DNA of 64,000 nt from Devosia sp. 67-54 (GTDB lineage Bacteria > Pseudomonadota > Alphaproteobacteria > Rhizobiales > Devosiaceae), in assembly GCF_001899075.1 (NCBI RefSeq), contig NZ_MKVA01000005.1:496001-560000 (forward strand), read 5' to 3'. Below, piece after piece: positions 1-64,000 of the stretch. A program made the position numbers and the translations under genes. Within the stretch, counting starts at the first letter, position 1. Each line of letters starts with the position of its first letter. The notes below the pieces were generated by a model that was not told the origin of the DNA, ran no database searches, and saw only the letters and a list, made by a program, of their open reading frames with translations.

Positions 1-117
1 CGCAACAGCCTCGGCCTGCTCGGGATCAATCCGTTCTGGCAAGGGACGGTAATCGGTCTTGCCATCATCATCGCTGTGGCATTCGAACGCGTTCGCCAGC
101 TAAGGTCGCGGGAGTAG
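1..117 (+). CDS. C-terminal end of a sugar ABC transporter permease (partial)
   Basis: The first 38 codons read in frame to a TAG at 115-117. They encode a short loop containing GINPFWQG, a hydrophobic segment (TVIGLAIIIAVAFERV) and a basic tail. This matches the last membrane helix and C-terminus of RbsC-type inner-membrane sugar permeases (BPD_transp_2 family). The gene begins outside the window. The GntR regulator starts 26 bases downstream on the same strand, so the two are probably co-transcribed and the regulator may control this transporter. With so little sequence the substrate cannot be inferred. Confidence 0.6.
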   Translation, partial: RNSLGLLGINPFWQGTVIGLAIIIAVAFERVRQLRSRE

Positions 118-143
118 TTTGACGGCACGCGGAGGCTTGCCCG

Positions 144-869
144 GTGCCGCAACGGCCCAGTCCACACCAGTACCAGACGGCGCGGCCGGCGCGCTCGCAC
201 ACCTCGCGCGTCGTCGACGACCTCGGGCTCAAGATCGTGTCCGGTGCACAGCAGCAGGGGAGCCTGCTGCCGGGCGACGGCGAACTGATCGAACGCTACG
301 GCGTGTCGCGGACGGTGCTGCGTGAGGCGCTGAAGACGCTGTCGGCCAAGGGGCTGCTGCAGGCCAAGGCGCGGATCGGCACCCGGGTCCGGCCGCGCGC
401 CGACTGGAACCTGTTCGATCCCGACGTGCTGGTCTGGCACGCCCGCATCGGCTTTGCGCCGGAATTCCTCAAGCATCTGGGCGAGATGCGCATGGCGCTC
501 GAGCCGGAGGCGGCGGCGCTGGCGGCGAGCCGGCGGACGCCCGGGCAATTGCAGGGGCTCGAGGACTGGGCGGGCCGGATGGACAATCCCGACATCGGCC
601 AGCAGGATTTCGTCGACGCCGATCTGGGCCTGCATCTGGCGGTGGCCGAGGCGGCGAACAACCCGTTCTTCCTGTCGATCTCGACGCTGATCGAGGTGGC
701 GCTGGTCGCCATGCTCACCGCGTCCTCGCCGGTCGAGAGCGCGGCCCGGCTCAAGGCCTCGGTGGCACAGCACCGCGCCATCGTCGACGCCATCGCCGCC
801 CGCGATCCCGACGCGGCCCGCAAGGCCATGCAGGCGGTGGTGCAGACCGGCATCGACGGGGCGCGATAG
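144..869 (+). CDS. GntR-family transcriptional regulator, FadR subfamily
   Basis: A 241-residue protein with an N-terminal winged helix (about residues 25-85, with a typical PGDGELIERYGVSRTVLREALKTLSAKGLL core) and a C-terminal FCD all-helical ligand domain (about 100-235). It should bind operator DNA and release it on binding a metabolite, usually a sugar acid or organic acid in this subfamily. The start is a GTG at 144, supported by a GGAGG at 131-135, eight bases upstream. The partial sugar permease just upstream on the same strand suggests a local sugar or sugar-acid regulon. The effector cannot be read from the sequence. Confidence 0.9.
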   Translation: MPQRPSPHQYQTARPARSHTSRVVDDLGLKIVSGAQQQGSLLPGDGELIERYGVSRTVLREALKTLSAKGLLQAKARIGTRVRPRADWNLFDPDVLVWHARIGFAPEFLKHLGEMRMALEPEAAALAASRRTPGQLQGLEDWAGRMDNPDIGQQDFVDADLGLHLAVAEAANNPFFLSISTLIEVALVAMLTASSPVESAARLKASVAQHRAIVDAIAARDPDAARKAMQAVVQTGIDGAR

Positions 870-900
870 GGCGCCGGGTACGCCTTTCCCGGAGACGCTC

Positions 901-2850
901 CTATTCGCGCGCCAGCGCCTGTACCGGATCGAGCCGGGCGGCGGAGCGGGCGGGCATGAAGCCGAAGACCACGCCGATCAGCGTCGAGGACAGCAGCGCC
1001 GCGGCGATCGACAGGGTGGAGTAGGAGACGCGGGCGCCCGAGAGGAACTGCGTCAGCGCAAAGCCGACACCGAAGCTCAGCGCGATACCGGCGATGCCGC
1101 CGACGATGCAGACCAGCACCGCTTCGGTAAGGAATTGTCGCAGGATGTCGCCGCGGCGCGCGCCCACGGCCATGCGGATGCCGATCTCGCGGGTGCGCTC
1201 GCTCACCGACACCAGCATGATGTTCATCACCCCGATGCCGCCGACGATCAGCGAAATCACGGCGATGGCCGAAATCAGCAGCGTCAGCGTCTGGCTGGTC
1301 GACTGGATGGTGTCGCGGATGGTGTTGGTGTTCTGCAGGAAGAAGTCGGTTTTGCCGCCATGCAGCCGGGTCAGCAGGTCGGTGATCTCGGTCTCGGCGG
1401 TGTCCATGTCGGCGCTGTCGGCGACGCGCACGGTGATCTGGCTGAGGTAATGCTGGCCGAGAATGCGATCCATCACCGTGGTGTAGGGCAGATAGATCGA
1501 GGGGTTGGAGCTGCCCGGCCCGAAGGTCGAGGTGACGGCGACGACGCCGATCACGCGCACCGGCACCTTGCCCACCACGATCACCTGGCCGATCGGGTTT
1601 TCGCCGTGGGTAAAGATGGCCGTCTGCGCGTTGGTGTCGATCACCGCCACCTGGGCGCGCTCGTCGACCGCGGTGCTGTCGAACTCGCCGCCCTCGTTAA
1701 GGGTCGAGCCGTTGACGCGGAAATAGTCGACACCGACGCCCGAGACCTGCGCGTTCACGGCGACGTTCTGGAACAGGATCGACTGGTTGGTGGACACGCG
1801 CGGGGTGACGCTGTCGGCGTAGGGCTCTTTCGCCAATGCGTCGGCATCGCTGGCCACCAGCGTGCGGATACGGCCCTGGCCGCGGTCGCCGAAGCCGGTG
1901 CCGGGATAGATGTTGATGGTGTTGGTGCCGATCGAGGCGATGTTTTCGAGCACCATCTGCTGGCTGCCCTGGCCGAGGGCGACCACCGACACCACCGAGG
2001 CGATGCCGATGATGATGCCAAGCATGGTGAGGAAGGTGCGCAGCTTGTGCGCGGACATCGCCCGCAGCGCCATGCGCAGTGCCTCGACACCGCGGTCGAA
2101 CACCTGGAACGGCGAGAATTTGCCCTTGCGGGCGGCCTGCGCGCCGGCCGGCGTGGCGGCGGCGCCGGTGCGGGTGTCGGCGATGATGCGGCCGTCGCTG
2201 ATCTCGATCATCCGATCGGTCTGTTCGGCGATCTTCTGGTCGTGAGTGACGATGATGATGGTGTGGCCTTCGGCGTGCAGCTCCTTCAGCAGCCCCATCA
2301 GCTCGGCGCCGCTGCGAGAATCGAGGGCGCCGGTCGGCTCGTCGGCGAGGATCACCTCGCCGCCGTTCATCAGCGCCCGGGCGACGCTGACGCGCTGCTG
2401 CTGGCCGCCCGAGAGCGCGCCGGGCCGGTTGCGCAGGCGGTCGCCGAGACCGAGCCGCACCAGCAAATCGGTGGCGCGGCGCGTGCGGGCGCCGTTGTCG
2501 ACGCCGGCATAGATCGCCGGCATGGCGGCGTTCTCGACGGCGCTGAGGTCGGCGAGGAGCTGGTAGCGCTGGAAGATGAAGCCGAAATGCTCGCGGCGGA
2601 GCTCGGCAAGCTCGTCCGGACCGAGCTTGCTGATATCTCGGCCGGCAAAGGTGTAGGTCCCCTCGCTGGCGCGGTCGAGGCAGCCGAGGATGTTCATCAG
2701 CGTCGACTTGCCCGACCCGGACTGGCCGACGATGGCGATCATCTCGCCGGCCTCGATGTCGAGGTTGACGTCGTCGAGCACCGTGACGGTCTCGGCGCCC
2801 GTGACGAAGCGGCGGGTGAGGCCGCGGAGCTGGATGAGCGGGGCGGCCAC
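901..2850 (-). CDS. macB: MacB-like ABC transporter ATPase/permease
   Basis: A 649-residue protein, the usual length of MacB. The N-terminal ATPase carries Walker A (GQSGSGKST), signature LSGGQQQR and Walker B ([13 protein letters not shown]). A membrane domain follows with one helix, a large periplasmic MacB_PCD domain and three C-terminal FtsX-type helices, ending in PVQALARE. It should work as a dimer with the adjacent adaptor and an outer-membrane TolC-like channel to expel macrolides, peptides or lipid-linked substrates. The open frame runs far upstream, but a GTG at 2850 preceded by GGAGG (six-base spacing), immediately after the adaptor stop codon, is the sensible start. It is the second gene of a two-gene operon; no outer-membrane channel is encoded nearby. 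Confidence 0.9.
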
Positions 2851-2852
2851 GA

Positions 2853-4070
2853 TCAGCCTCCGCGCGGGCCGCCGAAGATGGCCGGGCCGCCGCCGAAGCG
2901 GCCGCCGCGCCCGCCCGTCTGGGTGGCCGGCGCCGAGGAGGAGCGCGGCGCCACCACGAGGTCGCCCTCGCTGAGGCCGCTTTTCACTTCGGCGGTGATG
3001 TTGTTGTTGAGCCCGACCTTGATCTGGGTCGGAACGACGGTGCCGTCGGGCTTGTAGACCCCGACGCGATAGGTGCCGTTGCGGCCGGCCGTCAGCACCG
3101 AGGCGGGCAGGGTGAGCACGTCCTTGGCGGAATTGACCACGATGGTCACCTGCGCGGTCATGGCGATGCGCAGCCGGTGGTCGGGGTTCTCGACCGAGAA
3201 CAGGCCGTTGTAGTAGACGGCGTTGTCGGACGAGGAGAGACCGGTGTCCGAGGTGGTGATCGCGTCCGGCGCCGGTTCGATCGAGAGCAGCGTCGCCGGG
3301 ATCTTGGTGTTCGGGTCGCCCAGGATCGTGAACGTTGCCTTCTGGCCCGGCGCGACCTTGGTCACGTCGGCCTCCGAGATCTGCGCCTTGATCACCATGG
3401 TGTCGAGATTGGCGATCTTGACGATGGTCGGCGAGGTCTGGTTGGCGTTGACGCTCTGGCCCTCGGTCACCAGCACGGCGACGATGGTGCCGTCGGTCGG
3501 CGCGGTGATCTTGGTGCGGGAGAGGGCGAGGTTGGCGTCGTCGACCGCGAGCTGCGCCTGGCTGATCTGGGCGTTGAGCGAGGCGATGGCGGCCTGCGCC
3601 GAGGCCAGCCCGGCCTGCGCGGTCATCACGTCGGCATCGGAGATGAGCTTTTGCGGCGCCAGCTTGTTGGCGCGCTCGAGCGCGGCCTGGGCGCTGGTCA
3701 GGTCGGCCTGCTTGGCCTGAAGCTGCGCCTGCATGTTCAGCAGCGAGGCCTGCGCCGACTTCACGGCGTTCTGCTGGTTGGTGGAATCGATCTGGGCGAT
3801 GAGGTCGCCCTTCTTCACCGTGTCGCCGAGCTTCACCGACAGCGTCTGGATGGTGCCCGACACTTCGGCGCCGACGCTGGTCACCGAGTTCGCCTGCAGC
3901 GAGCCGGTCGCCAGCACGGTCTGCTCGACGTCGCCGCGCTCGACCTTGACGGTCGAGGGCTCCACCCGCGCCTCGGAGGGCGCGAGGTACATCCAGCCGC
4001 CGATCCCGGCGGCGGCGAGCACGACGACGGCAATGGCGATGCGGATGATGAACTTCATGTCGCGACCCAT
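2853..4070 (-). CDS. macA: MacA-like periplasmic adaptor (membrane fusion protein)
   Basis: A roughly 405-residue membrane fusion protein. It has an N-terminal transmembrane anchor (FIIRIAIAVVVLAAAGIGGWMY), a split biotinyl-lipoyl half (VERGDVEQTVLATGSLQANSV), a long helical hairpin with SAQA/ASAQAAI repeats, a beta-barrel and a C-terminal membrane-proximal domain. The last 25 residues are glycine-rich (GGRGGRFGGG), an unusual tail for MacA. It should link the MacB-like pump to an outer-membrane channel. Three starts are possible: GTG 4079, ATG 4070 and ATG 4058. ATG 4070 has a GGAG eight bases upstream and is preferred. The stop lies two bases before the macB start, implying translational coupling. 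Confidence 0.87.
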   Translation of the reverse strand: MGRDMKFIIRIAIAVVVLAAAGIGGWMYLAPSEARVEPSTVKVERGDVEQTVLATGSLQANSVTSVGAEVSGTIQTLSVKLGDTVKKGDLIAQIDSTNQQNAVKSAQASLLNMQAQLQAKQADLTSAQAALERANKLAPQKLISDADVMTAQAGLASAQAAIASLNAQISQAQLAVDDANLALSRTKITAPTDGTIVAVLVTEGQSVNANQTSPTIVKIANLDTMVIKAQISEADVTKVAPGQKATFTILGDPNTKIPATLLSIEPAPDAITTSDTGLSSSDNAVYYNGLFSVENPDHRLRIAMTAQVTIVVNSAKDVLTLPASVLTAGRNGTYRVGVYKPDGTVVPTQIKVGLNNNITAEVKSGLSEGDLVVAPRSSSAPATQTGGRGGRFGGGPAIFGGPRGG

Positions 4071-4287
4071 GATCCACACTCCGGCACAAGGAGCGCTCCA
4101 GCCTCGAATATGGTCGTCCGGCCGGTAAAAGTAACATTATCGATCAGTAATCTGGCATAAGCTTTGGTAATTCGCTGGCGCCGCCATCACACCCCGCAAA
4201 GCTTCTGTGCGTAACGGAAACGCCGCAGCGCCGGACTCGGCGACGCGTGGTAATCCACGGCATTCGGGTGGTGCGGCGGGACCTGAG

Positions 4288-4548
4288 ATGGCGACAGCTC
4301 TGTACATCGTGATTCAGAGCCGGGGGAAATGGTGGGTGGACTTCGAGGGGCGGGCCCACGGGCCGCACGACACCCGCGAGGCCGCCGCCATGGAAGCCCG
4401 CAACCAGGCGCAGTTCATGGCGCACATGGACCGGGCGAGCGAAGTGCTGGTGCCCGATGCCGACGGCAAATACTGGGTGGTGTGGGACAGCCGCAAGGCT
4501 ACCGCAGGCGTGCCGACGCGCGTAAACGAGCAGACCCGCGCGGCGTAA
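4288..4548 (+). CDS. Small DUF2188-like protein of unknown function
   Basis: An 86-residue protein. It contains a YIVIQSRGKWWVDFEGRAHGPHDTREAAAMEARNQA stretch (in two blocks) followed by KYWVVWDSRK. This pattern of a beta-strand with a tryptophan pair, a G/H-rich turn and an alanine-rich helix resembles small DUF2188-type proteins. No signal peptide or membrane segment is present. The open frame extends to 4207, but the fold begins at the ATG at 4288, and the upstream residues look non-coding. It stands alone, divergent from macAB across about 217 bases. Function unknown. Confidence 0.65.
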   Translation: MATALYIVIQSRGKWWVDFEGRAHGPHDTREAAAMEARNQAQFMAHMDRASEVLVPDADGKYWVVWDSRKATAGVPTRVNEQTRAA

Positions 4549-4670
4549 TTTCTCCTTTTTCCAGCACTATTGGCGACACAACGTGGCCGGCGTGGTGCCG
4601 GTGCGTGCGCACATCGCGATGCCGACGGCCTTGGGGTGGGTGAGCGGCGGACAGGTCCGGTGTGCGAATC

Positions 4671-4687
4671 GGCCACGGTACGTGGCC
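4671..4687 (+). promoter_or_regulatory. Perfect inverted repeat in the leader of the secreted protein gene
   Basis: GGCCACG and CGTGGCC flank a three-base GTA. The repeat ends 14 bases before the ATG at 4702 and just upstream of a GAGAGGG ribosome-binding site at about 4691. It could be an operator or a short hairpin affecting translation. Nothing else identifies a regulator. Confidence 0.35.
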
Positions 4688-4701
4688 ATTGAGAGGGATA
4701 G

Positions 4702-5157
4702 ATGAGAACCAAGCTCCTGATCGGCGCATTGGCCTTGGGGTCGCTGCTGGCGGCCGCCAATGTCGGAGTCGCCACGGCGGCGCCTCCGACCTTCCAGTTC
4801 GGATTCACCATCGGCGACCCGCCGCCACCCCCGCCACCTCCCGGCTTCGGCCCCGGTCCCGGCCCATGGGGCCCCGGCGGTCCGGGCGGTCCCGGCCCCT
4901 GGGGGCCGGGCGGCGGCCCGCATGGCTGGCATGGATGGCATGGCCCGCACGGCCCGCCGGGCTATTACGACTGCATCAGCCTTCGGGCGATCTTCAACGA
5001 TCTGAGCGACCGGGGCTTTGGCCGCTTCCGCAACTATCGCGAGCTCGATGACGCGTTCGCCGTCGATGCCCGGCGCGGCATGAGCAGCTACCGCCTGCTG
5101 GTCGACAGTTGCGACGGCGAGATCATCGAGGCGAAACGCCTGAAGGCGCCGTTCTGA
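4702..5157 (+). CDS. Secreted proline/glycine-rich small protein
   Basis: A 151-residue protein with a clear signal peptide (MRTKLLIGALALGSLLAAANVGVATA, cleavage near residue 26). A low-complexity linker of prolines, then WGPGG and HGWHGWHGPHG motifs (about 36-85), leads to a compact C-terminal domain. That domain has two cysteines (YDCISLRAIFNDLSDRGFGRFRNY and LVDSCDGEIIEAKRLK), which could form a disulphide. It is probably periplasmic or envelope-associated, and homologous C-terminal domains are common in small Rhizobiales secreted proteins. It has a good GAGAGGG ribosome-binding site. The His/Gly/Pro linker could bind metal, but this is speculation. Confidence 0.75.
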   Translation: MRTKLLIGALALGSLLAAANVGVATAAPPTFQFGFTIGDPPPPPPPPGFGPGPGPWGPGGPGGPGPWGPGGGPHGWHGWHGPHGPPGYYDCISLRAIFNDLSDRGFGRFRNYRELDDAFAVDARRGMSSYRLLVDSCDGEIIEAKRLKAPF

Positions 5158-5219
5158 CAGCTATGGCTCCGCGCGACAGCGTGCGGGGCCAGTCTTTCCG
5201 ACAGTGGCGGGGAGAGTGG

Positions 5220-5291
5220 CGCGCCCAAGGGGAATCGAACCCCTGTTCCCGCCGTGAGAGGGCGGTGTCCTGACCGCTAGACGATGGGCGC
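5220..5291 (-). tRNA. tRNA-Glu (anticodon CTC)
   Basis: The minus strand folds into a complete cloverleaf. A GCGCCCA acceptor pairs with TGGGCGC, the D-arm is GTCTAGCGGTCAGGAC, the anticodon loop CTCTCAC lies on a CCGCC/GGCGG stem, and the T-arm is AGGGG-TTCGATT-CCCCT. The discriminator is G and no CCA is encoded. It is 72 bases long and lies 51 bases downstream of a second tRNA-Glu on the same strand. Confidence 0.96.
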
Positions 5292-5342
5292 GGAGACAGG
5301 TCCAAGTATAAGCTTCGCCGCTGCCCGTCAACCGAGGACTGG

Positions 5343-5414
5343 CGCGCCCAAGGGGAATCGAACCCCTCTCTCCACCGTGAAAGGGTGGCGTCCTAACCGA
5401 TAGACGATGGGCGC
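5343..5414 (-). tRNA. tRNA-Glu (anticodon TTC)
   Basis: The minus-strand cloverleaf has the same acceptor (GCGCCCA/TGGGCGC) and T-arm as the neighbouring tRNA. The anticodon loop is CTTTCAC on a CCACC/GGTGG stem, giving anticodon TTC. It is 72 bases with no encoded CCA. The pair probably comes from a local duplication followed by an anticodon change, so that both glutamate codons are read from one transcript. Confidence 0.96.
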
Positions 5415-5520
5415 CTCCGGCGCCCGCGGTCTATAGAGACGGAGCGGGGCCGGCGCAAGCGCCAAATCCGCTCATCCGGCGGGCAGCGCGGCGCATCTCT
5501 CCGTCGCCTGGGCGATGGCC

Positions 5521-5751
5521 TTGTCTGCGCTCTGTCCGATCGGCCGCGAAGAGCGCCCGATCGTCCAACCGGCAGAGGTTTTGTTTGCGCTCTGGACGAT
5601 CGGTCGCAAGAGCGCCCGATCGTCCAACCGGCAGAGGTTTTTTGTCTGCGTTCTGTCCGATCGGTCGCAAGAGCGCCCGATCGTCCAACCGGTAGAGGTT
5701 TTGTTTGCGCTCTGGACGATCGGTCGCAAGAGCGCCCGATCGTCCAACCGC
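5521..5751. repeat. Array of four palindromic repeat units (about 60-base period)
   Basis: Four near-identical units start at about 5527, 5587, 5648 and 5707. Each has a GCGCTCTG lead, an arm TGKMCGATCGG, a spacer and the opposite arm CCGATCGTCCAACC. Units 2 and 4 have perfect 11-base arms (TGGACGATCGG); units 1 and 3 carry TGTCC in the left arm. A GAGGTTTTGTTT tract follows units 1-3. The array lies directly after the stop of the minus-strand lipoprotein gene and before the tRNA-Glu pair. The hairpins with T-tracts could terminate transcription. Open frames through it encode only repetitive peptides and are not genes. Confidence 0.9.
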
Positions 5752-5757
5752 TGTTGA

Positions 5758-6207
5758 TCAGCAGCCCGAGAACGTCACCGGATGATCCCAGCCGCGCGGG
5801 CGGCTGCGCACGTCGATATGGATGAAGCTGCGGCCCGGATAGCAGCCGAGGCCGCCGACCAGCGGGTTGCGGTAGGCGTAGGCAATGAGCCGCGACTTGT
5901 CGACGCCGGGGATGAAGATGTCGGCCGCCATGCACTTCATGTGATAGCTGGCGTCCTTGCCGCCGACGTCGGCATTGTGCCACGGGTCGCGATAGCCCGA
6001 ACTGACCACCACGCGCTTCCTGAAGAAGGTCTCGATGCTCCAGATGGCGAGCCTGAGGTTGGGCACGAGGCAGAAGGTGTTGACGCCCGAATTGGTGACG
6101 TAGGTGCCGAAGTTCTGCTGGTAGCCGGCGTAGGGATCGCGCGACGGCGAGAGTGAGCACGCGCCCAGTGTCGCCGCGCAGAGCAGCACCAAGAATAGCC
6201 GTCGCAT
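5758..6207 (-). CDS. Peptidase M15-like lipoprotein
   Basis: A 149-residue protein with a lipoprotein signal peptide (MRRLFLVLLCAATLGAC, lipobox LGAC). The body resembles the YcbK/M15A family, with SSGYRDPWHNADVGGKDASYH followed by MKCMAADIFIPG and later FIHIDVRS. The H-x6-D pair (HMKCMAAD) and the downstream HID provide the zinc ligands expected of LD- or DD-carboxypeptidases. It is likely membrane-anchored in the periplasm and acts on, or binds, peptidoglycan peptides. At about 125 mature residues it is a single-domain version. The stop codon abuts the palindromic repeat array, which may serve as its terminator. Confidence 0.8.
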   Translation of the reverse strand: MRRLFLVLLCAATLGACSLSPSRDPYAGYQQNFGTYVTNSGVNTFCLVPNLRLAIWSIETFFRKRVVVSSGYRDPWHNADVGGKDASYHMKCMAADIFIPGVDKSRLIAYAYRNPLVGGLGCYPGRSFIHIDVRSRPRGWDHPVTFSGC

Positions 6208-6310
6208 CCATTGCTCCGAGGATCGCTCCGTCCCCCGCGGGGGATCGAGTTCGGAACAATCCTAGGCAAACGCGGTGAAGCGGCTGCTAAGGCGCGTGGT
6301 TAGCGCGCCG

Positions 6311-6727
6311 TTACCAGGTGCCGGTGTTGGGCATCGACTGCCACGGCTCCCGGGGCGGCAGAGTCCCGTTCTGGATCAGCTCGACCGAGATGCCATCCGG
6401 CGATTTGACGAAGGCCATGTGGCCGTCGCGAGGCGGGCGATGGATGGTGTAGCCGAGCTCGCTCAGGTGCTGGCAGAGCGCGTAGATGTCGTCGACGAGA
6501 TAAGCGAGATGGCCGAAATTGCGGCCGCCGGTGTAGACCTCGGGATCCCAGTTGAAGGTCAGCTCGACCTGCGCATCGTCGTCACCCGGCGCGGCGAGGA
6601 ACACCAGCGTGTAACGGCCCTTGTCGTTGTCGCTGCGGCGCACTTCGCGCAGGCCCAGCCCGTCGCAGTAGAAGCGCTTGGCCTCTTCGATGTCGGCGAC
6701 GCGCACCATGGTGTGGAGATATTTCAT
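6311..6727 (-). CDS. gloA: Lactoylglutathione lyase (glyoxalase I family)
   Basis: A 138-residue vicinal-oxygen-chelate protein made of two beta-alpha-beta-beta-beta modules. The four expected metal ligands are visible: His in YLHTMVRV, Glu in VELTFNW, His in FGHLAYLV and Glu in ISVELIQ. The ligands and length fit glyoxalase I, which converts the methylglyoxal-glutathione hemithioacetal to S-lactoylglutathione. The ATG at 6727 is preceded by AGGAG, and this start removes an unrelated 31-residue extension. It is monocistronic and divergent from the cold-shock gene. Confidence 0.88.
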   Translation of the reverse strand: MKYLHTMVRVADIEEAKRFYCDGLGLREVRRSDNDKGRYTLVFLAAPGDDDAQVELTFNWDPEVYTGGRNFGHLAYLVDDIYALCQHLSELGYTIHRPPRDGHMAFVKSPDGISVELIQNGTLPPREPWQSMPNTGTW

Positions 6728-6925
6728 CGGCTCGTCTCCTTGTGTGTCCGGTCGGTTCGATGCAGCGCTCTGCGCTATCGGCGCAACAGTGCTGTGAATT
6801 GGTAAGGGGCCACTCAACAAAATCGCAAGGACTCCTTAACTTTTGAATCTGAATCGGCCAAGGTGAGTCCATTGACTGCGTAACCCGGGTTTGCGACCGG
6901 GCAAGTTCGAAGAGGCGTTGGGGGC

Positions 6926-7528
6926 ATGGCGGCTAAACTTCCAGCCGGTGGCGACAAGCCCGGAGTCCGTCCGCTTGATGATGCGGCGGTGGTCGATGCC
7001 AATGCCCCTCTCGACGTCATTGAGATTTCCGGTGCCATCAAATGGTTCGACGTGGCCAAGGGGTTTGGCTTCATCGTGCCCGACGATGGCCGGTCCGACG
7101 TGCTGCTGCACGTGACCTGCCTGCGCCGCGACGGCTATCAGACTGCCTACGAAGGCGCGCGCGTGGTGGTCGAAGCGCTCAACCGCCCCGGCGGTTTGCA
7201 GGCGTTCCGCATCCTGTCGATGGACGAATCCACGGCGCGCCACCCGGCGCAGATGCCGGCGCCACGCACCCATGTCACGGTGGAGCCGACGAGCAAGCTC
7301 GAGCGGCTCGAGGTGAAGTGGTTCAACCGCATCCGCGGCTTCGGCTTCCTGTCGGCTGGGGACGGCGCGCCCGACGTGTTCGTGCACATGGAGACGCTGC
7401 GCCGCTTCGGCATCACCGAGCTCCGGCCGGGCCAGTTCGTGCTGGTTCGCTACGGCACCGGCCCCAAGGGGCTGATGGTCGCCGAAATTCGCCCCGACGG
7501 CTGGGGCGAGGCGCCGTCGTCGCACTAA
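6926..7528 (+). CDS. Double cold-shock-domain protein
   Basis: A 200-residue protein with two cold-shock domains. The first (about residues 33-98) has IKWFDVAKGFGFIVPDD and VLLHV. The second (about 127-190) has VKWFNRIRGFGFLSAGD and DVFVHM. These are the RNP1 and RNP2 RNA-binding motifs. A charged linker joins them, with about 30 disordered N-terminal residues. Two-domain cold-shock proteins are typical of Alphaproteobacteria and act as RNA or single-stranded-DNA chaperones. The DUF192 gene begins 13 bases after its stop, so the two form an operon, an arrangement seen in related genomes. Confidence 0.9.
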   Translation: MAAKLPAGGDKPGVRPLDDAAVVDANAPLDVIEISGAIKWFDVAKGFGFIVPDDGRSDVLLHVTCLRRDGYQTAYEGARVVVEALNRPGGLQAFRILSMDESTARHPAQMPAPRTHVTVEPTSKLERLEVKWFNRIRGFGFLSAGDGAPDVFVHMETLRRFGITELRPGQFVLVRYGTGPKGLMVAEIRPDGWGEAPSSH

Positions 7529-7541
7529 CCCCTTCATTCAC

Positions 7542-8009
7542 ATGACAGTTTTCCGCCATTTGCGATCGGCCTGGTTCGCCGTTCGCCTGGCCATGACGCT
7601 CGTGCTGCTGAGCGCGGCGGCGGCCTGCAGCGCCGACAATCGGGGCGTGTTCCATACCGCCAAGGGCGATTTCGCCTTCACGCTCGAGATCGCCGACACC
7701 GAGGCGCAGCGCGAGCGCGGGCTGATGTTCCGCACCTCGCTCGCGCCCGATGCTGGAATGCTGTTCGACTATCATCAGGAGCAGCAGGCGGCGTTCTGGA
7801 TGCAGAACACGCTGATCCCGCTCGACATGATCTTCATCGCCGCCGACGGCACGGTGAAGACCATCCACGTCAACGCCCGGCCAATGGATCCGACCAGCAT
7901 TCCGTCGGAGGTGCCGGTGCGCTTCGTGGTGGAGATCGCGGGCGGCCGGTCGCAGGAGATCGGGCTCAAGGTCGGCGACAGGTTCGAGAATTCGCGGGTC
8001 GGAAAGTAG
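7542..8009 (+). CDS. DUF192 family exported protein
   Basis: A 155-residue protein. The N-terminus is a signal sequence (LAMTLVLLSAAAACSADN), possibly a lipoprotein signal because AAAC precedes the mature part. The body carries the DUF192 hallmarks: ERGLMFRTSLAPDAGMLFDY, FWMQNTLIPLDMIFI and GRSQEIGLKVGD. The biochemical role of the family is not established. It is probably co-transcribed with the cold-shock gene. A three-unit palindromic repeat array begins six bases after the stop. Confidence 0.85.
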   Translation: MTVFRHLRSAWFAVRLAMTLVLLSAAAACSADNRGVFHTAKGDFAFTLEIADTEAQRERGLMFRTSLAPDAGMLFDYHQEQQAAFWMQNTLIPLDMIFIAADGTVKTIHVNARPMDPTSIPSEVPVRFVVEIAGGRSQEIGLKVGDRFENSRVGK

Positions 8010-8015
8010 TTCCTT

Positions 8016-8170
8016 GCGCTCTGGCCGATCGCCCCTCAACAAGGGTCGTTCGGCCAACCAAGTTTTCTCTGCGCTCTGGCCAATCGACCCTTAAGAAGGG
8101 TCGTTCGGCCAACCAAGTTTTCTCTGCGCTCTGGCCAATCGACCCTTAAGAAGGGTCGTTCGGCCAACCG
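8016..8170. repeat. Array of three palindromic repeat units (55-base period)
   Basis: Units start at 8016, 8071 and 8126 with an exact 55-base period. Each has GCGCTCTGGCC, a hairpin (left arm TGGCCAATCGACCCTT, right arm GAAGGGTCGTTCGGCCA in units 2 and 3) and an AACCAAGTTTTCTCT tail. The lead GCGCTCTG and the trailing CCAACC are shared with the array near 5.6 kb, so they are subtypes of one family. The array fills the gap between two convergent genes, where it could act as a bidirectional terminator. Confidence 0.9.
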
Positions 8171-8181
8171 CTATGGGAGGA

Positions 8182-8877
8182 TCAGGCTCCGAGCCGGCTC
8201 AGCACCATGCAGTCGAAGATCGCCCACAAATGCAGGATCGAGCCGGCCACCACGAAGACGTGCCACAGCACGTTCTGGAATTTGAGCTTCTCCCACAGAT
8301 GGAAGACGATGCCGGTCGAATAGGTGATGCCGCCCGCGACCAGCAGCCAGAAGCTGACCGGCGGCAGGGCTGCCGCGAGCGTCTGGAAGACGAGAACACC
8401 GCTCCAGCCGATCGCCAGGTAGAGCAGGATGGCGAGGCGCCCGAAACGCTGCGGCACGATCAGCTTCAGGGCGACGCCGACCAGCGCCGCGCCCCACACC
8501 AGCACGGTGAGCAACTGGCCGTCGCGGGTGCCACCGAGCACGGCGAGGAACGGCGTGTAGGTGCCGGCGATGAACAGGAAAATCGCCGCCTGGTCGAGCC
8601 GCGCCATCAGCTTCTTGAAGCCCGAGACCGGCGCCAGGTTGAAGGCGAGCGACACGCAGAGCACGGTCAGCAGCGTCGACACGTAGACGATGATGGCCGG
8701 CAGCTCCTGGCGGGCGGTACCGATGGCGGCGAAGACGATCAGCACCGTGCCCAGGCCGATGGCGAAGGCGAGGCCGATGCCGTGCACGATGCCGTCGGTG
8801 ATCAGCTCGGCCAGCGAGAACTGCCGGCGGCGGTGCCACCAGGGACGGACCTCAGCATAGTGCGCCGGGATATTCAC
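8182..8877 (-). CDS. Hemolysin III / PAQR-family membrane protein
   Basis: A 231-residue protein with about seven hydrophobic helices. Family motifs are present: SLAELITDGIVHGIGLAFAI near residues 20-40, and YSTGIVFHLWEKLKFQNVLWHVFVVAGSILH near the C-terminus. The conserved Ser, Asp and His positions form the family's proposed metal site. It is located in the inner membrane. Bacterial members are annotated as hemolysin III (YqfA), but a haemolytic role is unproven for most. It stands alone; its stop lies 12 bases from the 55-base repeat array. Confidence 0.85.
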   Translation of the reverse strand: MNIPAHYAEVRPWWHRRRQFSLAELITDGIVHGIGLAFAIGLGTVLIVFAAIGTARQELPAIIVYVSTLLTVLCVSLAFNLAPVSGFKKLMARLDQAAIFLFIAGTYTPFLAVLGGTRDGQLLTVLVWGAALVGVALKLIVPQRFGRLAILLYLAIGWSGVLVFQTLAAALPPVSFWLLVAGGITYSTGIVFHLWEKLKFQNVLWHVFVVAGSILHLWAIFDCMVLSRLGA

Positions 8878-9007
8878 GGGTTTCTCCTCGCTTCCAGCAT
8901 GACAGGAAGGCGACGAATATGGCTTAACATGGTCGGCAATCTTTCCGTGTCGTGAACGAATGGGAAATCACGGCGCGGGAGCCATACCATCCGTTAGGGA
9001 GAACGCC

Positions 9008-9454
9008 ATGGGCGAACCGCTGCTGCCGATCATCGCCGAAATCTCGATCGCCGCGCCGGTCGAGCGGGTCTGGGACGTGCTGGTGGGAGAATCGACGGTG
9101 CCGCAATGGCTTGGCGCCATGGATTACAAGCCGCAGGTGGGCACCACCTTCTTCATGCAGCAGGACCCGGACAAGAAGGCCAGGCGCGATACCGAGGGGT
9201 CGACCTGGTGCGACGTGCTGGTGCTGCAGAAGCCGCTCAGATTCGAGTTCTCCTGGTACCTGCCGGGGACGCCGGAGACCATGGTGCACATCAATCTGTT
9301 CGCCGAGGGGACGAACCGCAGCTTCGTGCGGCTGATGCATGACGGCTGGGACGATTTCGAGCGCGAGGCGATCGAGGATTTCTACGAGCAATTGGCGCGC
9401 GGCTGGGCCGAGGACGTGCTGCCCAGACTCAAGCGGCTGGCGGAGTCCAGCTAG
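9008..9454 (+). CDS. SRPBCC / AHSA1-like protein
   Basis: A 148-residue single-domain START-like protein. It opens with ISIAAPVERVWDVLVGESTVPQWLG, the usual first strand and helix of the SRPBCC fold. It ends with DGWDDFEREAIEDFYEQLARGWAEDVLPRLKRLAE, the long C-terminal helix. Such proteins bind small hydrophobic ligands, and no catalytic motif is visible. The ATG at 9008 follows AGGGAGAACGCC; an upstream in-frame ATG at 8960 lacks a good ribosome-binding site. Its 3' end overlaps the convergent acetyltransferase by 26 bases. Confidence 0.8.
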   Translation: MGEPLLPIIAEISIAAPVERVWDVLVGESTVPQWLGAMDYKPQVGTTFFMQQDPDKKARRDTEGSTWCDVLVLQKPLRFEFSWYLPGTPETMVHINLFAEGTNRSFVRLMHDGWDDFEREAIEDFYEQLARGWAEDVLPRLKRLAESS

Positions 9455-9953
9455 GCAGATCCAGCCGCCACACATTGTGCGGTGACACGACGCCCTTGGG
9501 GTACTCGAAATCCTCGACGCCGGTGAGCTCGAAGCCGAGCTTGCGGCAGATGCCGTTCGAGCCGGCGTTGATCGGCGTCGGATAGGCGTAGACGTAGCGA
9601 TAGCGCGCCAGCGGCTGCAACCGCTCGAGCAAGGCCCGGGCGGCGGCGGTGCCGTAGCCGCGGCCGTGCACCGCCGGCAGCAGCTCCCAGCCCATCTCGT
9701 AATCCGTCTCGGCCCGGTCGTTACGCGCCCAGTAGCCGACCGACCCGACGATGTCGTCGCCGGCCGCGATGCGCAGCATCTCCACCTCGCCGGGCTGGTG
9801 ATAGGTCAGGTAGCGCCGGTGCCGGTCGAGGGTCTTGGCGGCGCTTTCGGGGCCGCCAAGATGTTGCTTTTCCTCAGGCGTGTTGAGGGCCTCGAGCAGC
9901 GCCAGGCCGCTGTCGTCCCAGGCCAGCAGCTCGAGCCGGGGCAGGGCGATAAT
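9429..9953 (-). CDS. GNAT-family N-acetyltransferase, possibly starting at ATT
   Basis: A GNAT acetyltransferase. The acetyl-CoA loop region is ELLPAVHGRGYGTAAARALLERL, followed by NAGSNGICRKLGFELTGVEDFEYPKG. The first in-frame ATG/GTG/TTG is GTG 9785. However, the reading frame is open and protein-like upstream (LELLAWDDSGLALLEALNTPEEKQ then HLGGPESAAKTLDRHRRYL), matching the usual GNAT N-terminus. That stretch has no ATG, GTG or TTG. It contains an ATT at 9953-9951 with a GGAG six bases upstream, two codons after the msrA TAG in the same frame. I infer a non-canonical start; a GTG start would give a truncated domain. The substrate is unknown. Confidence 0.7.
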   Translation of the reverse strand: MIALPRLELLAWDDSGLALLEALNTPEEKQHLGGPESAAKTLDRHRRYLTYHQPGEVEMLRIAAGDDIVGSVGYWARNDRAETDYEMGWELLPAVHGRGYGTAAARALLERLQPLARYRYVYAYPTPINAGSNGICRKLGFELTGVEDFEYPKGVVSPHNVWRLDLPSWTPPAA

Positions 9954-9956
9954 CCG

Positions 9957-10481
9957 CTACTCCGCGGCGACCGTCGCGCTCCGCCTGGGCAGCACCCAAT
10001 TGGAGCGCGGGAAATGGCAGGTGTAGCCGGCCGGATAGCGCTCGAGATAGTCCTGATGCTCGGGCTCGGCCTCCCAGAACGGGCCGGCCGGCGCCACTTC
10101 GGTCACCACCTTGCCGGGCCACAGGCCGGAGGCATTGACGTCGGCGATGGTGTCGAGCGCCACCGCCTTCTGCTCGTCGCTGGTGTAGAAGATCGCCGAG
10201 CGATAGGACGTGCCGAGGTCGTTGCCCTGGCGGTTCCTGGTGGTCGGGTCGTGGATCTGGAAGAAATATTCGAGGATCTTGCGAAAGCTCGTCTTGTCGG
10301 GGTCGAAGACGATCTCGATCGCCTCGGCGTGGGTGCCGTGATTGCGGTAGGTGGCGTTGGGCACGTCGCCGCCGGAATAGCCGACGCGGGTGGAGATCAC
10401 GCCGGGCTGCCGGCGGATCAGTTGCTGCATCCCCCAGAAGCACCCGCCGGCCAGTACTGCACGCTCGGTCCGTGAAGCCAT
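9957..10481 (-). CDS. msrA: Peptide-methionine (S)-S-oxide reductase
   Basis: A 174-residue MsrA. It has the catalytic GCFWG (Cys at about residue 14), [16 protein letters not shown] and [18 protein letters not shown] motifs, all characteristic of the family. It reduces the S-epimer of methionine sulphoxide in proteins using thioredoxin. The ATG at 10481 has GGAGG five bases upstream; a longer frame to 10541 is not needed. The TAG stop is followed in the same frame by the acetyltransferase coding sequence. Confidence 0.93.
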
Positions 10482-10557
10482 TCGTCCCTCCATTGTCCTG
10501 ATTTGCCGGCCAGATGTGGTGTCGCGGCGCGATCGCGGCAAATCACGTGTTCGTTGG

Positions 10558-10630
10558 CGACCCCGGGAGGAATCGAACCTCCGACCAATAGCTTAGAAGG
10601 CTACTGCTCTATCCGCTGAGCTACGGGGCC
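10558..10630 (-). tRNA. tRNA-Arg (anticodon TCT)
   Basis: The minus strand gives a full cloverleaf of 73 bases. Acceptor GGCCCCG pairs with CGGGGTC (one G-T pair). The D-arm is GCTCAGCGGATAGAGC, the anticodon loop CTTCTAA lies on GTAGC/GCTAT, and the T-arm is GGAGG-TTCGATT-CCTCC. The discriminator is G and no CCA is encoded. It reads AGA codons. Confidence 0.95.
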
Positions 10631-10665
10631 GTCGCGTCGGGGTGTAGCCGGTTCTCCCGGCCGCG

Positions 10666-11730
10666 TCACGCCTCGGGGGGCGGCGCGGTGCTGTCGCGCA
10701 CGACAAGCTCGGATTTCAGCACGACGCGCACCGGCTCGGGGCGGTTTCGGGTGCCCTCGAGGATATCGACCAGCGTACGCGTGGCGATGCGGCCGATCTG
10801 CTCGCGCGGCTGGCGCATGGTGGTGAGGGCGGGGGCGTAGTTCTGCGACACCGAGATGTCGTCGAAGCCCATGACCGAGATGTCGCGCGGGCATTCGATG
10901 CCGTGCCGGCGCAGGGCGGCGATGAGGCCGATCGCCATCTCGTCGTTGCCGGCAAAGACCGCCGTCGGCCGCTCGGGCAGGGCGGCGAAATGCGCGGCGG
11001 CCGCCTTGCCGCTTTCCATGCTGTAGTCGCCCGACACCACCCATTCCTCGCGCGCCGGCAGCCGGTGCTCGAACAGCGCCTTGCGGTAGCCCACCAGCCG
11101 CTCGTTGGGGAAGGTGTTGCGCGACGGGCCGCCGATGTGGCCGATCCTGCGGTGGCCGAGTTCGTAGAGGTGCGCCACGGCGCGTTCGGCGGCCTGCAGA
11201 TTGTCGGTGATGACGGAATTGATCTGCGGATCGGGCAGTTCGTCATAGGCGGCGACCAGCGGCAGCGCGCCGCCCAGGCCGGCGATGGCGTGCAGCCGCC
11301 GGGTGTCGAGGAAGCCGTCGAACAGCAGCAGGCCGTCGGCCCGGTTGGAGAGGAAATAGTCGGACAGCCATTTGGACGGGTCGTCGCCCAGCCGCCCGGT
11401 AACGAGCACGCCGTAGCCGCGGCTGGTCGCCTCGGTGACCACCGCGTCGAGGATGGTGGAGTAGAACGGATTGCCGATTCCGGGCATCGCCGTCAGAATC
11501 GTCTTGGCCCGCTGCAGGCGCAAAGTGCGCGCCGCCTGGTTCATCGTATAGCCGGTTTCGCGCACGGCGACGTGCACACGCTCGCGGGTCGGTTCCGAGA
11601 CGCGGTCGGGGCTGCTCAAGACACGGCTGACGGTTGCGGCAGAGACTTTAGCATGCCGGGCAACGTCTTGAATTGTCGGGATTTTCTTGGTGGTTTCCAT
11701 GCGTGACAGCGCCCCTCTCCGCTGCCTCAT
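10666..11730 (-). CDS. LacI-family transcriptional repressor of the sugar locus
   Basis: A LacI/GalR regulator of about 354 residues. The N-terminal helix-turn-helix reads TIQDVARHAKVSAATVSRVLSSPDRVSE, followed by a hinge helix (NQAARTLRLQRA) and a periplasmic-binding-protein-like effector domain ending in RVVLKSELVVRDSTAPP. ATG 11730 has AGAGG five bases upstream; ATG 11700 (METTKK) is a plausible alternative giving 344 residues. It is divergent from the ABC sugar operon, and two AATCGATT-centred palindromes lie between them. It should repress the operon, and perhaps itself, until a sugar or pathway intermediate binds. Confidence 0.92.
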   Translation of the reverse strand: MRQRRGALSRMETTKKIPTIQDVARHAKVSAATVSRVLSSPDRVSEPTRERVHVAVRETGYTMNQAARTLRLQRAKTILTAMPGIGNPFYSTILDAVVTEATSRGYGVLVTGRLGDDPSKWLSDYFLSNRADGLLLFDGFLDTRRLHAIAGLGGALPLVAAYDELPDPQINSVITDNLQAAERAVAHLYELGHRRIGHIGGPSRNTFPNERLVGYRKALFEHRLPAREEWVVSGDYSMESGKAAAAHFAALPERPTAVFAGNDEMAIGLIAALRRHGIECPRDISVMGFDDISVSQNYAPALTTMRQPREQIGRIATRTLVDILEGTRNRPEPVRVVLKSELVVRDSTAPPPEA

Positions 11731-11751
11731 GGCTGCCTCTGTAATTCGATC

Positions 11752-11832
11752 TTGACAGCCAAGCAAGAAGTGTCTGACACTCGTGCAATCGATTGCATTG
11801 AACTCGATGACGGTTTCGTGTAATCGATTTCA
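11752..11832 (+). promoter_or_regulatory. Divergent promoter with two LacI-type operators
   Basis: Operator 1, TGCAATCGATTGCA at 11784-11797, is a perfect palindrome. Operator 2, TGTAATCGATTTCA at 11819-11832, shares the AATCGATT core. The centres are 35 bases apart. Both have the even, central-CG symmetry typical of LacI/GalR sites. A TTGACA at 11752-11757 could be a -35 box with operator 1 near the start site. A second possible promoter, TTGAAC (11798-11803) and TAATCG (11821-11826), has its -10 inside operator 2. Promoter boxes are weak guesses; the palindromes are solid. Confidence 0.75.
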
Positions 11833-11927
11833 CGCCGCCGGCCGGGAGAACCCTGAACAGGGTCGCCGTCGGGCCGGCAGCAGGGGTTGGGGCATCCGCT
11901 TCCAATCAATGTTGGGAGGACACATAG

Positions 11928-13175
11928 ATGATGAAGTTTACGCTGGCGACCATTGCGGTCGCCACGCTGCTTGGCGGCACGGCCGTCAAGGCGACGGACC
12001 TCGAAGTCATTCACTGGTGGACGTCGCCGGGTGAGTCACGGGCCGTCAACGAGTTTGCCAAGGCCTTCGACAATGACGGTGCAGGCGACCATTGGGTCGA
12101 TAACGCGATCGCCCTGGGCGAGACCGCCCGCGCGGCCGTGATGCAGCGCGTGGCCGGTGGCAACCCGCCGGGCGCCGCCCAGTTCAATCCGGGCCGTCAG
12201 TACGAAGAACTGATCAAGAACAACCAGTTGCTCGACCTGACCGACCTTGCGACCAAGGAAGGCTGGGACAAGATCATCCGTCCGGCGACGATCTCCGATC
12301 CGTGCCATATCGATGGCAAATGGTGGTGCGTGCCGGTCAACATCCACTCCAACAACTGGGCGTGGGTGTCCCCGGCGGCGTTCAAGACCGCCGGTCTCGA
12401 AGTGCCCAAGACCTGGGACGAGTACATCGCCGACCTGCCCAAGCTCAAGGACGCCGGCATCATCGGCTTTGCGGCCGGCGGCGACGGCGGCGGCTGGCAG
12501 CTAAACCTGGCGTTCGGCGTCATCCAGACGCAGGATCTCGGCCAGGCCAACCGCGACAAGCTGCTGAAGGACAAGGACCAGTCGATCGCCTTGGGCGACG
12601 GCATGAAGAAGGCCTTCACCGACTTCCGCACCCTCAAGCAGTACACCGACGAGGGCCTGCCGAACCGCAACTGGAACGACTCCACCGCGCTCGTCATCCA
12701 GGGCAAGGCCGCGCTGCAGATCATGGGCGACTGGGCTCGTGGCGAATTCGGCGCTGCCGGCAAGGTGCCGGACAAGGACTATGTCTGCTGGGCTCTCCCG
12801 GCCGACCACCCGCTCGTGACCACCTCGGGCGACGTGATCGTGTTCCCCAAGCAGGGCAACCCCGATGTCGAGGCGGCTCAGCTCCGTCTGGCCTCGCTGC
12901 TGCTCTCGCCGAAGGTGCAGGCGAACTTCAACAACGCCAAGGGCTCCATGCCGGTGCGTGACGACGTCGACATGTCGCTCGCCGACCCCTGCATGCTCAA
13001 GGGCCTGTCGATCATCAAGGATCCGGCCAACATCCAGATCGACTCCAACCGTTGGCTCACCCCCGACACGCAGTCGGCGTTCAACGACCTGATCAGCCAG
13101 TTCTGGACTGACGATTCGATGACCGTCGAGGAAGCGCAGCAGAAGTACGCTGACATCCTGGCTGCCGCTCAGTAA
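11928..13175 (+). CDS. Carbohydrate ABC transporter substrate-binding protein
   Basis: A 415-residue family 1 extracellular solute-binding protein. A signal peptide (MMKFTLATIAVATLLGGTAVKA) precedes LEVIHWWTSPGESRAVNEFAKAF, the usual first strand. WVSPAAFKTAGLEVPKTWDEY and ALQIMGDWARGEF are typical of glucose/oligosaccharide-binding members. It is periplasmic and delivers sugar to the two permeases that follow. A GGAGG eight bases before the ATG predicts strong translation. A GC-rich hairpin after the stop probably lowers expression of the downstream genes relative to this protein. Confidence 0.92.
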   Translation: MMKFTLATIAVATLLGGTAVKATDLEVIHWWTSPGESRAVNEFAKAFDNDGAGDHWVDNAIALGETARAAVMQRVAGGNPPGAAQFNPGRQYEELIKNNQLLDLTDLATKEGWDKIIRPATISDPCHIDGKWWCVPVNIHSNNWAWVSPAAFKTAGLEVPKTWDEYIADLPKLKDAGIIGFAAGGDGGGWQLNLAFGVIQTQDLGQANRDKLLKDKDQSIALGDGMKKAFTDFRTLKQYTDEGLPNRNWNDSTALVIQGKAALQIMGDWARGEFGAAGKVPDKDYVCWALPADHPLVTTSGDVIVFPKQGNPDVEAAQLRLASLLLSPKVQANFNNAKGSMPVRDDVDMSLADPCMLKGLSIIKDPANIQIDSNRWLTPDTQSAFNDLISQFWTDDSMTVEEAQQKYADILAAAQ

Positions 13176-13189
13176 GCGGACCATCTCCG

Positions 13190-13227
13190 CCGGGCGGTCC
13201 CCGCAACGGGGCCGCCCGGTTCTGTTT
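13190..13227 (+). terminator. Intercistronic hairpin (partial terminator) after the binding-protein gene
   Basis: CCGGGCGG at 13190-13197 pairs with CCGCCCGG at 13212-13219. An inner CCCCG/CGGGG extends the stem, and TTCTGTTT follows. It lies between the binding-protein gene and the first permease gene, where ABC operons often carry an attenuating stem-loop. Confidence 0.7.
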
Positions 13228-13278
13228 CAGCTATAAGTACTGACCCGGGCCGCGGCCCGCGGGGTGGGGGAAGCTCGG

Positions 13279-14211
13279 ATGACGGACGTTGCGACCACGG
13301 CCATTGCCGTGGAGGCGCCGGCAAGGCGCAAACGGCGGATCCCGTACGCCGCGATCATCGGGACGCTGCCGATGATCATCGTGTCGTTCAGCGTGTTCTT
13401 CGTCGCCATCATCTTCGTGGTGATCTGGTCGTTCACCAATTCGGGCATGTTCCCCGGCTTCAATTTCGTCGGCCTGGCGCAATACACCCGGCTGTGGTCG
13501 ACCTCGCTGTGGCAGGTGGCGGTCAACAACATCTGGTTCTTCGGCGTCATGTCGCTGTGCGTGAACCTGGTGTTCGGTTTCCTCCTGGCCGTGTTCATGG
13601 ACCAGAACATCAAACACGAGAGCGTGTTCCGGACCATCTTCCTTTATCCGTTCTCGATGTCGCTGGTGGTGACGGGCCTCGCCTGGCAGTGGATCCTCGA
13701 TCCCAACCTCGGGCTGCAGGAATCGATCCGCAACCTCGGCTGGACCGATTTCGCGCTGGCGCCGCTGGTGCACCGCGAAACCGCGATCTACGGCCTCGTG
13801 GTCGCCGGCATCTGGCAGGGTTCGGGCGTCACCATGGCGATCATGCTCGCCGGCCTGCGCGGCGTCGACCAGGAGGTCTGGAAGGCCGCCAAGATCGACG
13901 GCATCCCGACCTGGCGGACCTATCTGTTCATCGTCATCCCGATGATGCGCGGCGCGCTGGGCACGGTGCTGCTGCTGCAACTCACCGGCATCGTCAGGAC
14001 GTTCGACCTCGTCTACGCCATGACCTCGGGCGGCCCGGGCATCGCGACGCAGATGCCGGCCATGTACGTCATCAGCTTCATCACGGTGCGCCTCAATGTC
14101 GGGCAGGGCATGGCGGCAGCGACCATGCTGCTGCTGCCGATCGCACTGATACTCATCATCCGCGCCATCGTCACCACGGTGCAGGCGCGCCGCAGGGGGA
14201 TCAACGCATGA
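13279..14211 (+). CDS. Sugar ABC transporter permease (MalF type)
   Basis: A 310-residue inner-membrane permease with six predicted helices. The cytoplasmic EAA loop reads EVWKAAKIDGIPTWRTYLFIVIPMM, which contacts the ATPase. The N-terminal cytoplasmic tail is basic (ARRKRRIPY). The ATG at 13279 is chosen over a GTG at 13264 because the G-rich ribosome-binding stretch lies between them. It overlaps the next permease by the ATGA motif, so the two are translationally coupled. Confidence 0.9.
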   Translation: MTDVATTAIAVEAPARRKRRIPYAAIIGTLPMIIVSFSVFFVAIIFVVIWSFTNSGMFPGFNFVGLAQYTRLWSTSLWQVAVNNIWFFGVMSLCVNLVFGFLLAVFMDQNIKHESVFRTIFLYPFSMSLVVTGLAWQWILDPNLGLQESIRNLGWTDFALAPLVHRETAIYGLVVAGIWQGSGVTMAIMLAGLRGVDQEVWKAAKIDGIPTWRTYLFIVIPMMRGALGTVLLLQLTGIVRTFDLVYAMTSGGPGIATQMPAMYVISFITVRLNVGQGMAAATMLLLPIALILIIRAIVTTVQARRRGINA

Positions 14212-15116
14212 CCGCCGAGGCGCTCGACGCAACCGGCTTCGCCGGCCCGCACGGGGCCAAGCCCAAGCAATTGTCGTGGGGCCGGGTCGGCATCTACGCC
14301 TTCCTGGTCATCGCGGCGCTGTTCTTTCTCGTGCCGCTCTATGTGATGCTCGTCACCTCGCTCAAATCCATGCCCGAGGTGCGCGAGGCGCATATCTTCA
14401 ACCTGCCGCGCGAACCCACGATCCAGCCGTGGATCGACGCCATGTTCAACGCCTGCACCGGACGCAACTGCACCGGGCTGTCGCCGGGCTTCTGGAATTC
14501 GGTGAAGATCACCGTGCCGTCGGTGATCGTGTCGATCATCATCGCCTCGATCAACGGCTACGCGCTCAGCTTCTGGAAGTACAAGGGCGCCGAGTTCTTC
14601 TTCAACCTCCTGGTGTTCGGTGCGTTCGTGCCCTACCAGGTGGTGATCTACCCGATCATCATCGGCATGAGCAAAGTGCACCTGTTCGGCACGCTGCCGG
14701 GCATCATCATCGTGCACACCATCTTCGGCATGCCGCTGCTGACGATCCTGTTCCGCAATTTCTACTCGTCGCTGCCGATCGAAATCTTCAAGGCGGCGCG
14801 CATCGACGGCGCGGGCTTCTGGCAGACCTTCTTCAAGGTGATGCTGCCGATGTCGGTGCCGATCACGGTGGTGGCGGTCATCCTGCAGGTCACCGGTATC
14901 TGGAACGACTTCCTGTTCGGCCTGGTGTTTGCCGGCACGGAGAACATTCCGATGACGCTGCAGCTCAACAACATGGTCAAGACCACGCAAGGCACGATCC
15001 AGTACGACGTCAACATGGCCGCGACCATGCTGACCGCGCTGGTGCCGCTGATCATCTACTTCGTCTCTGGCAAATGGTTCGTGCGCGGCATCGCCGCCGG
15101 CGCGGTAAAGGGGTAA
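14208..15116 (+). CDS. Sugar ABC transporter permease (MalG type)
   Basis: A 302-residue permease with six helices. The EAA loop is PIEIFKAARIDGAGFWQTFFKVMLPMSVP and the C-terminus is SGKWFVRGIAAGAVKG, characteristic of MalG-type subunits. It forms the heterodimeric channel with the upstream permease. The start ATG overlaps the preceding TGA. The GTG of the ATPase gene follows six bases after its stop. Confidence 0.92.
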   Translation: MTAEALDATGFAGPHGAKPKQLSWGRVGIYAFLVIAALFFLVPLYVMLVTSLKSMPEVREAHIFNLPREPTIQPWIDAMFNACTGRNCTGLSPGFWNSVKITVPSVIVSIIIASINGYALSFWKYKGAEFFFNLLVFGAFVPYQVVIYPIIIGMSKVHLFGTLPGIIIVHTIFGMPLLTILFRNFYSSLPIEIFKAARIDGAGFWQTFFKVMLPMSVPITVVAVILQVTGIWNDFLFGLVFAGTENIPMTLQLNNMVKTTQGTIQYDVNMAATMLTALVPLIIYFVSGKWFVRGIAAGAVKG

Positions 15117-15122
15117 GGCACA

Positions 15123-16202
<1,080 letters not shown>

Positions 16203-16209
16203 AATCTTC

Positions 16210-16242
16210 GAGCCGCCGGACGCGCTTCGGCGGCTCTTTCTT
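16210..16242 (+). terminator. Rho-independent terminator after the ATPase gene
   Basis: GAGCCGCCG (16210-16218) and CGGCGGCTC (16228-16236) form a perfect nine-base stem with a nine-base loop, followed by TTTCTT. It separates the transporter genes from the catabolic genes, so the latter are expressed either by read-through or from a promoter in 16243-16322. Confidence 0.8.
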
Positions 16243-16322
16243 GTGCGGCAATCACAACGTTACAACGGACTGTCCCGCTTCGGTCACCACCGCGGCGGGC
16301 GGGCATCTAGAAAGAAGACATC

Positions 16323-17069
16323 ATGGATTTTTCCTATCAGCTCTACAGCGCCCGCAACGAAAAGTCGCTCGACGACACGCTCAAGACCTTGAAGTCGCTG
16401 GGCTATACCCAGGTCGAGGGCTGGGGCGGGCAGTTCGGCGATCCGGCGGCGCTGGTGCAAAGCCTCGAGGCGGCAGGACTCAGCATGCCGACCGCGCATA
16501 TGGGCTTCACCCAGCTCGAGGACACCGCGGCGACGCTCAAGATCGTCGATGCCGTCGGCATCAAGACCGTCTACTGCCCGGCGCCGCCCTCGGCCGACTA
16601 CCGCGAGGGCAAGGGCGACTGGAACAAGCTCGCGGCGGGCCTCGCGAAGATCGCAGCGGCGTTCAAGGCGGCCGGCAAAGGCTTCGGCTACCACAACCAT
16701 CACTGGGAATTCGCCCGCGGCGCCGACGGTAAGGCGCCGATCGAGATCATCCTGGGCGCTTCGCCCGACATTCAGTGGGAGATGGACCTCGCCTGGGTGG
16801 TGAAGGCCGGCGAGGATCCGGTGGCCTGGATGGACAAGCTCGGCGACCGCATCACCGCCGTGCACGTCAAGGACATCGCGCCGGCCGGCCAGGCGCTCGA
16901 CGAAGACGGCTGGGCCGATGTGGGGCAGGGCACGCTCGACTGGAAGTCGCTGCTGCAGACCATCAAGCAGAAGACCAAGGCGCAGTATTTCGTCGCCGAG
17001 CACGACAAGCCGTCCGACGCGATCCGGTTCGCGCGCCGGTCGATGGATGCGGTCAAGGCCTGGCTCTGA
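16323..17069 (+). CDS. Sugar phosphate isomerase/epimerase-like TIM-barrel protein
   Basis: A 248-residue xylose-isomerase-like TIM barrel (AP endonuclease family 2 fold). Metal- or substrate-binding residues are seen in GYHNHHWEF, IQWEMDLAWVV, AVHVKDIAP and FVAEHDKP. Related proteins catalyse isomerisation, epimerisation, dehydration or beta-elimination of keto-sugars. The next gene is a dehydrogenase, and a second TIM-barrel/dehydrogenase pair follows, pointing to oxidised-sugar chemistry. The exact reaction cannot be set from the sequence. Confidence 0.85.
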   Translation: MDFSYQLYSARNEKSLDDTLKTLKSLGYTQVEGWGGQFGDPAALVQSLEAAGLSMPTAHMGFTQLEDTAATLKIVDAVGIKTVYCPAPPSADYREGKGDWNKLAAGLAKIAAAFKAAGKGFGYHNHHWEFARGADGKAPIEIILGASPDIQWEMDLAWVVKAGEDPVAWMDKLGDRITAVHVKDIAPAGQALDEDGWADVGQGTLDWKSLLQTIKQKTKAQYFVAEHDKPSDAIRFARRSMDAVKAWL

Positions 17070-17095
17070 GCGGGGAGCCTTAGGGGAACATCATC

Positions 17096-18244
17096 ATGGC
17101 CAAGGGCAAGACTTACGGCATCGGCATCATGGGGGCCGGCAACATTTCGAGCGCCTATCTGCGGCTGGCGCCGCTGTTCAAGGGGCTCGAAGTGCGCGGC
17201 GTCGCCGACATTATCCCGGCGGCGGCCAAGCGGCGTGGCGAGGAGTTCAACGTCCACGCCATGACGCCGGACGAGATGCTGAAGAACTCCGAGATCGACG
17301 TGATCGTGAACCTCACGGTGCCGGCGACGCACTACAAGGTGTCGATGGACGCCATCTCGGCGGGCAAGCATTCCTATTCGGAAAAGCCGTTCGTGCTGAC
17401 CCTGAAGGAAGGCAAGGCGCTGAAGAAGGCGGCGGAGTCGCGCGGCCTCGTGGTCGGTTCGGCGCCCGACACCTTCCTCGGCGGCGCGCATCAGCAGGTG
17501 CGCTCGATCATCGACTCCAAGGCGCTGGGCAAGATCACCCACGGCACCACGCACGTGATGAGCCGCGGCATGGAGCACTGGCACCCCAACCCGGACTTCT
17601 TCTTCCAGCCGGGCGCCGGGCCGATCCTCGACATCGGGCCGTATTACGTCACCGACCTCATCCAACTGCTCGGACCGGTGAAGCGGGTCACCTCGTTCAC
17701 CAACAGCGCCCGGACGCACCGCGTCGTCACCACCCCCGGCTCGCCGATGAACGGCAAGAAGATCAAGGTGGGCACGCCGACCACCATCCACGGCATCCTC
17801 GAGTTCGAGAGCGGGGCGATCATCACCATCGGGGCGAGCTGGGACACGTACAGCCACGGCCACCACAACATCGAGCTCTACGGCACCGAGGGCTCGGTCT
17901 ACGTGCCCGACCCGAACTTCTTCGGCGGCGACATCCTGATTTCCGACCAGTCGGGAACCAAGCAGAAGGTCGAGCCGTGGGACCATCCGTTCGGCAAGGC
18001 GAACCAGGGTCTCGACACGCCGATGCCGCGCGCCAACTACCGCACGGCCGGCCTCGCCGACATGATCCAGGCGCTGGAGAAGGGCCGGCCGGCCCGCTGC
18101 GGCCTCGACGTTGCGCTGCACGCGGTGGACGTCATGACCTCGCTGCTCAAGGCCGGCGAGGCCGGCAAGGTGGTGACGCTCACCACCACCTGCGTCCGCC
18201 CCGCCGCCCTCAAGCCGAAGGACGCGCTGGCGCTGCTGAAGTAG
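17096..18244 (+). CDS. Gfo/Idh/MocA-family oxidoreductase (first copy)
   Basis: A 382-residue NAD(P)-dependent dehydrogenase. The Rossmann motif is GIMGAGNISSAYLRLAPLFKG, the catalytic EKP occurs in SYSEKPFVLTL, and the C-terminal domain carries the substrate His region (GPILDIGPYYVTDLIQLLGPV). Family members oxidise or reduce a hydroxyl or keto group of sugars and cyclitols. It lies 26 bases after the isomerase gene in the putative catabolic operon. It is distinct in sequence from the second copy at 19.8 kb, so the two probably act at different steps. Confidence 0.9.
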   Translation: MAKGKTYGIGIMGAGNISSAYLRLAPLFKGLEVRGVADIIPAAAKRRGEEFNVHAMTPDEMLKNSEIDVIVNLTVPATHYKVSMDAISAGKHSYSEKPFVLTLKEGKALKKAAESRGLVVGSAPDTFLGGAHQQVRSIIDSKALGKITHGTTHVMSRGMEHWHPNPDFFFQPGAGPILDIGPYYVTDLIQLLGPVKRVTSFTNSARTHRVVTTPGSPMNGKKIKVGTPTTIHGILEFESGAIITIGASWDTYSHGHHNIELYGTEGSVYVPDPNFFGGDILISDQSGTKQKVEPWDHPFGKANQGLDTPMPRANYRTAGLADMIQALEKGRPARCGLDVALHAVDVMTSLLKAGEAGKVVTLTTTCVRPAALKPKDALALLK

Positions 18245-18253
18245 GGGACAGGT

Positions 18254-18580
18254 GTGAAATTCATCACCGGATGGCTGACCTGCAGACCGGGAACCCGTGA
18301 TGAGTTCCTCTCGGTGATGCGAATACCGGCGGAGCAGACGCGGCGCGAAGAGGGCTGTGTCTTCTTCGAGTACCACCTGCATTCGGACGATCCGGACGTG
18401 GTGATCCTCATCGAAGGTTTTCGGAACGAAGCGGCGCACGAAGCACATCGCCATACCCCCCATATGGCGGTGATGCAGACCGAGCTTCGCCGCCTCGTTG
18501 GTCGGATCAGGCTCTGCTATGCGGTGGCCGGCGAGGAGTTCGATTTCATCGCCAATCCGCCCGGTCCGTGGACACCGTGA
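18254..18580 (+). CDS. Antibiotic biosynthesis monooxygenase-fold (ABM) small protein
   Basis: A 108-residue single-domain dimeric alpha/beta-barrel protein. FITGWLTCRPGTRDEFLSVM opens the fold and EGCVFFEYHLHSDDPDVVILIEGF is the typical central strand pair. NEAAHEAHRHTPHMAVM supplies the conserved His-rich helix. ABM proteins include quinol monooxygenases such as YgiN, but many have no known reaction. It starts at a GTG nine bases after the dehydrogenase stop, so it is in the operon. A monooxygenase is an odd member of a sugar pathway. Confidence 0.8.
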   Translation: MKFITGWLTCRPGTRDEFLSVMRIPAEQTRREEGCVFFEYHLHSDDPDVVILIEGFRNEAAHEAHRHTPHMAVMQTELRRLVGRIRLCYAVAGEEFDFIANPPGPWTP

Positions 18581-18715
18581 GGATGCTGATCGTCGGGCGG
18601 TATGGACTGGTTCGTCCGGTCGGCGCCGCTTGACAGTTCACCCCCATCTGGCAAGGGTCGCGGCACGTACATCAAGGGCCGGCGCGCGGCACGGTCCGAC
18701 CCAAGGGAGCACAGC

Positions 18716-19774
18716 ATGAAGACCATCAAGGGCCCGGCGATTTTCCTCGCCCAGTTCGCGGGCGACACGCCGCCGTTCGACACGCTCGACCATATCTGCA
18801 AATGGGCGGCGGACCTCGGCTACAAGGGCGTGCAGATCCCGACCTGGGTCAGTGCCTACATCGATGTCGAGAAGGCAGCGACCAGCAAGGCCTATGCCGA
18901 CGACCTGAACGCGACGGCGGCCAAGCACGGCATCGCCATCACTGACCTTGCCAGCCACATCGTCGGCCAGCTCGTCGCCGTGCATCCGGCCTACGACACG
19001 CTGTCGGACGGGTTCGCGATCCCGGCGGTGCACGGCAATCCGAAGAAGCGGCAGGAATGGGCGGTGCAGCACCTCAAATGGTGCGCCGGCGCGTCAAAGA
19101 ACCTCGGCGTCAAGGCGCACGCGACCTTCTCGGGCGCGCTCGCCTGGCCGTATCTTTATCCGTTCCCCCAGCGCCCGGCCGGGTTGGTCGAAGAGGCGTT
19201 CGATGAGCTAGGGCGGCGCTGGACGCCGATCCTCGACGAGTTCGACAGGCAGGGCGTCGACCTCTGCTACGAGATCCACCCGTCGGAAGACCTCCACGAC
19301 GGCGTCACGTACGAGATGTTCCTCGAGCGGGTGAAGAACCATCCGCGGGCGAACCTGCTCTACGATCCGAGCCACTTCATCCTGCAGCAGCTCGATTATC
19401 TCGACTACATCGACATCTACCACGACCGTATCCGGATGTTTCACGTCAAGGACGCGGAGTTCAATCCGACCGGCCGGCAGGGCGTCTATGGCGGTTTCCA
19501 GAGCTGGGTGAACCGGGCCGGGCGCTTCCGCTCGCTGGGCGACGGCCAGGTCGACTTCGGGGCGATCTTCTCCAAGCTCAGCCAGTACGGGTTCGACGGC
19601 TGGGCCGTGCTCGAATGGGAGTGCGCCATCAAATCGTCGGAGCAGGGGGCGGCGGAGGGCGCGCCGTTCATCGCCGCGCATATCATCGAAGTCACCGAGA
19701 AGGCGTTTGACGATTTCGCGGCAGCGGGCACCGATCTTGCGGCGAACCGCAAGATTCTCGGGCTCGATCGGTAG
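18716..19774 (+). CDS. Sugar phosphate isomerase/epimerase-like TIM-barrel protein (second copy)
   Basis: A 352-residue TIM-barrel protein. Probable metal ligands lie in DLCYEIHPSEDLHDG, LLYDPSHFILQ, MFHVKDAEF and AVLEWECAI. It is about 100 residues longer than the first copy and clearly a different subfamily. ATG 18716 has AAGGGAG upstream; the frame extends to 18602 but that part lacks a ribosome-binding site. The dehydrogenase follows nine bases after its stop, forming an isomerase-dehydrogenase pair. The 135-base gap before it may hold its own promoter. Confidence 0.85.
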   Translation: MKTIKGPAIFLAQFAGDTPPFDTLDHICKWAADLGYKGVQIPTWVSAYIDVEKAATSKAYADDLNATAAKHGIAITDLASHIVGQLVAVHPAYDTLSDGFAIPAVHGNPKKRQEWAVQHLKWCAGASKNLGVKAHATFSGALAWPYLYPFPQRPAGLVEEAFDELGRRWTPILDEFDRQGVDLCYEIHPSEDLHDGVTYEMFLERVKNHPRANLLYDPSHFILQQLDYLDYIDIYHDRIRMFHVKDAEFNPTGRQGVYGGFQSWVNRAGRFRSLGDGQVDFGAIFSKLSQYGFDGWAVLEWECAIKSSEQGAAEGAPFIAAHIIEVTEKAFDDFAAAGTDLAANRKILGLDR

Positions 19775-19783
19775 GAGGTACAG

Positions 19784-20935
19784 ATGGCGGAAACAGGCGC
19801 GCGCAAGATCAGGCTGGGCATGGTGGGCGGCGGCACGGGGGCCTTCATCGGCTACGTGCACCGCATCGCCTCGCGCCTCGACGGCGACTACGAGCTGGTG
19901 GCGGGAGCGCTGAGCTCGCGCCCCGACGTGGCGCGGGAATCGGGCAAGAACATCGGGCTCGCGCCCGATCGCATCTACACCTCGTATGAGGAGATGGCGA
20001 AAAAGGAGGCCGCACGGCCGGACGGCATCGAGGCGGTGTCGATCGTCACCCCCAACAACGTGCATTACGGGCCGGCCAAGGCGTTCCTCGAAGCCGGCAT
20101 CCACGTCATCTGCGACAAGCCGCTGACCTCGACGCTGGACGACGCGCGCAAGCTGGCGGCGATCAAGCCGAAGAACGGCGCGAAATTCCTGCTCACCCAC
20201 AACTACACCGGCTATCCGCTGGTGCGGCAGGCGCGCGAGCTGGTGAAGTCGGGGGCGCTCGGCAAGATCCGGGTGATCCAGGCCGAATATCCGCAGGACT
20301 GGCTGTCGACGCCGGCCGACCCGGGCAACAAGCAGGCGGCGTGGCGGACCGATCCGAAGCGCTCCGGCGCCGGCGGCGCCATCGGCGATATCGGCACGCA
20401 CGCCTACAATCTACTGCGCTTCGTCACCGGGCTCAAGACCGACGCCGTCAGCGCCGACCTCACGAGCTTCGTCAAGGGCCGCAAGGTCGACGACAACGTC
20501 CACATCCTGTTGCGCATGCAGGGCGGGGCGCGCGGCATGCTGTGGGCGAGCCAGGTGGCGCCGGGCAACGAGAACGGCCTGCAACTGCGCGTCTATGGCG
20601 AAAAGGCCAGCCTCGAATGGCGGCAGGACAACCCGAACTATATGTGGTTCAGCGAGCTCGGAAAGCCCAAGACGCTGCTGACCCGCGGGGGCGCCATCAG
20701 CCAGCCGCCGGCCGCCTCGATGAACATCCGCATTCCGGGCGGCCACCCCGAGGGCTATCTCGAGGCCTTCGCCACGCTCTACAGCCAGTTCGCGGCGGTG
20801 ATCCGCGGCGAGGGCAAGGCCTATGCCGGCCTGCTGCCGAGCCTGGCGGACGGCGTCGAAGGCGTCGAATTCATCACCGCCGCCATCGCCTCAAGCAAGG
20901 CCGACGGCAAATGGACCAAGCTCAGCGACGTCTGA
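19784..20935 (+). CDS. Gfo/Idh/MocA-family oxidoreductase (second copy)
   Basis: A 383-residue protein. The Rossmann motif is LGMVGGGTGAFIGYVHRIASRL. The catalytic lysine motif is CDKPLTS, with Asp in place of the usual Glu. AGGAIGDIGTHAYNLLRFVTG holds the conserved His of the active site. An NAD(P)-dependent sugar dehydrogenase or reductase is expected. It is the last gene of the carbohydrate cluster; the next gene is convergent. Confidence 0.9.
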   Translation: MAETGARKIRLGMVGGGTGAFIGYVHRIASRLDGDYELVAGALSSRPDVARESGKNIGLAPDRIYTSYEEMAKKEAARPDGIEAVSIVTPNNVHYGPAKAFLEAGIHVICDKPLTSTLDDARKLAAIKPKNGAKFLLTHNYTGYPLVRQARELVKSGALGKIRVIQAEYPQDWLSTPADPGNKQAAWRTDPKRSGAGGAIGDIGTHAYNLLRFVTGLKTDAVSADLTSFVKGRKVDDNVHILLRMQGGARGMLWASQVAPGNENGLQLRVYGEKASLEWRQDNPNYMWFSELGKPKTLLTRGGAISQPPAASMNIRIPGGHPEGYLEAFATLYSQFAAVIRGEGKAYAGLLPSLADGVEGVEFITAAIASSKADGKWTKLSDV

Positions 20936-21013
20936 TACGCTTCATCCGTCGACGGGCGCGGTGCGGCGCCCGCCGGCAGGCAAAGCCTGGGGATCGAATG
21001 CCCGCGCGGCGCG

Positions 21014-21199
21014 CTAGCTTCCCAGCTTGCCGCTCAATTCGTCGAGGCGCTGGATCAGCCCCTGCAGCTCGGCCCGCAGCGTGCGGCGCTCGCCGCTCGA
21101 CAGCGGTGCCCTGGCGCGCGGACCGGTGTTGACCGCGATCTCCTCGTTGAGCGAGTCGATGTCGCGCTTGAGGCGGGTGAGTTCTGAGGCAACGGACAC
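21014..21199 (-). CDS. Small coiled-coil hypothetical protein
   Basis: A 61-residue protein (SVASELTRLKRDIDSLNEEI then SGERRTLRAELQGLIQRLDELSGKLGS), mostly helical with heptad-like leucines. GTG 21199 is preferred because GAAGGAG lies eight bases upstream. An ATG at 21235 overlapping the TraB/GumN stop (ATGA) would add 12 residues. It is co-directional with and just downstream of the GumN-like gene. Function unknown. Confidence 0.6.
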   Translation of the reverse strand: MSVASELTRLKRDIDSLNEEIAVNTGPRARAPLSSGERRTLRAELQGLIQRLDELSGKLGS

Positions 21200-21231
21200 G
21201 GGGCGGACTCCTTCGGCGCTCAACGCGCCTA

Positions 21232-22071
21232 TCATTGAATCCGCTGCACGGTGAAGCCGGCCTTGCCCAAAAGCTCGACGACGCTGCCGTCGCCGGCAAG
21301 GTGTCCGGCGCCGACGACGATCAGGTCCTGGCGGTTGTCGGCAAGCAGGCCCTCGATGGTCTTCAGCCAATTGGCGTTGCGGTCGAGGACCAGCGCCTGG
21401 GTGAAGCCTTCGTCCATGGTGGGGTCGTCCGCGATCTGCTTGCCGAGGGCGTCGGTGTTGCCGGCGACCCAGGCGGCGGTCATGTCCGCCATCTGTTTGG
21501 GCACGTCGGCGATCGTGTCCACCGTGGTCAGCAGCCGCCTGACCTGCTGGTCCACCGGATCGGCGCCGAGCAGCGCCATCTGCGCGCCGACGGTCTCGAA
21601 ATACGCCTTCTTTTCCTTCGGCAGTTCGCCCTGCAGGATCGTGTCGACGCCCAGCGCCGGGCTGTAGCCGAGCTTTTCGATGAGCTTTTCCTCGATCATC
21701 GCTTCGGCGAGCCAGGGCTGGTAGCCGGCGAGCTGGGTTATGCCGAGGCCGAGCGGCGCCGCGGCCGCCTCGAGCCTGGCCTTCTGCTCGGCCGACAGCG
21801 TCGCGAGCCAGTCGGCCTTGGCGCCGAAGCCCATGCGGATGCTGCTGATCACCAAAGCGAGCTGGCCGAGCGGTCCGATATCGGCCTCGAAATAGACCGC
21901 GTCGGCATGGGCCAGCACGTCGTCGAATTCCGGCGTGCGCCAGGTGACGTCCTTGGGCAGCACGTGGATCGAGCCGAACAGCCAGACCTTGCTGTCGGCG
22001 TCGCTGACCTCCCACAGGGCCGGTGCCGCCGACGCCGCGACCGGCATGGCGGCGAACGCCGCGGCGAGCAT
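21232..22071 (-). CDS. TraB/GumN family exported protein
   Basis: A protein of about 279 residues with a signal-like N-terminus (MLAAAFAAMPVAASA). The TraB/GumN/Tiki core is present: ALWEVSDADSKVWLFGSIHVLPKD, VYFEADIG and, near the end, LIVVGAGHLAGDGSVVELLGKAGF. The GSIH and GxGH motifs hold the conserved residues of this putative metalloprotease family. The frame extends to 22188, overlapping the upstream gene; 22071 is the first start compatible with a signal peptide, though no strong ribosome-binding site is seen. It is likely periplasmic. Confidence 0.78.
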   Translation of the reverse strand: MLAAAFAAMPVAASAAPALWEVSDADSKVWLFGSIHVLPKDVTWRTPEFDDVLAHADAVYFEADIGPLGQLALVISSIRMGFGAKADWLATLSAEQKARLEAAAAPLGLGITQLAGYQPWLAEAMIEEKLIEKLGYSPALGVDTILQGELPKEKKAYFETVGAQMALLGADPVDQQVRRLLTTVDTIADVPKQMADMTAAWVAGNTDALGKQIADDPTMDEGFTQALVLDRNANWLKTIEGLLADNRQDLIVVGAGHLAGDGSVVELLGKAGFTVQRIQ

Positions 22072-22096
22072 CCAGCGCGGCAGCAGCGTCCGCAGG

Positions 22097-22405
22097 TCAG
22101 TGCGTCCAGGGAGTCTTGCGGTCGAAACGGAAATTGTCGGAGTAGCTGTTCCGCTTCGGCGTGGGCGTGTGCGGCGGCAGGACCACATAGGGGATGCCGT
22201 TGTCGCGCGCGTAGGCTTCCGCCTCTTCGAGGGTGTCGAAGCTCAGCCGCACCTGGGTCTGGGTGTCGGTGGTCGAGGTGTAGCCCATCAGCGGCTCGAT
22301 GCCGCGCGCGCTCTGCGGACCGTAGTCCAGCACCCAATCCTTCGACTTGCCGCGGCCGGACTGCATCGCGTTGGGAGCGGGGCGGAAAATCCGAGCGGTC
22401 GTCAT
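22097..22405 (-). CDS. ETC complex I accessory subunit (NDUFS4-like)
   Basis: A 102-residue protein. It opens MTTARIFRPAPNAMQSGRGKSKDWVLDYGP and contains STTDTQTQVRLSFDTLEEAEAYARDNGIPYVV, with a C-terminal NFRFDRKTPWTH. This matches the 18-kDa NADH dehydrogenase accessory subunit family found in Alphaproteobacteria and mitochondria. It should associate with complex I at the inner membrane. ATG 22405 has AGAGGAC upstream. It is unlinked to the nuo operon, as is usual, and is followed by the GumN-like gene. Confidence 0.9.
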   Translation of the reverse strand: MTTARIFRPAPNAMQSGRGKSKDWVLDYGPQSARGIEPLMGYTSTTDTQTQVRLSFDTLEEAEAYARDNGIPYVVLPPHTPTPKRNSYSDNFRFDRKTPWTH

Positions 22406-22421
22406 CGAGTCCTCTTCAAGA

Positions 22422-22498
22422 TGGTCGGGGCAAAGTGATTCGAACACTCGACCCCCGGTTCCCAAAACCGGTGCTCTACCAGGCTGAGCTATACCCCG
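22422..22498 (-). tRNA. tRNA-Pro (anticodon TGG)
   Basis: The minus-strand cloverleaf is 77 bases including an encoded CCA. The acceptor starts CGGGGTA, the D-arm is GCTCAGCCTGGTAGAGC, the anticodon loop TTTGGGA lies on CCGGT/ACCGG, and the T-arm loop is TTCGAAT. It lies just upstream of the NDUFS4-like gene on the same strand. It is the only tRNA in the window with an encoded CCA. Confidence 0.95.
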
Positions 22499-22587
22499 AA
22501 TTCCGCCTTGATCCGTTACCGGAGCGCAGGAAAAAGGGCAAGCCGGGCCGATTGACGCCGGGCCGCAATCCTCTAGACCATGCCCGC

Positions 22588-23361
22588 ATGGCTGACCTGT
22601 CGAGACCCTGGCCGCTGGGCGTGGGCGAAAAGCGCTGGTGGATCACGGTCGGCGCGATCGTCCTGCTGCTCGCCGCCTGCTTTGCCGTCGACCGGCGGGT
22701 TTCCCTGTTTGCCCAGGGCTGGCCCGAAGCGGTGCTGGTGCCGCTGGGGCAGATCACCCGCTACGGCGAGTCGGGCTGGATCCTGATCCCCGCCGCCGGC
22801 CTGTTCGTGGTGACGGCCTTGCTGGCGCTGGCCGTGCGCTGGCGGCTGATGCGGACCCTGCTGTGGCAGTTCGCCGGGCTTTATGCCTTCATTTTCGTGG
22901 GCGTGGGGCTGCCCAGCCTGTTCACCACCATCGCCAAGCGGCTGATCGGCCGCGGCCGGCCGATGCATTTCGACGACACTGGCCTCTTCGGCCGCGCCGC
23001 GAACCTCTGGGACTGGACCTACCAGAGCTTCCCCTCCGGCCATGCGACCACCGCCTTCGCACTCGCCGCGGTGCTCGGCTTCCTCTCCGAGCGCTGGTTC
23101 TATCCGGCGCTGGCGCTGGCGGGCGTCATCGGGGTGTCAAGGGTGGCGCTCGGGGTGCATTATCCGAGCGACGTGCTGGCCGGCGCCGTCGTCGGGCTGC
23201 TCGGCGCCTATTGCGCGCGCTGGCTGTTCGCCCGGCAGGGCTGGATGTTCGTGCGGCGGCCGGACGGCCGCATCCACGCCCGGCCGATGTCGTCGCTGAA
23301 GCGCTATCTGGCGCTCAAGCGGCGCGGTAGCGCGCCAGCCCAGCCGCCAGATCGGCCTTGA
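22588..23361 (+). CDS. PAP2-superfamily membrane phosphatase
   Basis: A 257-residue membrane protein with five to six helices. The phosphatase triad is intact: KRLIGRGRP, FPSGHATTAFAL and SRVALGVHYPSDVLAG. It probably dephosphorylates an isoprenoid or phospholipid head group at the periplasmic face (undecaprenyl pyrophosphate or phosphatidate phosphatase type). The basic C-terminal tail (SSLKRYLALKRRGSAPAQPPDRP) overlaps the 3' end of the convergent lyase gene by 47 bases. Confidence 0.88.
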   Translation: MADLSRPWPLGVGEKRWWITVGAIVLLLAACFAVDRRVSLFAQGWPEAVLVPLGQITRYGESGWILIPAAGLFVVTALLALAVRWRLMRTLLWQFAGLYAFIFVGVGLPSLFTTIAKRLIGRGRPMHFDDTGLFGRAANLWDWTYQSFPSGHATTAFALAAVLGFLSERWFYPALALAGVIGVSRVALGVHYPSDVLAGAVVGLLGAYCARWLFARQGWMFVRRPDGRIHARPMSSLKRYLALKRRGSAPAQPPDRP

Positions 23362-24490
23362 GGTCGTCGAGCGCTTCGAGCCCGATATGCAGCCGCAGCA
23401 TCGTTCCGGCCTCGGTCCAGGGCACCGCGGTGCGCACCTTTTCGGGATGGATGGGCAGGCACAGGCTCTCATAGCCGCCCCACGACCAGCCCATCGAAAA
23501 CAGCTCGAAGCCGTCGACCATCGCCGCCAATGCGGCCCGCGGCTTCGGCTCCAGCACGACCGAAAAGACACTGCCGGCGCCCGAGAAGTCGCGCGCGAAG
23601 ATCGCGTGGTCCGGATGCGAGGGCAGGGCCGGGTGGATGCTGTTCGTCACGCCGGGCTGCTCGGCGAGCCAGCCGGCGATTTCCCTCGAGCGGGTCGAAT
23701 GCTCCTTCATGCGCACCGCGAGCGTGCGCAACCCGCGCGCAGCGAGGAAGCAGTCGTCGGGCGAGGCGCAGAGGCCGAGCCGCAGATGCGTGTCGCGCAG
23801 CGCCCCCCACCAGGCCTCGTTGGCCGAAGCGGTGCCGAACATCGCGTCGGAATGGCCGACGAACATCTTGGTGCCGGCATGGACGACGATATCGGCGCCG
23901 AGCGCCAGCGGCCGGTAGTAGAGCGGCGTCGCCCAGGAATTGTCGACGATGATGGCGATGCCTCGCGGCCGCGCCACGGCGGCGATGGCCGGCAGGTCCT
24001 GCACTTCGAACGTCAGCGAGCCGGGACTTTCGACGAAGATCGCCCTGGTGCGCTCGGTGAAGAGGCCGGCGATGCCGGCGCCCAGCCGCGGATCGTAATA
24101 GCGCACGGTGACCCCCATCCGGGCCAGCACGCCGTCGGAGACGCGGCGCGTCGGCTGGTAGGCGCTGTCGGTGATCAGCACCTCGTCGCCGGCGTTGAGC
24201 ACGCTCATCAGCGCCAGCGAGATGGCGGAGAGGCCCGATGGCGCGAGCACGGTGCCTTTGGCGCCCTCGAGCTCGCTCACCAGGGTCTCGACGCTGTCGG
24301 CCGACGGATTGCCGGTGCGTCCGTAGTCGAAGCGCGGCGCCGGGTCCTCCAGCGCGTCGAGCGTCGGGAACACGATGGTCGAGCCGCGATAGACCGGCGT
24401 GTTCACATAGCCGCGGTTTTCGAAGGGATGACGTCCGGAATGAGTGAGGATGGTCTCGGGGGAGGCCGGCTTGGCGAGCTTTTCGTTCAT
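23315..24490 (-). CDS. metC: Cystathionine beta-lyase-like PLP enzyme
   Basis: A 391-residue Cys/Met-metabolism PLP enzyme. The PLP lysine is in VVHAGTKMFVGHSDAMFG, with YGRTGNPSADSVETLVSELEGAKGTVLAPSGLSAI near the N-terminus. The family includes cystathionine beta- and gamma-lyases; the sequence fits MetC best, which splits cystathionine to homocysteine, pyruvate and ammonia. It is divergent from an amino-acid-binding protein gene 69 bases away, suggesting a link between thiol amino-acid uptake and breakdown. Confidence 0.82.
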   Translation of the reverse strand: MNEKLAKPASPETILTHSGRHPFENRGYVNTPVYRGSTIVFPTLDALEDPAPRFDYGRTGNPSADSVETLVSELEGAKGTVLAPSGLSAISLALMSVLNAGDEVLITDSAYQPTRRVSDGVLARMGVTVRYYDPRLGAGIAGLFTERTRAIFVESPGSLTFEVQDLPAIAAVARPRGIAIIVDNSWATPLYYRPLALGADIVVHAGTKMFVGHSDAMFGTASANEAWWGALRDTHLRLGLCASPDDCFLAARGLRTLAVRMKEHSTRSREIAGWLAEQPGVTNSIHPALPSHPDHAIFARDFSGAGSVFSVVLEPKPRAALAAMVDGFELFSMGWSWGGYESLCLPIHPEKVRTAVPWTEAGTMLRLHIGLEALDDLKADLAAGLARYRAA

Positions 24491-24559
24491 CTAACTGTCC
24501 TGTGCGGCTTGACGTATCCCGCAAGACCCGTTTCCGTGCAATGAGCACCGGGAACGCCA

Positions 24560-25576
24560 ATGATCAAGCACGTCGCCGCCCTTGCCGTCATTCTTGCCGC
24601 GCTGAGCGCCACGAGCGCCTATGCCGACCGCCTGGCCGACGTCAAAGCCCGGGGCTTTCTGCAATGCGGGGTGACCGAGGGGGTTCCCGGCTTTTCCGAG
24701 CTCAGCGCCAACAATGACTGGGTGGGGATCGAGGTGGATTTCTGCCGCGCCATCGCCTCGGCCGTGTTCAACGACCCCAAGGCGGTGCGCTTCACCACCA
24801 CGACCTCCGCCGACCGCTGGCAGGCCCTGAGCTCGGGACAGATCGACGTGCTCGCCCGCACCAGCACCTGGACCATGCAGCGCGACACGCAGCTCGGCGT
24901 CACCTTCGTCGGCACGCTGTTCTACGACGGCCAGGCGTTCATGGTGAAAAAGGATTCCGGGGCGACCACGGTGCACGACCTCGACAAGCAGACCATCTGC
25001 ATCGAGGACGGGACCACCACCGAGCTCAACCTCGCCGACTATTTCGCCATCAACAAGCTGAGCTACACGCCGCTGAGCTTCCCCGGCCACGACGAGACCG
25101 TAAAGGCGTTCCAGGACGGCAAGTGCATGGCCTATACCTCGGATTCGTCGGGTCTCGCCGCGGACCGTTCGAAATTCACCGATCCGGCCGACTACATCAT
25201 CCTGCCCGAGGTGATCTCCAAGGAGCCGCTCGCGGTGGTGGTCGCCAAGGGCGACGACGGCTGGTTCAAGGTGGTGCGCTGGGTCTATTACGCGCTGCTC
25301 GACGCCGATGAGCTGGGCGTCACGCAGAAGAACATCGACGAGATGGTCGGTTCCGACAACCCCGAGATCAAGCGGCTGCTCGGGGTCAGCGACGACGATT
25401 TCGGCACCCCCGTCGGGCTCACCAAGGACTGGGCCTATCGGGTGATCAAGGGCGTCGGCAATTACGGCGAGATGTTCGACCGCAATGTCGGGCCCAATAC
25501 GCCGCTCGGGCTGCAGCCCGGCCTCAACGCCATCTGGAAGGATGGCGGCATCCAGTATGCGCCGCCGATCCGCTGA
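24560..25576 (+). CDS. AapJ-like amino-acid ABC transporter substrate-binding protein (copy 1)
   Basis: A 338-residue family 3 binding protein with signal peptide (MIKHVAALAVILAALSATSAYA). RLADVKARGFLQCGVTEGVPGF and VGIEVDFCRAIASAVF are standard AapJ elements. The ligand loop reads ARTSTWTMQRDTQLGVTFVG. It is periplasmic and presumably feeds the AapQMP complex encoded downstream. It has no permease of its own. A 230-base gap separates it from the second copy. Confidence 0.88.
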   Translation: MIKHVAALAVILAALSATSAYADRLADVKARGFLQCGVTEGVPGFSELSANNDWVGIEVDFCRAIASAVFNDPKAVRFTTTTSADRWQALSSGQIDVLARTSTWTMQRDTQLGVTFVGTLFYDGQAFMVKKDSGATTVHDLDKQTICIEDGTTTELNLADYFAINKLSYTPLSFPGHDETVKAFQDGKCMAYTSDSSGLAADRSKFTDPADYIILPEVISKEPLAVVVAKGDDGWFKVVRWVYYALLDADELGVTQKNIDEMVGSDNPEIKRLLGVSDDDFGTPVGLTKDWAYRVIKGVGNYGEMFDRNVGPNTPLGLQPGLNAIWKDGGIQYAPPIR

Positions 25577-25806
25577 TTGCCTATAATTGAGGCGAAGCAG
25601 GTCGGCACGACGCTCAAAAAGACACCAATACTGACCTAATACAGATATTTTGCGCCGAGAGGACGGAAGCGTGGCTTGACGCGCTCGCCGCTTGCCGCTT
25701 CCATGACAACAGCACCCTTGTCACCAAATGGTCGGCAGGTGCCGCCGGGGGGACTTGCAACTATTCTCTCGGGACAAAACAGGGTCAGGAAACAAGGTCA
25801 TACTCA

Positions 25807-26826
25807 ATGAAAAAACTGCTCGTCTCTTTCGCGATTGCCGCGACGCTCGGATTGGGGGCATCGGCCGCCTACGCCGGCACGCTCGATGACGTCAAAGCCA
25901 AGGGTTTCGTCCAGTGCGGCGTGAACACCGGCCTGCCGGGCTTCGGCAATCCCGATGCCAGCGGCAAGTACACCGGCTTCGACGTCGACTATTGCCGCGC
26001 CGTCGCCGCCGCCATCTTCGGCGATCCTGACAAGGTCAAGTACACGCCGCTCGACGGCACCGAGCGCTTCCCGGCGCTGCAATCGGGTGAAATCGACCTG
26101 CTGGTGCGCAACACCACCTGGACGATGTCGCGCGACACGACGCTGGGCTTCACCTTCGCGGGTGTGAACTACTACGACGGCGAAGGCTTCATGGTGCACA
26201 AATCGCTGGGCGTCGCCCACGTCGACGAGCTCAAGGGCGCCACGATCTGCGTGCAGGGCGGCACCGACACCGTCACCGGCCTGGCCGACTATTTCAAGAA
26301 GAAGGGCCTCGAATACACGCCGCTGGTGATCGACAAGCTGGCCGACGTCAACGCCGCCTATGAGGCGGGCCGTTGCGACGCGCTGACGACCGACCGCTCG
26401 GGCCTGGCCGCCAACCGCCTGCAGATGAAGAACCCCGACGACCACATCATCCTGCCCGAGGTGATCTCGCAGGAGCCGCTCGGCCCGGTGGTGCGCAACA
26501 ACGACGTGCAATGGTTCCAGGTCGTCAAATGGGTGAGCAACGCGCTGCTCGACGCCGAATATCTCGGCATCACCCAGGCCAATGTCGATGACATGCTGAA
26601 GTCGGAAGACTCGGCCGTGCAGCGCTTCCTCGGCGTTGGCGACAACAATTTCGGCAAGTCCATCGGCCTCGACGCCAAGTGGGCCTACAACATCGTCAAG
26701 GCGCTGGGGAACTACGGTGAGGTCTATGACCGCAACCTCGGACCCAAGACCCCGCTCGGACTCGAGCGCGGCGTGAACGCGCAGTGGAACAACGGCGGCA
26801 TCCAGTACGGCATGCCGATCCTCTGA
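25807..26826 (+). CDS. aapJ: General L-amino acid ABC transporter substrate-binding protein
   Basis: A 339-residue periplasmic binding protein with signal peptide (MKKLLVSFAIAATLGLGASAAYA). The ligand loop VRNTTWTMSRDTTLGFTF and GVNYYDGEGFMV match canonical AapJ. It sits immediately before aapQ, separated by a stable hairpin, and is the cognate binding protein of the system, which imports a broad range of L-amino acids. The hairpin likely gives excess binding protein over permease. Confidence 0.92.
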   Translation: MKKLLVSFAIAATLGLGASAAYAGTLDDVKAKGFVQCGVNTGLPGFGNPDASGKYTGFDVDYCRAVAAAIFGDPDKVKYTPLDGTERFPALQSGEIDLLVRNTTWTMSRDTTLGFTFAGVNYYDGEGFMVHKSLGVAHVDELKGATICVQGGTDTVTGLADYFKKKGLEYTPLVIDKLADVNAAYEAGRCDALTTDRSGLAANRLQMKNPDDHIILPEVISQEPLGPVVRNNDVQWFQVVKWVSNALLDAEYLGITQANVDDMLKSEDSAVQRFLGVGDNNFGKSIGLDAKWAYNIVKALGNYGEVYDRNLGPKTPLGLERGVNAQWNNGGIQYGMPIL

Positions 26827-26836
26827 TCCTTCGCCT

Positions 26837-26865
26837 TCGAGGCCGGACCTTGCGTCCGGCCTCGA
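26837..26865 (+). terminator. Intercistronic hairpin between aapJ and aapQ
   Basis: TCGAGGCCGGAC and GTCCGGCCTCGA form a perfect 12-base stem around a CTTGC loop. There is no long T-tract, so it is more likely an mRNA-stabilising or partial-termination element than a full terminator. Such elements commonly raise binding-protein mRNA over permease mRNA. Confidence 0.7.
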
Positions 26866-26915
26866 TCGTCCGAACGTCCCCGCGCGGGCGTTCCACCGAT
26901 CGGGGGTAGAAAACA

Positions 26916-28100
26916 ATGGCAGTAGCCGATGCTGGGCGGATCAGCAGTCCGCGCGATCGCTGGTACAACAATCCAACGGTTCGCAGCATAGCGGTCCAGA
27001 TCATCCTGATCGTCGCCGTGGTCGGCACGATCGCCTGGTTCGCCAACAACACGGTCACCAATCTTCGCGAACGCGGCATCGCGTCCGGCTTCGACTTCCT
27101 GGGGAAGCGCGCCGGCTTCGACATGACGACGTTCCTCAATACCAATTCCGAGAGCACCTACGGCTACATGCTGCTCGCCGGACTGGTCGACACGATCATC
27201 GTGGCCATCCTCGCGATCGCCATCGCCACCGTGCTGGGCCTTGTCGTCGGTATCGCGCGGCTGTCGTCGAACTGGCTGATCCGCACCATCGCGACGGTCT
27301 ATGTCGAGTTCTTCCGCAACATCCCGCCGCTGATCGTCATCCTGTTCTGGTATCTGGGCGTGCTCGCGACGCTGCCCAACATCCGCGACGCCATCCAGAT
27401 CGGTCCGGATTTCTCGCTGTCCAATCGCGGCATCTTCATGCCGCGGCCGGTACTGGGGCCGAACTTCCACATCGTCATCATCGCCTTCGTGCTGTCGCTG
27501 GTGATCGCCTGGGCCGTGCGGCGCTGGGCGCATGCGCGGCGCATGGCGACCGGCCAGGGCTTTCCGTCCGGCTGGGTCGGGCTCGGCATCGTCGTGGTGC
27601 TGACCGGCGGCGTGTTTCTCGCCACCGGCGATCCGCTGACCTTCGAGCTGCCGGTCAAGACGCGCTTCAACATCGTCGGCGGCTGGACGGTGACGCCGGA
27701 ATTCGCCTCGCTGTTCCTGGCGCTCGGCGTCTATACGGCCTCGTTCATCGCCGAGATCGTGCGCTCCGGCATCATGGCGGTGAGCCAGGGGCAGACCGAG
27801 GCGGCGCGGGCGCTGGGGCTGCGCGACGGGCTCGTGCTGCGCCTGGTGGTGCTGCCGCAGGCGCTGCGCGTGATCATTCCGCCACTCGCCAGCGAATACC
27901 TCAACATCACCAAGAACACCTCGCTCGCGGTGGCGGTGGGCTATGCCGACCTGGTCGCGGTGGGCAACAACGTGCTCAACCCGACCGGCCAGTCGATCGA
28001 GGTGGTGGCCGTATGGATGGCCTTTTATCTGGGGCTGTCGATCATCATCTCGCTGGCGATGAACTGGTTCAACGCGCGCATCGCGCTTACCGAGCGATAG
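26916..28100 (+). CDS. aapQ: General amino-acid ABC transporter permease AapQ
   Basis: A 394-residue inner-membrane permease. It has the long AapQ N-terminus with one helix ([23 protein letters not shown]), a core of helices and an EAA-type loop ([45 protein letters not shown]). It forms a heterodimer with AapM. It starts 89 bases after aapJ and is followed nine bases later by aapM. Confidence 0.93.
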
Positions 28101-28108
28101 GAGCGGCG

Positions 28109-29251
28109 ATGACCGACATGCAGTCGCAGACCGACGTCTTCTTCGTCCGGCAGGAGATGGTGCAGGCCTCACCGCCGCCGATGCGGGTGCGCGGCGTCTG
28201 GCCGTGGATGCGCAAGAACCTGTTCGGCAGCGTCGGCGACACCATCCTCAGCATCATCGGGGCCATCCTCGCGCTGGCGATCGTGGTGCCGGTGCTGCAA
28301 TGGTCGCTGTTCAACGCCACCTGGACCGGCGACAATCGCGAGGCCTGTGCGCCCAATACGGTCGGGGCGTGCTGGGCCTTCGTGAAGGCCAATTTCGGCC
28401 AGTTCATCTATGGCCGCTATCCCGATCCCGAGCGCTGGCGCGTCAACGTCACCTTCGTGCTACTGGCGGCGGGCATCATTCCGATGGCCATTCCGTCGGC
28501 GCCGTTCAAGCGGCTGAACCTGCTTTACGTCTTCATCATCTTTCCGGTGCTGTCGGGATGCCTGCTGGTCGGCGGCATGTTCGGCCTGCCGGTGGTCGAG
28601 ACGGCGCTGTGGGGCGGCCTGTTCCTGACGCTGGTGGTGTCCTATGTCGGCATGGCGATGTCGCTGCCGCTCGGCATCATCCTCGCCCTCGGCCGGCGCT
28701 CGAAGATGCCGATCGTGCAGTGGGTCTGCGTGTTCTTCATCGAGGTCTGCCGCGGCGTGCCGCTGATCACGGTGCTGTTCATGGCCGGCATCCTGCTGCC
28801 GCTGTTCCTGCCCACCGGCGTGAACTTCGACAAGCTGGTGCGCGCGCTGCTCGGGCTGTCGCTGTTCGCGGCGGCCTACATGGCCGAAGTCATCCGCGGC
28901 GGGCTGCAGGCGATCCCCAAGGGCCAGTACGAAGGGGCCAAGTCGCTCGGCCTCGGCTACTGGACGATGATGCGGCTGATCATCCTGCCGCAGGCCATCA
29001 CCATCGTGATCCCGGGCATCGTCAACACCTTCATCGGCCTCTTCAAGGACACCAGCCTCGTCTACATCATCTCGATCTTCGAGCTGCTCTACACGGTGCG
29101 CAACAGCTTCACCGATCCGGTGTGGGCAACCTCGACGACGCCGGCGTCGGGGCTGCTGTTCGCGGCGCTCGTGTTCTGGATCTTCTGCTTCGGCATGAGC
29201 CGCTATTCCAAATTCACCGAAGACCGGCTGCGTGTCGGCTACAAACGATAG
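28109..29251 (+). CDS. aapM: General amino-acid ABC transporter permease AapM
   Basis: A 380-residue permease partner of AapQ. It carries an N-terminal cytoplasmic tail, several helices, and the EAA loop [50 protein letters not shown] 28109 is preceded by GGAG and lies eight bases after aapQ; longer frames lack a ribosome-binding site. It is inserted in the inner membrane. Confidence 0.93.
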
Positions 29252-29262
29252 GACGAACGCCC

Positions 29263-30057
29263 ATGTCGCTGCCCGAAGCCGCCACCGACCAGCGGGTCGA
29301 CACCTCGAAGATGCAGGTTTCCGACGAGGTCGCCGTCGACCTGATCGGCGTTAACAAATGGTATGCCGAATTCCACGTGCTCAAGGACATCAATCTGCGC
29401 GTGATGAAGGGCGAGCGCATCGTCATCGCCGGCCCCTCCGGGTCGGGCAAGTCGACGATGATCCGCTGCATCAACGCGCTGGAGGAGCACCAGAAGGGCA
29501 AGATCATCGTCGATGGCATCGAGCTCACCAACGACCTCAAGAAGATCGACGACGTCCGCAAGGAAGTCGGCATGGTGTTCCAGCACTTCAACCTGTTTCC
29601 GCATCTGACGATCCTCGAGAACTGCACGCTCGGCCCGATCTGGGTGCGCAAGATGCCGCGCGCGCAGGCGGAAGAGGTGGCGATGCACTATCTCGAGCGC
29701 GTCAAGATTCCGGAGCAGGCCAAGAAATATCCCGGCCAGCTGTCGGGCGGGCAGCAGCAACGCGTCGCCATCGCCCGCTCGCTGTGCATGAACCCGCACG
29801 TGATGCTGTTCGACGAGCCGACCTCGGCGCTCGACCCGGAAATGGTCAAGGAAGTGCTCGAGGTGATGATCGGTCTCGCCGAAAGCGGCATGACCATGCT
29901 GTGCGTCACGCACGAGATGGGCTTTGCCCGGCAGGTCGCCAACCGCGTGATCTTCATGGACCAGGGCCAGATCATCGAGCAGAACGATCCCGAGGAGTTC
30001 TTCCTGCATCCCCGGCACGAGCGCACCAAGCTGTTCCTCAGCCAGATCCTGCACTGA
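29263..30057 (+). CDS. aapP: General amino-acid ABC transporter ATP-binding protein AapP
   Basis: A 264-residue polar-amino-acid ATPase. It has Walker [11 protein letters not shown]-loop [11 protein letters not shown], signature LSGGQQQR, Walker [16 protein letters not shown] and switch [14 protein letters not shown]. About 25 N-terminal residues extend beyond the minimal domain. It starts 11 bases after aapM and completes the aapJQMP operon. Confidence 0.95.
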
Positions 30058-30181
30058 GGCCGCGGCACCGCTGCGCTTGACCGACCTGCCGCGCTGGTGA
30101 AGATGCGGCAGGCGCTTCTATTGTCGCGTTTCCGGACCAGAAAACCGGAGCCACTTTTCCTGGAAACGCTTTAGGGAGCAA

Positions 30182-31252
30182 TTGCCGGTGGGTTTGGCAG
30201 TCGCGCGGCAGGCACTATCGGCGCTTCTCGGCCTGCTCCTGCTGGGCAGCGCAGCGATGGCACAGGCGCCGGCGGCGGATGGGCCGACGCTGGCGGCGGT
30301 AAGGGCGCGCGGGCACCTGATCTGCGCCGGCAGCGACCCGTTGCCGGGGTTCGCGCAGGTCAATGCGCAGGGGCTGTGGACCGGCTTCGACGTCGATTTC
30401 TGCCGCGCCGTGGCCGCCGCCGTGTTCGGCGATCCCAGCAAGCTCGAATTCCGCGCGCTCTCCGGCGATGCCCGCTTCGCCGAGCTGCAGACCGGCGAGG
30501 TGGACGTCGTCGCCCGCGATGCCGACTGGACCATGCGCCGCGACACCCGGTACGGCGCGAGCTATGTGGCGCCGATCTTCTACGACGGCCAGGCCTTCAT
30601 GGTGCCGCAGGCGCTCAACATCGTCTCGGCCTATCAGCTCGACAACCTCAGGGTCTGCGTTCTCGACCAGAGCGACCAGCTCGCCAATCTGCGCGAGTTC
30701 GGCTTCGTCAATCAGGCGAGCTACACCGAGGTGCTGTACGAGGATCGCGAGGATCTGGCGGTCGCCTACCGCAAGCAGCTCTGCGACGCGGTCTCGGCGC
30801 CGGCCTCGTGGCTCAACGCCATCCGGCGCAACATGGACGATCCGGGCAGCCAGCGCATCCTGCCCGAGCGCATCAGCAAATCGGTGTTCGGCCCGGTGGT
30901 GCGGCAGGGCGACGACCAGTGGTTCAAGATCGTGCAATGGACCGCCTACGCGCTGATCGACGCCGAAGAGGCGGGGATCACCTCGCTCAACGCGCAATCG
31001 CTCACCGCCGCCAAGACGCACCGCATCCGCAAGCTGCTCGGGCTGGAGGGCAATTTCGGCGCGTCGCTCGGGCTCGACAATTTCTTCATCCGCAATGTCA
31101 TTGCGGCGGTAGGCAATTACGGCGAAATCTTCGACCGCAATTTCGGGCCGGGCACCGGCGCGGGCGTGGCGCGCGGGCAGAATGCGCTGTGGAGCAATGG
31201 CGGGCTGATCTACGCCCCCAATGTCGATACCGACGGGGTCGGGGGGTTCTAA
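30182..31252 (+). CDS. AapJ-like substrate-binding protein (copy 3, divergent ligand loop)
   Basis: A 356-residue family 3 binding protein with a signal peptide (ALSALLGLLLLGSAAMAQA). The framework is AapJ-like (GLWTGFDVDFCRAVAAAVFGDPSKLEFRALS; NYGEIFDRNFGPG). The ligand loop reads ARDADWTMRRDTRYGASYVAP, so the usual Thr-Thr is replaced by Asp-Ala-Asp, suggesting altered specificity. It starts at TTG 30182 or GTG 30188 after AGGGAGCAA. It lies 124 bases after aapP and probably uses the same membrane complex. Confidence 0.85.
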   Translation: MPVGLAVARQALSALLGLLLLGSAAMAQAPAADGPTLAAVRARGHLICAGSDPLPGFAQVNAQGLWTGFDVDFCRAVAAAVFGDPSKLEFRALSGDARFAELQTGEVDVVARDADWTMRRDTRYGASYVAPIFYDGQAFMVPQALNIVSAYQLDNLRVCVLDQSDQLANLREFGFVNQASYTEVLYEDREDLAVAYRKQLCDAVSAPASWLNAIRRNMDDPGSQRILPERISKSVFGPVVRQGDDQWFKIVQWTAYALIDAEEAGITSLNAQSLTAAKTHRIRKLLGLEGNFGASLGLDNFFIRNVIAAVGNYGEIFDRNFGPGTGAGVARGQNALWSNGGLIYAPNVDTDGVGGF

Positions 31253-31253
31253 T

Positions 31254-31967
31254 CTAGGCGAAGAGCAGCGCCACCCTGCGGTTCTGGGCGCCCTTCTTTT
31301 CGATCTTGCCGAGCTTGAGCGGACCGATCTCGGAGGTGTTGGCGACGTGCGTGCCGCCGCAGGGCTGCAGGTCCACATCGCCGATGCGCACCAGCCGCAC
31401 CCGGCCCTGGCCCATCGGCGGCTTCACCTTCATGGTCTTGATCAGCCCGGGATTGGCGGCCATTTCCTCGTCGGTGATCCATTGGTCGCTGACCGGATGG
31501 GCCGCCGCGACCATGGCGTTGAGCGCTGCCTCCAGCGCCGGCAGATCGGCCGGCACCTCGGGCATGTCGAAATCGAGCCGGCCCTTGTCCTCGCCCACCG
31601 AGCCGCCGGTGACGGGGAAGGGGAAGACCACCGACAGCAGGTGCAGGGCGGTGTGCATCCGCATCAGCCGGTAGCGGCGGTCCCAGTCGATCTCGAGGGT
31701 CACCGCGTCGCCGGCGGCGAGCGCCGGTGCGCCGTCGGCGGGCACGTGGACGATGCGCGACTTGTCGCCCTCCGGATGCACCACGTTGACGATCGGCACC
31801 ACCCGCCCGTCGGCGGCGACCATGCGGCCGCTGTCGTTGGGCTGCCCGCCGGACGCGGCGTAAAAGATGGTGCGGTCGAGCACGATGCCGCCTTCGGGCG
31901 TGGTCGCGGTGACGATGGCGGGCAGCGTCTTCAGGTAGCTTTGGGAGCGGAACAGATATTCGGTCAT
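31254..31967 (-). CDS. Alanyl-tRNA editing protein (AlaX type)
   Basis: A 237-residue stand-alone editing-domain protein. It has the HxxxH zinc motif in MRMHTALHLLSVVF and the CxxxH motif in LQPCGGTHVANTSEIGPLKLGKIEKKGAQNRRV, plus FYAASGGQPNDSG typical of the AlaRS editing-domain N-terminal region. It should hydrolyse mischarged seryl- or glycyl-tRNA(Ala). ATG 31967 lies seven bases after the cardiolipin synthase stop, so it is the last gene of the cysK-cls-alaX operon. Confidence 0.9.
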   Translation of the reverse strand: MTEYLFRSQSYLKTLPAIVTATTPEGGIVLDRTIFYAASGGQPNDSGRMVAADGRVVPIVNVVHPEGDKSRIVHVPADGAPALAAGDAVTLEIDWDRRYRLMRMHTALHLLSVVFPFPVTGGSVGEDKGRLDFDMPEVPADLPALEAALNAMVAAAHPVSDQWITDEEMAANPGLIKTMKVKPPMGQGRVRLVRIGDVDLQPCGGTHVANTSEIGPLKLGKIEKKGAQNRRVALLFA

Positions 31968-31974
31968 CGGGGCC

Positions 31975-33423
31975 TCACAGGATTGGGGACAACAGCCGCG
32001 CCGCCTGGGCCAGGAAGCGCATGACCACACCCTGCGAGCCGGGCACGACGCGGTCCACCTTGTTGGCGTCGCTGAAGTCGCGGCGCAGCATCTTTTCGAC
32101 GTCCTTGATCATCTGCTCGCCGGTGAACCACATGGTGATCTCGAAATTGATGCGGAACGAGCGGTTGTCGAAATTCACCGTGCCGACGCCGGCGATCTTG
32201 TCGTCCACCAGGATCACCTTCTGGTGCAGGAAGCCGCTCGGATAGCGGTAGATGTCCATGCCGTGATGCACCATGCGGTTGGCATAGGCGATGCTGGCCA
32301 GCCAGACGATCTTGTGGTCGGGCTTTTCCGGTATGAGGATGCGTACGTCGACGCCGCGCATCTGCGCCGCGAACAGCGCCGTCTCCATCGACAAATCGGG
32401 CACGAAATAGGGGCTGACGATCCACAGCCGCTTCTGGCTCTGGCCGATCACGTCGTCGAAGGCGATGGCGCAGCTTTCGAGCTCGTCGGCGGGCCCGGTC
32501 GGCATGATCAGCATCGACTGGTCGCCCGCGGTTTCGATGCTGGTCGGCAGGCCGGTGATCTCCTCGCCCGTCGCCCACTGCCAGTCCTCGCGGAAGCTGA
32601 GCTCGGCGGCCAGCACCGCCGGCCCCTTGAAGCGCACATGGGTATCGCGCCAGTGGCCGAAGACCTTGGAGCGGCCGACATATTCGTCGCCGACATTGAG
32701 GCCGCCGATCCAGGCCTCCTTGCCGTCGACGATCACGATCTTCCTGTGGTTGCGGTACTGGATGCGGGTCGGGCCCAGCAGCCGCAGGAAGCGGTGGCGG
32801 TGGTTGAAGCCGTGGACGCGGATGCCGGCGTCGCGCAGCCGCTGCTTGTAGGCGCGCGGCAGCCAGAAGCTGCCGACATCGTCGTAGAGCAGGTAGATGC
32901 GCACGCCCGCCTGGGCGCGCTCGAGCAGTCGCTCGGCGAATTCACGGCCGAGCTCGTCGTCGTGGATGATGTAGAACTGCACCAGCAGCGTCTCGGTGGC
33001 GCGGCTGATGCCCTCGAACATCGATTTGAACGTCGCCTCGCCGTCGATCAGCAGCTCGACCTCGTTGCCCTTGAGGAAGGGCAGTTGCGAGACGTTGGTC
33101 AGCACCGGAAATTCCTCGGCCGAGGGCTGGTCGAGGATCTTCTGCTTGCTGGCGCGCACCCGGCGCAGCACGCGGCCGGAATGGGTCTGCACCGCCGCAT
33201 AGTCGTCGAACGATTTGACGCCGAACACCGCGTAGATCAGCGTCATCGGGAACGGCAGGATCAGCAGCGTGATGATCCAGGCGATCGAGCCCTGCGAGGT
33301 GCGCGAGCGGAAAATCTCGCTGATCACGAAGCCGATGGCGAGGACGTAATTGGCTGCAAAGAGCCAGTACAGAATGCCCCGGTAGGGGAGCAGTTCAACG
33401 AGCCAGCTCTCGAGTCTCAGCAT
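31975..33423 (-). CDS. cls: Cardiolipin synthase
   Basis: A 482-residue phospholipase-D-family enzyme. It has two N-terminal transmembrane helices (YWLFAANYVLAIGFVISEIF; WIITLLILPFPMTLIYAVFG) and two HKD motifs (NHRKIVIVDGKEAWIGGLNVGDEY and HQKVILVDDKIAGVGTVNFDNRS). It condenses two phosphatidylglycerols, or a related pair, to cardiolipin at the inner membrane. Its ATG shares one base with the cysK stop (TGATG), indicating coupled translation. Confidence 0.93.
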   Translation of the reverse strand: MLRLESWLVELLPYRGILYWLFAANYVLAIGFVISEIFRSRTSQGSIAWIITLLILPFPMTLIYAVFGVKSFDDYAAVQTHSGRVLRRVRASKQKILDQPSAEEFPVLTNVSQLPFLKGNEVELLIDGEATFKSMFEGISRATETLLVQFYIIHDDELGREFAERLLERAQAGVRIYLLYDDVGSFWLPRAYKQRLRDAGIRVHGFNHRHRFLRLLGPTRIQYRNHRKIVIVDGKEAWIGGLNVGDEYVGRSKVFGHWRDTHVRFKGPAVLAAELSFREDWQWATGEEITGLPTSIETAGDQSMLIMPTGPADELESCAIAFDDVIGQSQKRLWIVSPYFVPDLSMETALFAAQMRGVDVRILIPEKPDHKIVWLASIAYANRMVHHGMDIYRYPSGFLHQKVILVDDKIAGVGTVNFDNRSFRINFEITMWFTGEQMIKDVEKMLRRDFSDANKVDRVVPGSQGVVMRFLAQAARLLSPIL

Positions 33424-34472
33424 CAGGCGGGGTCGGGTTCAACGACGGCGCGCCAATCTACTGTTTCGGGGGTCGCAAGCCAATGCGGAACCGGCAGGCC
33501 CTTGGACTTGAGGAACGCGGGGTTGAACAGCTTGCTCTGGTAGCGGTTGCCGTAGTCGCAGAGCACGGTGACGATGGTCTTGCCGGGCCCGAGCTCCTTG
33601 GCCAGCCGCACCGCGCCGGCGATGTTGATGGCCGACGAGCCGCCGAGGCACAGGCCCTCGTGCTCGAGCAGGTCGAACAGATAGGGCAGGGCTTCGCTGT
33701 CGGGGATCTGGTAGGCGTGGTCGACCTCGACGCCTTCGAGGTTGGCGGTGATGCGGCCCTGGCCGATGCCCTCGGTGATCGAGCTGCCCGACGATTTGAG
33801 CTCGCCATGGGCGTAGTGGTTGTAAAGCGCTGCGCCCTCGGGATCGGCGAGGCCGATCTGTACATCCTTGTTCCGCTGCTTGAGCGCCATGGACACGCCG
33901 CCCAGCGTGCCGCCTGAACCGACGGCGCAGATGAAGCCGTCGATCTTGCCCTGCGTCTGCTCCCAGATTTCGGGGCCGGTGGTCTCGATATGGGCGCGGC
34001 GGTTGGCGACATTGTCGAACTGGTTGGCCCAGATGGCGCCATTGGGCAGCTCGGCGTTGAGCTTGTCCGCCAGCCGGCCGCTGAGCTTCACGTAATTGTT
34101 GGGGTTCTTGTAGGGCTTGGCCGGCACCTGGATCAGCTCGGCGCCGAAGAGCGTCAGCGCGTCCTTCTTTTCCTGGCTCTGCGTGTCGGGGATGACGATC
34201 ACCGACTTGAAGCCCATGGCGTTGGCGACCAGCGACAGCCCGATCCCGGTATTGCCGGCGGTGCCCTCGACGATGGTGCCGCCGGCGCGCAGCAGGCCCT
34301 TGTCCAGCGCGTCGCGCACGATGAACAGCGCCGCCCGGTCCTTCACCGATTGTCCTGGGTTCAGGAACTCAGCCTTGCCCCAGATCTCGCAGCCGGTCTC
34401 GTCGGAAACGCGGTTGAGGCGGATCAGCGGAGTGTTGCCGATGGCGGAAAGGACGTCGCGGTACTTGCTCAT
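33423..34472 (-). CDS. cysK: Cysteine synthase A
   Basis: A 349-residue PLP enzyme. The PLP lysine is in NPGQSVKDRAALFIV, the substrate loop in EGTAGNTGIGLSLVA, and the phosphate-binding loop in GSGGTLGG. It makes cysteine from O-acetylserine and sulphide. At about 349 residues it is slightly longer than E. coli CysK. The open frame extends far upstream, but the MSKYRDVLSAIGNTPLIRL start at 34472 matches the family. The divergent neighbours are the sulphate-activation genes cysD and cysNC, so the locus covers both ends of sulphur assimilation. Confidence 0.93.
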   Translation of the reverse strand: MSKYRDVLSAIGNTPLIRLNRVSDETGCEIWGKAEFLNPGQSVKDRAALFIVRDALDKGLLRAGGTIVEGTAGNTGIGLSLVANAMGFKSVIVIPDTQSQEKKDALTLFGAELIQVPAKPYKNPNNYVKLSGRLADKLNAELPNGAIWANQFDNVANRRAHIETTGPEIWEQTQGKIDGFICAVGSGGTLGGVSMALKQRNKDVQIGLADPEGAALYNHYAHGELKSSGSSITEGIGQGRITANLEGVEVDHAYQIPDSEALPYLFDLLEHEGLCLGGSSAINIAGAVRLAKELGPGKTIVTVLCDYGNRYQSKLFNPAFLKSKGLPVPHWLATPETVDWRAVVEPDPA

Positions 34473-34638
34473 GCAAGGGCTTGTAGAAAGGCTCCGTCTC
34501 AGGAACAAGCGATAAAGCCCCAGTCGGCATACGATTTCTGCTTTCGCCGCCGGCAGTAGAAACGACATTCCGTCTGGCCGTCCGCGGCGCGTTTTGCTTG
34601 CTTGCCCGCCTTGGGCCGAAAGCGTATTTCCCGCGGCC

Positions 34639-35550
34639 ATGACCGAAGCCAAGCCGCTCACCCACCTCAAGGCCCTCGAATCCGAGAGCATCGAGATCCT
34701 GCGCGAGGTGGCGGCGAGCTTCGAGCGGCCGGTGATGATGTATTCGATCGGCAAGGATTCCTCGGTCCTGCTGCACCTGGCGCGCAAGGCGTTCTTTCCC
34801 GGGCGGGTGCCGTTCCCGGTGCTCCACATCGATACGACCTGGAAGTTCCGGGAGATGATCGCCTTCCGCGACCGCATGGCGCGCGAGCACGATCTCGACT
34901 TGATCGTGCACACCAATCCCGAGGGCCTCGCCGCCGGCATCAACCCGTTCGACCATGGCTCGGCGCGCCATACCGACATCATGAAGACGCAGGCGCTGCG
35001 GCAGGCGCTCAATGCCGGCCGCTACGACGCGGCGATCGGCGGCGCCCGCCGCGACGAGGAGAAGTCGCGCGCCAAGGAGCGCATCTTCTCGCACCGCAAC
35101 GCCCAGCATGCCTGGGACCCCAAGAACCAGCGCCCCGAGCTCTGGCGCATCTTCAACACCCGCCTCGCGCCGGGCGAGAGCATGCGCGTCTTTCCCATCT
35201 CCAACTGGACCGAGCTCGACGTCTGGACCTACATCTACGCCGAGCAGATCGAGATTCCGTCGCTGTATTTCGCGCGCCGGCGGCCGGTGGTCGAGCGCAG
35301 CGGCACGCTGATCATGGTCGACGACGAGCGCTTCCGCTTCGAGCCGGGCGAGACGGCGCACGAGGAGATGGTGCGCTTCCGCACGCTCGGCTGCTACCCG
35401 CTGACCGGCGGCATCCGCTCCACGGCGGCCGACCTGCCCTCCATCATCATGGAGATGCAGGCCTCGCGCACCTCCGAGCGCGAGGGCCGGCTGATCGACA
35501 GCGACAGCGCCGGCTCGATGGAAAAGAAGAAGCAGGAGGGGTATTTCTGA
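34639..35550 (+). CDS. cysD: Sulphate adenylyltransferase subunit 2
   Basis: A 303-residue ATP-sulphurylase small subunit. It shows the PP-loop motif [54 protein letters not shown] and the typical C-terminus [13 protein letters not shown]-like ([13 protein letters not shown]). It makes APS from ATP and sulphate with CysN. Start ATG 34639 fits the family; the frame extends to 34594. Its TGA overlaps the ATG of cysNC. Confidence 0.95.
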
Positions 35551-37463
35551 TGAACGCCCCCGCGCCCTTCCGGTCCGCCGATACCGACCTCGACCGCTGG
35601 CTCGCGCAGCAGACGGGCAAGAGCCTGCTCCGCTTCATGACCTGCGGGTCGGTCGACGACGGCAAGTCGACGCTGATCGGCCGGCTGCTCTACGACAGCC
35701 AGCTCATCCTCGACGACCAGCTGGCAAGCCTGCGCAAGGAAAGCCGCAACCGCCAGGTGGGCGATGAAGGCATCGACTTCTCGCTGCTGGTCGACGGTCT
35801 GGTCGCCGAGCGCGAGCAGGGCATCACCATCGACGTCGCCTACCGGTTCTTTTCGACCGACAAGCGCAAGTTCATCGTCGCCGATACGCCGGGCCACGAG
35901 CAATATACGCGCAACATGGCGACGGGGGCGTCGAACTCCGACCTCGCGGTGGTGCTGATCGACGCGCGCAAGGGCGTGCTGACGCAGACCCGCCGGCACA
36001 GCTTCATCCTCAGCCTGATCGGGGTGAAGCACGTCGTCCTCGCGGTCAACAAGATCGACCTCGTCGGCTACGACGCCGATGTCTTCAACGCCATCGAGGC
36101 GGACTACCGCGCCTTCGCCCGGGATCTCGGCTTCGAGACGCTGGTGGCGATCCCGGTGTCGGCGCTCAGGGGCGACAACATTCTCGGGCCGTCCGCGGCG
36201 ATGCCGTGGTATTGCGGGCCGCAGCTCGTGCCCTATCTCGAAGCCATCGAGGTGGCGTCCGACCGGGCCGGCAAGCCGCTGCGCTTTCCGGTGCAATGGG
36301 TGAACCGGCCGAACCTCGATTTCCGTGGCTTTGCCGGCACCGTCGCCTCCGGCGTCGTGGCGGTCGGCGACGACGTGCTGGTGGCGGCGTCGCGCAAGCC
36401 GGCGAAGGTCACGCGCATCGTCACCATGGATGGCGATCTGCAGCAGGCGGTGGCCGGCGAGGCCGTGACCCTCGTCCTCGATCGCGAGATCGACGTGTCG
36501 CGCGGCGACATGCTGGCGCATCCCGGGCAGACGCCGGAATTCTCCAACCAGTTCCAGGCGCGGATGATCTGGATGAACGAGGAGCCGGCCATTCCCGGCC
36601 GCTCGTATCTGTTGAAGCTCGGCACGCAGCAGGTGCCGGCGGCGATCACCGACCTCAAGTTCCGCACCAACGTCAACACGCTGGAGCACAGCGCCGCCAA
36701 GACGCTGGAGCTCAACGAGGTCGGCACGCTGACCATCGCCACCGACAAGCCGATCGCCTTCGACTCCTACGCGAGCAACGGCCTCACCGGCGGCTTCATC
36801 CTGATCGACCGCATCTCCAATGCGACGCTCGGCGCCGGGGTGATCGATTTCGGCCTGCGGCGGGCGCAGAATCTGAGCTGGCAGAGTTTCGACGTGAACC
36901 GCAAGGTGCGCGCCGAGATGAAGGGGCAGGAGCCGGCGATCGTCTGGTTCACCGGGCTTTCCGGCTCGGGCAAATCCACCGTCGCCAACCTCGTCGAAAA
37001 GAAGCTCGCGGCCGAGGGCAAGCACGCCTACATCCTCGATGGCGACAATGTGCGGCACGGCCTCAACAAGGACCTCGGCTTCACCGAGGAAGCGCGCGTC
37101 GAAAACATCCGCCGCGTCGCCGAGGTGGCGCGGCTGATGGCCGATGCGGGGCTGATCGTGCTGGTCTCGTTTATCTCGCCGTTCCGCAACGAGCGGCGGC
37201 TGGCGCGCGAGATCGCCGGCGATGTGAGCTTCACCGAGGTCTATGTCGATACGCCGCTCGCCGTCTGCGAGGCGCGCGATCCCAAGGGCCTCTACGCCCG
37301 GGCCCGGCGCGGCGAGATCAAGAATTTCACCGGCATCGACAGCCCGTTCGAGCCGCCCGAGCATGCCGAGATCGTGCTGCACGGCGCCACCGAAACGCCG
37401 CAGAAGATGGCCGAGGACCTGTTCGAGCGGGTGTTCGGCTGGGGGCCGAGCTACTCGATCTGA
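35550..37463 (+). CDS. cysNC: Bifunctional sulphate adenylyltransferase large subunit / APS kinase
   Basis: A 637-residue fusion. Residues 1 to about 440 are CysN, an EF-Tu-like GTPase with GSVDDGKSTLIGRLLYDS, DTPGHEQYTRNMATGAS and NKIDL. Residues about 455-637 are the CysC APS kinase, with P-loop GLSGSGKST (near 468), DGDNVRHGLNKDLGF and FISPFRNERRLAREI. It drives APS formation with GTP hydrolysis and then phosphorylates APS to PAPS. The fusion (NodQ-like) is common in Rhizobiales. It is translationally coupled to cysD. Confidence 0.95.
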   Translation: MNAPAPFRSADTDLDRWLAQQTGKSLLRFMTCGSVDDGKSTLIGRLLYDSQLILDDQLASLRKESRNRQVGDEGIDFSLLVDGLVAEREQGITIDVAYRFFSTDKRKFIVADTPGHEQYTRNMATGASNSDLAVVLIDARKGVLTQTRRHSFILSLIGVKHVVLAVNKIDLVGYDADVFNAIEADYRAFARDLGFETLVAIPVSALRGDNILGPSAAMPWYCGPQLVPYLEAIEVASDRAGKPLRFPVQWVNRPNLDFRGFAGTVASGVVAVGDDVLVAASRKPAKVTRIVTMDGDLQQAVAGEAVTLVLDREIDVSRGDMLAHPGQTPEFSNQFQARMIWMNEEPAIPGRSYLLKLGTQQVPAAITDLKFRTNVNTLEHSAAKTLELNEVGTLTIATDKPIAFDSYASNGLTGGFILIDRISNATLGAGVIDFGLRRAQNLSWQSFDVNRKVRAEMKGQEPAIVWFTGLSGSGKSTVANLVEKKLAAEGKHAYILDGDNVRHGLNKDLGFTEEARVENIRRVAEVARLMADAGLIVLVSFISPFRNERRLAREIAGDVSFTEVYVDTPLAVCEARDPKGLYARARRGEIKNFTGIDSPFEPPEHAEIVLHGATETPQKMAEDLFERVFGWGPSYSI

Positions 37464-37470
37464 CGCCGCA

Positions 37471-37578
37471 CTAGTGCCCCAGCATCAGCTTGATGGCATA
37501 GCCGACCACGGCCACGGCCAGCACGCCGGCGAACCACAGGCCGACGAACCACATCAGCCGCGAGGCGAGGGGCGCCAT
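37471..37578 (-). CDS. DUF2474 micropeptide of the CioAB oxidase
   Basis: A 35-residue single-helix membrane peptide (RLMWFVGLWFAGVLAVAVVG then YAIKLMLGH). Its ATG overlaps the cydB stop (TGATG). Position, size and the central tryptophan fit the DUF2474 small subunit found after cioB, comparable to CydX of the E. coli bd oxidase. It probably stabilises the complex. It is very short, but coupling and family match support it. Confidence 0.8.
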   Translation of the reverse strand: MAPLASRLMWFVGLWFAGVLAVAVVGYAIKLMLGH

Positions 37579-38579
37579 CAATGGTACCCCTCGTTCGGAT
37601 CGACCTTGCCGCGGAACACCCAATACGCATAGCCGGTGTAGATCAGGATGATCGGCACCAGCACCGCTGCGCCGACCAGCAGGAAGCCGAGCGAGGCATC
37701 CGGCGCCGCCGCTTCCTTGATGGTGAGGGCGCCCGGCACGATGTATGGGTAGAACGATATCCCAATGCCGATGAAGCTGATGACGAACAGCCCGAGCGCG
37801 CTGAGGAACGGCTGCAGGTGCTTGTCGGCGGTCAGCCCCTGCCACAAGCCGAAGGCGCAGACGGCCAGCAGCAACGGCACGATGGCGGAGAAATACGCCG
37901 TGGGCCACTGGAACCAGCGGGTGAAGTAGATCGGGTCGAGGAACGGCGTCCACAGGCTCACCGCGCCGATCAGCACCAGCGTGCCGACGCCGGCGTAGAT
38001 GGCGAAGCGCTTCGCCTTGGCCTGCAGCGGCCCGCTGGTCTTGAGGTTGAGCCAGGTGGCGCCGAGGAGGCCATAGCCCACCACCACGGCGACGCCGGTC
38101 AGCAGCGAGAACGGCGTCAGCCAGTCCCACCAGCCGCCGGCATAGTGGCGGTCGGCGACCTTGATGCCCTGCACCAGCGCCCCGAGCGCAATGCCCTGGG
38201 TGAAGGCGGCGACGATCGAGCCCAGCGCGAAGCCCCAGTCCCACACCGGCCGCCAGCGCCTGGTGCGGAAGCGGAACTCGAAGGCGACGCCGCGGAAGAT
38301 CAAGGCGAGCAGCATCAGGATGATGGGGGCATAGAGCGCCGGCAGCACCGTGGCGTAGGCGAGCGGGAACACCGCCATCAATCCGCCGCCGCCGAGCACC
38401 AGCCAGGTCTCGTTGCCGTCCCACACGGGGGCCACCGAATTGGTCATGAGGTTGCGCTCGTGCTGGTCCTCGAAGAACAGGAACAGCACGCCGACGCCGA
38501 GATCGAAGCCGTCGAGCACCACATAGGCGAGCACGGCGAAGGCGATCAGTCCGGCCCAGATGAAGCTGAGATCAACCAT
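37578..38579 (-). CDS. cydB: Cytochrome bd-type (cyanide-insensitive) ubiquinol oxidase subunit II
   Basis: A 333-residue membrane protein with about nine helices. It opens LSFIWAGLIAFAVLAYVVLDGFDLGVG and contains NSVAPVWDGNETWLVLGGGGLMAVFPLAYA, both hallmarks of subunit II. It forms the terminal quinol oxidase with the upstream subunit I. The start overlaps the end of subunit I by eight bases. Confidence 0.94.
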   Translation of the reverse strand: MVDLSFIWAGLIAFAVLAYVVLDGFDLGVGVLFLFFEDQHERNLMTNSVAPVWDGNETWLVLGGGGLMAVFPLAYATVLPALYAPIILMLLALIFRGVAFEFRFRTRRWRPVWDWGFALGSIVAAFTQGIALGALVQGIKVADRHYAGGWWDWLTPFSLLTGVAVVVGYGLLGATWLNLKTSGPLQAKAKRFAIYAGVGTLVLIGAVSLWTPFLDPIYFTRWFQWPTAYFSAIVPLLLAVCAFGLWQGLTADKHLQPFLSALGLFVISFIGIGISFYPYIVPGALTIKEAAAPDASLGFLLVGAAVLVPIILIYTGYAYWVFRGKVDPNEGYH

Positions 38580-39975
38580 GGCTGGCGCCTTCCGCGATCT
38601 GCTGCGCCGGGGTGATGCCGGCGGCGCGTGTCGGCCCGTCGGTCAGCTCCTCCTGCTCGCCCTCGGGCGTCTTGCTGACGGTGCGCAGGATGTAGAACAC
38701 GCCGGCGCCGAAGACGACGAAGTATACCACGATGAACGCCACCAGCGAGGCGCCCACCGCCTCGGCGTCGACGTTGGACAGGCTGTCGGCGGTGCGCAGC
38801 AGGCCATAGACGGTATAGGGCTGCCGCCCGACCTCGGTGGTGTACCAGCCGGCGAGCACGGCGACGAAGCCCGACGGGCCCATGGCGATGGCGGCGCGAT
38901 GCAGCCAGGTGCTGGTGTAGAGCGTCTTTCTGTAACGCGCCCACAGCGACCAGAGGCCGGTGATCAGCATCAGCACGCCCAGCCCGACCATGATGCGGAA
39001 GGTCCAGAACGGGATGAGGGCGGGCGGCCGCTGGTCGGGCGGGAAGTCCTTGAGCCCCTTGATCGAGGCATTCGGGTTGTGCGCCAGGATGAGGCCGCCC
39101 AGCAGCGGGATCTCGATGGCGAATTTGGTCTCTTCGGCCTTGTCGTCGGGGATGCCGACGAGGATCAGCGGCGTCGTCGGCGTGGTGTCGTAGTGGCCCT
39201 CGATGGCGGCGATCTTTTGCGGCTGGTACTCCAGCGTGTTGAGCCCGTGCTGGTCGCCGGCGATGATCTGCACCGGCGTCACCAGCGCGGCCATCCACAT
39301 CGCCATCGAGAACATCACCCGGGCCTGCCGGTTGGAGCTGTCGCGCAGCAGGTGGTAGGCGCCCACCGCGCCCACGGCGAAGGCGGTGGTGAGGAAGGCG
39401 GCGAGCACCGTGTGCACGAGCCGGTAGGGGAAGGACGGGTTGAAGATGATCGCCCACCAGTCGACCGGCACGAACTGGCCGGCGGCATTGGTGGCGTAGC
39501 CGGCGGGCGTCTGCATCCAGCTGTTGGCCGAGATGATCCAGGTGGCCGAGATCAGCGTGCCGATGGCCACCATTGCCACGGCCAGCATGTGCAGGCCGTC
39601 GCCGACGCGCTTGCGGCCGAACAGCGCGATGCCGAGGAAGCCCGCTTCGAGGAAGAATGCCGTCAGCACTTCGTAGCCCATCAGCGGGCCGATCACCGGC
39701 CCGGCCTTGTCGGCGAAGCGGGCCCAGTTGGTGCCGAACTGGTAGCTGATGACGATGCCGGAGACGACGCCCATGCCGAAGACGATGGCGAACACCGTCT
39801 TCCAGTAGTCGAACAGCTTGAGGTAGGCCGTGTCGCGCTTCCACAGCCACAGCGCGTTCAGCACCGCGAGGTAGCTCGCCAGGCCGATGGAGAAGGCCGG
39901 AAAGATGAAGTGGAACGAGATGGTGAACGCGAACTGGATGCGGGCGAGAAGCTCCGCGGTCTGGCCAAACGACAT
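38572..39975 (-). CDS. cydA: Cytochrome bd-type (cyanide-insensitive) ubiquinol oxidase subunit I
   Basis: A 467-residue subunit I. It contains the haem-ligand His region of TISFHFIFPAFSIGLASYLAVLNALWL, FPYRLVHTVLAAFLTTAFAVGAVGAYHLLR, and the quinol-loop segment TPVQIIAGDQHGLNTLEYQPQKIAAIEGHYDT. The Q-loop is short, which places it in the CioA branch rather than E. coli CydA. It reduces oxygen to water with quinol at high affinity without proton pumping. Confidence 0.93.
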   Translation of the reverse strand: MSFGQTAELLARIQFAFTISFHFIFPAFSIGLASYLAVLNALWLWKRDTAYLKLFDYWKTVFAIVFGMGVVSGIVISYQFGTNWARFADKAGPVIGPLMGYEVLTAFFLEAGFLGIALFGRKRVGDGLHMLAVAMVAIGTLISATWIISANSWMQTPAGYATNAAGQFVPVDWWAIIFNPSFPYRLVHTVLAAFLTTAFAVGAVGAYHLLRDSSNRQARVMFSMAMWMAALVTPVQIIAGDQHGLNTLEYQPQKIAAIEGHYDTTPTTPLILVGIPDDKAEETKFAIEIPLLGGLILAHNPNASIKGLKDFPPDQRPPALIPFWTFRIMVGLGVLMLITGLWSLWARYRKTLYTSTWLHRAAIAMGPSGFVAVLAGWYTTEVGRQPYTVYGLLRTADSLSNVDAEAVGASLVAFIVVYFVVFGAGVFYILRTVSKTPEGEQEELTDGPTRAAGITPAQQIAEGASHG

Positions 39976-40138
39976 GACGCTGCCTCCGTTCGGGTGAACG
40001 CTGATCCTCGCTCACCTATGCTCTCGTGAATAGTTGAATCGTGCTGTGGTTCCGATACGCAGTTCCGCCGCGCGTCACCACGGCGCGCGGCAGCTTGACG
40101 CGCCAAAATGTTCGTTGTTTGTTCTGATTGAGGACGAC

Positions 40139-40396
40139 ATGAGCAGCGACGAGAGCGACCGCAGCCGCCTGACGCGCGACATCCACGCGATGCCTGACGA
40201 CATCCGGCAGGCGCTGTCGACGCGCGGCGTGATGGAAGCCTACCGCCGCCGTCCGCCGTACCAGCAGAACGACTATGTCGGCTGGATCACGCGCGCCAAG
40301 CTGCCGGCGACGCGGGCCAGGCGGCTGGCGCAGATGCTGGACGAACTCGAGCGCGGCGGCATCTACATGCACATGACATGGCACGGCGAGCGCTGA
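40139..40396 (+). CDS. YdeI/OmpD-associated family small protein
   Basis: An 85-residue protein. It has a helical core with MPDDIRQALSTRGVMEAYRRRPPYQQNDYVGWITRAKLPATRARRLAQMLDELERGG, which matches the OmdA/YdeI domain (residues after DYVGWI and ATRARR are diagnostic). The family is annotated as bacteriocin-protection but its role is unclear. ATG 40139 has a GAGG five bases upstream. It is the last gene that looks chromosomal before the prophage. Confidence 0.75.
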   Translation: MSSDESDRSRLTRDIHAMPDDIRQALSTRGVMEAYRRRPPYQQNDYVGWITRAKLPATRARRLAQMLDELERGGIYMHMTWHGER

Positions 40397-40659
40397 GGGC
40401 GCACCAACCTCGTCCGACGCGGTTGCGTCGGCTGGCCGATCCGGTCTGAGGGAAAGTGGCTCCGCGAGTAGGAGTATGAGCCACGGGTTGGCCCCTCCGG
40501 GAGCCCGAGTTTCCTTGGGGTTTTGTCGCGCTGCGAAGGCGGTATCGGCTCAAAGGTGCTCCAGAATGTGCGCCAGTTTTTCGGCGATCGGAGCCATGGT
40601 TTGGCCGGCGCCCCGTCCGAAGAGGTGCGACCGCAAAGCGTGACGGGGAGGGTGGCCGC
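40397..40659. other. Gene-free stretch with inverted repeats, likely left prophage boundary
   Basis: No convincing gene in 263 bases. A hairpin CCGACGC-GGTT-GCGTCGG (40414-40431) follows the YdeI-like gene, and GTGGCTC (40456-40462) is mirrored by GAGCCAC (40478-40484). The chromosome-prophage junction probably lies here, but no attachment core can be identified without the right end of the prophage. A small structured RNA cannot be excluded. Confidence 0.5.
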
Positions 40660-40854
40660 TCAGGCGGCCTTGTTGCGCAAGTGAGCTTTGACGCGGGCCA
40701 TGGCGGCGTCGCGGACGCGGCTCTCGGCGAGCATCTTCTCGACCAGCTCGTAGTACGGGATCAGCTGGGTATAGCCACGCTGGATCAGCGTGGCGCAGGC
40801 GGTGAGGCTCTTTTCGAACTCGGCCGTGGTCGGAATGTCGGGACGGTGCCTCAC
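40660..40854 (-). CDS. Small phage protein, last gene of the leftward operon
   Basis: A 64-residue helical protein (TTAEFEKSLTACATLIQRGY, then QLIPYYELVEKMLAESRVRDAAMARVKAHLRNKAA). It has a GTG start at 40854 that overlaps the preceding gene's stop (GTGA). No domain recognised. It is the outermost prophage gene on the left. Confidence 0.55.
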   Translation of the reverse strand: MRHRPDIPTTAEFEKSLTACATLIQRGYTQLIPYYELVEKMLAESRVRDAAMARVKAHLRNKAA

Positions 40855-40994
40855 AGGGACAACCCCCGGGCGCGGCCGAGCATGATGGCGATCACGCCGG
40901 CGAGGCCCGCCAGCGTCCAGAGGCCGGCGAGCACGAGCAGCCAGCGGTTTTCCCCGTGGCGCCGCGGCGCGCGGATGGTGCGGCGGACCATCAT
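40851..40994 (-). CDS. Single-pass membrane micropeptide (phage)
   Basis: A 47-residue protein with a basic N-terminus (MMVRRTIRAPRRHGENR) and one transmembrane helix (WLLVLAGLWTLAGLAGVIAIMLG). Its ATG overlaps the upstream stop (ATGATG/TGA) and its own stop overlaps the next start. An inner-membrane location with the N-terminus inside is expected. Function unknown; lysogenic-conversion or superinfection-exclusion roles are possible for such peptides. Confidence 0.6.
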   Translation of the reverse strand: MMVRRTIRAPRRHGENRWLLVLAGLWTLAGLAGVIAIMLGRARGLSL

Positions 40995-41362
40995 GCTGCG
41001 GCCCGCCGCGGCCGGTGGCCGCCATCGTCGCCCTCGGGCGGCATCGGTTCGCCGAACAGCCGGCAGGCCTCGGCGTAGGCGTCGCGCGTGGCCTGGATGG
41101 CCACCTCGGGCGTGCGCGAATACTCGGCGCTGATGACGATATCGCGCAGGGCGTTGAACACCTCGTGCGGGGCGTCGAACCCGTAGATGGCGCAGAGCGC
41201 GCCGAGCGCGGCCCGACGTTCCCACGGGGCAGCATCGACCGCCGCCGCCTGGATCGCGTCGACCGCATCGCGATCGATGCCGGCCTGCCGGCGATCGTCG
41301 CGGTCGAGGCCGCTGTGGGCGATGGCGTGCCGCAGCGACCAGAGGAGCCTGCCGGGGCGCAT
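40991..41362 (-). CDS. Hypothetical phage protein
   Basis: A 123-residue acidic, helix-rich protein without a recognised domain. It begins RPGRLLWSLRHAIAHSGLDRDDRR and has an alanine-rich middle. Its ATG directly follows the TAA of the upstream gene, and its stop overlaps the next start, so it sits in a tightly coupled operon. Confidence 0.6.
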   Translation of the reverse strand: MRPGRLLWSLRHAIAHSGLDRDDRRQAGIDRDAVDAIQAAAVDAAPWERRAALGALCAIYGFDAPHEVFNALRDIVISAEYSRTPEVAIQATRDAYAEACRLFGEPMPPEGDDGGHRPRRAAA

Positions 41363-41887
41363 TTACTCGGCGTTCCGGGCGAGCTGGTCGCGGGCCCAAT
41401 CGGGCAGGCCGGGCGCCTCGGGCACGCCGAACACCTCGCCGGCCTGCCGGGACGCGCGGCGCTCGACCGGCTGGCCACAGCGGACGGTGAAGTCCTCGGC
41501 GACGGCCGGCACCAGGTCGGGCCAAAGGTCGGCTATCTCGGCGTTGCCGAAGTCCTGGCGGCGGAGTGCCGAGTGCACGTCGCCGACCAGCGGCATCAGG
41601 CCGAGGACGAGGGCGCGTGCGGCCGTCAGGCGCTGGGCGCGGTTATAGGCGACGGAGAGTTCCGCCGGTGCTTCGACGAGCTGGGTGGCGCGGCCGATGT
41701 TGCGGTGCAGGTCCTCGGCGGTCAGGTCGCAGGTTTCGGGCTCGGCCTCGAAATCACGCTCTGTGACGGTGCCATCGAGCAGGTGCCGGCGCCGCTCGAT
41801 GACGAGCGCCATGCGGTGCGGGATATCGAGCGCCAGCCAGGCGGGTGTCTGTGAAGCCGAGACGGAAGAGGAGAGTGTGTCGAGCAT
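41363..41887 (-). CDS. Hypothetical phage protein, first gene of the leftward operon
   Basis: A 174-residue protein with no recognised domain; ETCDLTAEDLHRNIGRATQLVEAPAELSVAYNRAQRLTAARALVLG (two blocks) suggests a helical regulator-like fold. ATG 41887 is preferred because GGAGG lies eight bases upstream; ATG 41902 would add five residues. Two copies of the repressor-type palindrome lie just upstream at 41918-41957, so this operon is probably controlled by the phage repressor. Confidence 0.6.
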   Translation of the reverse strand: MLDTLSSSVSASQTPAWLALDIPHRMALVIERRRHLLDGTVTERDFEAEPETCDLTAEDLHRNIGRATQLVEAPAELSVAYNRAQRLTAARALVLGLMPLVGDVHSALRRQDFGNAEIADLWPDLVPAVAEDFTVRCGQPVERRASRQAGEVFGVPEAPGLPDWARDQLARNAE

Positions 41888-41917
41888 CCTGGGTTCCTCC
41901 ATGAGAGGAAACCATTG

Positions 41918-41957
41918 TTACCCAAATTGGGTAATCGCACAACCCCAAATTGGGTAA
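41918..41957. promoter_or_regulatory. Pair of phage-repressor operators upstream of the leftward operon
   Basis: TTACCCAAATTGGGTAA at 41918-41934 is a perfect 17-base palindrome. A second, AACCCCAAATTGGGTAA at 41941-41957, shares the CCCAAATTGGG core and ends at the repressor stop codon. The first is identical to the site at 42649-42665 on the other side of the repressor gene. The pair is placed to control transcription of the 41887 operon, between it and the repressor. Confidence 0.85.
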
Positions 41958-42590
41958 CTAACGTCCGACGGCTACATCTTTGACCGCCGCATCGGGATTT
42001 CGCCGAATGAATTTCTGTGCGGCCCTTCTCGGCTTAATGTCCGTAATCAGGGCCATCAGATCGACCGCCACATCGTGCATTGTCGGTGCATTGGTGCTTT
42101 CGAGGTCAAAGAGGCCCCGACTTCGGCCGCGCTGAGGGACCTTCACCAGGACCCGGCCGTCCGGGAGCCAACAGACGCATGGTTCGCCCAAGTGCTCATC
42201 CCGAGGTTCGGTGCGCTCATCATAGAACAAAAGCCATCCGTCGTTTGCCAAGCCGTACATTGAAGTCCCTTTAACCTCTAGCGCTTTGGCGTTCTCACTG
42301 GCCCCGGCCGGAGCCGGCACCTCGCCAAAATTCTGGTCGCCCAACGCGAACAACACGGACCCGTCAGGTCCCGCGCCCGCTAGGCCAATAATCTCAACAG
42401 TATGTTCGGGCAAAACGTCTGAAGGCTGGACACCATATATCTGCGTCGCCTTGTCGATGTGAACGTCGGTAAGTTTTCGCTCGCCGCGCTCGAGCTTGAT
42501 GTAGCCGGATCGCGACATCCCCATGGCGTCGGCCGCTTGATCAAGCGTCCAACCACGTCCATCCCGCAGAGCTCTGAGGCGATTACCCAT
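41958..42590 (-). CDS. Phage repressor with helix-turn-helix and S24-type domain
   Basis: A 210-residue CI-like repressor. The N-terminal HTH_3 domain (about 1-65) reads MGNRLRALRDGRGWTLDQAADAMGMSRSGYIKLERGERKL. The C-terminal S24/LexA-like domain has the putative nucleophile in ALEVKGTSMYGLANDGWLLF and the lysine in RVLVKVPQRG. It should keep the prophage silent and, if self-cleaving, respond to RecA. ATG 42590 falls inside an operator palindrome, so it may repress itself by blocking initiation. Confidence 0.9.
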   Translation of the reverse strand: MGNRLRALRDGRGWTLDQAADAMGMSRSGYIKLERGERKLTDVHIDKATQIYGVQPSDVLPEHTVEIIGLAGAGPDGSVLFALGDQNFGEVPAPAGASENAKALEVKGTSMYGLANDGWLLFYDERTEPRDEHLGEPCVCWLPDGRVLVKVPQRGRSRGLFDLESTNAPTMHDVAVDLMALITDIKPRRAAQKFIRRNPDAAVKDVAVGR

Positions 42591-42665
42591 GCTGGGTATC
42601 GTGCCGTGATCGCTGGGCTGCGTCGTTCCCCAATATGGGGTTGCAATGTTACCCAAATTGGGTAA
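42583..42665. promoter_or_regulatory. Three operator palindromes between the repressor and Cro-like genes
   Basis: Sites are TTACCCATGCTGGGTAT (42583-42599, covering the repressor start codon), TTCCCCAATATGGGGTT (42626-42642) and TTACCCAAATTGGGTAA (42649-42665, 13 bases before the Cro-like ATG). Centres are 43 and 23 bases apart. The layout resembles a lambda-type OR with three sites of differing match to the consensus, where repressor and Cro-like protein compete. Confidence 0.87.
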
Positions 42666-42677
42666 CAAGATGGGCTC

Positions 42678-42884
42678 ATGAAGCTCGCGCTCTACATGTC
42701 GCAACACAATCTCTCCCCCGAGGACATGGCAATCAAGATCGAGGATTGCTCGGCTTCGGCCGTGCTCAAGTGGTCACGCGGCGAGCGCGTTCCGCGGGTC
42801 GAGCAGCAGCGTCGCATCTACGAAATCACCGACGGGCAAGTGACGCCCAATGATTTCGTGCTGGACCAGGCGGTGGAGCCATGA
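42678..42884 (+). CDS. Cro-like DNA-binding protein
   Basis: A 68-residue helix-turn-helix protein: MKLALYMSQHNLSPEDMAIKIEDCSASAVLKWSRGERVPR, then RIYEITDGQVTPNDFVL. This is the YdaS/Cro pattern. It starts 13 bases after the third operator and is divergent from the S24-type repressor, so it is the likely first rightward early gene opposing the repressor. Confidence 0.88.
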   Translation: MKLALYMSQHNLSPEDMAIKIEDCSASAVLKWSRGERVPRVEQQRRIYEITDGQVTPNDFVLDQAVEP

Positions 42885-43072
42885 GCGCGCGCCGCAAAAT
42901 TGCGGACCTGCTGCGCCGCGCCGCCCGGTCGATCGACGACACGCCGGCCGAGCGGGTGCTGCGCCTGGAGCTGGCGCCGCGGCGGATCAGCCGCGCCACC
43001 GGCACGGCAGAATACTTCGACCGCCGCAAGGGCCTGTGGGTCTCGTGGCGCGACTGGCTGGGGAGAGCGTGA
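42881..43072 (+). CDS. Small basic phage protein
   Basis: A 63-residue, arginine-rich protein (RRKIADLLRRAARSIDDTPAERVL then LELAPRRISRATGTAEYFDRRKGLW). The start overlaps the Cro-like stop (ATGA). No domain recognised. It may bind nucleic acid, given its charge. Confidence 0.55.
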   Translation: MSARRKIADLLRRAARSIDDTPAERVLRLELAPRRISRATGTAEYFDRRKGLWVSWRDWLGRA

Positions 43073-43080
43073 TGGGGCGC

Positions 43081-43392
43081 TCATTCCCGCATTCCCAGCA
43101 CGCGCGTGCGGATGGTGGTCAGCGCCTCGTCGAGCGCGTCAAGCGCCATCTGGTGCGCGGCGTCCCGGTCGTAGGTTCCCGGCTCGAGGCCGGCGACGGC
43201 ATCGTCGAACACGGCCGCCGCGGCGTAGTCGCTCAGCGTGCGCCGCACCAGGTCGGCGCTTTCGGCTTCGCGCTCCTCGGGCGAGGTATGCACCAGATTG
43301 GTGCTGACGCTGAGCAGCAGCTTGAACAGCACGTCGTTCGCCATTGCCTGGCCGACATAGAGCGTTTCGACGCTCGGCCGATCCTCAGCCAT
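43081..43392 (-). CDS. Hypothetical phage protein on the opposite strand
   Basis: A 103-residue acidic, helical protein (LYVGQAMANDVLFKLLLSVSTNLVHTS, then EREAESADLVRRTLSDYAAAAVFDDAVAGLEPGTYDRDAAHQMALDALDEAL). It is transcribed against the surrounding early genes. No family recognised. A leftward gene here could be made in the lysogen. Confidence 0.55.
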   Translation of the reverse strand: MAEDRPSVETLYVGQAMANDVLFKLLLSVSTNLVHTSPEEREAESADLVRRTLSDYAAAAVFDDAVAGLEPGTYDRDAAHQMALDALDEALTTIRTRVLGMRE

Positions 43393-43567
43393 TCCTGTTC
43401 CCCTTTCCGAACCGGCGCACGTCCTCTTCCTGCGGCGCGCCGAGGCGGAGCGCCGCGCGAGTGTGGAGACCTCCCATGGCTCGCGCGGCGTCCCTTATCC
43501 GTCGTCGGGGACGTTCTCGCATGGCCGAATTGCGGCCGTCACTGCGTAAATTCGGGAGAGTTACGCC

Positions 43568-44041
43568 ATGGCTAGCACGCGCCGGCTGGGGGCCGAGATC
43601 TATGCGGCGCTGAAGGCCTCTACCGCGAGCTTCGTGCGCGAGGCGTTCGGGGTGCAGAAGCTGGCGGCCGCGGCAACGCGGGTCGAGCAGCAGGCGATCT
43701 CGGACTACTGCAACAAGACGGCGGCCGAAAGCTTCATGCCGATCGACGTTGTCGTCGACCTGGTGCAGGCGAGCGGCGATACGCAGTTGCTGCGCACCGT
43801 GGCCGACCTCTGCGGCTGCCTGCTGGTGCCGCTGCCCGAGGGTCGGGCGAGCGATGCGATCGACGAACACACCATCCGCACGGCCAAGGACTATGCCGAC
43901 ATGGTGGCCGCGATCATGTCGGCCAAGCGCGACGGTCGCATCACGCCCGCCGAAAAGCAGCAGCTGCTCAAGGACATTCGCGACCTGATGATCGAACTGG
44001 CCGCGCTGGCCGAGGCGATCAAGGCGGCGGTGCACGAATGA
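43568..44041 (+). CDS. Phage regulatory CII-family protein
   Basis: A 157-residue protein resembling the phage CII family: AATRVEQQAISDYCNKTAAESFMPIDVVVDLVQASGDTQLLRTVADLCGCLLVPLP is the diagnostic stretch. The C-terminus has a coiled-coil-like helix (AEKQQLLKDIRDLMIELAALAEAIKAAVHE). It probably activates lysogenic promoters. A GGAGAG lies upstream of its ATG, and the stop overlaps the next start (ATGA). Confidence 0.8.
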   Translation: MASTRRLGAEIYAALKASTASFVREAFGVQKLAAAATRVEQQAISDYCNKTAAESFMPIDVVVDLVQASGDTQLLRTVADLCGCLLVPLPEGRASDAIDEHTIRTAKDYADMVAAIMSAKRDGRITPAEKQQLLKDIRDLMIELAALAEAIKAAVHE

Positions 44042-45900
44042 CGCCCGACCTGACCCGGCGCGCTGTCCGCGAGGAAATGGATGAGGCCGAACGCAAGGCT
44101 TGGGATGCGCTCGCTCGCTACAAATTCCAAATGTTCGGTTACTGGGCCGCAATCTGGGTGCACCTCAACCGGGTCGGTGGCTTCAAACGGCCAAACCCCT
44201 TTAAGAGCGCCGTTCTGCTCGCTCGCGGCTCGCGCGCGAGGGGCGCGTCTCCAACAGTGAGGATGATCGTGATGAGTGATCTATTGGGATTGGACAACGC
44301 TCTGGCCGATCGAGCGCGAGAGCACTCGCTCGGCCAACCGCCGCGTGGCGCCATGCCCGAAAGCGAGCTGCCGTTGACCTGGCCGGAGGCGGGCCCGAGG
44401 CCGCACCGTTTCGCCGGCATCTTCCGGATGCTGCAGGGCGAGGAGCGGCACGAGTTCGACGAGTCGATCCGCATCAAGGGCCTGCTCAACAAGATCGTGA
44501 TGTTCGAGGATGCGATCCTCGACGGGCGCAACCGCTACATCGCCCTGGTCGATGCCGGCATCGTCGATCCGGCGCTCGACTGGCGCGGCTACCCGGACCT
44601 GTTCACCGCGTTCGACGGCACCGCGCAGGAGGCGCTGGAGCGCGTCTGGATGCTCAACGAGCAGCGGCGCCACGACAGTGCCGGCGAGCGGGCCATGGCC
44701 GCGGCGCGCTACAAGAAATTCCTGGAGCAGGTGGCCGATCCCGCAAAATTGCGGAAATCGGACGCCGAATTGGCGGCCGAACATGGCGTGTCGGAGCGGC
44801 TGCTCAACTCGGCGAATGCCGTGCTGAAGAATGCCGAGCCCGACCTGGTGCAGGCCGTCGACGAGGGGCGCGTGTCGGTGACCGATGCCGCCGAGGCGGC
44901 CCGCCTGGCCAAGGAGCAGCAGGCCGAGATCGCTGCCGCGGCGGACCGCAAGGCGGCCAAGCGCAAGGTGCAGGCGGCCAAGGCACCGGACCTGCCGCCG
45001 CCGCTCAGCCGCACCGACCTGGCGCTGTTCAGCGAGGCGGTGTGCAACCTCGCGCATGAGGCGGCGAAGAAGCATGGCGGGGCAGGGGCCTCGATCTCGG
45101 CCGACAAGGTGCTGAAGTTCGCGCGCGATCTTGGCCTCATCCAGCAGAGCGGCGAGTTCGGCTTTACGCGCCCGATGCTGCTGGCGCTCAACAAGCTGCG
45201 CGACACCATGCCGGACAAGCCGGCGAAGGCGCCCAAGCGCGAGCCCGATCTGCTCGGGCCGACGGTACCGCCGCTCGGTGGCGAGTGGTCGCAGCAGATC
45301 GGTGGGTTGAGCGGCAGGGACACGGCATCGATCGCGGTCTTTCATGAGGAAGATGAAACGTTCTCGGTGTCGGTGCACTACAGCTTCGCCACGACGGGCG
45401 GAGGTGGACCGTTCGCCGGCAGTTACCCGGATTTTCATGCTGCCATCGCAGCAGCGGCCGGCGAGTTGCTGCATACACTGCGCGACATTCACGATCGGGA
45501 GGACAGCGTCACCTCCGACGTGACGCGACGCTCGGCCAAGGCGGGCGCCGACTGGCTCCAGCACAAGCTCGACGAATGGGGGATCGCGCTTCCCGATCCG
45601 GTGTCGGACGCGGTCGATGAGGTTCTCGACATCGTCGCCGGCGCGGTTGGGCTCCAGCTCGACTACGACGCGCTGGTGGCGGAGCAGGGCGAGCGCAAGG
45701 GCCATCACACCAAGGCGTCGGCGGAGCCGATCCTCAGGGCCGGGCGGGGCGCCGACATCGAGTGGCAGCGGATCGCCGACGATATCGGCCACCCGCTCGG
45801 GACCGTGCAGGGATGGTCGTTCAAGCTCGGCCTCACCGGCAAGGGTACGGGCCGGTCGGCGCCGCGCGGCCGCAAGAGCGAACAGCAGGCGGCAGCATGA
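44038..45900 (+). CDS. ParB-like phage protein with N-terminal extension
   Basis: A continuous 620-codon frame. Residues 1 to about 65 (EEMDEAERKAWDALARYKFQMFGYWAAIWVHLNRVGGFKRPNPFK) look like a small stand-alone phage protein. The part from ATG 44272 is ParB-like: FDESIRIKGLLNKIVMFEDAILDGRNRYIALVDAGI, then KLRKSDAELAAEHGVSERLLNSANAVLKNAEPDLVQAVDEGRVSVTDAAEAARL. The C-terminus reads GADIEWQRIADDIGHPLGTVQGWSFKLGL, GcrA-like in style. Either one fused gene or two genes in the same frame. A palindromic repeat lies at 44297-44340 inside it. Confidence 0.75.
   Translation: MTPDLTRRAVREEMDEAERKAWDALARYKFQMFGYWAAIWVHLNRVGGFKRPNPFKSAVLLARGSRARGASPTVRMIVMSDLLGLDNALADRAREHSLGQPPRGAMPESELPLTWPEAGPRPHRFAGIFRMLQGEERHEFDESIRIKGLLNKIVMFEDAILDGRNRYIALVDAGIVDPALDWRGYPDLFTAFDGTAQEALERVWMLNEQRRHDSAGERAMAAARYKKFLEQVADPAKLRKSDAELAAEHGVSERLLNSANAVLKNAEPDLVQAVDEGRVSVTDAAEAARLAKEQQAEIAAAADRKAAKRKVQAAKAPDLPPPLSRTDLALFSEAVCNLAHEAAKKHGGAGASISADKVLKFARDLGLIQQSGEFGFTRPMLLALNKLRDTMPDKPAKAPKREPDLLGPTVPPLGGEWSQQIGGLSGRDTASIAVFHEEDETFSVSVHYSFATTGGGGPFAGSYPDFHAAIAAAAGELLHTLRDIHDREDSVTSDVTRRSAKAGADWLQHKLDEWGIALPDPVSDAVDEVLDIVAGAVGLQLDYDALVAEQGERKGHHTKASAEPILRAGRGADIEWQRIADDIGHPLGTVQGWSFKLGLTGKGTGRSAPRGRKSEQQAAA
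44297..44340 (+). repeat. In-frame copy of the chromosomal palindromic repeat
   Basis: ACGCTCTGGCCGATCG ... CACTCGCTCGGCCAACCG repeats the lead GCTCTGG, the hairpin (TGGCCGATCGAGCG against CACTCGCTCGGCCA, 12 of 14 pairs) and the trailing CCAACC of the 5.6 and 8.0 kb arrays. Here it is translated as NALADRAREHSLGQPP within the ParB-like frame. It keeps the reading frame. Confidence 0.8.
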
Positions 45901-48038
45901 ACGCGATCCTGCCCGACAGCTTCCGGGAGTTTGCGGCGGCGCGCGGCGAGGCCGTGCCGGACGAGCTGATCGTCGACGGCTTCGCCGGCGGCGGCGGCGC
46001 GTCGGAAGGCATCGAGCAGGCGCTGGGCGACCTGATCGCGCAGGGGATGGATGTGCCCGAGCATGTGTCGATCGCCATCAATCACGACGATGCGGCGATC
46101 GCCATGCATCGGATCAACCATCCGCACACGCTGCACCTGCCGCACGACATCTGGCGGGTCAACGCGCTGCGCGTCACCAACGGCATCCGCGTCGGACTCG
46201 GCTGGTTCTCGCCCGATTGCCGGCATCATTCCAAGGCCAAGGGTGGCCGGCCGGTCAGCAAGTCGGTGCGCGACCTGCCTTGGGTGGTGGCGTACTGGGC
46301 CAAACAGGTGCGGCCGCGCATCCTGTTCCTCGAAAACGTCGAGGAAATGCGCGACTGGGGTCCGCTGCTGCGGATCGCCGAGGGCGTGTACAAGCCCGAC
46401 CCGGCACGCAAGGGGCAGACGTTCGACACCTGGCTCAACAAGTTCGTGCGCATGGGCTACCGCGTCGAGCTCAGGCAGCTGCGCGCCTGCGACTATGGCG
46501 TGCCGACGATCCGCAAGCGGCTCTACATCATCATGCGCTGCGACGGCGAGCCGATCGTCTGGCCCGAGCCGACGCATGGCGATCCGAAGTCCGAGGCCGT
46601 CGCGTCGGGCCGGCTGAAGCCGTGGCCGGTCGCGGCCGACATCATCGATTTCGACCTGCCATGTCCGTCGATCCTGATGACGCGCGACGAGGCGCGCGCC
46701 TACACCAAGGCCACGGGCATCCGGCTGGTCCGGCCGCTGGCGACGAACTCGGAAGCGAGGATTGCCAGGGGCTTCAAGCGCTATGCGCTCGATGCGGCCG
46801 AACCATTCGTTGTTCACCTGTCGCACGGTGACAGCGGCGGGCGGCGCAGCTTCGGCGGAGACGAGCCGCTGACGACGGTCGAAGCGACGGGCAACAAGCA
46901 CGCCGTGGTCGTTCCGCATGTGATGACGATGCGCAATGCCGAAAAGCCGTTCAACGGCGCCGACGAACCTGCCCATTCGGTGACAGCGGGCGGCGCGGGC
47001 CTGAGCCTTGTCGAAGGCGCGATCGTCCCGTTCGTGACGCATGGCCAGCATGGCGGGCGCTCACGCGAGGCGGGCGAGCCCATGCATACGGTGGAGGCCT
47101 CGCCCAAGAACACCGACCAGCTGGCGCAGGCCTTCCTGGTGCCGCGTTATGGCGAGCGGGTGGGGCAGCAGCCGCGCAGCCGCGCGATCGACGAGCCGAT
47201 GCCGACGACGGTCCCGACGGGCAATGGCGGCGATCTGGCTGTTGCCTATCTGGCGCAGCACAATGGCGACCCGCGCGCCGATGGACAGGACGGCGCACGG
47301 CCGGGCCGTCCGATGGACGAGCCGCTCCCGACCAGCACGACGCGCGGCACGCAGGCGCAGCAGGTGGTGGCCTATCTGGCGCAGAACAATACCGATGTCG
47401 TCGGCCATGATTTGCGCGAGAGCGTGTCGACCATCGTCGGCAAGGGCTCGACCCAGTCGCTGGCAGTGGCAATGTTGTCGCACGCCTATACCTCCAACAC
47501 CGCCGGCGGCGAGGGGGACCCTGGCAAGCCGATCAAGACGGTGCTGACAGGCAACCATGCGAACCTCGTCACCCTGCCACTGGTGACGGCCTACTACGGC
47601 AACGAGCAGAGCGCCGGGACGATCGACACTCCGCTGCGCACCGCATCGACCCGCGACCGCTTCGGCGTGGTGGAGGGCGCGGCGGCTACACCGCCGCTGA
47701 CCGAGGCGCAACTGGCGCGCGCCCGGCAGGTGGCGGCGTTCCTCAGGCAATATGGCTGCTGGGACGAGCGCGAGCTGGTCACCCTCGTCATCAGGGGCGT
47801 CACCTACATCGTCGTCGATATCGGCATGCGCATGCTGACGGCGCGCGAGCTGGCGCGGGCGCAGGGCTTCCCCGAGCGCTACGTGCTGGCGGCGCCCTAC
47901 GGCAAGGGCGTGCTGTCGGACACCGAGCAGCGGCACAAGATCGGCAACTCGGTCTGCCCCGGCGTGGCGCGGGCGCTGGTTGCCGCCAACTACCGGCCGC
48001 GGGCGGCGCGGTCGCAACCCACAGCGAGGGCGGCATGA
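45897..48038 (+). CDS. DNA (cytosine-5) methyltransferase with eight internal repeats
   Basis: A 713-residue C5 methyltransferase. Motif I is VDGFAGGGGASEGIEQAL, the catalytic Cys is in FSPDCRHHS (about residue 108), motif VI is ENVEE, motif VIII RKRLYIIMR, and motif X near the end is RHKIGNSVCPGVARALV. Between the motif-VIII part and the C-terminal motifs IX/X, residues about 304-595 form eight modules of 33-42 residues, each with an EPxxT-like turn (EPLTT, EPAHS, EPMHT, EPMPT, EPLPT and so on). It overlaps the preceding gene by ATGA. Confidence 0.88.
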   Translation: MNAILPDSFREFAAARGEAVPDELIVDGFAGGGGASEGIEQALGDLIAQGMDVPEHVSIAINHDDAAIAMHRINHPHTLHLPHDIWRVNALRVTNGIRVGLGWFSPDCRHHSKAKGGRPVSKSVRDLPWVVAYWAKQVRPRILFLENVEEMRDWGPLLRIAEGVYKPDPARKGQTFDTWLNKFVRMGYRVELRQLRACDYGVPTIRKRLYIIMRCDGEPIVWPEPTHGDPKSEAVASGRLKPWPVAADIIDFDLPCPSILMTRDEARAYTKATGIRLVRPLATNSEARIARGFKRYALDAAEPFVVHLSHGDSGGRRSFGGDEPLTTVEATGNKHAVVVPHVMTMRNAEKPFNGADEPAHSVTAGGAGLSLVEGAIVPFVTHGQHGGRSREAGEPMHTVEASPKNTDQLAQAFLVPRYGERVGQQPRSRAIDEPMPTTVPTGNGGDLAVAYLAQHNGDPRADGQDGARPGRPMDEPLPTSTTRGTQAQQVVAYLAQNNTDVVGHDLRESVSTIVGKGSTQSLAVAMLSHAYTSNTAGGEGDPGKPIKTVLTGNHANLVTLPLVTAYYGNEQSAGTIDTPLRTASTRDRFGVVEGAAATPPLTEAQLARARQVAAFLRQYGCWDERELVTLVIRGVTYIVVDIGMRMLTARELARAQGFPERYVLAAPYGKGVLSDTEQRHKIGNSVCPGVARALVAANYRPRAARSQPTARAA

Positions 48039-49210
48039 TGGACGAGCGCTATGTCAGGATCGACGGGACCCAGCTCAGCGAGGCGCTGCAGCTTTGCACC
48101 TACGTCGTCGAAAAGCGCAACACCTATCCGATCCTCGCGATGGTGAAGCTCGACTACCACGACGCGGTGCTGACGCTGACGGCGACCGATCTCGATATCG
48201 ACCTCAGCGTCGTCTGCGCGCCGATCGGGTGCGGCACGGCCGACTGGACGATCTGCCTGCCGGCGCATCCGCTCGCCAGCATCGCGCGCCTCGCCGGAAG
48301 CAACGGCGTGGTCATCCGGCCGAACCCGTCGGATGCGACCAAGGTGCAGGTGTCGCTCGACCAGGGCGACCTGTTCCAGGAGGTGTCGTACGATATCGAC
48401 GGCCTGGCGTCGGACAGCTTCCCCGACATCAGGGGCAAGCGCGGCGAGCTGATCGAGATCTTCGGCAATGGGCGCATGGCCGAGCTGCTGCGCCGCGTGT
48501 CCTGGGCCATGTCCACCGAGGAGACGAGGTATTACCTCAACGGCGTCGCCTGGCAGGTGGGTGGACCGCTGGGCCGGCGGCTCGCGGCGACGGATGGGCA
48601 CCGGCTGGCGCTCTGCTCCTACGACCCCATCGACACCGCGGGGCAACAGCTGACGCGCATCCTGCCCATCAAGCTGGTCGGCCTGCTCGAGCGCCTGCCC
48701 ATGCCCAACCTCAATGTGTTCGACGTGCTGTCGGACGCGCCCGGCCGCGCCGGTCTCAATGCGATCGAGATCGATGCCGGCAAGGTGACGATCCGCGCCA
48801 AGCTGGTCGAGGGCACCTATCCCGACATCGACCGGGTGATCCCGAAGCCGAGCAACCATGTCGCGCGCTTCGAGCTGCCGGCCGACCGGCTGGCTGGTGC
48901 CGTCGATCGCGCCTTGGTCCTGGCTGAAAGCACCAAGGGCGGCAAGATGATCAGCTTCAGCCGCGACGAGGCGACGGGCCTGATCGCGGTCGCCAACATG
49001 ACGCTGGACTATGGGGCGTCGAAGGTGGTGACGCCGTTCGCCTGGCCCGAGGGCGGCGTGACGTTCGGGGCGAACGGCCGGTATCTGCGCGACGTTCTGA
49101 AAAGCTGCGCCGGCAAGCTGCAGATCAAGCAGATCGATGCGGCGGCGCCGATCACCATCCTCGACGAGGACGGGACGATGGTGCGGCTGCTGATGCCGAT
49201 GAGGGTGTGA
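48035..49210 (+). CDS. Beta-clamp (DnaN-like) homologue of the phage
   Basis: A 391-residue sliding-clamp-like protein. The three domains are recognisable: VLTLTATDLDIDLSV; RRVSWAMSTEETRYYLNGVAWQVGG followed by LAATDGHRLALCSY; and a C-terminal TILDEDGTMVRLLMPMRV ending that resembles the usual DnaN (M/P)-rich tail. It would form a ring on DNA and tether polymerases or other partners. It is embedded between two methyltransferase genes and overlaps its upstream neighbour. No phage polymerase gene is visible. Confidence 0.85.
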   Translation: MMDERYVRIDGTQLSEALQLCTYVVEKRNTYPILAMVKLDYHDAVLTLTATDLDIDLSVVCAPIGCGTADWTICLPAHPLASIARLAGSNGVVIRPNPSDATKVQVSLDQGDLFQEVSYDIDGLASDSFPDIRGKRGELIEIFGNGRMAELLRRVSWAMSTEETRYYLNGVAWQVGGPLGRRLAATDGHRLALCSYDPIDTAGQQLTRILPIKLVGLLERLPMPNLNVFDVLSDAPGRAGLNAIEIDAGKVTIRAKLVEGTYPDIDRVIPKPSNHVARFELPADRLAGAVDRALVLAESTKGGKMISFSRDEATGLIAVANMTLDYGASKVVTPFAWPEGGVTFGANGRYLRDVLKSCAGKLQIKQIDAAAPITILDEDGTMVRLLMPMRV

Positions 49211-49213
49211 GCG

Positions 49214-49576
49214 ATGGGCAGTCGCAAACCAACCCTGGGCTTTGCCTCGCGCACCGACGCGGTGCTGGCGCTGCGCGAGCAAGGTATCACCGATCGCCGC
49301 GTCATCGCGGCGCGCATCGGCATCGACCCCAGCTGCGTCGCGGCGCTCGAGCGTTCGGCGCAGCGCCGGGGCACACCGCGGGCGCCGGGCTTTCGGCTGG
49401 AGCCGCTGGCGCACGACCCGCTGGCGAAGCTCTTGCCCGACGAAACGCTGACCGGCCTCCGCCGTGCGGCGGCGCCGCGCGGGGTGTCGGTGATGCAGCT
49501 GGTGGCGCGGCTGCTGTCGACCGTGGTCGAGGACGATCTGGTCGGCGCGATCCTGGATGAGGGGAGAGACGCATGA
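49214..49576 (+). CDS. Small helix-turn-helix-like phage protein
   Basis: A 120-residue protein. RTDAVLALREQGITDRRVIAARIGIDPSCVAALERSAQRRG looks like a helix-turn-helix, and the C-terminal helix (SVMQLVARLLSTVVEDDLVGAILDE) could dimerise. It lies three bases after the clamp gene and its stop overlaps the next start. Function unknown. Confidence 0.65.
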   Translation: MGSRKPTLGFASRTDAVLALREQGITDRRVIAARIGIDPSCVAALERSAQRRGTPRAPGFRLEPLAHDPLAKLLPDETLTGLRRAAAPRGVSVMQLVARLLSTVVEDDLVGAILDEGRDA

Positions 49577-52212
49577 ACCTGCCTCTCTCCTATCGCGATT
49601 TCCTCGACGCCAAGATGGTGTTCGCGCCGGTCGGCGGGTTCCATGTCGAGCTCGGCGAGATCAACCCGCTGCTGAAGCCGCACCAGAAGCTGATGGTGCA
49701 GTGGGCCTGCGCCGGCGGGCGGCGGGCGATCTTTGCCGCGTTCGGGCTGGGCAAGACCTTCATCCAGATCGAGCTGATGCGGCTGGTGCGGCAGCACCTC
49801 GGGCGCATTGCGGCGGTGCTGCTGGTGGCGCCGCTTGGCGTGCGGCAGGAGTTCCTGCAGGACGCTCGCACGCTGGCGACAGGCGAGCATCCCGACATCA
49901 CCGACGCGCAGCGCGCCGAGCTCGCGGCATGGCTCGACCTTCACCCGGAACGCGCACCGGTGCTGAGCTTCGTGCGGCGCAGCGACCAGGTGACCGGCGG
50001 CGGGCTCTACCTCGCCAACTACGAGAGCGTGCGCGACGGCCGGCTGGACGTGACGCTGTTCGCCGCGGCCTCGCTCGACGAGGCCTCGTGCCTGCGCGGC
50101 ATGGGCGGCACCAAGACGTTCCGCGAGTTCATGAAGCTGTTCGACGGCTTGGCGTACAAGTTCGTGGCCACGGCCACGCCGAGCCCGAACGAGTACATCG
50201 AGCTGCTGGCCTATTCGGCGTTCCTCGAGGTGATGGATGTCGGCCAGGCCAAGACGCGGTTCTTCAAACGCAACAGCGAAAAGGCCGACACGCTCACCAT
50301 CCACCCGCACAAGGAGCGCGAGTTCTGGCTGTGGGTGGCGAGCTGGGCGCTGTTCGTCGAGCGGCCGAGCGATCTCGGCTTTGACGACGAGGGCTACGAT
50401 TTGCCGGCGCTGCAGGTGCACTGGCACGAGCTGCCGAGCGACCACAGCGCGGCGGGCGAGGAAAAGAGCGGCCAGAAGCGGTTGCTCAAAAACGCCGCTG
50501 CGTCGCTGCCCGACGCCGCGCGCGAAAAGCGCGACAGCCTCGGCACCCGCATCGCCAAGCTGATGGAGCTGCGCGCGATAGATCCGGGGGCGCACCGGGT
50601 GATCTGGCACGACCTCGAGGCCGAGCGCCACGCCATTGCCGTCGCCATTCCCTCGGCCCGGTCGGTGTGGGGCAGCCAGGACCTCGACGAGCGCGAGCAG
50701 CGGCTCAACGATTTCGCCTATGGGCGGCTGCAGGAACTGAGCACCAAGCCGATCATTGCCGGGCAGGGGTGCAATTTCCAGCGCTACTGCGCCTGGGAAA
50801 TCTTCGTCGGCATCGGCTTCAAGTTCAACGACGTGATCCAGGCGGTGCACCGCTGCTATCGGTTCCTGCAGCGGCGGGAGGTGCGGATCGACTTCATCTA
50901 CACCGAGGCCGAGCGGCCGATCCGCGACCTGATCGAACGACGCTGGCGCCAGCACGACGAACAGCGCGCCATCATGACCGGCATCATCCGCGAGTTCGGC
51001 CTCAGCCAGGCGGCGATGGCCTCGACCCTGCGGCGCGGCATGGGCGTGGCCCGGATCGAGGCAGCGGGCGATGCGTACCGCGTGGTCAACAATGACTGCG
51101 TCGAGGAATGCCGCGCCATGGCGCCCGACAGCGTCGATTTGATCGTCACCTCGATCCCGTTTTCGACGCAGTACGAGTATTCGCCCAACTACGCCGATTT
51201 CGGCCACACCGACGACAATGCGCATTTCTTCGCGCAGATGGACTACCTGATCCCCGAGCTGCTGCGCGTGCTGAAGCCGGGGCGGATCGCCGCCATCCAC
51301 GTCAAGGACCGGATCGTGCCGGGCGGGCTCACCGGGCTCGGCTTCCAGACGCTCTATCCGTTCAGCGACGACACGGTGCGCGCCTTCGGCAAGCACGGCT
51401 TCGCCTACCTCAGCCGCAAGACCATCATCACCGACGTGGTGCGCGAGAACAACCAGACCTATCGGCTGGGCTGGACCGAGCAGTGCAAGGACGGCTCGCG
51501 CATGGGCAACGGCCTGCCGGAGTACCTGCTGGTGTTCCGCAAGCGGCCCTCGGACAATTCCAACGGTTACGCCGACGTGCCGGTGCGCAAGGCCAAGAAG
51601 CTCTATGAGGGCGACGACGGCTGGAGCAATCCCGAGGGCTACAGCCGCGGCCGCTGGCAGCTCGATGCACATGGCTTCATGCGGGTCAGCGGCAACCGGC
51701 TGCTGATGCCCGACGAGCTGCGCGGGCTCGACGCCAAGGTGATCTACAAGCTGTGGAAAGCCTTCAACGTGAGAAGCATCTACGATTTCGAGCATCACGT
51801 CAGCGTCGCCGAGGGGCTCGAGGCGGCATCGTCGCTGCCTTCGGACTTCATGCTGATCCCGCCGCACAGCTGGCATCCCGACGTGTGGAGCGATGTCGCC
51901 CGCATGCTCAGCATGAACACGCTGCAGGCGCAGGCCGGACGCGAGCAGCACCTCTGCCCGCTGCAGTTCGACATCATCGACCGCTGCCTGGTGCAGTACT
52001 CGATGCCCGGCGAGACGGTGCTCGACCCGTTCGGCGGGCTGATGTCGGTGCCCTATCGCGCCCTCAAGCATCGGCGGCGCGGCATCGGCATCGAGCTCAA
52101 CCCCGGCTACTTCGCCGACGGCCTCGCCTACGTCGAAGCGATGGCGCGCGACATGGCGGTGCCGGACCTGTTCGGGCTGCTGGAAACGGAGGAGGCCGAA
52201 GATGATGCCTGA
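49573..52212 (+). CDS. Superfamily 2 helicase fused to a DNA methyltransferase
   Basis: An 879-residue fusion. N-terminal SF2/SNF2-like helicase: motif I AAFGLGKTF (about 55-63), motif II SLDEAS (near 170), motif III ATATPSPNEY (near 200), and a C-terminal RecA lobe with motif VI-like IQAVHRCYRFLQ. The methyltransferase half (about 480-860) has TSIPFSTQYEYSPNY in place of a DPPY motif and VLDPFGGLMSVPYRAL as the SAM-binding motif, of the type seen in N4/N6 amino-methyltransferases. It probably methylates phage DNA. Its stop overlaps the next gene. Confidence 0.85.
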   Translation: MNLPLSYRDFLDAKMVFAPVGGFHVELGEINPLLKPHQKLMVQWACAGGRRAIFAAFGLGKTFIQIELMRLVRQHLGRIAAVLLVAPLGVRQEFLQDARTLATGEHPDITDAQRAELAAWLDLHPERAPVLSFVRRSDQVTGGGLYLANYESVRDGRLDVTLFAAASLDEASCLRGMGGTKTFREFMKLFDGLAYKFVATATPSPNEYIELLAYSAFLEVMDVGQAKTRFFKRNSEKADTLTIHPHKEREFWLWVASWALFVERPSDLGFDDEGYDLPALQVHWHELPSDHSAAGEEKSGQKRLLKNAAASLPDAAREKRDSLGTRIAKLMELRAIDPGAHRVIWHDLEAERHAIAVAIPSARSVWGSQDLDEREQRLNDFAYGRLQELSTKPIIAGQGCNFQRYCAWEIFVGIGFKFNDVIQAVHRCYRFLQRREVRIDFIYTEAERPIRDLIERRWRQHDEQRAIMTGIIREFGLSQAAMASTLRRGMGVARIEAAGDAYRVVNNDCVEECRAMAPDSVDLIVTSIPFSTQYEYSPNYADFGHTDDNAHFFAQMDYLIPELLRVLKPGRIAAIHVKDRIVPGGLTGLGFQTLYPFSDDTVRAFGKHGFAYLSRKTIITDVVRENNQTYRLGWTEQCKDGSRMGNGLPEYLLVFRKRPSDNSNGYADVPVRKAKKLYEGDDGWSNPEGYSRGRWQLDAHGFMRVSGNRLLMPDELRGLDAKVIYKLWKAFNVRSIYDFEHHVSVAEGLEAASSLPSDFMLIPPHSWHPDVWSDVARMLSMNTLQAQAGREQHLCPLQFDIIDRCLVQYSMPGETVLDPFGGLMSVPYRALKHRRRGIGIELNPGYFADGLAYVEAMARDMAVPDLFGLLETEEAEDDA

Positions 52213-53152
52213 AGCGAAGAGCACCGACGACAAACTGCTGCCATGCCCGTTCTGCGGCGAGCCGCCCCTGGTCGCCGGTGCGTCAATCTGGTGCGCTAAC
52301 GTCTCCTGTTGGGGGCCGCACGTGTCGCAGTTTGCGCACGTGGAGGATGCAATCGCCGCATGGAACCGCCGCTTGGTGGCGAGCGCCGGCGACCGCCCCG
52401 ACCCGACACCAGATGCGGCCTTCGACGCTTGGGTGGCTTCGTTGCCCAAGCAGAGCTGGGCGAAATATGACCTCTCGGCGTGCCGCTTGGGATGGGACGC
52501 CGCCCGCCGCGCCGCCCTCCCGACAGAGGCACCCGAGCTGGTGGCGCTCGTGTCGTTGGAATGGGAAAGCATCGACAACACAGCAATGTGGGCGAACGTC
52601 GTGCCGTTCTGGCTCCAGTATCGCATCACCCTGCGAGCCGATCGACAGAAGGTGCTCCGCTCGGAATGGCTGGGCAATCGCCGCGAGGACATTGGTATCT
52701 TCGCGGATTGGGATGCCGCAAAGGTCGCCGCTCAGACTGATTTTAACGAACGCCTCGCTGCGCTGCCTGTCTCGGGAGCTCCAGAGCAGACGATTGCCGA
52801 AGTCGCGCGAATTATTCTGTCGGTATCATCGGTCCCATACGACGACGCCAACGACGAACGCCGGGAAATGGCGCGGGCCGCAGCCGCCAAGGTCATCGCC
52901 GCACTCTGCCCAGCCACAGTATCTAGCGCCGAGCCGGTGGCGAAGATCGATGACCGCGCCGCCATTTCATCTGAGCAGGGCGAGGCGCCGGCGACGCCGG
53001 CCGATGTTCGCGAACTCGCCGACAGAGCGCGCAGGTTTGCACTCGGGCCAGCATTCGTAGAGCTCGGCTTCAATAAGACCATCTCGCTGGCTGCCGAGCA
53101 GGCCATCATGCTCGACCGTGCTGCCCGCTCCCGGAGGCCTGGAAATGGCTGA
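52202..53152 (+). CDS. Lar-like zinc-ribbon protein (possible restriction alleviation)
   Basis: A 316-residue protein. The N-terminus LPCPFCGEPPLVAGASIWCANVSCWGPHVSQFAHVEDAIAAWNRR is a Lar-type zinc ribbon (CPFC and later cysteines) found in phage restriction-alleviation proteins. The rest is an unrecognised helical region and could be a separate function. It overlaps the upstream fusion gene by eleven bases. Anti-restriction is inferred from family and context. Confidence 0.7.
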   Translation: MMPEAKSTDDKLLPCPFCGEPPLVAGASIWCANVSCWGPHVSQFAHVEDAIAAWNRRLVASAGDRPDPTPDAAFDAWVASLPKQSWAKYDLSACRLGWDAARRAALPTEAPELVALVSLEWESIDNTAMWANVVPFWLQYRITLRADRQKVLRSEWLGNRREDIGIFADWDAAKVAAQTDFNERLAALPVSGAPEQTIAEVARIILSVSSVPYDDANDERREMARAAAAKVIAALCPATVSSAEPVAKIDDRAAISSEQGEAPATPADVRELADRARRFALGPAFVELGFNKTISLAAEQAIMLDRAARSRRPGNG

Positions 53153-53411
53153 GCTGCGTGTCGAGAACCCGCGACTGACCGGCGACTTCGTCAAGCTGAT
53201 GGCCGATGCCGGCGTGACGCTGCCGGTGCGGCTGCACGAGACGGAGGTCGGCGAGATCGTCGACGCCAAGGGCCGCGAGGTGTGCGTGGTCGATGTGAAC
53301 CGCGAGCGGCCGGACGACGAGGTGGTGCATCTGTGCAGCTGGATCGTGGTGGCGATCAACACGTGCGGCGGATTTCAGGCAACCGGAGTTCCACGTGAAA
53401 CCACGTTCTAA
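53145..53411 (+). CDS. Small phage protein
   Basis: An 88-residue beta-rich protein (DFVKLMADAGVTLPVRLHETEVGEIVDAKGREVCVVDVNRERPDDEVVHLCSWIVVAINTCGG). ATG 53145 has GGAGG eight bases upstream and overlaps the end of the previous gene; 53118 is a less likely start. No family recognised. Confidence 0.6.
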   Translation: MAELRVENPRLTGDFVKLMADAGVTLPVRLHETEVGEIVDAKGREVCVVDVNRERPDDEVVHLCSWIVVAINTCGGFQATGVPRETTF

Positions 53412-53625
53412 AATAGAGCCGCGCCGGCACCTGGTGTATTCGCCGGAGTTTCGCGAGCGGCTGGAGGCGACGCGCGCCAAGGTGGCGGCGTCGCGCGAGC
53501 GGCTGCGGCTGCTCGACCGGCGCGACAGCCTGGCGACGCTGATCGAGGCGAAAACCCAGCAGATCGCCGCGCATGCGCGCGAGTTCGAGGAGATCGAGCG
53601 GCAGCTCGGGGAGGGTGTACAATGA
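53395..53625 (+). CDS. Small coiled-coil phage protein
   Basis: A 76-residue protein (SPEFRERLEATRAKVAASRERLRLLDRRDSLATLIEAKTQQIAAHAREFEEIERQLGEG), almost wholly helical with heptad pattern. It starts at GTG 53395 inside the previous gene's end and overlaps the next ATG. Function unknown. Confidence 0.6.
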   Translation: MKPRSKIEPRRHLVYSPEFRERLEATRAKVAASRERLRLLDRRDSLATLIEAKTQQIAAHAREFEEIERQLGEGVQ

Positions 53626-54149
53626 CTAGCGGCGCGGTCGCAGGGCAGGAACGCGGAGCCTGCACCTGTTTGGAAATCCAGGGTGAAGATCCGGCCTGCC
53701 CCCGGCATGGCAACAAGGCCGTTATACGCGAGCTATATCGCCTCTCCGCCAGAACTGAGAACGCTCGCGCGGCCTGGGTCTTGGCCGAGGCTGCGCAACT
53801 CATTGAAGAGCAGGCTGAGCGGGTCGATGTCGTATCGCTTAGTCCAGCCGCGCGTGATGTTCTCATGGAACGCAGCCGCCAGATCGCCGCTGAGGGCTGG
53901 ACGGCAGAGCACGATGACCAGCACGACGATGGGCAGCTTGCGAGGGCTGCGGCGGCCTACGCGATCTTCGCCGGCCTGCCAAGGCAATTCACGACGCTGG
54001 CGCAGTCCATGGGCCGCGCGATCCCGATGATCTGGCCGTGGGATGCAGGCTGGTGGAAGCCTTCCGAGCAGAACCGCCGCAACCTCGTCAAGGCCGGCGC
54101 GCTGATCTTGGCCGAACTCGAACGGCTGGACCGTCGAGGGCGGTCATGA
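53622..54149 (+). CDS. Conserved phage protein of the EGWTAEHDDQHDDGQL type
   Basis: A 175-residue protein. N-terminus has two Cys residues (GACTCLEIQGEDPACPRHG) possibly binding zinc. The C-terminal domain has RSRQIAAEGWTAEHDDQHDDGQLARAAAAYA and WPWDAGWWKPSEQNRRNLVKAGALILAELERLDRR, a signature common in Rhizobiales and other phages, without an assigned function. The acidic-His cluster suggests metal binding. It overlaps the MazG-like gene by ATGA. Confidence 0.75.
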   Translation: MTSGAVAGQERGACTCLEIQGEDPACPRHGNKAVIRELYRLSARTENARAAWVLAEAAQLIEEQAERVDVVSLSPAARDVLMERSRQIAAEGWTAEHDDQHDDGQLARAAAAYAIFAGLPRQFTTLAQSMGRAIPMIWPWDAGWWKPSEQNRRNLVKAGALILAELERLDRRGRS

Positions 54150-54694
54150 GCACACTGACTTTTGCGCAGCTGCGCCGCGCCAACCTGGCGCGGCAGGGCC
54201 CGGACGGGTGGAACCGGCCGCTGCATGGCTGGTCGCGCGACGACTGGGCGGTGGCCCTGGGCGGCGAACTGGGCGAGACGCTGAACGTCGTCAAGAAGCT
54301 CAACCGCGCGCGGGACGGGATGCCGGGCAACCATCGGTCGGCGGCGGAGCTGCTGGGCGATCTGGCGGAGGAACTGGCGGACACCGTGCTCTATCTCGAC
54401 CTGTTCATGGCGCGGGACGATGCGACGTTCGAGCAGCAGATCGGAGATCGGAGCTTCGTCGAGCTGCGCAATTTCACCGCAGCCTATCTCGATGATCGTT
54501 CGCCGTCGGCCATCGGCCGGGCGGCGATCCAGGCGCTGGCGCAGACAGTCGGCGCGGATCGCGGCGGGATACTGTTGCAACGGCTCGACGAGTTGGCCTT
54601 CGTCCACGATATCGACCTCGGCGCGGCCGTGGTCAGCAAGTTCAACTGGACCTCGGAAAAGCTCGGCTTTCCGCATCGGCTGGAGGCGGCATGA
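54146..54694 (+). CDS. MazG-like nucleotide pyrophosphohydrolase domain protein
   Basis: A 182-residue protein. The core helix pair LGGELGETLNVVKKLNR and LGDLAEELADTVLYLDLFMA has the EExxE/ExxD metal-binding pattern of MazG/dUTPase-type pyrophosphatases. It could hydrolyse a noncanonical NTP or ppGpp-like alarmone and adjust the nucleotide pool during infection. ATG 54146 overlaps the upstream stop. Confidence 0.8.
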   Translation: MSTLTFAQLRRANLARQGPDGWNRPLHGWSRDDWAVALGGELGETLNVVKKLNRARDGMPGNHRSAAELLGDLAEELADTVLYLDLFMARDDATFEQQIGDRSFVELRNFTAAYLDDRSPSAIGRAAIQALAQTVGADRGGILLQRLDELAFVHDIDLGAAVVSKFNWTSEKLGFPHRLEAA

Positions 54695-54909
54695 CCGGCG
54701 AGGTGCTGCAGTTTCACGCCGACCGGCTGCGCCGAATGCTGCGCGATCTGCAGCTCGACCCGGCGTCGCTGCTGCCGGCGCCGGACGGGGCGCTGGTCGA
54801 CGACATATCGCGGCGGCGGCTGACCCCGGCGCTCGACAACCAGACGCTGGCCGAGGGGCTGGTGAGCGCCGTCAAGATCGCCGCGAGCTATCTGGGAGAA
54901 GCGGGATGA
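54691..54909 (+). CDS. Small phage protein
   Basis: A 72-residue protein (TGEVLQFHADRLRRMLRDLQLDPASLLPAPDGALV, then DNQTLAEGLVSAVKIAASYLGEAG), two predicted helices. It overlaps both neighbours by ATGA-type junctions. No family recognised. Confidence 0.55.
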   Translation: MTGEVLQFHADRLRRMLRDLQLDPASLLPAPDGALVDDISRRRLTPALDNQTLAEGLVSAVKIAASYLGEAG

Positions 54910-55328
54910 TGTGGGATGAGCTGACCGAGGAGCAGAAGCTGCTCTGTGCGCCGCAGCGGCGCCTGCGGCTGCAGGAGCGGCGCACCTGCGACATGATCGA
55001 GGTCGACCATGTGTGGTCGCCGGCGACGGCGCAGGAGATCGTCGAGCCGCTGCTGGTGTCGATCGGCCGCTATCCCGACGGCCGCATCGGCGAGGTGTTC
55101 ATCGACGGGCGGGAAAAGGGCAAGGGCAAGGTGGCGCAGCGCACCACGGCGCTCAGGCAGGACGTGGCGGTGCTGATCTCGATCGCGCTGCAGTACGGCG
55201 CGCCGATCGAGGTGCTGCGCGATGCCATGGGGCGCGGCGAGGTGCAGGCGATGGGCCGGGTGCGGGTGATGCCGCACACCATCATCGGCAGTGTGCTCGA
55301 CGCGCTGGCGGCCGAGGCGGCGGCATGA
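54906..55328 (+). CDS. TSCPD-like domain protein (ribonucleotide reductase-associated type)
   Basis: A 140-residue protein. VSIGRYPDGRIGEVFIDGREKGKGKVAQRTTALRQDVAVLISIALQYGAPIEVLRDAMG resembles the TSCPD region at the C-terminus of class II ribonucleotide reductases. As a stand-alone protein next to a MazG-like gene it may modulate host nucleotide metabolism. The classical cysteine motif is not obvious, so the role is tentative. Confidence 0.65.
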   Translation: MMWDELTEEQKLLCAPQRRLRLQERRTCDMIEVDHVWSPATAQEIVEPLLVSIGRYPDGRIGEVFIDGREKGKGKVAQRTTALRQDVAVLISIALQYGAPIEVLRDAMGRGEVQAMGRVRVMPHTIIGSVLDALAAEAAA

Positions 55329-56716
55329 GCCTGTCGCCCGAACTTGCCGCCCTGCGCGACGAGGCGATGGCGACCAGCTGCGCGTCGTGGGCGATCCAGA
55401 AGCGGTGGGGTCTGCGCGGCCGGCACGAAATGGTGGGTGCCTGCCCGAACCCCGAGTGCGTCGGCGGCGGCGGCGTCGACCGGTTTTCGATCAACACGGT
55501 CAAGAACGTCTTCAACTGCCGCAAATGCGGGATCTCGGGCGAGGGCGTGATCAAGCTGGTGATGGACACCGAGCATGTCGATTTCGTGCGCGCCTGCGAG
55601 ATCGTGACCGGCCGCACGGTGAGCGAGCCGATCGACGAGGCGAAGGCGGAACGGGCGCGCCGGGAGCGCGCGGCCGAACTGGCGAGGCGCGAGCGCGCGG
55701 CGGAAGCCTATCGCGAGCGGGCGCGGCGCGACGGGCTCGCCACCTGGTCGGCCGGCTTGCCGCTCGAGGCGCCGGAGGCGCAGCCGGTGCTTGACTACCT
55801 GGCGCGGCGCGCGCTCGACATCCGCGGGCTGGAGCAGGCGCCGCTGTCGATGTTCCATGCGCTGCGGTGCGCGCCGGAGCTGGCCTGGACCGAGGCCTAT
55901 ATCAACCCGGAGACCGGCAACCGTGGCTGGAGCACGCTGCATGTGGGCCCGGCGATGCTGGCGCACATCGTGCTGCCGGTGCGGCTGCAGGCGGCGCCGC
56001 TCGATGCGCGGCTCGACCCGCTCGGCCGCTTCGGCGGCGTGCACATGACCTGGATCGACCTCGGGGCGCCGAAGGGACGGCTGGTGCTGCCCGACGCTCC
56101 GGCAGAGGGCAGGGAAGGCAAGGGCAAGCCGCGGCCGACCAAGAAGGTGCGCGGGCGCAAGAAGGGTTGCGTCATCCCGCTGTTCACCCCGGCCGGTGCG
56201 CGCCGGCTGGTGATGGGCGAGGGGATCGAGTCGACGCTGACGCCGCTGGTGCACGCGTTCGAGCCCGACACCGCGTACTGGGCTGGCATCGACCTCGGCA
56301 ACATCGCCGGCGCACCGATGGAGGTCGACGGCCGCAAGATCTGGGACGAGCCCGATCTCGACGATCTCGAATGCTTCATTCCGCCCGACTGGGTGGAGGA
56401 ATTCGTGCTCCTGGGCGAGGGCGACGATGCCAGCGTGCACAGCCGCGAAAAGAGCCTATGCGGGCTGCGGCGCGCCAAGCTGCTGCGCGAGCGCGCGCGG
56501 CTCGAGCGGGCGGAGCTGCCGGCGCTCACCGGCATCTATGTGCCGCCGCCCGACGGCGACAGCGACATGAACGATCTGGCCCGGCGCGAGCTGGGCGAGG
56601 GGAACGACGCGACTGACACCACCGCGGCGGCGGACGGGGGACCTCAGGCGGTTGGACGAGCGGATGCAATCGCGGCCGATCGGACAGAGCGCAGAGGCGA
56701 AGACGGGGCACGATGA
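55325..56716 (+). CDS. Phage primase-like protein with CHC2-type zinc finger and Toprim
   Basis: A 463-residue protein. A zinc-finger near the N-terminus uses C40 and C45 (CPNPEC), C65 and C68 (CRKC), followed by GVIKLVMDTEHVDF. The C-terminal Toprim region has MGEGIESTLTPL and later LLGEGDDASV. A basic linker (RARRERAAELARRERAAEAYRERARRD) lies between. It should synthesise primers for phage replication. The last about 22 residues are encoded by a palindromic repeat copy. Start ATG 55325; longer frames are not needed. Confidence 0.85.
   Translation: MSLSPELAALRDEAMATSCASWAIQKRWGLRGRHEMVGACPNPECVGGGGVDRFSINTVKNVFNCRKCGISGEGVIKLVMDTEHVDFVRACEIVTGRTVSEPIDEAKAERARRERAAELARRERAAEAYRERARRDGLATWSAGLPLEAPEAQPVLDYLARRALDIRGLEQAPLSMFHALRCAPELAWTEAYINPETGNRGWSTLHVGPAMLAHIVLPVRLQAAPLDARLDPLGRFGGVHMTWIDLGAPKGRLVLPDAPAEGREGKGKPRPTKKVRGRKKGCVIPLFTPAGARRLVMGEGIESTLTPLVHAFEPDTAYWAGIDLGNIAGAPMEVDGRKIWDEPDLDDLECFIPPDWVEEFVLLGEGDDASVHSREKSLCGLRRAKLLRERARLERAELPALTGIYVPPPDGDSDMNDLARRELGEGNDATDTTAAADGGPQAVGRADAIAADRTERRGEDGAR
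56649..56695 (-). repeat. Copy of the palindromic repeat inside the primase 3' end
   Basis: CGGTTGGACGAGCGG ... CCGATCGGACAGAGCGC is the reverse complement of units 1 and 3 of the 5.6 kb array, with about three mismatches between the arms. It contributes the residues AVGRADAIAADRTERR near the C-terminus of the primase, again without breaking the frame. Opposite orientation to the copy at 44.3 kb. Confidence 0.78.
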
Positions 56717-58584
56717 CCAAAAAGACATCGCGGGTGCGTGATGCCATGGCCAAGGGCGAGGCTGTGACAGCCGAACCTTTCGACCCCAGCAAGGTGGCGG
56801 GTGACACGCCGGCCGCGCAAAAGCGGCGGACGCCGCGCAAGCCGCGCCCCAAAGCGGCCGCGGCCGAGCCGCCGGATGCCGGCGATCGGGATGACTCGGA
56901 TGCCGAGGCGCCGAACTGGACCGAAGAGGAGCTGGCCGACGTCGCCGACGATACGCGGCCGCCCGAGCTGGTCGCAGTCGAGACGGCGATCGCGCGGCTA
57001 TGCAGCGGCTACGACCAGAACGATGCCGGCAACGCGCAGCGGCTGATCGCATGGTTCGGCCCCAATCTCTGCTATGTCTCGGGCATGGGGTGGCTGACCT
57101 GGCGCGGCACGCACTGGCAGCGTGACGAGGGCGAGCTCGAGGCACGGCGGCTGTGCCAGCTGCTGGTCGAAAAGATCAAGCTCGAGCCGGCGCACATCAT
57201 CGCGACGCCGGCGCAGCAGCGTCTGCTCGATGCCGCGGCGCACGCCATGAAGGTGGAGTCCGACGACCGGACGCCGGCGCAGCATGACCTCATCGGCCGC
57301 GCCGCCGCCCTGCGCAAGGAGCTGAACAGCCGGCGCAGCAAGCGCCGCAATTTTGCGGTTTCCTCGGGAAATTCCGGGCGCACGACGGCGATGCTGGCGC
57401 AGGCCGCGAGCTTCAAGGCGTTCGACCAGAAGAAGCTCGACGCCAATCACATGCTGTTCAACGTGCTGAACGGCACACTGGTGTTCAGCCGCATCGACGA
57501 TCCGGAACAGGACACGGAAGGCGCCGACGTGGTGCCGCGCAAGATCGGCCACGTCGACATCCGCCCGCATGACCGCGAGGACATGCTGACCAAGATCGCC
57601 GATGTGGAGTACGCGCCCGAGGCGACCTGCCCGGAGTTCCAGAAGTTCCTCGACCGGATGATGCCCGACGAGAAGATGCAGACCTGGCTGAAAGTCAGCC
57701 TGGCCTATTCGCTGCTCATCGGCGGCAATGGCGCGCAGAAGCTGTTCTACCACTACGGCCTCGGCGCCAACGGCAAGAGCGCGCTGCTCGAAACCATCGG
57801 CGCCCTCGCGGGGACGTATAGAACGACGGTTTCGCCGGAGACGATCACGGGCGACGGGCAGCAGCGGCAGGGCCAGCAGGCCAACCCCGACATCGCGCGG
57901 CTGTTCAACACCCGGTTCGTGGTGGTGGAGGAGCTGCCCAAGAACGTGCCGCTCAAGGAAAACCTGGTCAAGGCCATGTCGGGCGGCAGCCCGCTGACGG
58001 CGCGGTTCCTGCAGAAAGAGTTTTTCGAGTTCACGCCGATCTTCACCGCCGTGCTGTCGGGCAACACCAAGCCGGCGATCACCGGCTCGGACAAGGGTAT
58101 CTGGCGGCGCGTGTCGATCATCCACTGGAAGGTGTCGATCGGAGAAAAAGACCCCAGCCGCGTCGAGTTCCCCGAACTGATGCGGCGCTTCGCGGCCGAG
58201 CGCTCGGGCATCCTCAACTGGCTGATCGAGGGCGCCATGCTCTACCTCGGCAGCAGCCTGATGGCGTTCGAGCCGGAGGAGGCGCGGGCCTTCACCGAGG
58301 ACTATCGCATGGAGCGCGACAATATCGAGGTGTTCGCCAGCTCGATGATCGTGCCGCACCCCGGCCACAACATCCAGGCGGGCAAGCTGTTCGAGCGCTA
58401 TCAGCAATGGTGCGCCGCGAATGGCCTGGTGGCCGCCAAGCAGCGCACGTTCGGGGAGCGGCTGGGCGAGCTCGGCTACGCCAAGAAGACCGGCCGCGTG
58501 TACGAGTACACCGATATCACCCTGCGGGCGCTGCCCGCCGCCGATGATGACCCCGGCTGGGCGCCACCCGAGGGGTTCGAGTAG
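56713..58584 (+). CDS. Phage/plasmid P4-type primase-helicase (D5/SF3 helicase)
   Basis: A 623-residue protein. It has a disordered basic N-terminus (PAAQKRRTPRKPRPKAAAAEPP), a D5 N-terminal domain (LAYSLLIGGNGAQKLFYHYGLGANGKSALLETIG; Walker A GLGANGKS near residue 350) and SF3 motifs (FVVVEELPKN; FTAVLSGNTKPAITGSDKGIWRRVSIIHW). It should unwind the phage origin together with the upstream primase. It starts at the overlapping ATGA of the primase stop. The iteron-like region follows directly. Confidence 0.9.
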   Translation: MTKKTSRVRDAMAKGEAVTAEPFDPSKVAGDTPAAQKRRTPRKPRPKAAAAEPPDAGDRDDSDAEAPNWTEEELADVADDTRPPELVAVETAIARLCSGYDQNDAGNAQRLIAWFGPNLCYVSGMGWLTWRGTHWQRDEGELEARRLCQLLVEKIKLEPAHIIATPAQQRLLDAAAHAMKVESDDRTPAQHDLIGRAAALRKELNSRRSKRRNFAVSSGNSGRTTAMLAQAASFKAFDQKKLDANHMLFNVLNGTLVFSRIDDPEQDTEGADVVPRKIGHVDIRPHDREDMLTKIADVEYAPEATCPEFQKFLDRMMPDEKMQTWLKVSLAYSLLIGGNGAQKLFYHYGLGANGKSALLETIGALAGTYRTTVSPETITGDGQQRQGQQANPDIARLFNTRFVVVEELPKNVPLKENLVKAMSGGSPLTARFLQKEFFEFTPIFTAVLSGNTKPAITGSDKGIWRRVSIIHWKVSIGEKDPSRVEFPELMRRFAAERSGILNWLIEGAMLYLGSSLMAFEPEEARAFTEDYRMERDNIEVFASSMIVPHPGHNIQAGKLFERYQQWCAANGLVAAKQRTFGERLGELGYAKKTGRVYEYTDITLRALPAADDDPGWAPPEGFE

Positions 58585-58656
58585 CGCTGGCAGCCGGGCC
58601 TTTTCAACCCCGAAGCCCCGCAACCCCCTCCACGGAAAAGAGAAAAGGCAGTCGCA

Positions 58657-58980
58657 ACCCTCGCCCGCGCTGACGCGCGGCGATACGAGGGTTGCGAGAG
58701 TTGAGCGAGGGTGAAATGCGAAACCTCGCGGCGGCTTTCATTAATGATTTCAGGGTTTTGCACCGCTATTGCGAGGTTTGCGAGGGTGTTCCTCGCGTAT
58801 ATGTGGAAGGGGTGCGGGGTGGTGCCTTTTTAGCGGCGTTCTAGGCGGGCGTTCTGGCGGGCGATTTTGTGTCTCATGTCACATAGGGGACCCTCGCCAC
58901 CCTCGCCACCCTCGCTGGGCCCAGCGTTTCCGGCGTTTTTTATCTGCGAGGGTTAATCACCAACCCTCGCTAAACCTCGC
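58657..58980. repeat. Iteron-like direct and inverted repeats of ACCCTCGC
   Basis: About a dozen copies of ACCCTCGC or GCGAGGGT lie in 330 bases with no gene. Examples: 58657-58664, 58705-58712, 58722-58729 (AACCTCGC), 58771-58787 (two tandem), three at nine-base spacing at 58890-58915, 58946-58953, 58963-58970 and 58973-58980. They lie between the helicase gene and the NusG-like gene, and an AT-rich patch (CATTAATGATTTCAGGG) sits among them. The layout suggests the phage origin of replication or a protein-binding array. Confidence 0.75.
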
Positions 58981-58992
58981 AAAGGGGAGAAT

Positions 58993-59667
58993 ATGAGCAA
59001 ACTGGGGGATATGGCCGAAGACCGGCGGCTCAAGGACCAGCCGCGGGGCAAGGTCCGGCATCGGGGGGATCGCACTGCCGGACCCAAGGATTTGTCGTTC
59101 ATGCTGGCGACCGGGTTGCACTGGTACGCGCTGCTCACCCGTGCCGGCAGCGAGCTCGATGTCGAGGCGCTGCTGACGGCGGAGGGGATCGTGGCCGTGG
59201 TGCCCGTCCGGCGCGAGTGGCGCCGGATCAACCGGTATGTGAAGCGCAAGGCGCAGGTGCGCTATTCGCTGCTGCCGCGCTATGTGTTCGTCGGCTTTGG
59301 CGCGGGGCAGGCCTCGGACTATGACGACGAGGTTCGGGCCATCTGCTCGATCATGCGCCGGCTGACCCTGGTGCAGGGGGTTGTCGGATGGGATGATCTG
59401 CCGCGCCGCATGGTGGCGCGCGAGGTCGCCGTGTTCCTGCGCGACCTCGGCGAGGTGATCGCGCCCAAGTGGCAGAAGCACGTGAAGAGCGGCAAGGAGT
59501 TCGAGATCGGCGACGAGGCGCAGATCACGGCCGGCCCGTTCGAGGGGCACATCGTGAAGGTCGACGACGTGATCGGCAGGCAGGCCAAGGTGACGCTCGA
59601 CCTGCTGTTCGGGGGAGGTGCGCACAACGTCCTGGTGCCTCTTGCCAATCTGGAGAAATCAGCTTAG
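58993..59667 (+). CDS. NusG-like transcription factor encoded by the prophage
   Basis: A 224-residue NusG paralogue. The NGN domain begins LHWYALLTRAGSELDVEALLTAEGIVAVVPVRREWRR and continues LLPRYVFVGFG. The C-terminal KOW domain is KEFEIGDEAQITAGPFEGHIVKVDDVIGRQAKVTLDLLFGG. An N-terminal extension of about 40 residues is basic. It lies between the replication block and the terminase genes, where antiterminators of late genes are often found. It likely acts on RNA polymerase; whether it prevents or causes termination cannot be told. Confidence 0.85.
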   Translation: MSKLGDMAEDRRLKDQPRGKVRHRGDRTAGPKDLSFMLATGLHWYALLTRAGSELDVEALLTAEGIVAVVPVRREWRRINRYVKRKAQVRYSLLPRYVFVGFGAGQASDYDDEVRAICSIMRRLTLVQGVVGWDDLPRRMVAREVAVFLRDLGEVIAPKWQKHVKSGKEFEIGDEAQITAGPFEGHIVKVDDVIGRQAKVTLDLLFGGGAHNVLVPLANLEKSA

Positions 59668-59826
59668 CCCTCGACGCTGGATGACCGGAGACCCGTCGCA
59701 GGCCGCTCGATCAGAGCGCGGTTCCCGAGCGGCGAATGGCCCAGCCAGTCGATACTGGTGACCGCCACCTCTGCGTATCCAGCCATCCACTCCCAGCGGT
59801 GATGTTCCTCCTGACCTCCTCACTAC

Positions 59827-59858
59827 GGCGCGGCCCTTCGCGGGCGGCGCCGTTTTCG
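59827..59858 (+). terminator. Possible terminator after the NusG-like gene
   Basis: GGCGCGGCCC (59827-59836) and GGGCGGCGCC (59842-59851) form a ten-base stem with one mismatch and a five-base TTCGC loop, followed by GTTTTCG. It lies in the 307-base gap before the terminase small-subunit gene. The rest of the gap, 59668-59974, shows no gene. Confidence 0.5.
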
Positions 59859-59974
59859 TGAGAGCGTCGCCGCGCCGCAAAATTGCGGACGGTCGACGGC
59901 CCGGCGGGTCCTTCCCCGTCCGCCAAACCCATGCGGGACGTCTTAGCGCAGGTGTGCGGTAGTTTTGGGGATTT

Positions 59975-60679
59975 TTGGCAGGGTTGACGGGGTTGACGGA
60001 CGTGCTCGGGGCGGTTGACGGCGGGTTGACGGAGACGCTCTGGGTGCCGATCGCGGAAGCGGCGCGGCAGCACGATGTGTCGCGCGCCGCGATGCACAAG
60101 CGGGTGTCGAAACTGATCGACGCCGGCCGGCTCTCCACCAAGGACGGGCCGCGCGGCACCAAGCTGGTGAACATCGTGGCGCTCAATCGCGTCATCGCGA
60201 CGGAGACCGATCCGGCGCAGGCGCTGCGCAATGGCTCAGTGCCCGATGCGCCCGATGAGCCCGAGCTGCCGGAACAGCCGGAGGGCGACGGCGACAGCGG
60301 GCAGGGCGCATCGTCGCCGGCGTCGGGTGGATCGAGGAGCTATCACGCGGCGCGCGCCAGCCGCGAGACCTACCAAGCCGAGAGCGCGCGGCTCGACCTC
60401 GACGAGCGGCTGGGCAAGCTCTGCTACGTCGACGATGTCGAGCGCCGCACAATGACCGCCATGCGCAAGGTTCGCGACCGCTTCCTGGCGCTGCCGGCCG
60501 TCATTGCCGACCGCCTGGCCGGCGCCCCCGATGCTCTGGCCATTCGCGGCATCCTGAGCGCGGAAATTCGCGCCGTGCTGGCGTCGGCGGCCAAAGACAT
60601 GAGCGGCCTGGACGAGGACGACGAGACCGATGCCTTCGCTGACCTTGCATCAGGAGAGCGAGACCCGGATCAGGCGTAA
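59975..60679 (+). CDS. Terminase small subunit (gpNu1-like)
   Basis: A 234-residue protein. ALWVPIAEAARQHDVSRAAMHKRVSKLIDAGRL-type HTH (here TLWVPIAEAARQHDVSRAAMHKRVSKLIDAGRLSTKDG) is followed by an acidic linker and RSYHAARASRETYQAESARLDLDERLGKLCYVDDVERRTMTAMRKVRDRFLALPAVIADRLAG, which is characteristic of the lambda Nu1 family. It recognises the packaging site. The start is uncertain: TTG 59975, GTG 60002 and TTG 60026 are all possible. Its end overlaps the large subunit by 50 bases. Confidence 0.82.
   Translation: MAGLTGLTDVLGAVDGGLTETLWVPIAEAARQHDVSRAAMHKRVSKLIDAGRLSTKDGPRGTKLVNIVALNRVIATETDPAQALRNGSVPDAPDEPELPEQPEGDGDSGQGASSPASGGSRSYHAARASRETYQAESARLDLDERLGKLCYVDDVERRTMTAMRKVRDRFLALPAVIADRLAGAPDALAIRGILSAEIRAVLASAAKDMSGLDEDDETDAFADLASGERDPDQA
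59982..60032 (+). repeat. Four GGTTGACGG direct repeats at the terminase start
   Basis: GGTTGACGG occurs at 59982-59990, 59991-59999, 60013-60021 and 60024-60032, in or just upstream of the terminase small-subunit start. Such repeats in this position recall the cosB R-sites bound by lambda small terminase. They might equally be an N-terminal codon repeat (GLT). Confidence 0.6.
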
Positions 60680-62720
60680 CGGCGCAGTGGTCTATCGCGC
60701 AGCCTCGGCGGGCATCATGCCGGACCCGCAGGAACTGGTGTCGGTGTGGGCGGAGAACCACCGGGTGGTGCCGGAGGGCGGCGCCGTCGCCGGCGAATGG
60801 CGCAACAGCACGGCGTACTACCTGGTCGAGCCGATGGATGCGCTGTCGCCCAACGATCCGTGCGAGCAGGTGATCATCATCAAGCCAGCCCAGTCGGGCG
60901 GCTCGGCCGTTGCCGAAAACTGGCTCGGCTTCGTGATGCACCGGACGCCTGGTCCCGCGATGTATGTCGGGCCGACCGTCATCGCGGCCAAGGACTGGTT
61001 CGAGGAGAAGCTGCAGCCCACGATCGAGGCGACCAAGGTGCTGTCGCCGGCGAAGGGCGGCGTGGTGATGCCGCGCAAATCGCGGGCGGGCGACGGGTCG
61101 AAGGCGAACCGGACAAAGTTCAAGGGCGGTTTTCTGCTGTTGGCCGGCGCCAATTCCGCCGCGTCGCTGCGGCAGCACTCGATCCGCTTCATGGTGCGCG
61201 ACGATCGCTCGGCCTGGACGGACAATGCCGACGGCGAGGGCGACCCCAAGGAACTGAGCAGCAAGCGCCTCAAGACCTATCGGCGGTTCGGCCTTGCCAA
61301 GGTGCTCGACGTGTCGTCGCCGAAGTTCAAGGGCGAGGATATCGACGCCGACTACCAGAAGTCGGACATGCGCCGGTACTACATGGCGTGCAGGGGGTGC
61401 GGGGCGCTGACGGATTACGAATGGGAGGATGTGCAGAAGAACGCTACTCCACCCTATCGCAGCCATCTGGTGTGCCCTGCCTGCGGGACCGAGCACTACG
61501 AGGGCGACAAGCCGCGGATGCTGGCGCCGGAAAGCGGCGCCTGCTGGGTGCCGACGGCGCCGGATGCCGATGGCGTTGTGCCGCCCAAGACGATCCCGGC
61601 GAGCGAGATTGAAGTCTGGCGTCATCGCCACACCGGGCGGCTCGCCAAAGGGTACGCGATCACCGGCATCATGAACGCGTTCGACACGCTCGACAGCCTC
61701 GCCCAGCTCGAGGCCGAGGCGGGTGACGATCCGGAAAAGCGGCAGCCGTTCGAAAACGGCGATCTCGGCCGGGCGTGGGAGCCGAAGGGCGAGGGTCCGC
61801 AGTGGGAGACCATCGCGGCGCGCAAGGAAGGCGACTGGCGGCGCGGCACGCTGCCCGCCGGCGTGCTCTACGTGACCCTGACCGCCGACGTGCAGGCGGA
61901 CGGTATCTACTGGGCGTTCGTCGGGTGGGGTCCGGGGAAGCAGGCCTGGCACATGGATCAGGGGTTTCTGCCGGGCGTCACCGACGAGCCGCTCGGCGGC
62001 GCCTGGCCCAAGCTCGACATGGTGGCCGACCATGGCGTCAGTTTCGGCGGCGTGCGCATCGGCGCCGACATGATCGCGGTCGACAGCGGCTACAACGCCG
62101 AGGCGGTGTACGAATGGGTGCGGCGCCGTCACAATGCCCTTGCGGTCAAGGGCGACGACGGCTGGAGCAAGAACCCAATCTCCCGCTCGCAGAACGCCGA
62201 GGTGCAGACGCACGGGCTCAGCGCCGGCAAGGCCCGCCGCTATGGCATCAAGGTGTGGATGGTGGGCACCTGGAGCATCAAGGCGACGCTGATAACGTTC
62301 CTGGGCAAGGTGCCCAAGGAGGGAGGCGCCGGGTTCCCGACAGGCTACCACCATTTCCCCGGCGACACCGAGGAACAGTACTTTCGCCACCTCACGTCGG
62401 AATACATCGTGAACGGCGAACAGCGTCGCGAGTTCAAGCAGCGCGGCCCCAACCACTGGCTGGATTGCCTGGTTTATGCCTATGCGCTGACGCACTTTGC
62501 GCAACTGTGGTCGTGGTCCGAGGAGCAGTGGGACGTTCGCGCCCGCGAGCTTAGCGAAATGACCCGGCCGGCGCAGGCCGACATGTTCGTTAACTCGGCA
62601 AAAGCCGTGGCGATGCCGGCGCCAGTCGATGGCGACGCTGCAGATGGGGCGCCGGCGGCGCCGTTGCGCGCCAAGCCGCAGTCCGACGGGCTCGACGCCC
62701 TCTCGAAACTCAACCAGTAG
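60630..62720 (+). CDS. Phage terminase large subunit (GpA family)
   Basis: A 696-residue terminase. It has the N-terminal ATPase (CEQVIIIKPAQSGGSAVAENWLGF with the Walker A-like site) and a zinc-ribbon-like pair (YMACRGCGAL, LVCPACGTEHYEGD). The C-terminal nuclease region contains MIAVDSGYNAEAVYEWVRRR and RGPNHWLDCLVYAYAL. Together with the small subunit it cuts concatemers and powers packaging. It is typical of lambda-like phages, with a pac or cos site expected nearby. Confidence 0.93.
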   Translation: MPSLTLHQESETRIRRNGAVVYRAASAGIMPDPQELVSVWAENHRVVPEGGAVAGEWRNSTAYYLVEPMDALSPNDPCEQVIIIKPAQSGGSAVAENWLGFVMHRTPGPAMYVGPTVIAAKDWFEEKLQPTIEATKVLSPAKGGVVMPRKSRAGDGSKANRTKFKGGFLLLAGANSAASLRQHSIRFMVRDDRSAWTDNADGEGDPKELSSKRLKTYRRFGLAKVLDVSSPKFKGEDIDADYQKSDMRRYYMACRGCGALTDYEWEDVQKNATPPYRSHLVCPACGTEHYEGDKPRMLAPESGACWVPTAPDADGVVPPKTIPASEIEVWRHRHTGRLAKGYAITGIMNAFDTLDSLAQLEAEAGDDPEKRQPFENGDLGRAWEPKGEGPQWETIAARKEGDWRRGTLPAGVLYVTLTADVQADGIYWAFVGWGPGKQAWHMDQGFLPGVTDEPLGGAWPKLDMVADHGVSFGGVRIGADMIAVDSGYNAEAVYEWVRRRHNALAVKGDDGWSKNPISRSQNAEVQTHGLSAGKARRYGIKVWMVGTWSIKATLITFLGKVPKEGGAGFPTGYHHFPGDTEEQYFRHLTSEYIVNGEQRREFKQRGPNHWLDCLVYAYALTHFAQLWSWSEEQWDVRARELSEMTRPAQADMFVNSAKAVAMPAPVDGDAADGAPAAPLRAKPQSDGLDALSKLNQ

Positions 62721-62726
62721 GCGAAA

Positions 62727-62972
62727 ATGGCCGACATGACGCTCGCCGAGATCGACCAGGCGCTCACGGATCTGCGCGCGGCCAAGCAATCGCGCCTGGT
62801 GGGCGGCGTCCGGACCAAAACCGCCTATGTCAGCGGGTCGGTGGAGAAGCAATTCGCCTCGTTGGACGAGATCAACGGCGAAATCGCCCGCCTCGAGGTG
62901 ATGCGGTCGCGTCTCACCGGCACGGCGAGCGGGAACGGACCCATCCATGTCGGCTTCGGGAGGCGATATTGA
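62727..62972 (+). CDS. gpW-like head-tail joining protein
   Basis: An 81-residue protein of two helices (LAEIDQALTDLRAAKQSRLVGGVRTKTAYVSGSVEKQFASLDEINGEIARLEVMRSRL), the gpW pattern. It plugs the head after packaging in lambda. It starts six bases after the terminase stop and overlaps the portal TTG start. Confidence 0.85.
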   Translation: MADMTLAEIDQALTDLRAAKQSRLVGGVRTKTAYVSGSVEKQFASLDEINGEIARLEVMRSRLTGTASGNGPIHVGFGRRY

Positions 62973-64000
62973 GCAATTCCAAGCCGCGGGTGCGGGTGCA
63001 GGCGGGTGATGCGGTGGGGGCGAGTGCTCGGCCGGTCGCGCATGGTGGCTCTGCCCGTACCAGCTATGCCGCCGGTGACCTCGGGCACCCGTCGATGCTG
63101 GGCTGGATGCCGTCGTCGCTGTCGGCGGACGCCGAATGGCTCCGCGACCGGCCGATTTCGGTCGGCCGCATGCGCGATGTCGAGCGCAACGACGGTTGGG
63201 CCTCGGCCGGCATCGACCGGCAGGTCGATATGCTGGTCGGCGGCTCTCTGCGGATCAATCCGAAGCCGCGCGCGGCCGCCCTGGGCATCGACACCGACGC
63301 TGCGCATGAGCTCGGGCGGCAAATCCAGTCGCAATGGCTCGCTTTTGCCGACGATCCGATCTTCCGCAGCGACGCCGAGCGCGAATTGCCCTTCGCGGGG
63401 CAGGCCGGCCTCATGGCGCGCGAGTTTGTCGGCATCGGCGAGGGCCTCGCGGTGCTCCGCTGGATCGAACGGCCCGGCTGGACCTTCCGCACCGCGGTGC
63501 AGATCGTCGATCCCGACCGCTTGTCCAATCCCATGGGGCAGCCGGACACGGACCGCTTGCGGGCAGGGGTGGAAAAGGACGAAAACAACGCTCCCGTGGC
63601 CTATCACATCCGGCAGGGACACCCCGCCGACGTATCGAGCGCAAGTACGGCCGCGTTCCGGTGGGACCGGATCGAGCGCTGGGACCGGATCGGCGACTGG
63701 GAGCGGCCCAAGGTGCTGCACCTTTACGAAAAGCGCCGGCCGGGCCAGTCGCGCGGCGTCGGGCGGCTGGTGGCCAACCTGGTCAAGTCGCGGATGCTCA
63801 GCCGCTACTCGGAGTCGGAGCTGCGCACGGCGGCGATCAACGGCAGCATCGTCGGCGCCATCTACACGCAGCTCGGCGCGGAGTATGCGGCCGATCGGCT
63901 CGGCGGTGCCCAGCCGGGGAACGACTGGAACGACTTCAACTCGCAGCGAGCGAAGTTCTATGGCGAGCGGCGCGTGCTCGATGATGCACGCTTCGTCACG
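62969..64000 (+). CDS. Phage portal protein, lambda family (partial, runs off the edge)
   Basis: 344 codons are open to the window edge with no stop. It starts at TTG 62969, overlapping the gpW-like TGA. RDRPISVGRMRDVERNDGWASAGIDRQVDMLVGGSLRINP, EFVGIGEGLAVLRWIER and VLHLYEKRRPGQSRGVGRLVANLVKSRMLSRYSESELRTAAINGSIVGAIYTQL match the lambda portal (gpB). It forms the dodecameric channel through which DNA is packaged. Confidence 0.92.
   Translation, partial: MSNSKPRVRVQAGDAVGASARPVAHGGSARTSYAAGDLGHPSMLGWMPSSLSADAEWLRDRPISVGRMRDVERNDGWASAGIDRQVDMLVGGSLRINPKPRAAALGIDTDAAHELGRQIQSQWLAFADDPIFRSDAERELPFAGQAGLMAREFVGIGEGLAVLRWIERPGWTFRTAVQIVDPDRLSNPMGQPDTDRLRAGVEKDENNAPVAYHIRQGHPADVSSASTAAFRWDRIERWDRIGDWERPKVLHLYEKRRPGQSRGVGRLVANLVKSRMLSRYSESELRTAAINGSIVGAIYTQLGAEYAADRLGGAQPGNDWNDFNSQRAKFYGERRVLDDARFVT

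What the first reader, a model, noticed from the sequence alone, without database searches (positions are those of the whole stretch)
5521..56695. Dispersed palindromic repeat family shared by chromosome and prophage
Four loci carry the same element: arrays at 5521-5751 (four units) and 8016-8170 (three units), and single copies at 44297-44340 and 56649-56695. All share a GCGCTCTG/GCTCTGG lead, a hairpin with arms around CGATCGG, and a CCAACC tail. Units in each array are near-identical, while the two arrays differ, which is how REP/RIME-like elements behave. Their presence in a recently acquired prophage suggests the family is still active in this genome, or that the phage carried it in. I know no named element of this sequence.
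Basis: partly seen in the sequence, partly recalled or inferred. Interest (0 to 1): 0.75.

Follow-up and report, generated by a model that had tools for sequence, protein, structure and literature searches.

The report
Mobile hairpin repeat in bacterium and phage
A short hairpin-forming DNA repeat is scattered in about a hundred copies through this bacterial genome, mostly just after gene ends, and related copies have also spread inside a virus of these bacteria, where some have become extra stretches within the virus's own proteins.

Summary
In detail: nine copies in the window, at the stated arrays and single sites. The family is far larger: 107 copies in 57 clusters of the host genome. Among 18 other genomes of the genus it is clear in three (48, 34 and 8 matches); 15 have none or one weak match. 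Named carriers are a Devosia nanyangense MAG and a Hyphomicrobiales MAG. It is a REP-like hairpin: base pairs covary, and copies hug stop codons (36 of 49 clusters within 15 nt; control mean 19.4, maximum 29). All 23 arrays are head-to-tail and look like local amplification. It lacks conserved GTAG or CGTC tags, and no Y1/RAYT transposase is found in 19 genus genomes. A syntenic prophage in G018 holds 16 copies, 14 of a longer form seen in 0 of 104 chromosomal copies here, but also in 0 of 3 copies of the window's own prophage. Three of the 16 are in-frame gains of 60-75 nt in phage replication genes. Most likely a non-autonomous, transposase-orphan REP-like element that has also colonised a temperate phage. 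What moves it is unknown.

The parts
5519..5752 (+). array of four head-to-tail units (periods 60, 61, 59); its CCAACCG end lies 5 nt from the stop of the minus-strand gene that ends at 5758
   Evidence: no lead-motif match in the orthologous loci of 18 of 18 same-genus genomes (a degenerate copy would be missed)
8008..8172 (+). array of three head-to-tail units (period 55) between the convergent genes 7542-8009 (+) and 8182-8877 (-)
   Evidence: in G018 the alignment anchors of the same two genes are 16 bp apart against 179 bp here
44289..44342 (+). single prophage copy inside the open frame 44038-45900 (ParB-like), before its conserved domain; reads ALADRAREHSLGQP; the true start codon is uncertain, so it may be N-terminal coding or 5' leader
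56647..56700 (-). single prophage copy in frame at the C-terminal end of the primase ORF 55325-56716; reads AVGRADAIAADRTER
55325..56716 (+). phage primase gene; its homologue in the G018 prophage has another copy, a 25-residue in-frame gain between TPA and GARR that is absent here
44038..45900 (+). phage ParB-like gene; its G018 homologue carries two copies in frame
49573..52212 (+). phage helicase/methyltransferase gene without a copy; its G018 homologue carries one in frame (22 extra residues net)
41958..64000 (+). part of the prophage that carries copies (repressor, CII-like, ParB-like, methyltransferase, clamp, helicase, primase, D5 helicase, terminases); exact left end not determined; it continues past the window with a third copy at contig C5:569606-569659

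Best explanation
A family of non-autonomous, REP-like mobile palindromes. The core unit (about 42 nt: GCTCTG, hairpin, CCAACCG, with a T-rich leader of about 12 nt) disperses as single copies. Once in place it is often amplified locally into head-to-tail arrays. Copies that survive are mostly those directly after stop codons, where a transcribed hairpin is tolerated, or those inserted in frame into proteins. Shown: copy number, hairpin with compensatory changes, placement, head-to-tail arrays, filled versus empty sites between species, one copy nested in another, and a longer subfamily expanded inside one phage lineage. Inferred: movement by an enzyme acting in trans, perhaps through single-stranded hairpin DNA; selection as the reason for the hugging of stop codons; any effect on the neighbouring mRNAs.
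For: 107 copies in 57 clusters of the own genome; clear in only three other genomes of the genus. Base pairs: 87.1% of cells paired against 80.3% shuffled, 113 cells with changes on both sides against 50, pair 28-35 G-C 45 and C-G 42. Four copies fold with z -3.1 to -5.0 as single-stranded DNA. 36 of 49 clusters at unidirectional or convergent sites lie within 15 nt of an upstream stop, control maximum 29 in 5000 placements. Clusters at convergent and divergent sites number 19 and 4; gaps without a copy number 40 and 56. 23 arrays, none of mixed orientation. One site has three units here and one in G018. Empty sites: both window arrays; 13 empty copies of another palindromic repeat in G004 against three copies of it with the element in the hairpin loop. 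One copy nested in another's loop. In-frame gains of 75, 66 and 60 nt in phage genes.
Against: No mobilising enzyme found. No constant target duplication: 1 of 34 single copies has a 14-bp flanking direct repeat, two more have 10-11 bp. Some sites are shared between species, so many copies are old. Nearly invariant lead and tail could also mean a selected binding site. The extended phage form does not fold better than shuffled sequence (z 0.18 and 1.46), and one window unit folds only slightly better (z -1.15). The 90 rows of the covariation test include sister units of the same array, so they are not independent.
Confidence: 0.72

Rival explanations
1. A classical REP family mobilised by a RAYT (TnpA-REP) transposase of the IS200/IS605 superfamily, now or until recently.
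For: Similar size, hairpin, placement after stops and occasional copies inside genes as REPs. Orientation is non-random along contigs, as single-strand insertion at replication forks could give.
Against: No PF01797 match in 19 of 19 genomes of the genus, while 5 of 14 control genomes ring. No conserved GTAG or CGTC end tag (CGTC in 2 of 90 left ends and 1 of 90 right ends, GTAG in 1 and 0). Arrays are head-to-tail only, whereas head-to-tail dimers are described as absent, under-represented or negligible in GTAG and CGTC families (PMC3733652, passages).
Confidence: 0.1
2. A functional site under selection and not a mobile element: for example an mRNA 3' stabiliser, a transcription or translation brake, or a binding site of a nucleoid or phage protein.
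For: Covariation and nearly fixed lead and tail; within 15 nt of stops in most clusters; REPs within 15 nt of a stop are reported to stall ribosomes in E. coli (PMC12306157, passages, citing an earlier study).
Against: None or one weak match in 15 of 18 sister genomes; a terminator scan finds nothing at 5401-8300; copies inside phage proteins do not fit such a role.
Confidence: 0.15
3. The phage is the source: the element is a phage element that spilled over into chromosomes.
For: 16 copies in about 32 kb of the G018 prophage, 14 with their own long flanks; three copies in the own prophage; one long-form copy on another, 4.5-kb G018 contig.
Against: G004 has 48 matches and G006 has 8, but neither has a primase match of this phage. 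The chromosomal form lacks the phage flanks (0 of 104), and so do the three copies of the own prophage (0 of 3). Chromosomal copies outnumber phage copies in the own genome 104 to 3.
Confidence: 0.12
4. A polar chromosome motif read by the replication or segregation machinery (KOPS- or chi-like, names recalled).
For: Orientation differs between contigs (C5 13:0, C3 0:7; permutation p 5e-5) and follows local, gene-strand-adjusted GC skew (per-locus p 2.6e-4).
Against: Twenty independent 10-kb samples give no consistent skew per contig except C2; copies are few and clumped; most sister genomes lack the motif.
Confidence: 0.04

Closest known systems
CGTC-tagged REPs (Di Nocera et al. 2013, PMC3733652), including Rickettsia RPE-4 and RPE-6
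   Same: small hairpins, mainly alpha-Proteobacteria, no dedicated transposase, placed close to ORF 3' ends, some inside replication and repair genes (passages and section 15 read)
   Different: no conserved CGTC tag, longer stem, GCTCTG lead and CCAACC tail, head-to-tail arrays only, a copy-rich phage
GTAG REPs, BIMEs and REPINs with RAYT transposases (PMC3116915, passages)
   Same: palindrome, high copy number, 3' UTR placement; tandem amplification of whole units occurs there too
   Different: no GTAG tag, no RAYT found in the genus, no inverted doublets among 23 arrays
Rickettsia palindromic elements RPE-1 (reviewed in PMC10969869, passages)
   Same: in-frame insertion of a palindrome into unrelated protein genes
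   Different: gains of 60-75 nt here against about 150 bp; the intragenic copies found here are in phage genes, while 53 of 54 chromosomal clusters lie between predicted genes
RIME of rhizobia and CIR of Caulobacter (names recalled; RIME only in a search listing; CIR in an abbreviation and reference list)
   Same: intergenic palindromic repeats in alpha-Proteobacteria; here too the unit sits inside other palindromic repeats in some G004 and G018 copies
   Different: sequences not compared here

Membership tests
GTAG REP / RAYT system | unpaired GTAG tetranucleotide at one end of the hairpin | tested here: not met
   90-copy alignment shows GCGCTCTG on one side and AACCGC on the other; GTAG in 1 of 90 left ends and 0 of 90 right ends
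GTAG REP / RAYT system | Y1 (IS200/IS605-type) transposase in the genome | tested here: not met
   0 of 19 genomes of the genus with PF01797
CGTC REP | CGTC (or TGTC, CCTC) tag, 8-9 bp stem beginning with AT pairs, loop 4-5, CCA tail | tested here: not met
   CGTC in 2 of 90 left and 1 of 90 right ends; main stem of 14 pairs with a mismatch, starting T-A, G-C; the tail does contain CCAACC (definition). CGTC occurs inside the stem of some copies
CGTC REP | no dedicated transposase | tested here: met
   no PF01797; 32 of 33 left-half matches belong to copies listed, the other looks like a truncated half, so no long autonomous version with this left half was found
REP-like elements in general | short palindrome, many copies, preferentially downstream of genes | tested here: met
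BIME / REPIN | units paired in inverted orientation | tested here: not met
   0 of 23 arrays of mixed orientation
Rickettsia palindromic element | in-frame insertion in protein genes | tested here: met
   3 cases with net gains of 60, 66 and 75 nt and 4 further copies in predicted ORFs among 16 copies of the G018 prophage; primase C-terminus in the window
MITE | terminal inverted repeats plus target duplication of fixed length | tested here: not met
   no constant flanking direct repeat in 34 single copies: one of 14 bp, one of 11, one of 10, the rest within the control range
intrinsic terminator | G+C-rich hairpin followed by a T run | tested here: not met
   0 found at 5401-8300 on either strand, which holds the two window arrays; other copies not scanned
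RIME (rhizobia) | sequence similarity to the described RIME units | not tested
   the RIME sequence was not retrieved

The most novel reading that the evidence does not exclude
A REP-like selfish palindrome has split into a chromosomal lineage and a phage-adapted lineage. The phage lineage, with its own CCCC/GGGG-flanked form, spreads inside a temperate phage genome, enters replication genes in frame and survives as protein segments, and the phage carries it between Devosia species. It is mobilised by a still unknown enzyme that is neither a RAYT nor any other Y1 transposase.
Probability: 0.33. Interest if true: 0.68.

Novelty: new variant of a known kind. Interest (0 to 1): 0.52.

Why it matters
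How REPs without a dedicated transposase move is an open question stated in print (PMC3733652, passages). This family is nearly confined to a few related species, with filled and empty sites, a nested copy, local array growth and a phage-resident subfamily, so the question becomes testable in a small clade. It also shows a hairpin repeat adding in-frame segments to phage replication proteins.

Tried and rejected
RAYT/IS200 linkage: no match. A longer autonomous copy: the left-half search gave 33 places, 32 of them copies (compared by eye) and one apparent truncated half; a version with a diverged left half would be missed. Target duplication: no constant length (34 single copies, three of them prophage, against all mispaired flanks). 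Insertion into hairpin loops as a general rule: seen in several G004 copies (7 of 20 against 13.7% of mispaired controls, 1 of 7 in G018 against 2.4%), weak in the own genome (6 of 54 against 5%). A first version with other flank trimming gave 3 of 54 against 1.7%, 0 of 7 and 2 of 20 against 3.7%. Replication-strand polarity: significant with skew measured at the element loci, not confirmed by independent samples. Terminator role: negative for the two window arrays. Rfam at gathering thresholds: only four tRNAs in the window. Phage relatives in IMG/VR: by primase one contig 100% identical over the match and one distant relative, none by the ParB-like protein, three matches of 100% by terminase. 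Phage records: terminase relatives only below 60% identity. DNA folding of the long phage form: not better than shuffles. Long form as the mark of the whole phage lineage: not met in the own prophage, 0 of 3 copies. Literature: 17 papers hold both 'Devosia' and 'palindromic', 12 were listed, none recognised as describing a Devosia repeat family (listing only); no paper on phage-borne REP subfamilies recognised in the 12 listed of 180 and 12 listed of 29.

Limits. Genes were called with a codon-usage script of my own trained on the window and fetched loci, not with a published gene finder; stops are exact, starts are not. Whole-genome model searches scored 150 of 4,487 to 9,984 candidates per genome, so counts are lower bounds. 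An early alignment (A2) mixed strands and was discarded; the model was built from A3.
Full report
Observation. The window holds nine copies of one unit: four in tandem at 5519-5752, three in tandem at 8008-8172, one at 44289-44342 and one on the minus strand at 56647-56700. A degenerate pattern (lead, hairpin start, tail) finds eight of the nine and none in 100 shuffles.

Size of the family. A similar pattern finds 43 places in the host genome (4.21 Mb, 12 contigs) and none when read backwards. A covariance model built from 28 aligned copies finds 110 matches at E<=0.01 (150 of 8,163 candidates were scored). Rescanned on fetched loci it gives 122 rows, of which I dropped 14 reverse-strand echoes of the palindrome and one weak gapped match: 107 copies in 57 clusters, 34 single and 23 arrays. 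Of these copies 104 are chromosomal and three lie in the prophage, two in the window and one at contig C5:569606.

Distribution. Among 19 genomes of the genus, matches at E<=1e-4 number 101 (own), 48 (G004), 34 (G018), 8 (G006), one weak match each in G012 and G002, and none in 13 others. A strict pattern in 61 genomes (own and relatives) hits own, G004, G018 and one short isolated match in another family of the order. A stricter pattern in the collection of 84,980 species hits ten stretches, nine of a Devosia nanyangense MAG and one of a Hyphomicrobiales MAG (the own genome may be left out there). The host is therefore Devosia-like; its name was not given. In IMG/VR two stretches match; both are 100% identical to this genome's own prophage over the part compared.

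Anatomy. On 90 distinct ungapped copies from own, G018 and G004 the structure has 87.1% paired cells (shuffled mean 80.3%), ten pairs with changes on both sides (shuffled mean 6.8), 113 such cells against 50, and a covariation score of 0.200 against 0.099, which none of 500 shuffles reaches; sliding the partner by one to three columns lowers it to 0.018-0.072. Sister units of one array are among the rows, so they are not independent. The apical stem alternates G-C/C-G (45/42) and G-C/A-T (49/34). Positions 17-46 and 22-41 are unpaired in about half of the copies (42 and 47 of 90). Lead and tail are nearly invariant. A T-rich leader precedes the lead; array periods are mostly 53-64 nt (two of 46, one of 96), that is leader plus core. 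Four copies fold as single-stranded DNA with z -3.1 to -5.0; a fifth, the first unit of the first array, only with z -1.15.

Placement. Genes were called with a codon-usage script. Of 54 chromosomal clusters 53 lie between two predicted genes: 30 between genes in the same direction, 19 between convergent and 4 between divergent genes; gaps without a copy number 167, 40 and 56. One (L136:7454) falls inside a predicted ORF. Of the 49 unidirectional or convergent clusters 36 are within 15 nt of an upstream stop, median 5 nt; uniform placement within the same gaps gives 19.4 on average and at most 29 in 5000 trials. In eight clusters the matched stretch overlaps a neighbouring gene end by 1-13 nt. 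Only 2 of 30 unidirectional clusters lie within 15 nt of the downstream start. This is the published pattern of REPs (PMC3733652 section 15), and REPs within 15 nt of a stop are reported to affect translation in E. coli (PMC12306157 passages, citing an earlier study).

Arrays. All 23 arrays have one orientation. In 13 of the 16 arrays of three or more units the period varies by at most 2 nt. Units are more alike within arrays (0.929, 65 pairs) than between (0.797, 1420 pairs). At one site G018 has one unit where this genome has three. Local amplification of a founder is the simplest reading. [quoted passage not shown]

Empty and shared sites. No lead motif is present at either window array in the orthologous loci of 18 of 18 same-genus genomes (some of these loci are shortened by contig ends, and a degenerate copy would be missed). 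In G018 the alignment anchors around the second array are 16 bp apart against 179 bp here. In contrast, own copies L103:15895 and L118:3004 sit at the same sites as copies in G018 and G004. In G004 another palindromic repeat exists in 13 empty copies, and three copies of it carry the element in the hairpin loop. In the G018 prophage one copy is nested in the loop of another. So the family has old shared copies and younger, species-specific ones.

Prophage. The window prophage has a repressor, a CII-like activator, ParB-like protein, C5 methyltransferase, clamp, helicase/methyltransferase, primase, D5 helicase and terminases. IMG/VR contigs match stretches of it at 100%. G018 has a syntenic prophage, about 73% identical over the longest block, with 16 copies in about 32 kb at E<=6e-4 (one weaker match and one reverse echo were not used). 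Eight of the G018 copies in the capped list lie in this stretch of under 1% of the genome.

Phage subfamily and in-frame copies. Of the 16 copies 14 have both a CCCC block before the lead and a GGGG block after the tail. This holds for 0 of 104 chromosomal copies of this genome, 1 of 9 on other G018 contigs examined (a 4.5-kb contig), 0 of 21 from G004, and also 0 of 3 copies of the window's own prophage. The long form is thus a mark of the G018 phage and not yet of the whole phage lineage. Seven of the 16 lie in predicted ORFs. Against the window phage three are in-frame gains: primase 75 nt net (25 residues between TPA and GARR), helicase/methyltransferase 66 nt, first ParB-like copy 60 nt. 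The second ParB-like copy and the D5 copy lie in poorly aligned linkers; two further ORFs were not compared. In the window phage one copy is the C-terminal tail of the primase; the other precedes the conserved part of the ParB-like protein and may be leader. The third, outside the window, is flanked by a 14-bp direct repeat.

Mechanism. A resident Y1 transposase was not found: none in 19 genomes, with 5 of 14 control genomes positive. There is no constant target duplication and no long version with the left half. Orientation is uneven between contigs (C5 13:0, C3 0:7, permutation p 5e-5) and follows gene-strand-adjusted GC skew at the loci (per-locus p 2.6e-4). Twenty independent samples did not give a consistent skew per contig, C2 apart, so strand-specific insertion at replication forks remains a hint. 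I conclude, as inference, that an unknown trans-acting activity spreads single copies, that slippage or unequal exchange makes arrays, and that selection leaves copies after stops and in protein segments that can bear them.

Verdict. A new untagged, transposase-orphan REP-like family, nearly restricted to a small Devosia clade, with a subfamily expanded in a phage. The kind is known; the combination of head-to-tail arrays only, no Y1 enzyme found in the genus and a phage colonised in frame was not met in the listings and passages seen here.

Noticed in passing
G004 loci L148-L161 and L196-L205; G018 loci L068, L069, L072, L074; own locus L113:1000-1200: Further dispersed palindromic repeats (CACCGGCTTCGCCGGTCCCCCTC type, 13 places in G004, and C-rich CCCCTCACCCG / CCCTCTCCCC types) lie around some copies of the element and form mosaics with it.
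   Followed up: partly
window 41958-64000; IMGVR_UViG_3300003486_000217, 3300003487_000038, 3300003407_000044: IMG/VR contigs from three metagenome sets match stretches of this prophage or its terminase at 100%, so phage or lysogen was sampled there.
   Followed up: partly
window 49573-52212: A phage protein that matches both DNA helicase families and an N4/N6 DNA methyltransferase domain in one chain.
   Followed up: no
window 55645-55705: A 27-bp tandem repeat (2.3 copies) inside the phage primase gene.
   Followed up: no
G000:C5:569560-569720 (window coordinate about 73560-73720): Prophage copy flanked by a perfect 14-bp direct repeat; the only one that long among 34 single copies.
   Followed up: partly
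contigs C5 and C3 of the own genome: Element orientation is one-sided over whole contigs (13:0 and 0:7 chromosomal clusters) and tracks local GC skew; cause unresolved.
   Followed up: partly
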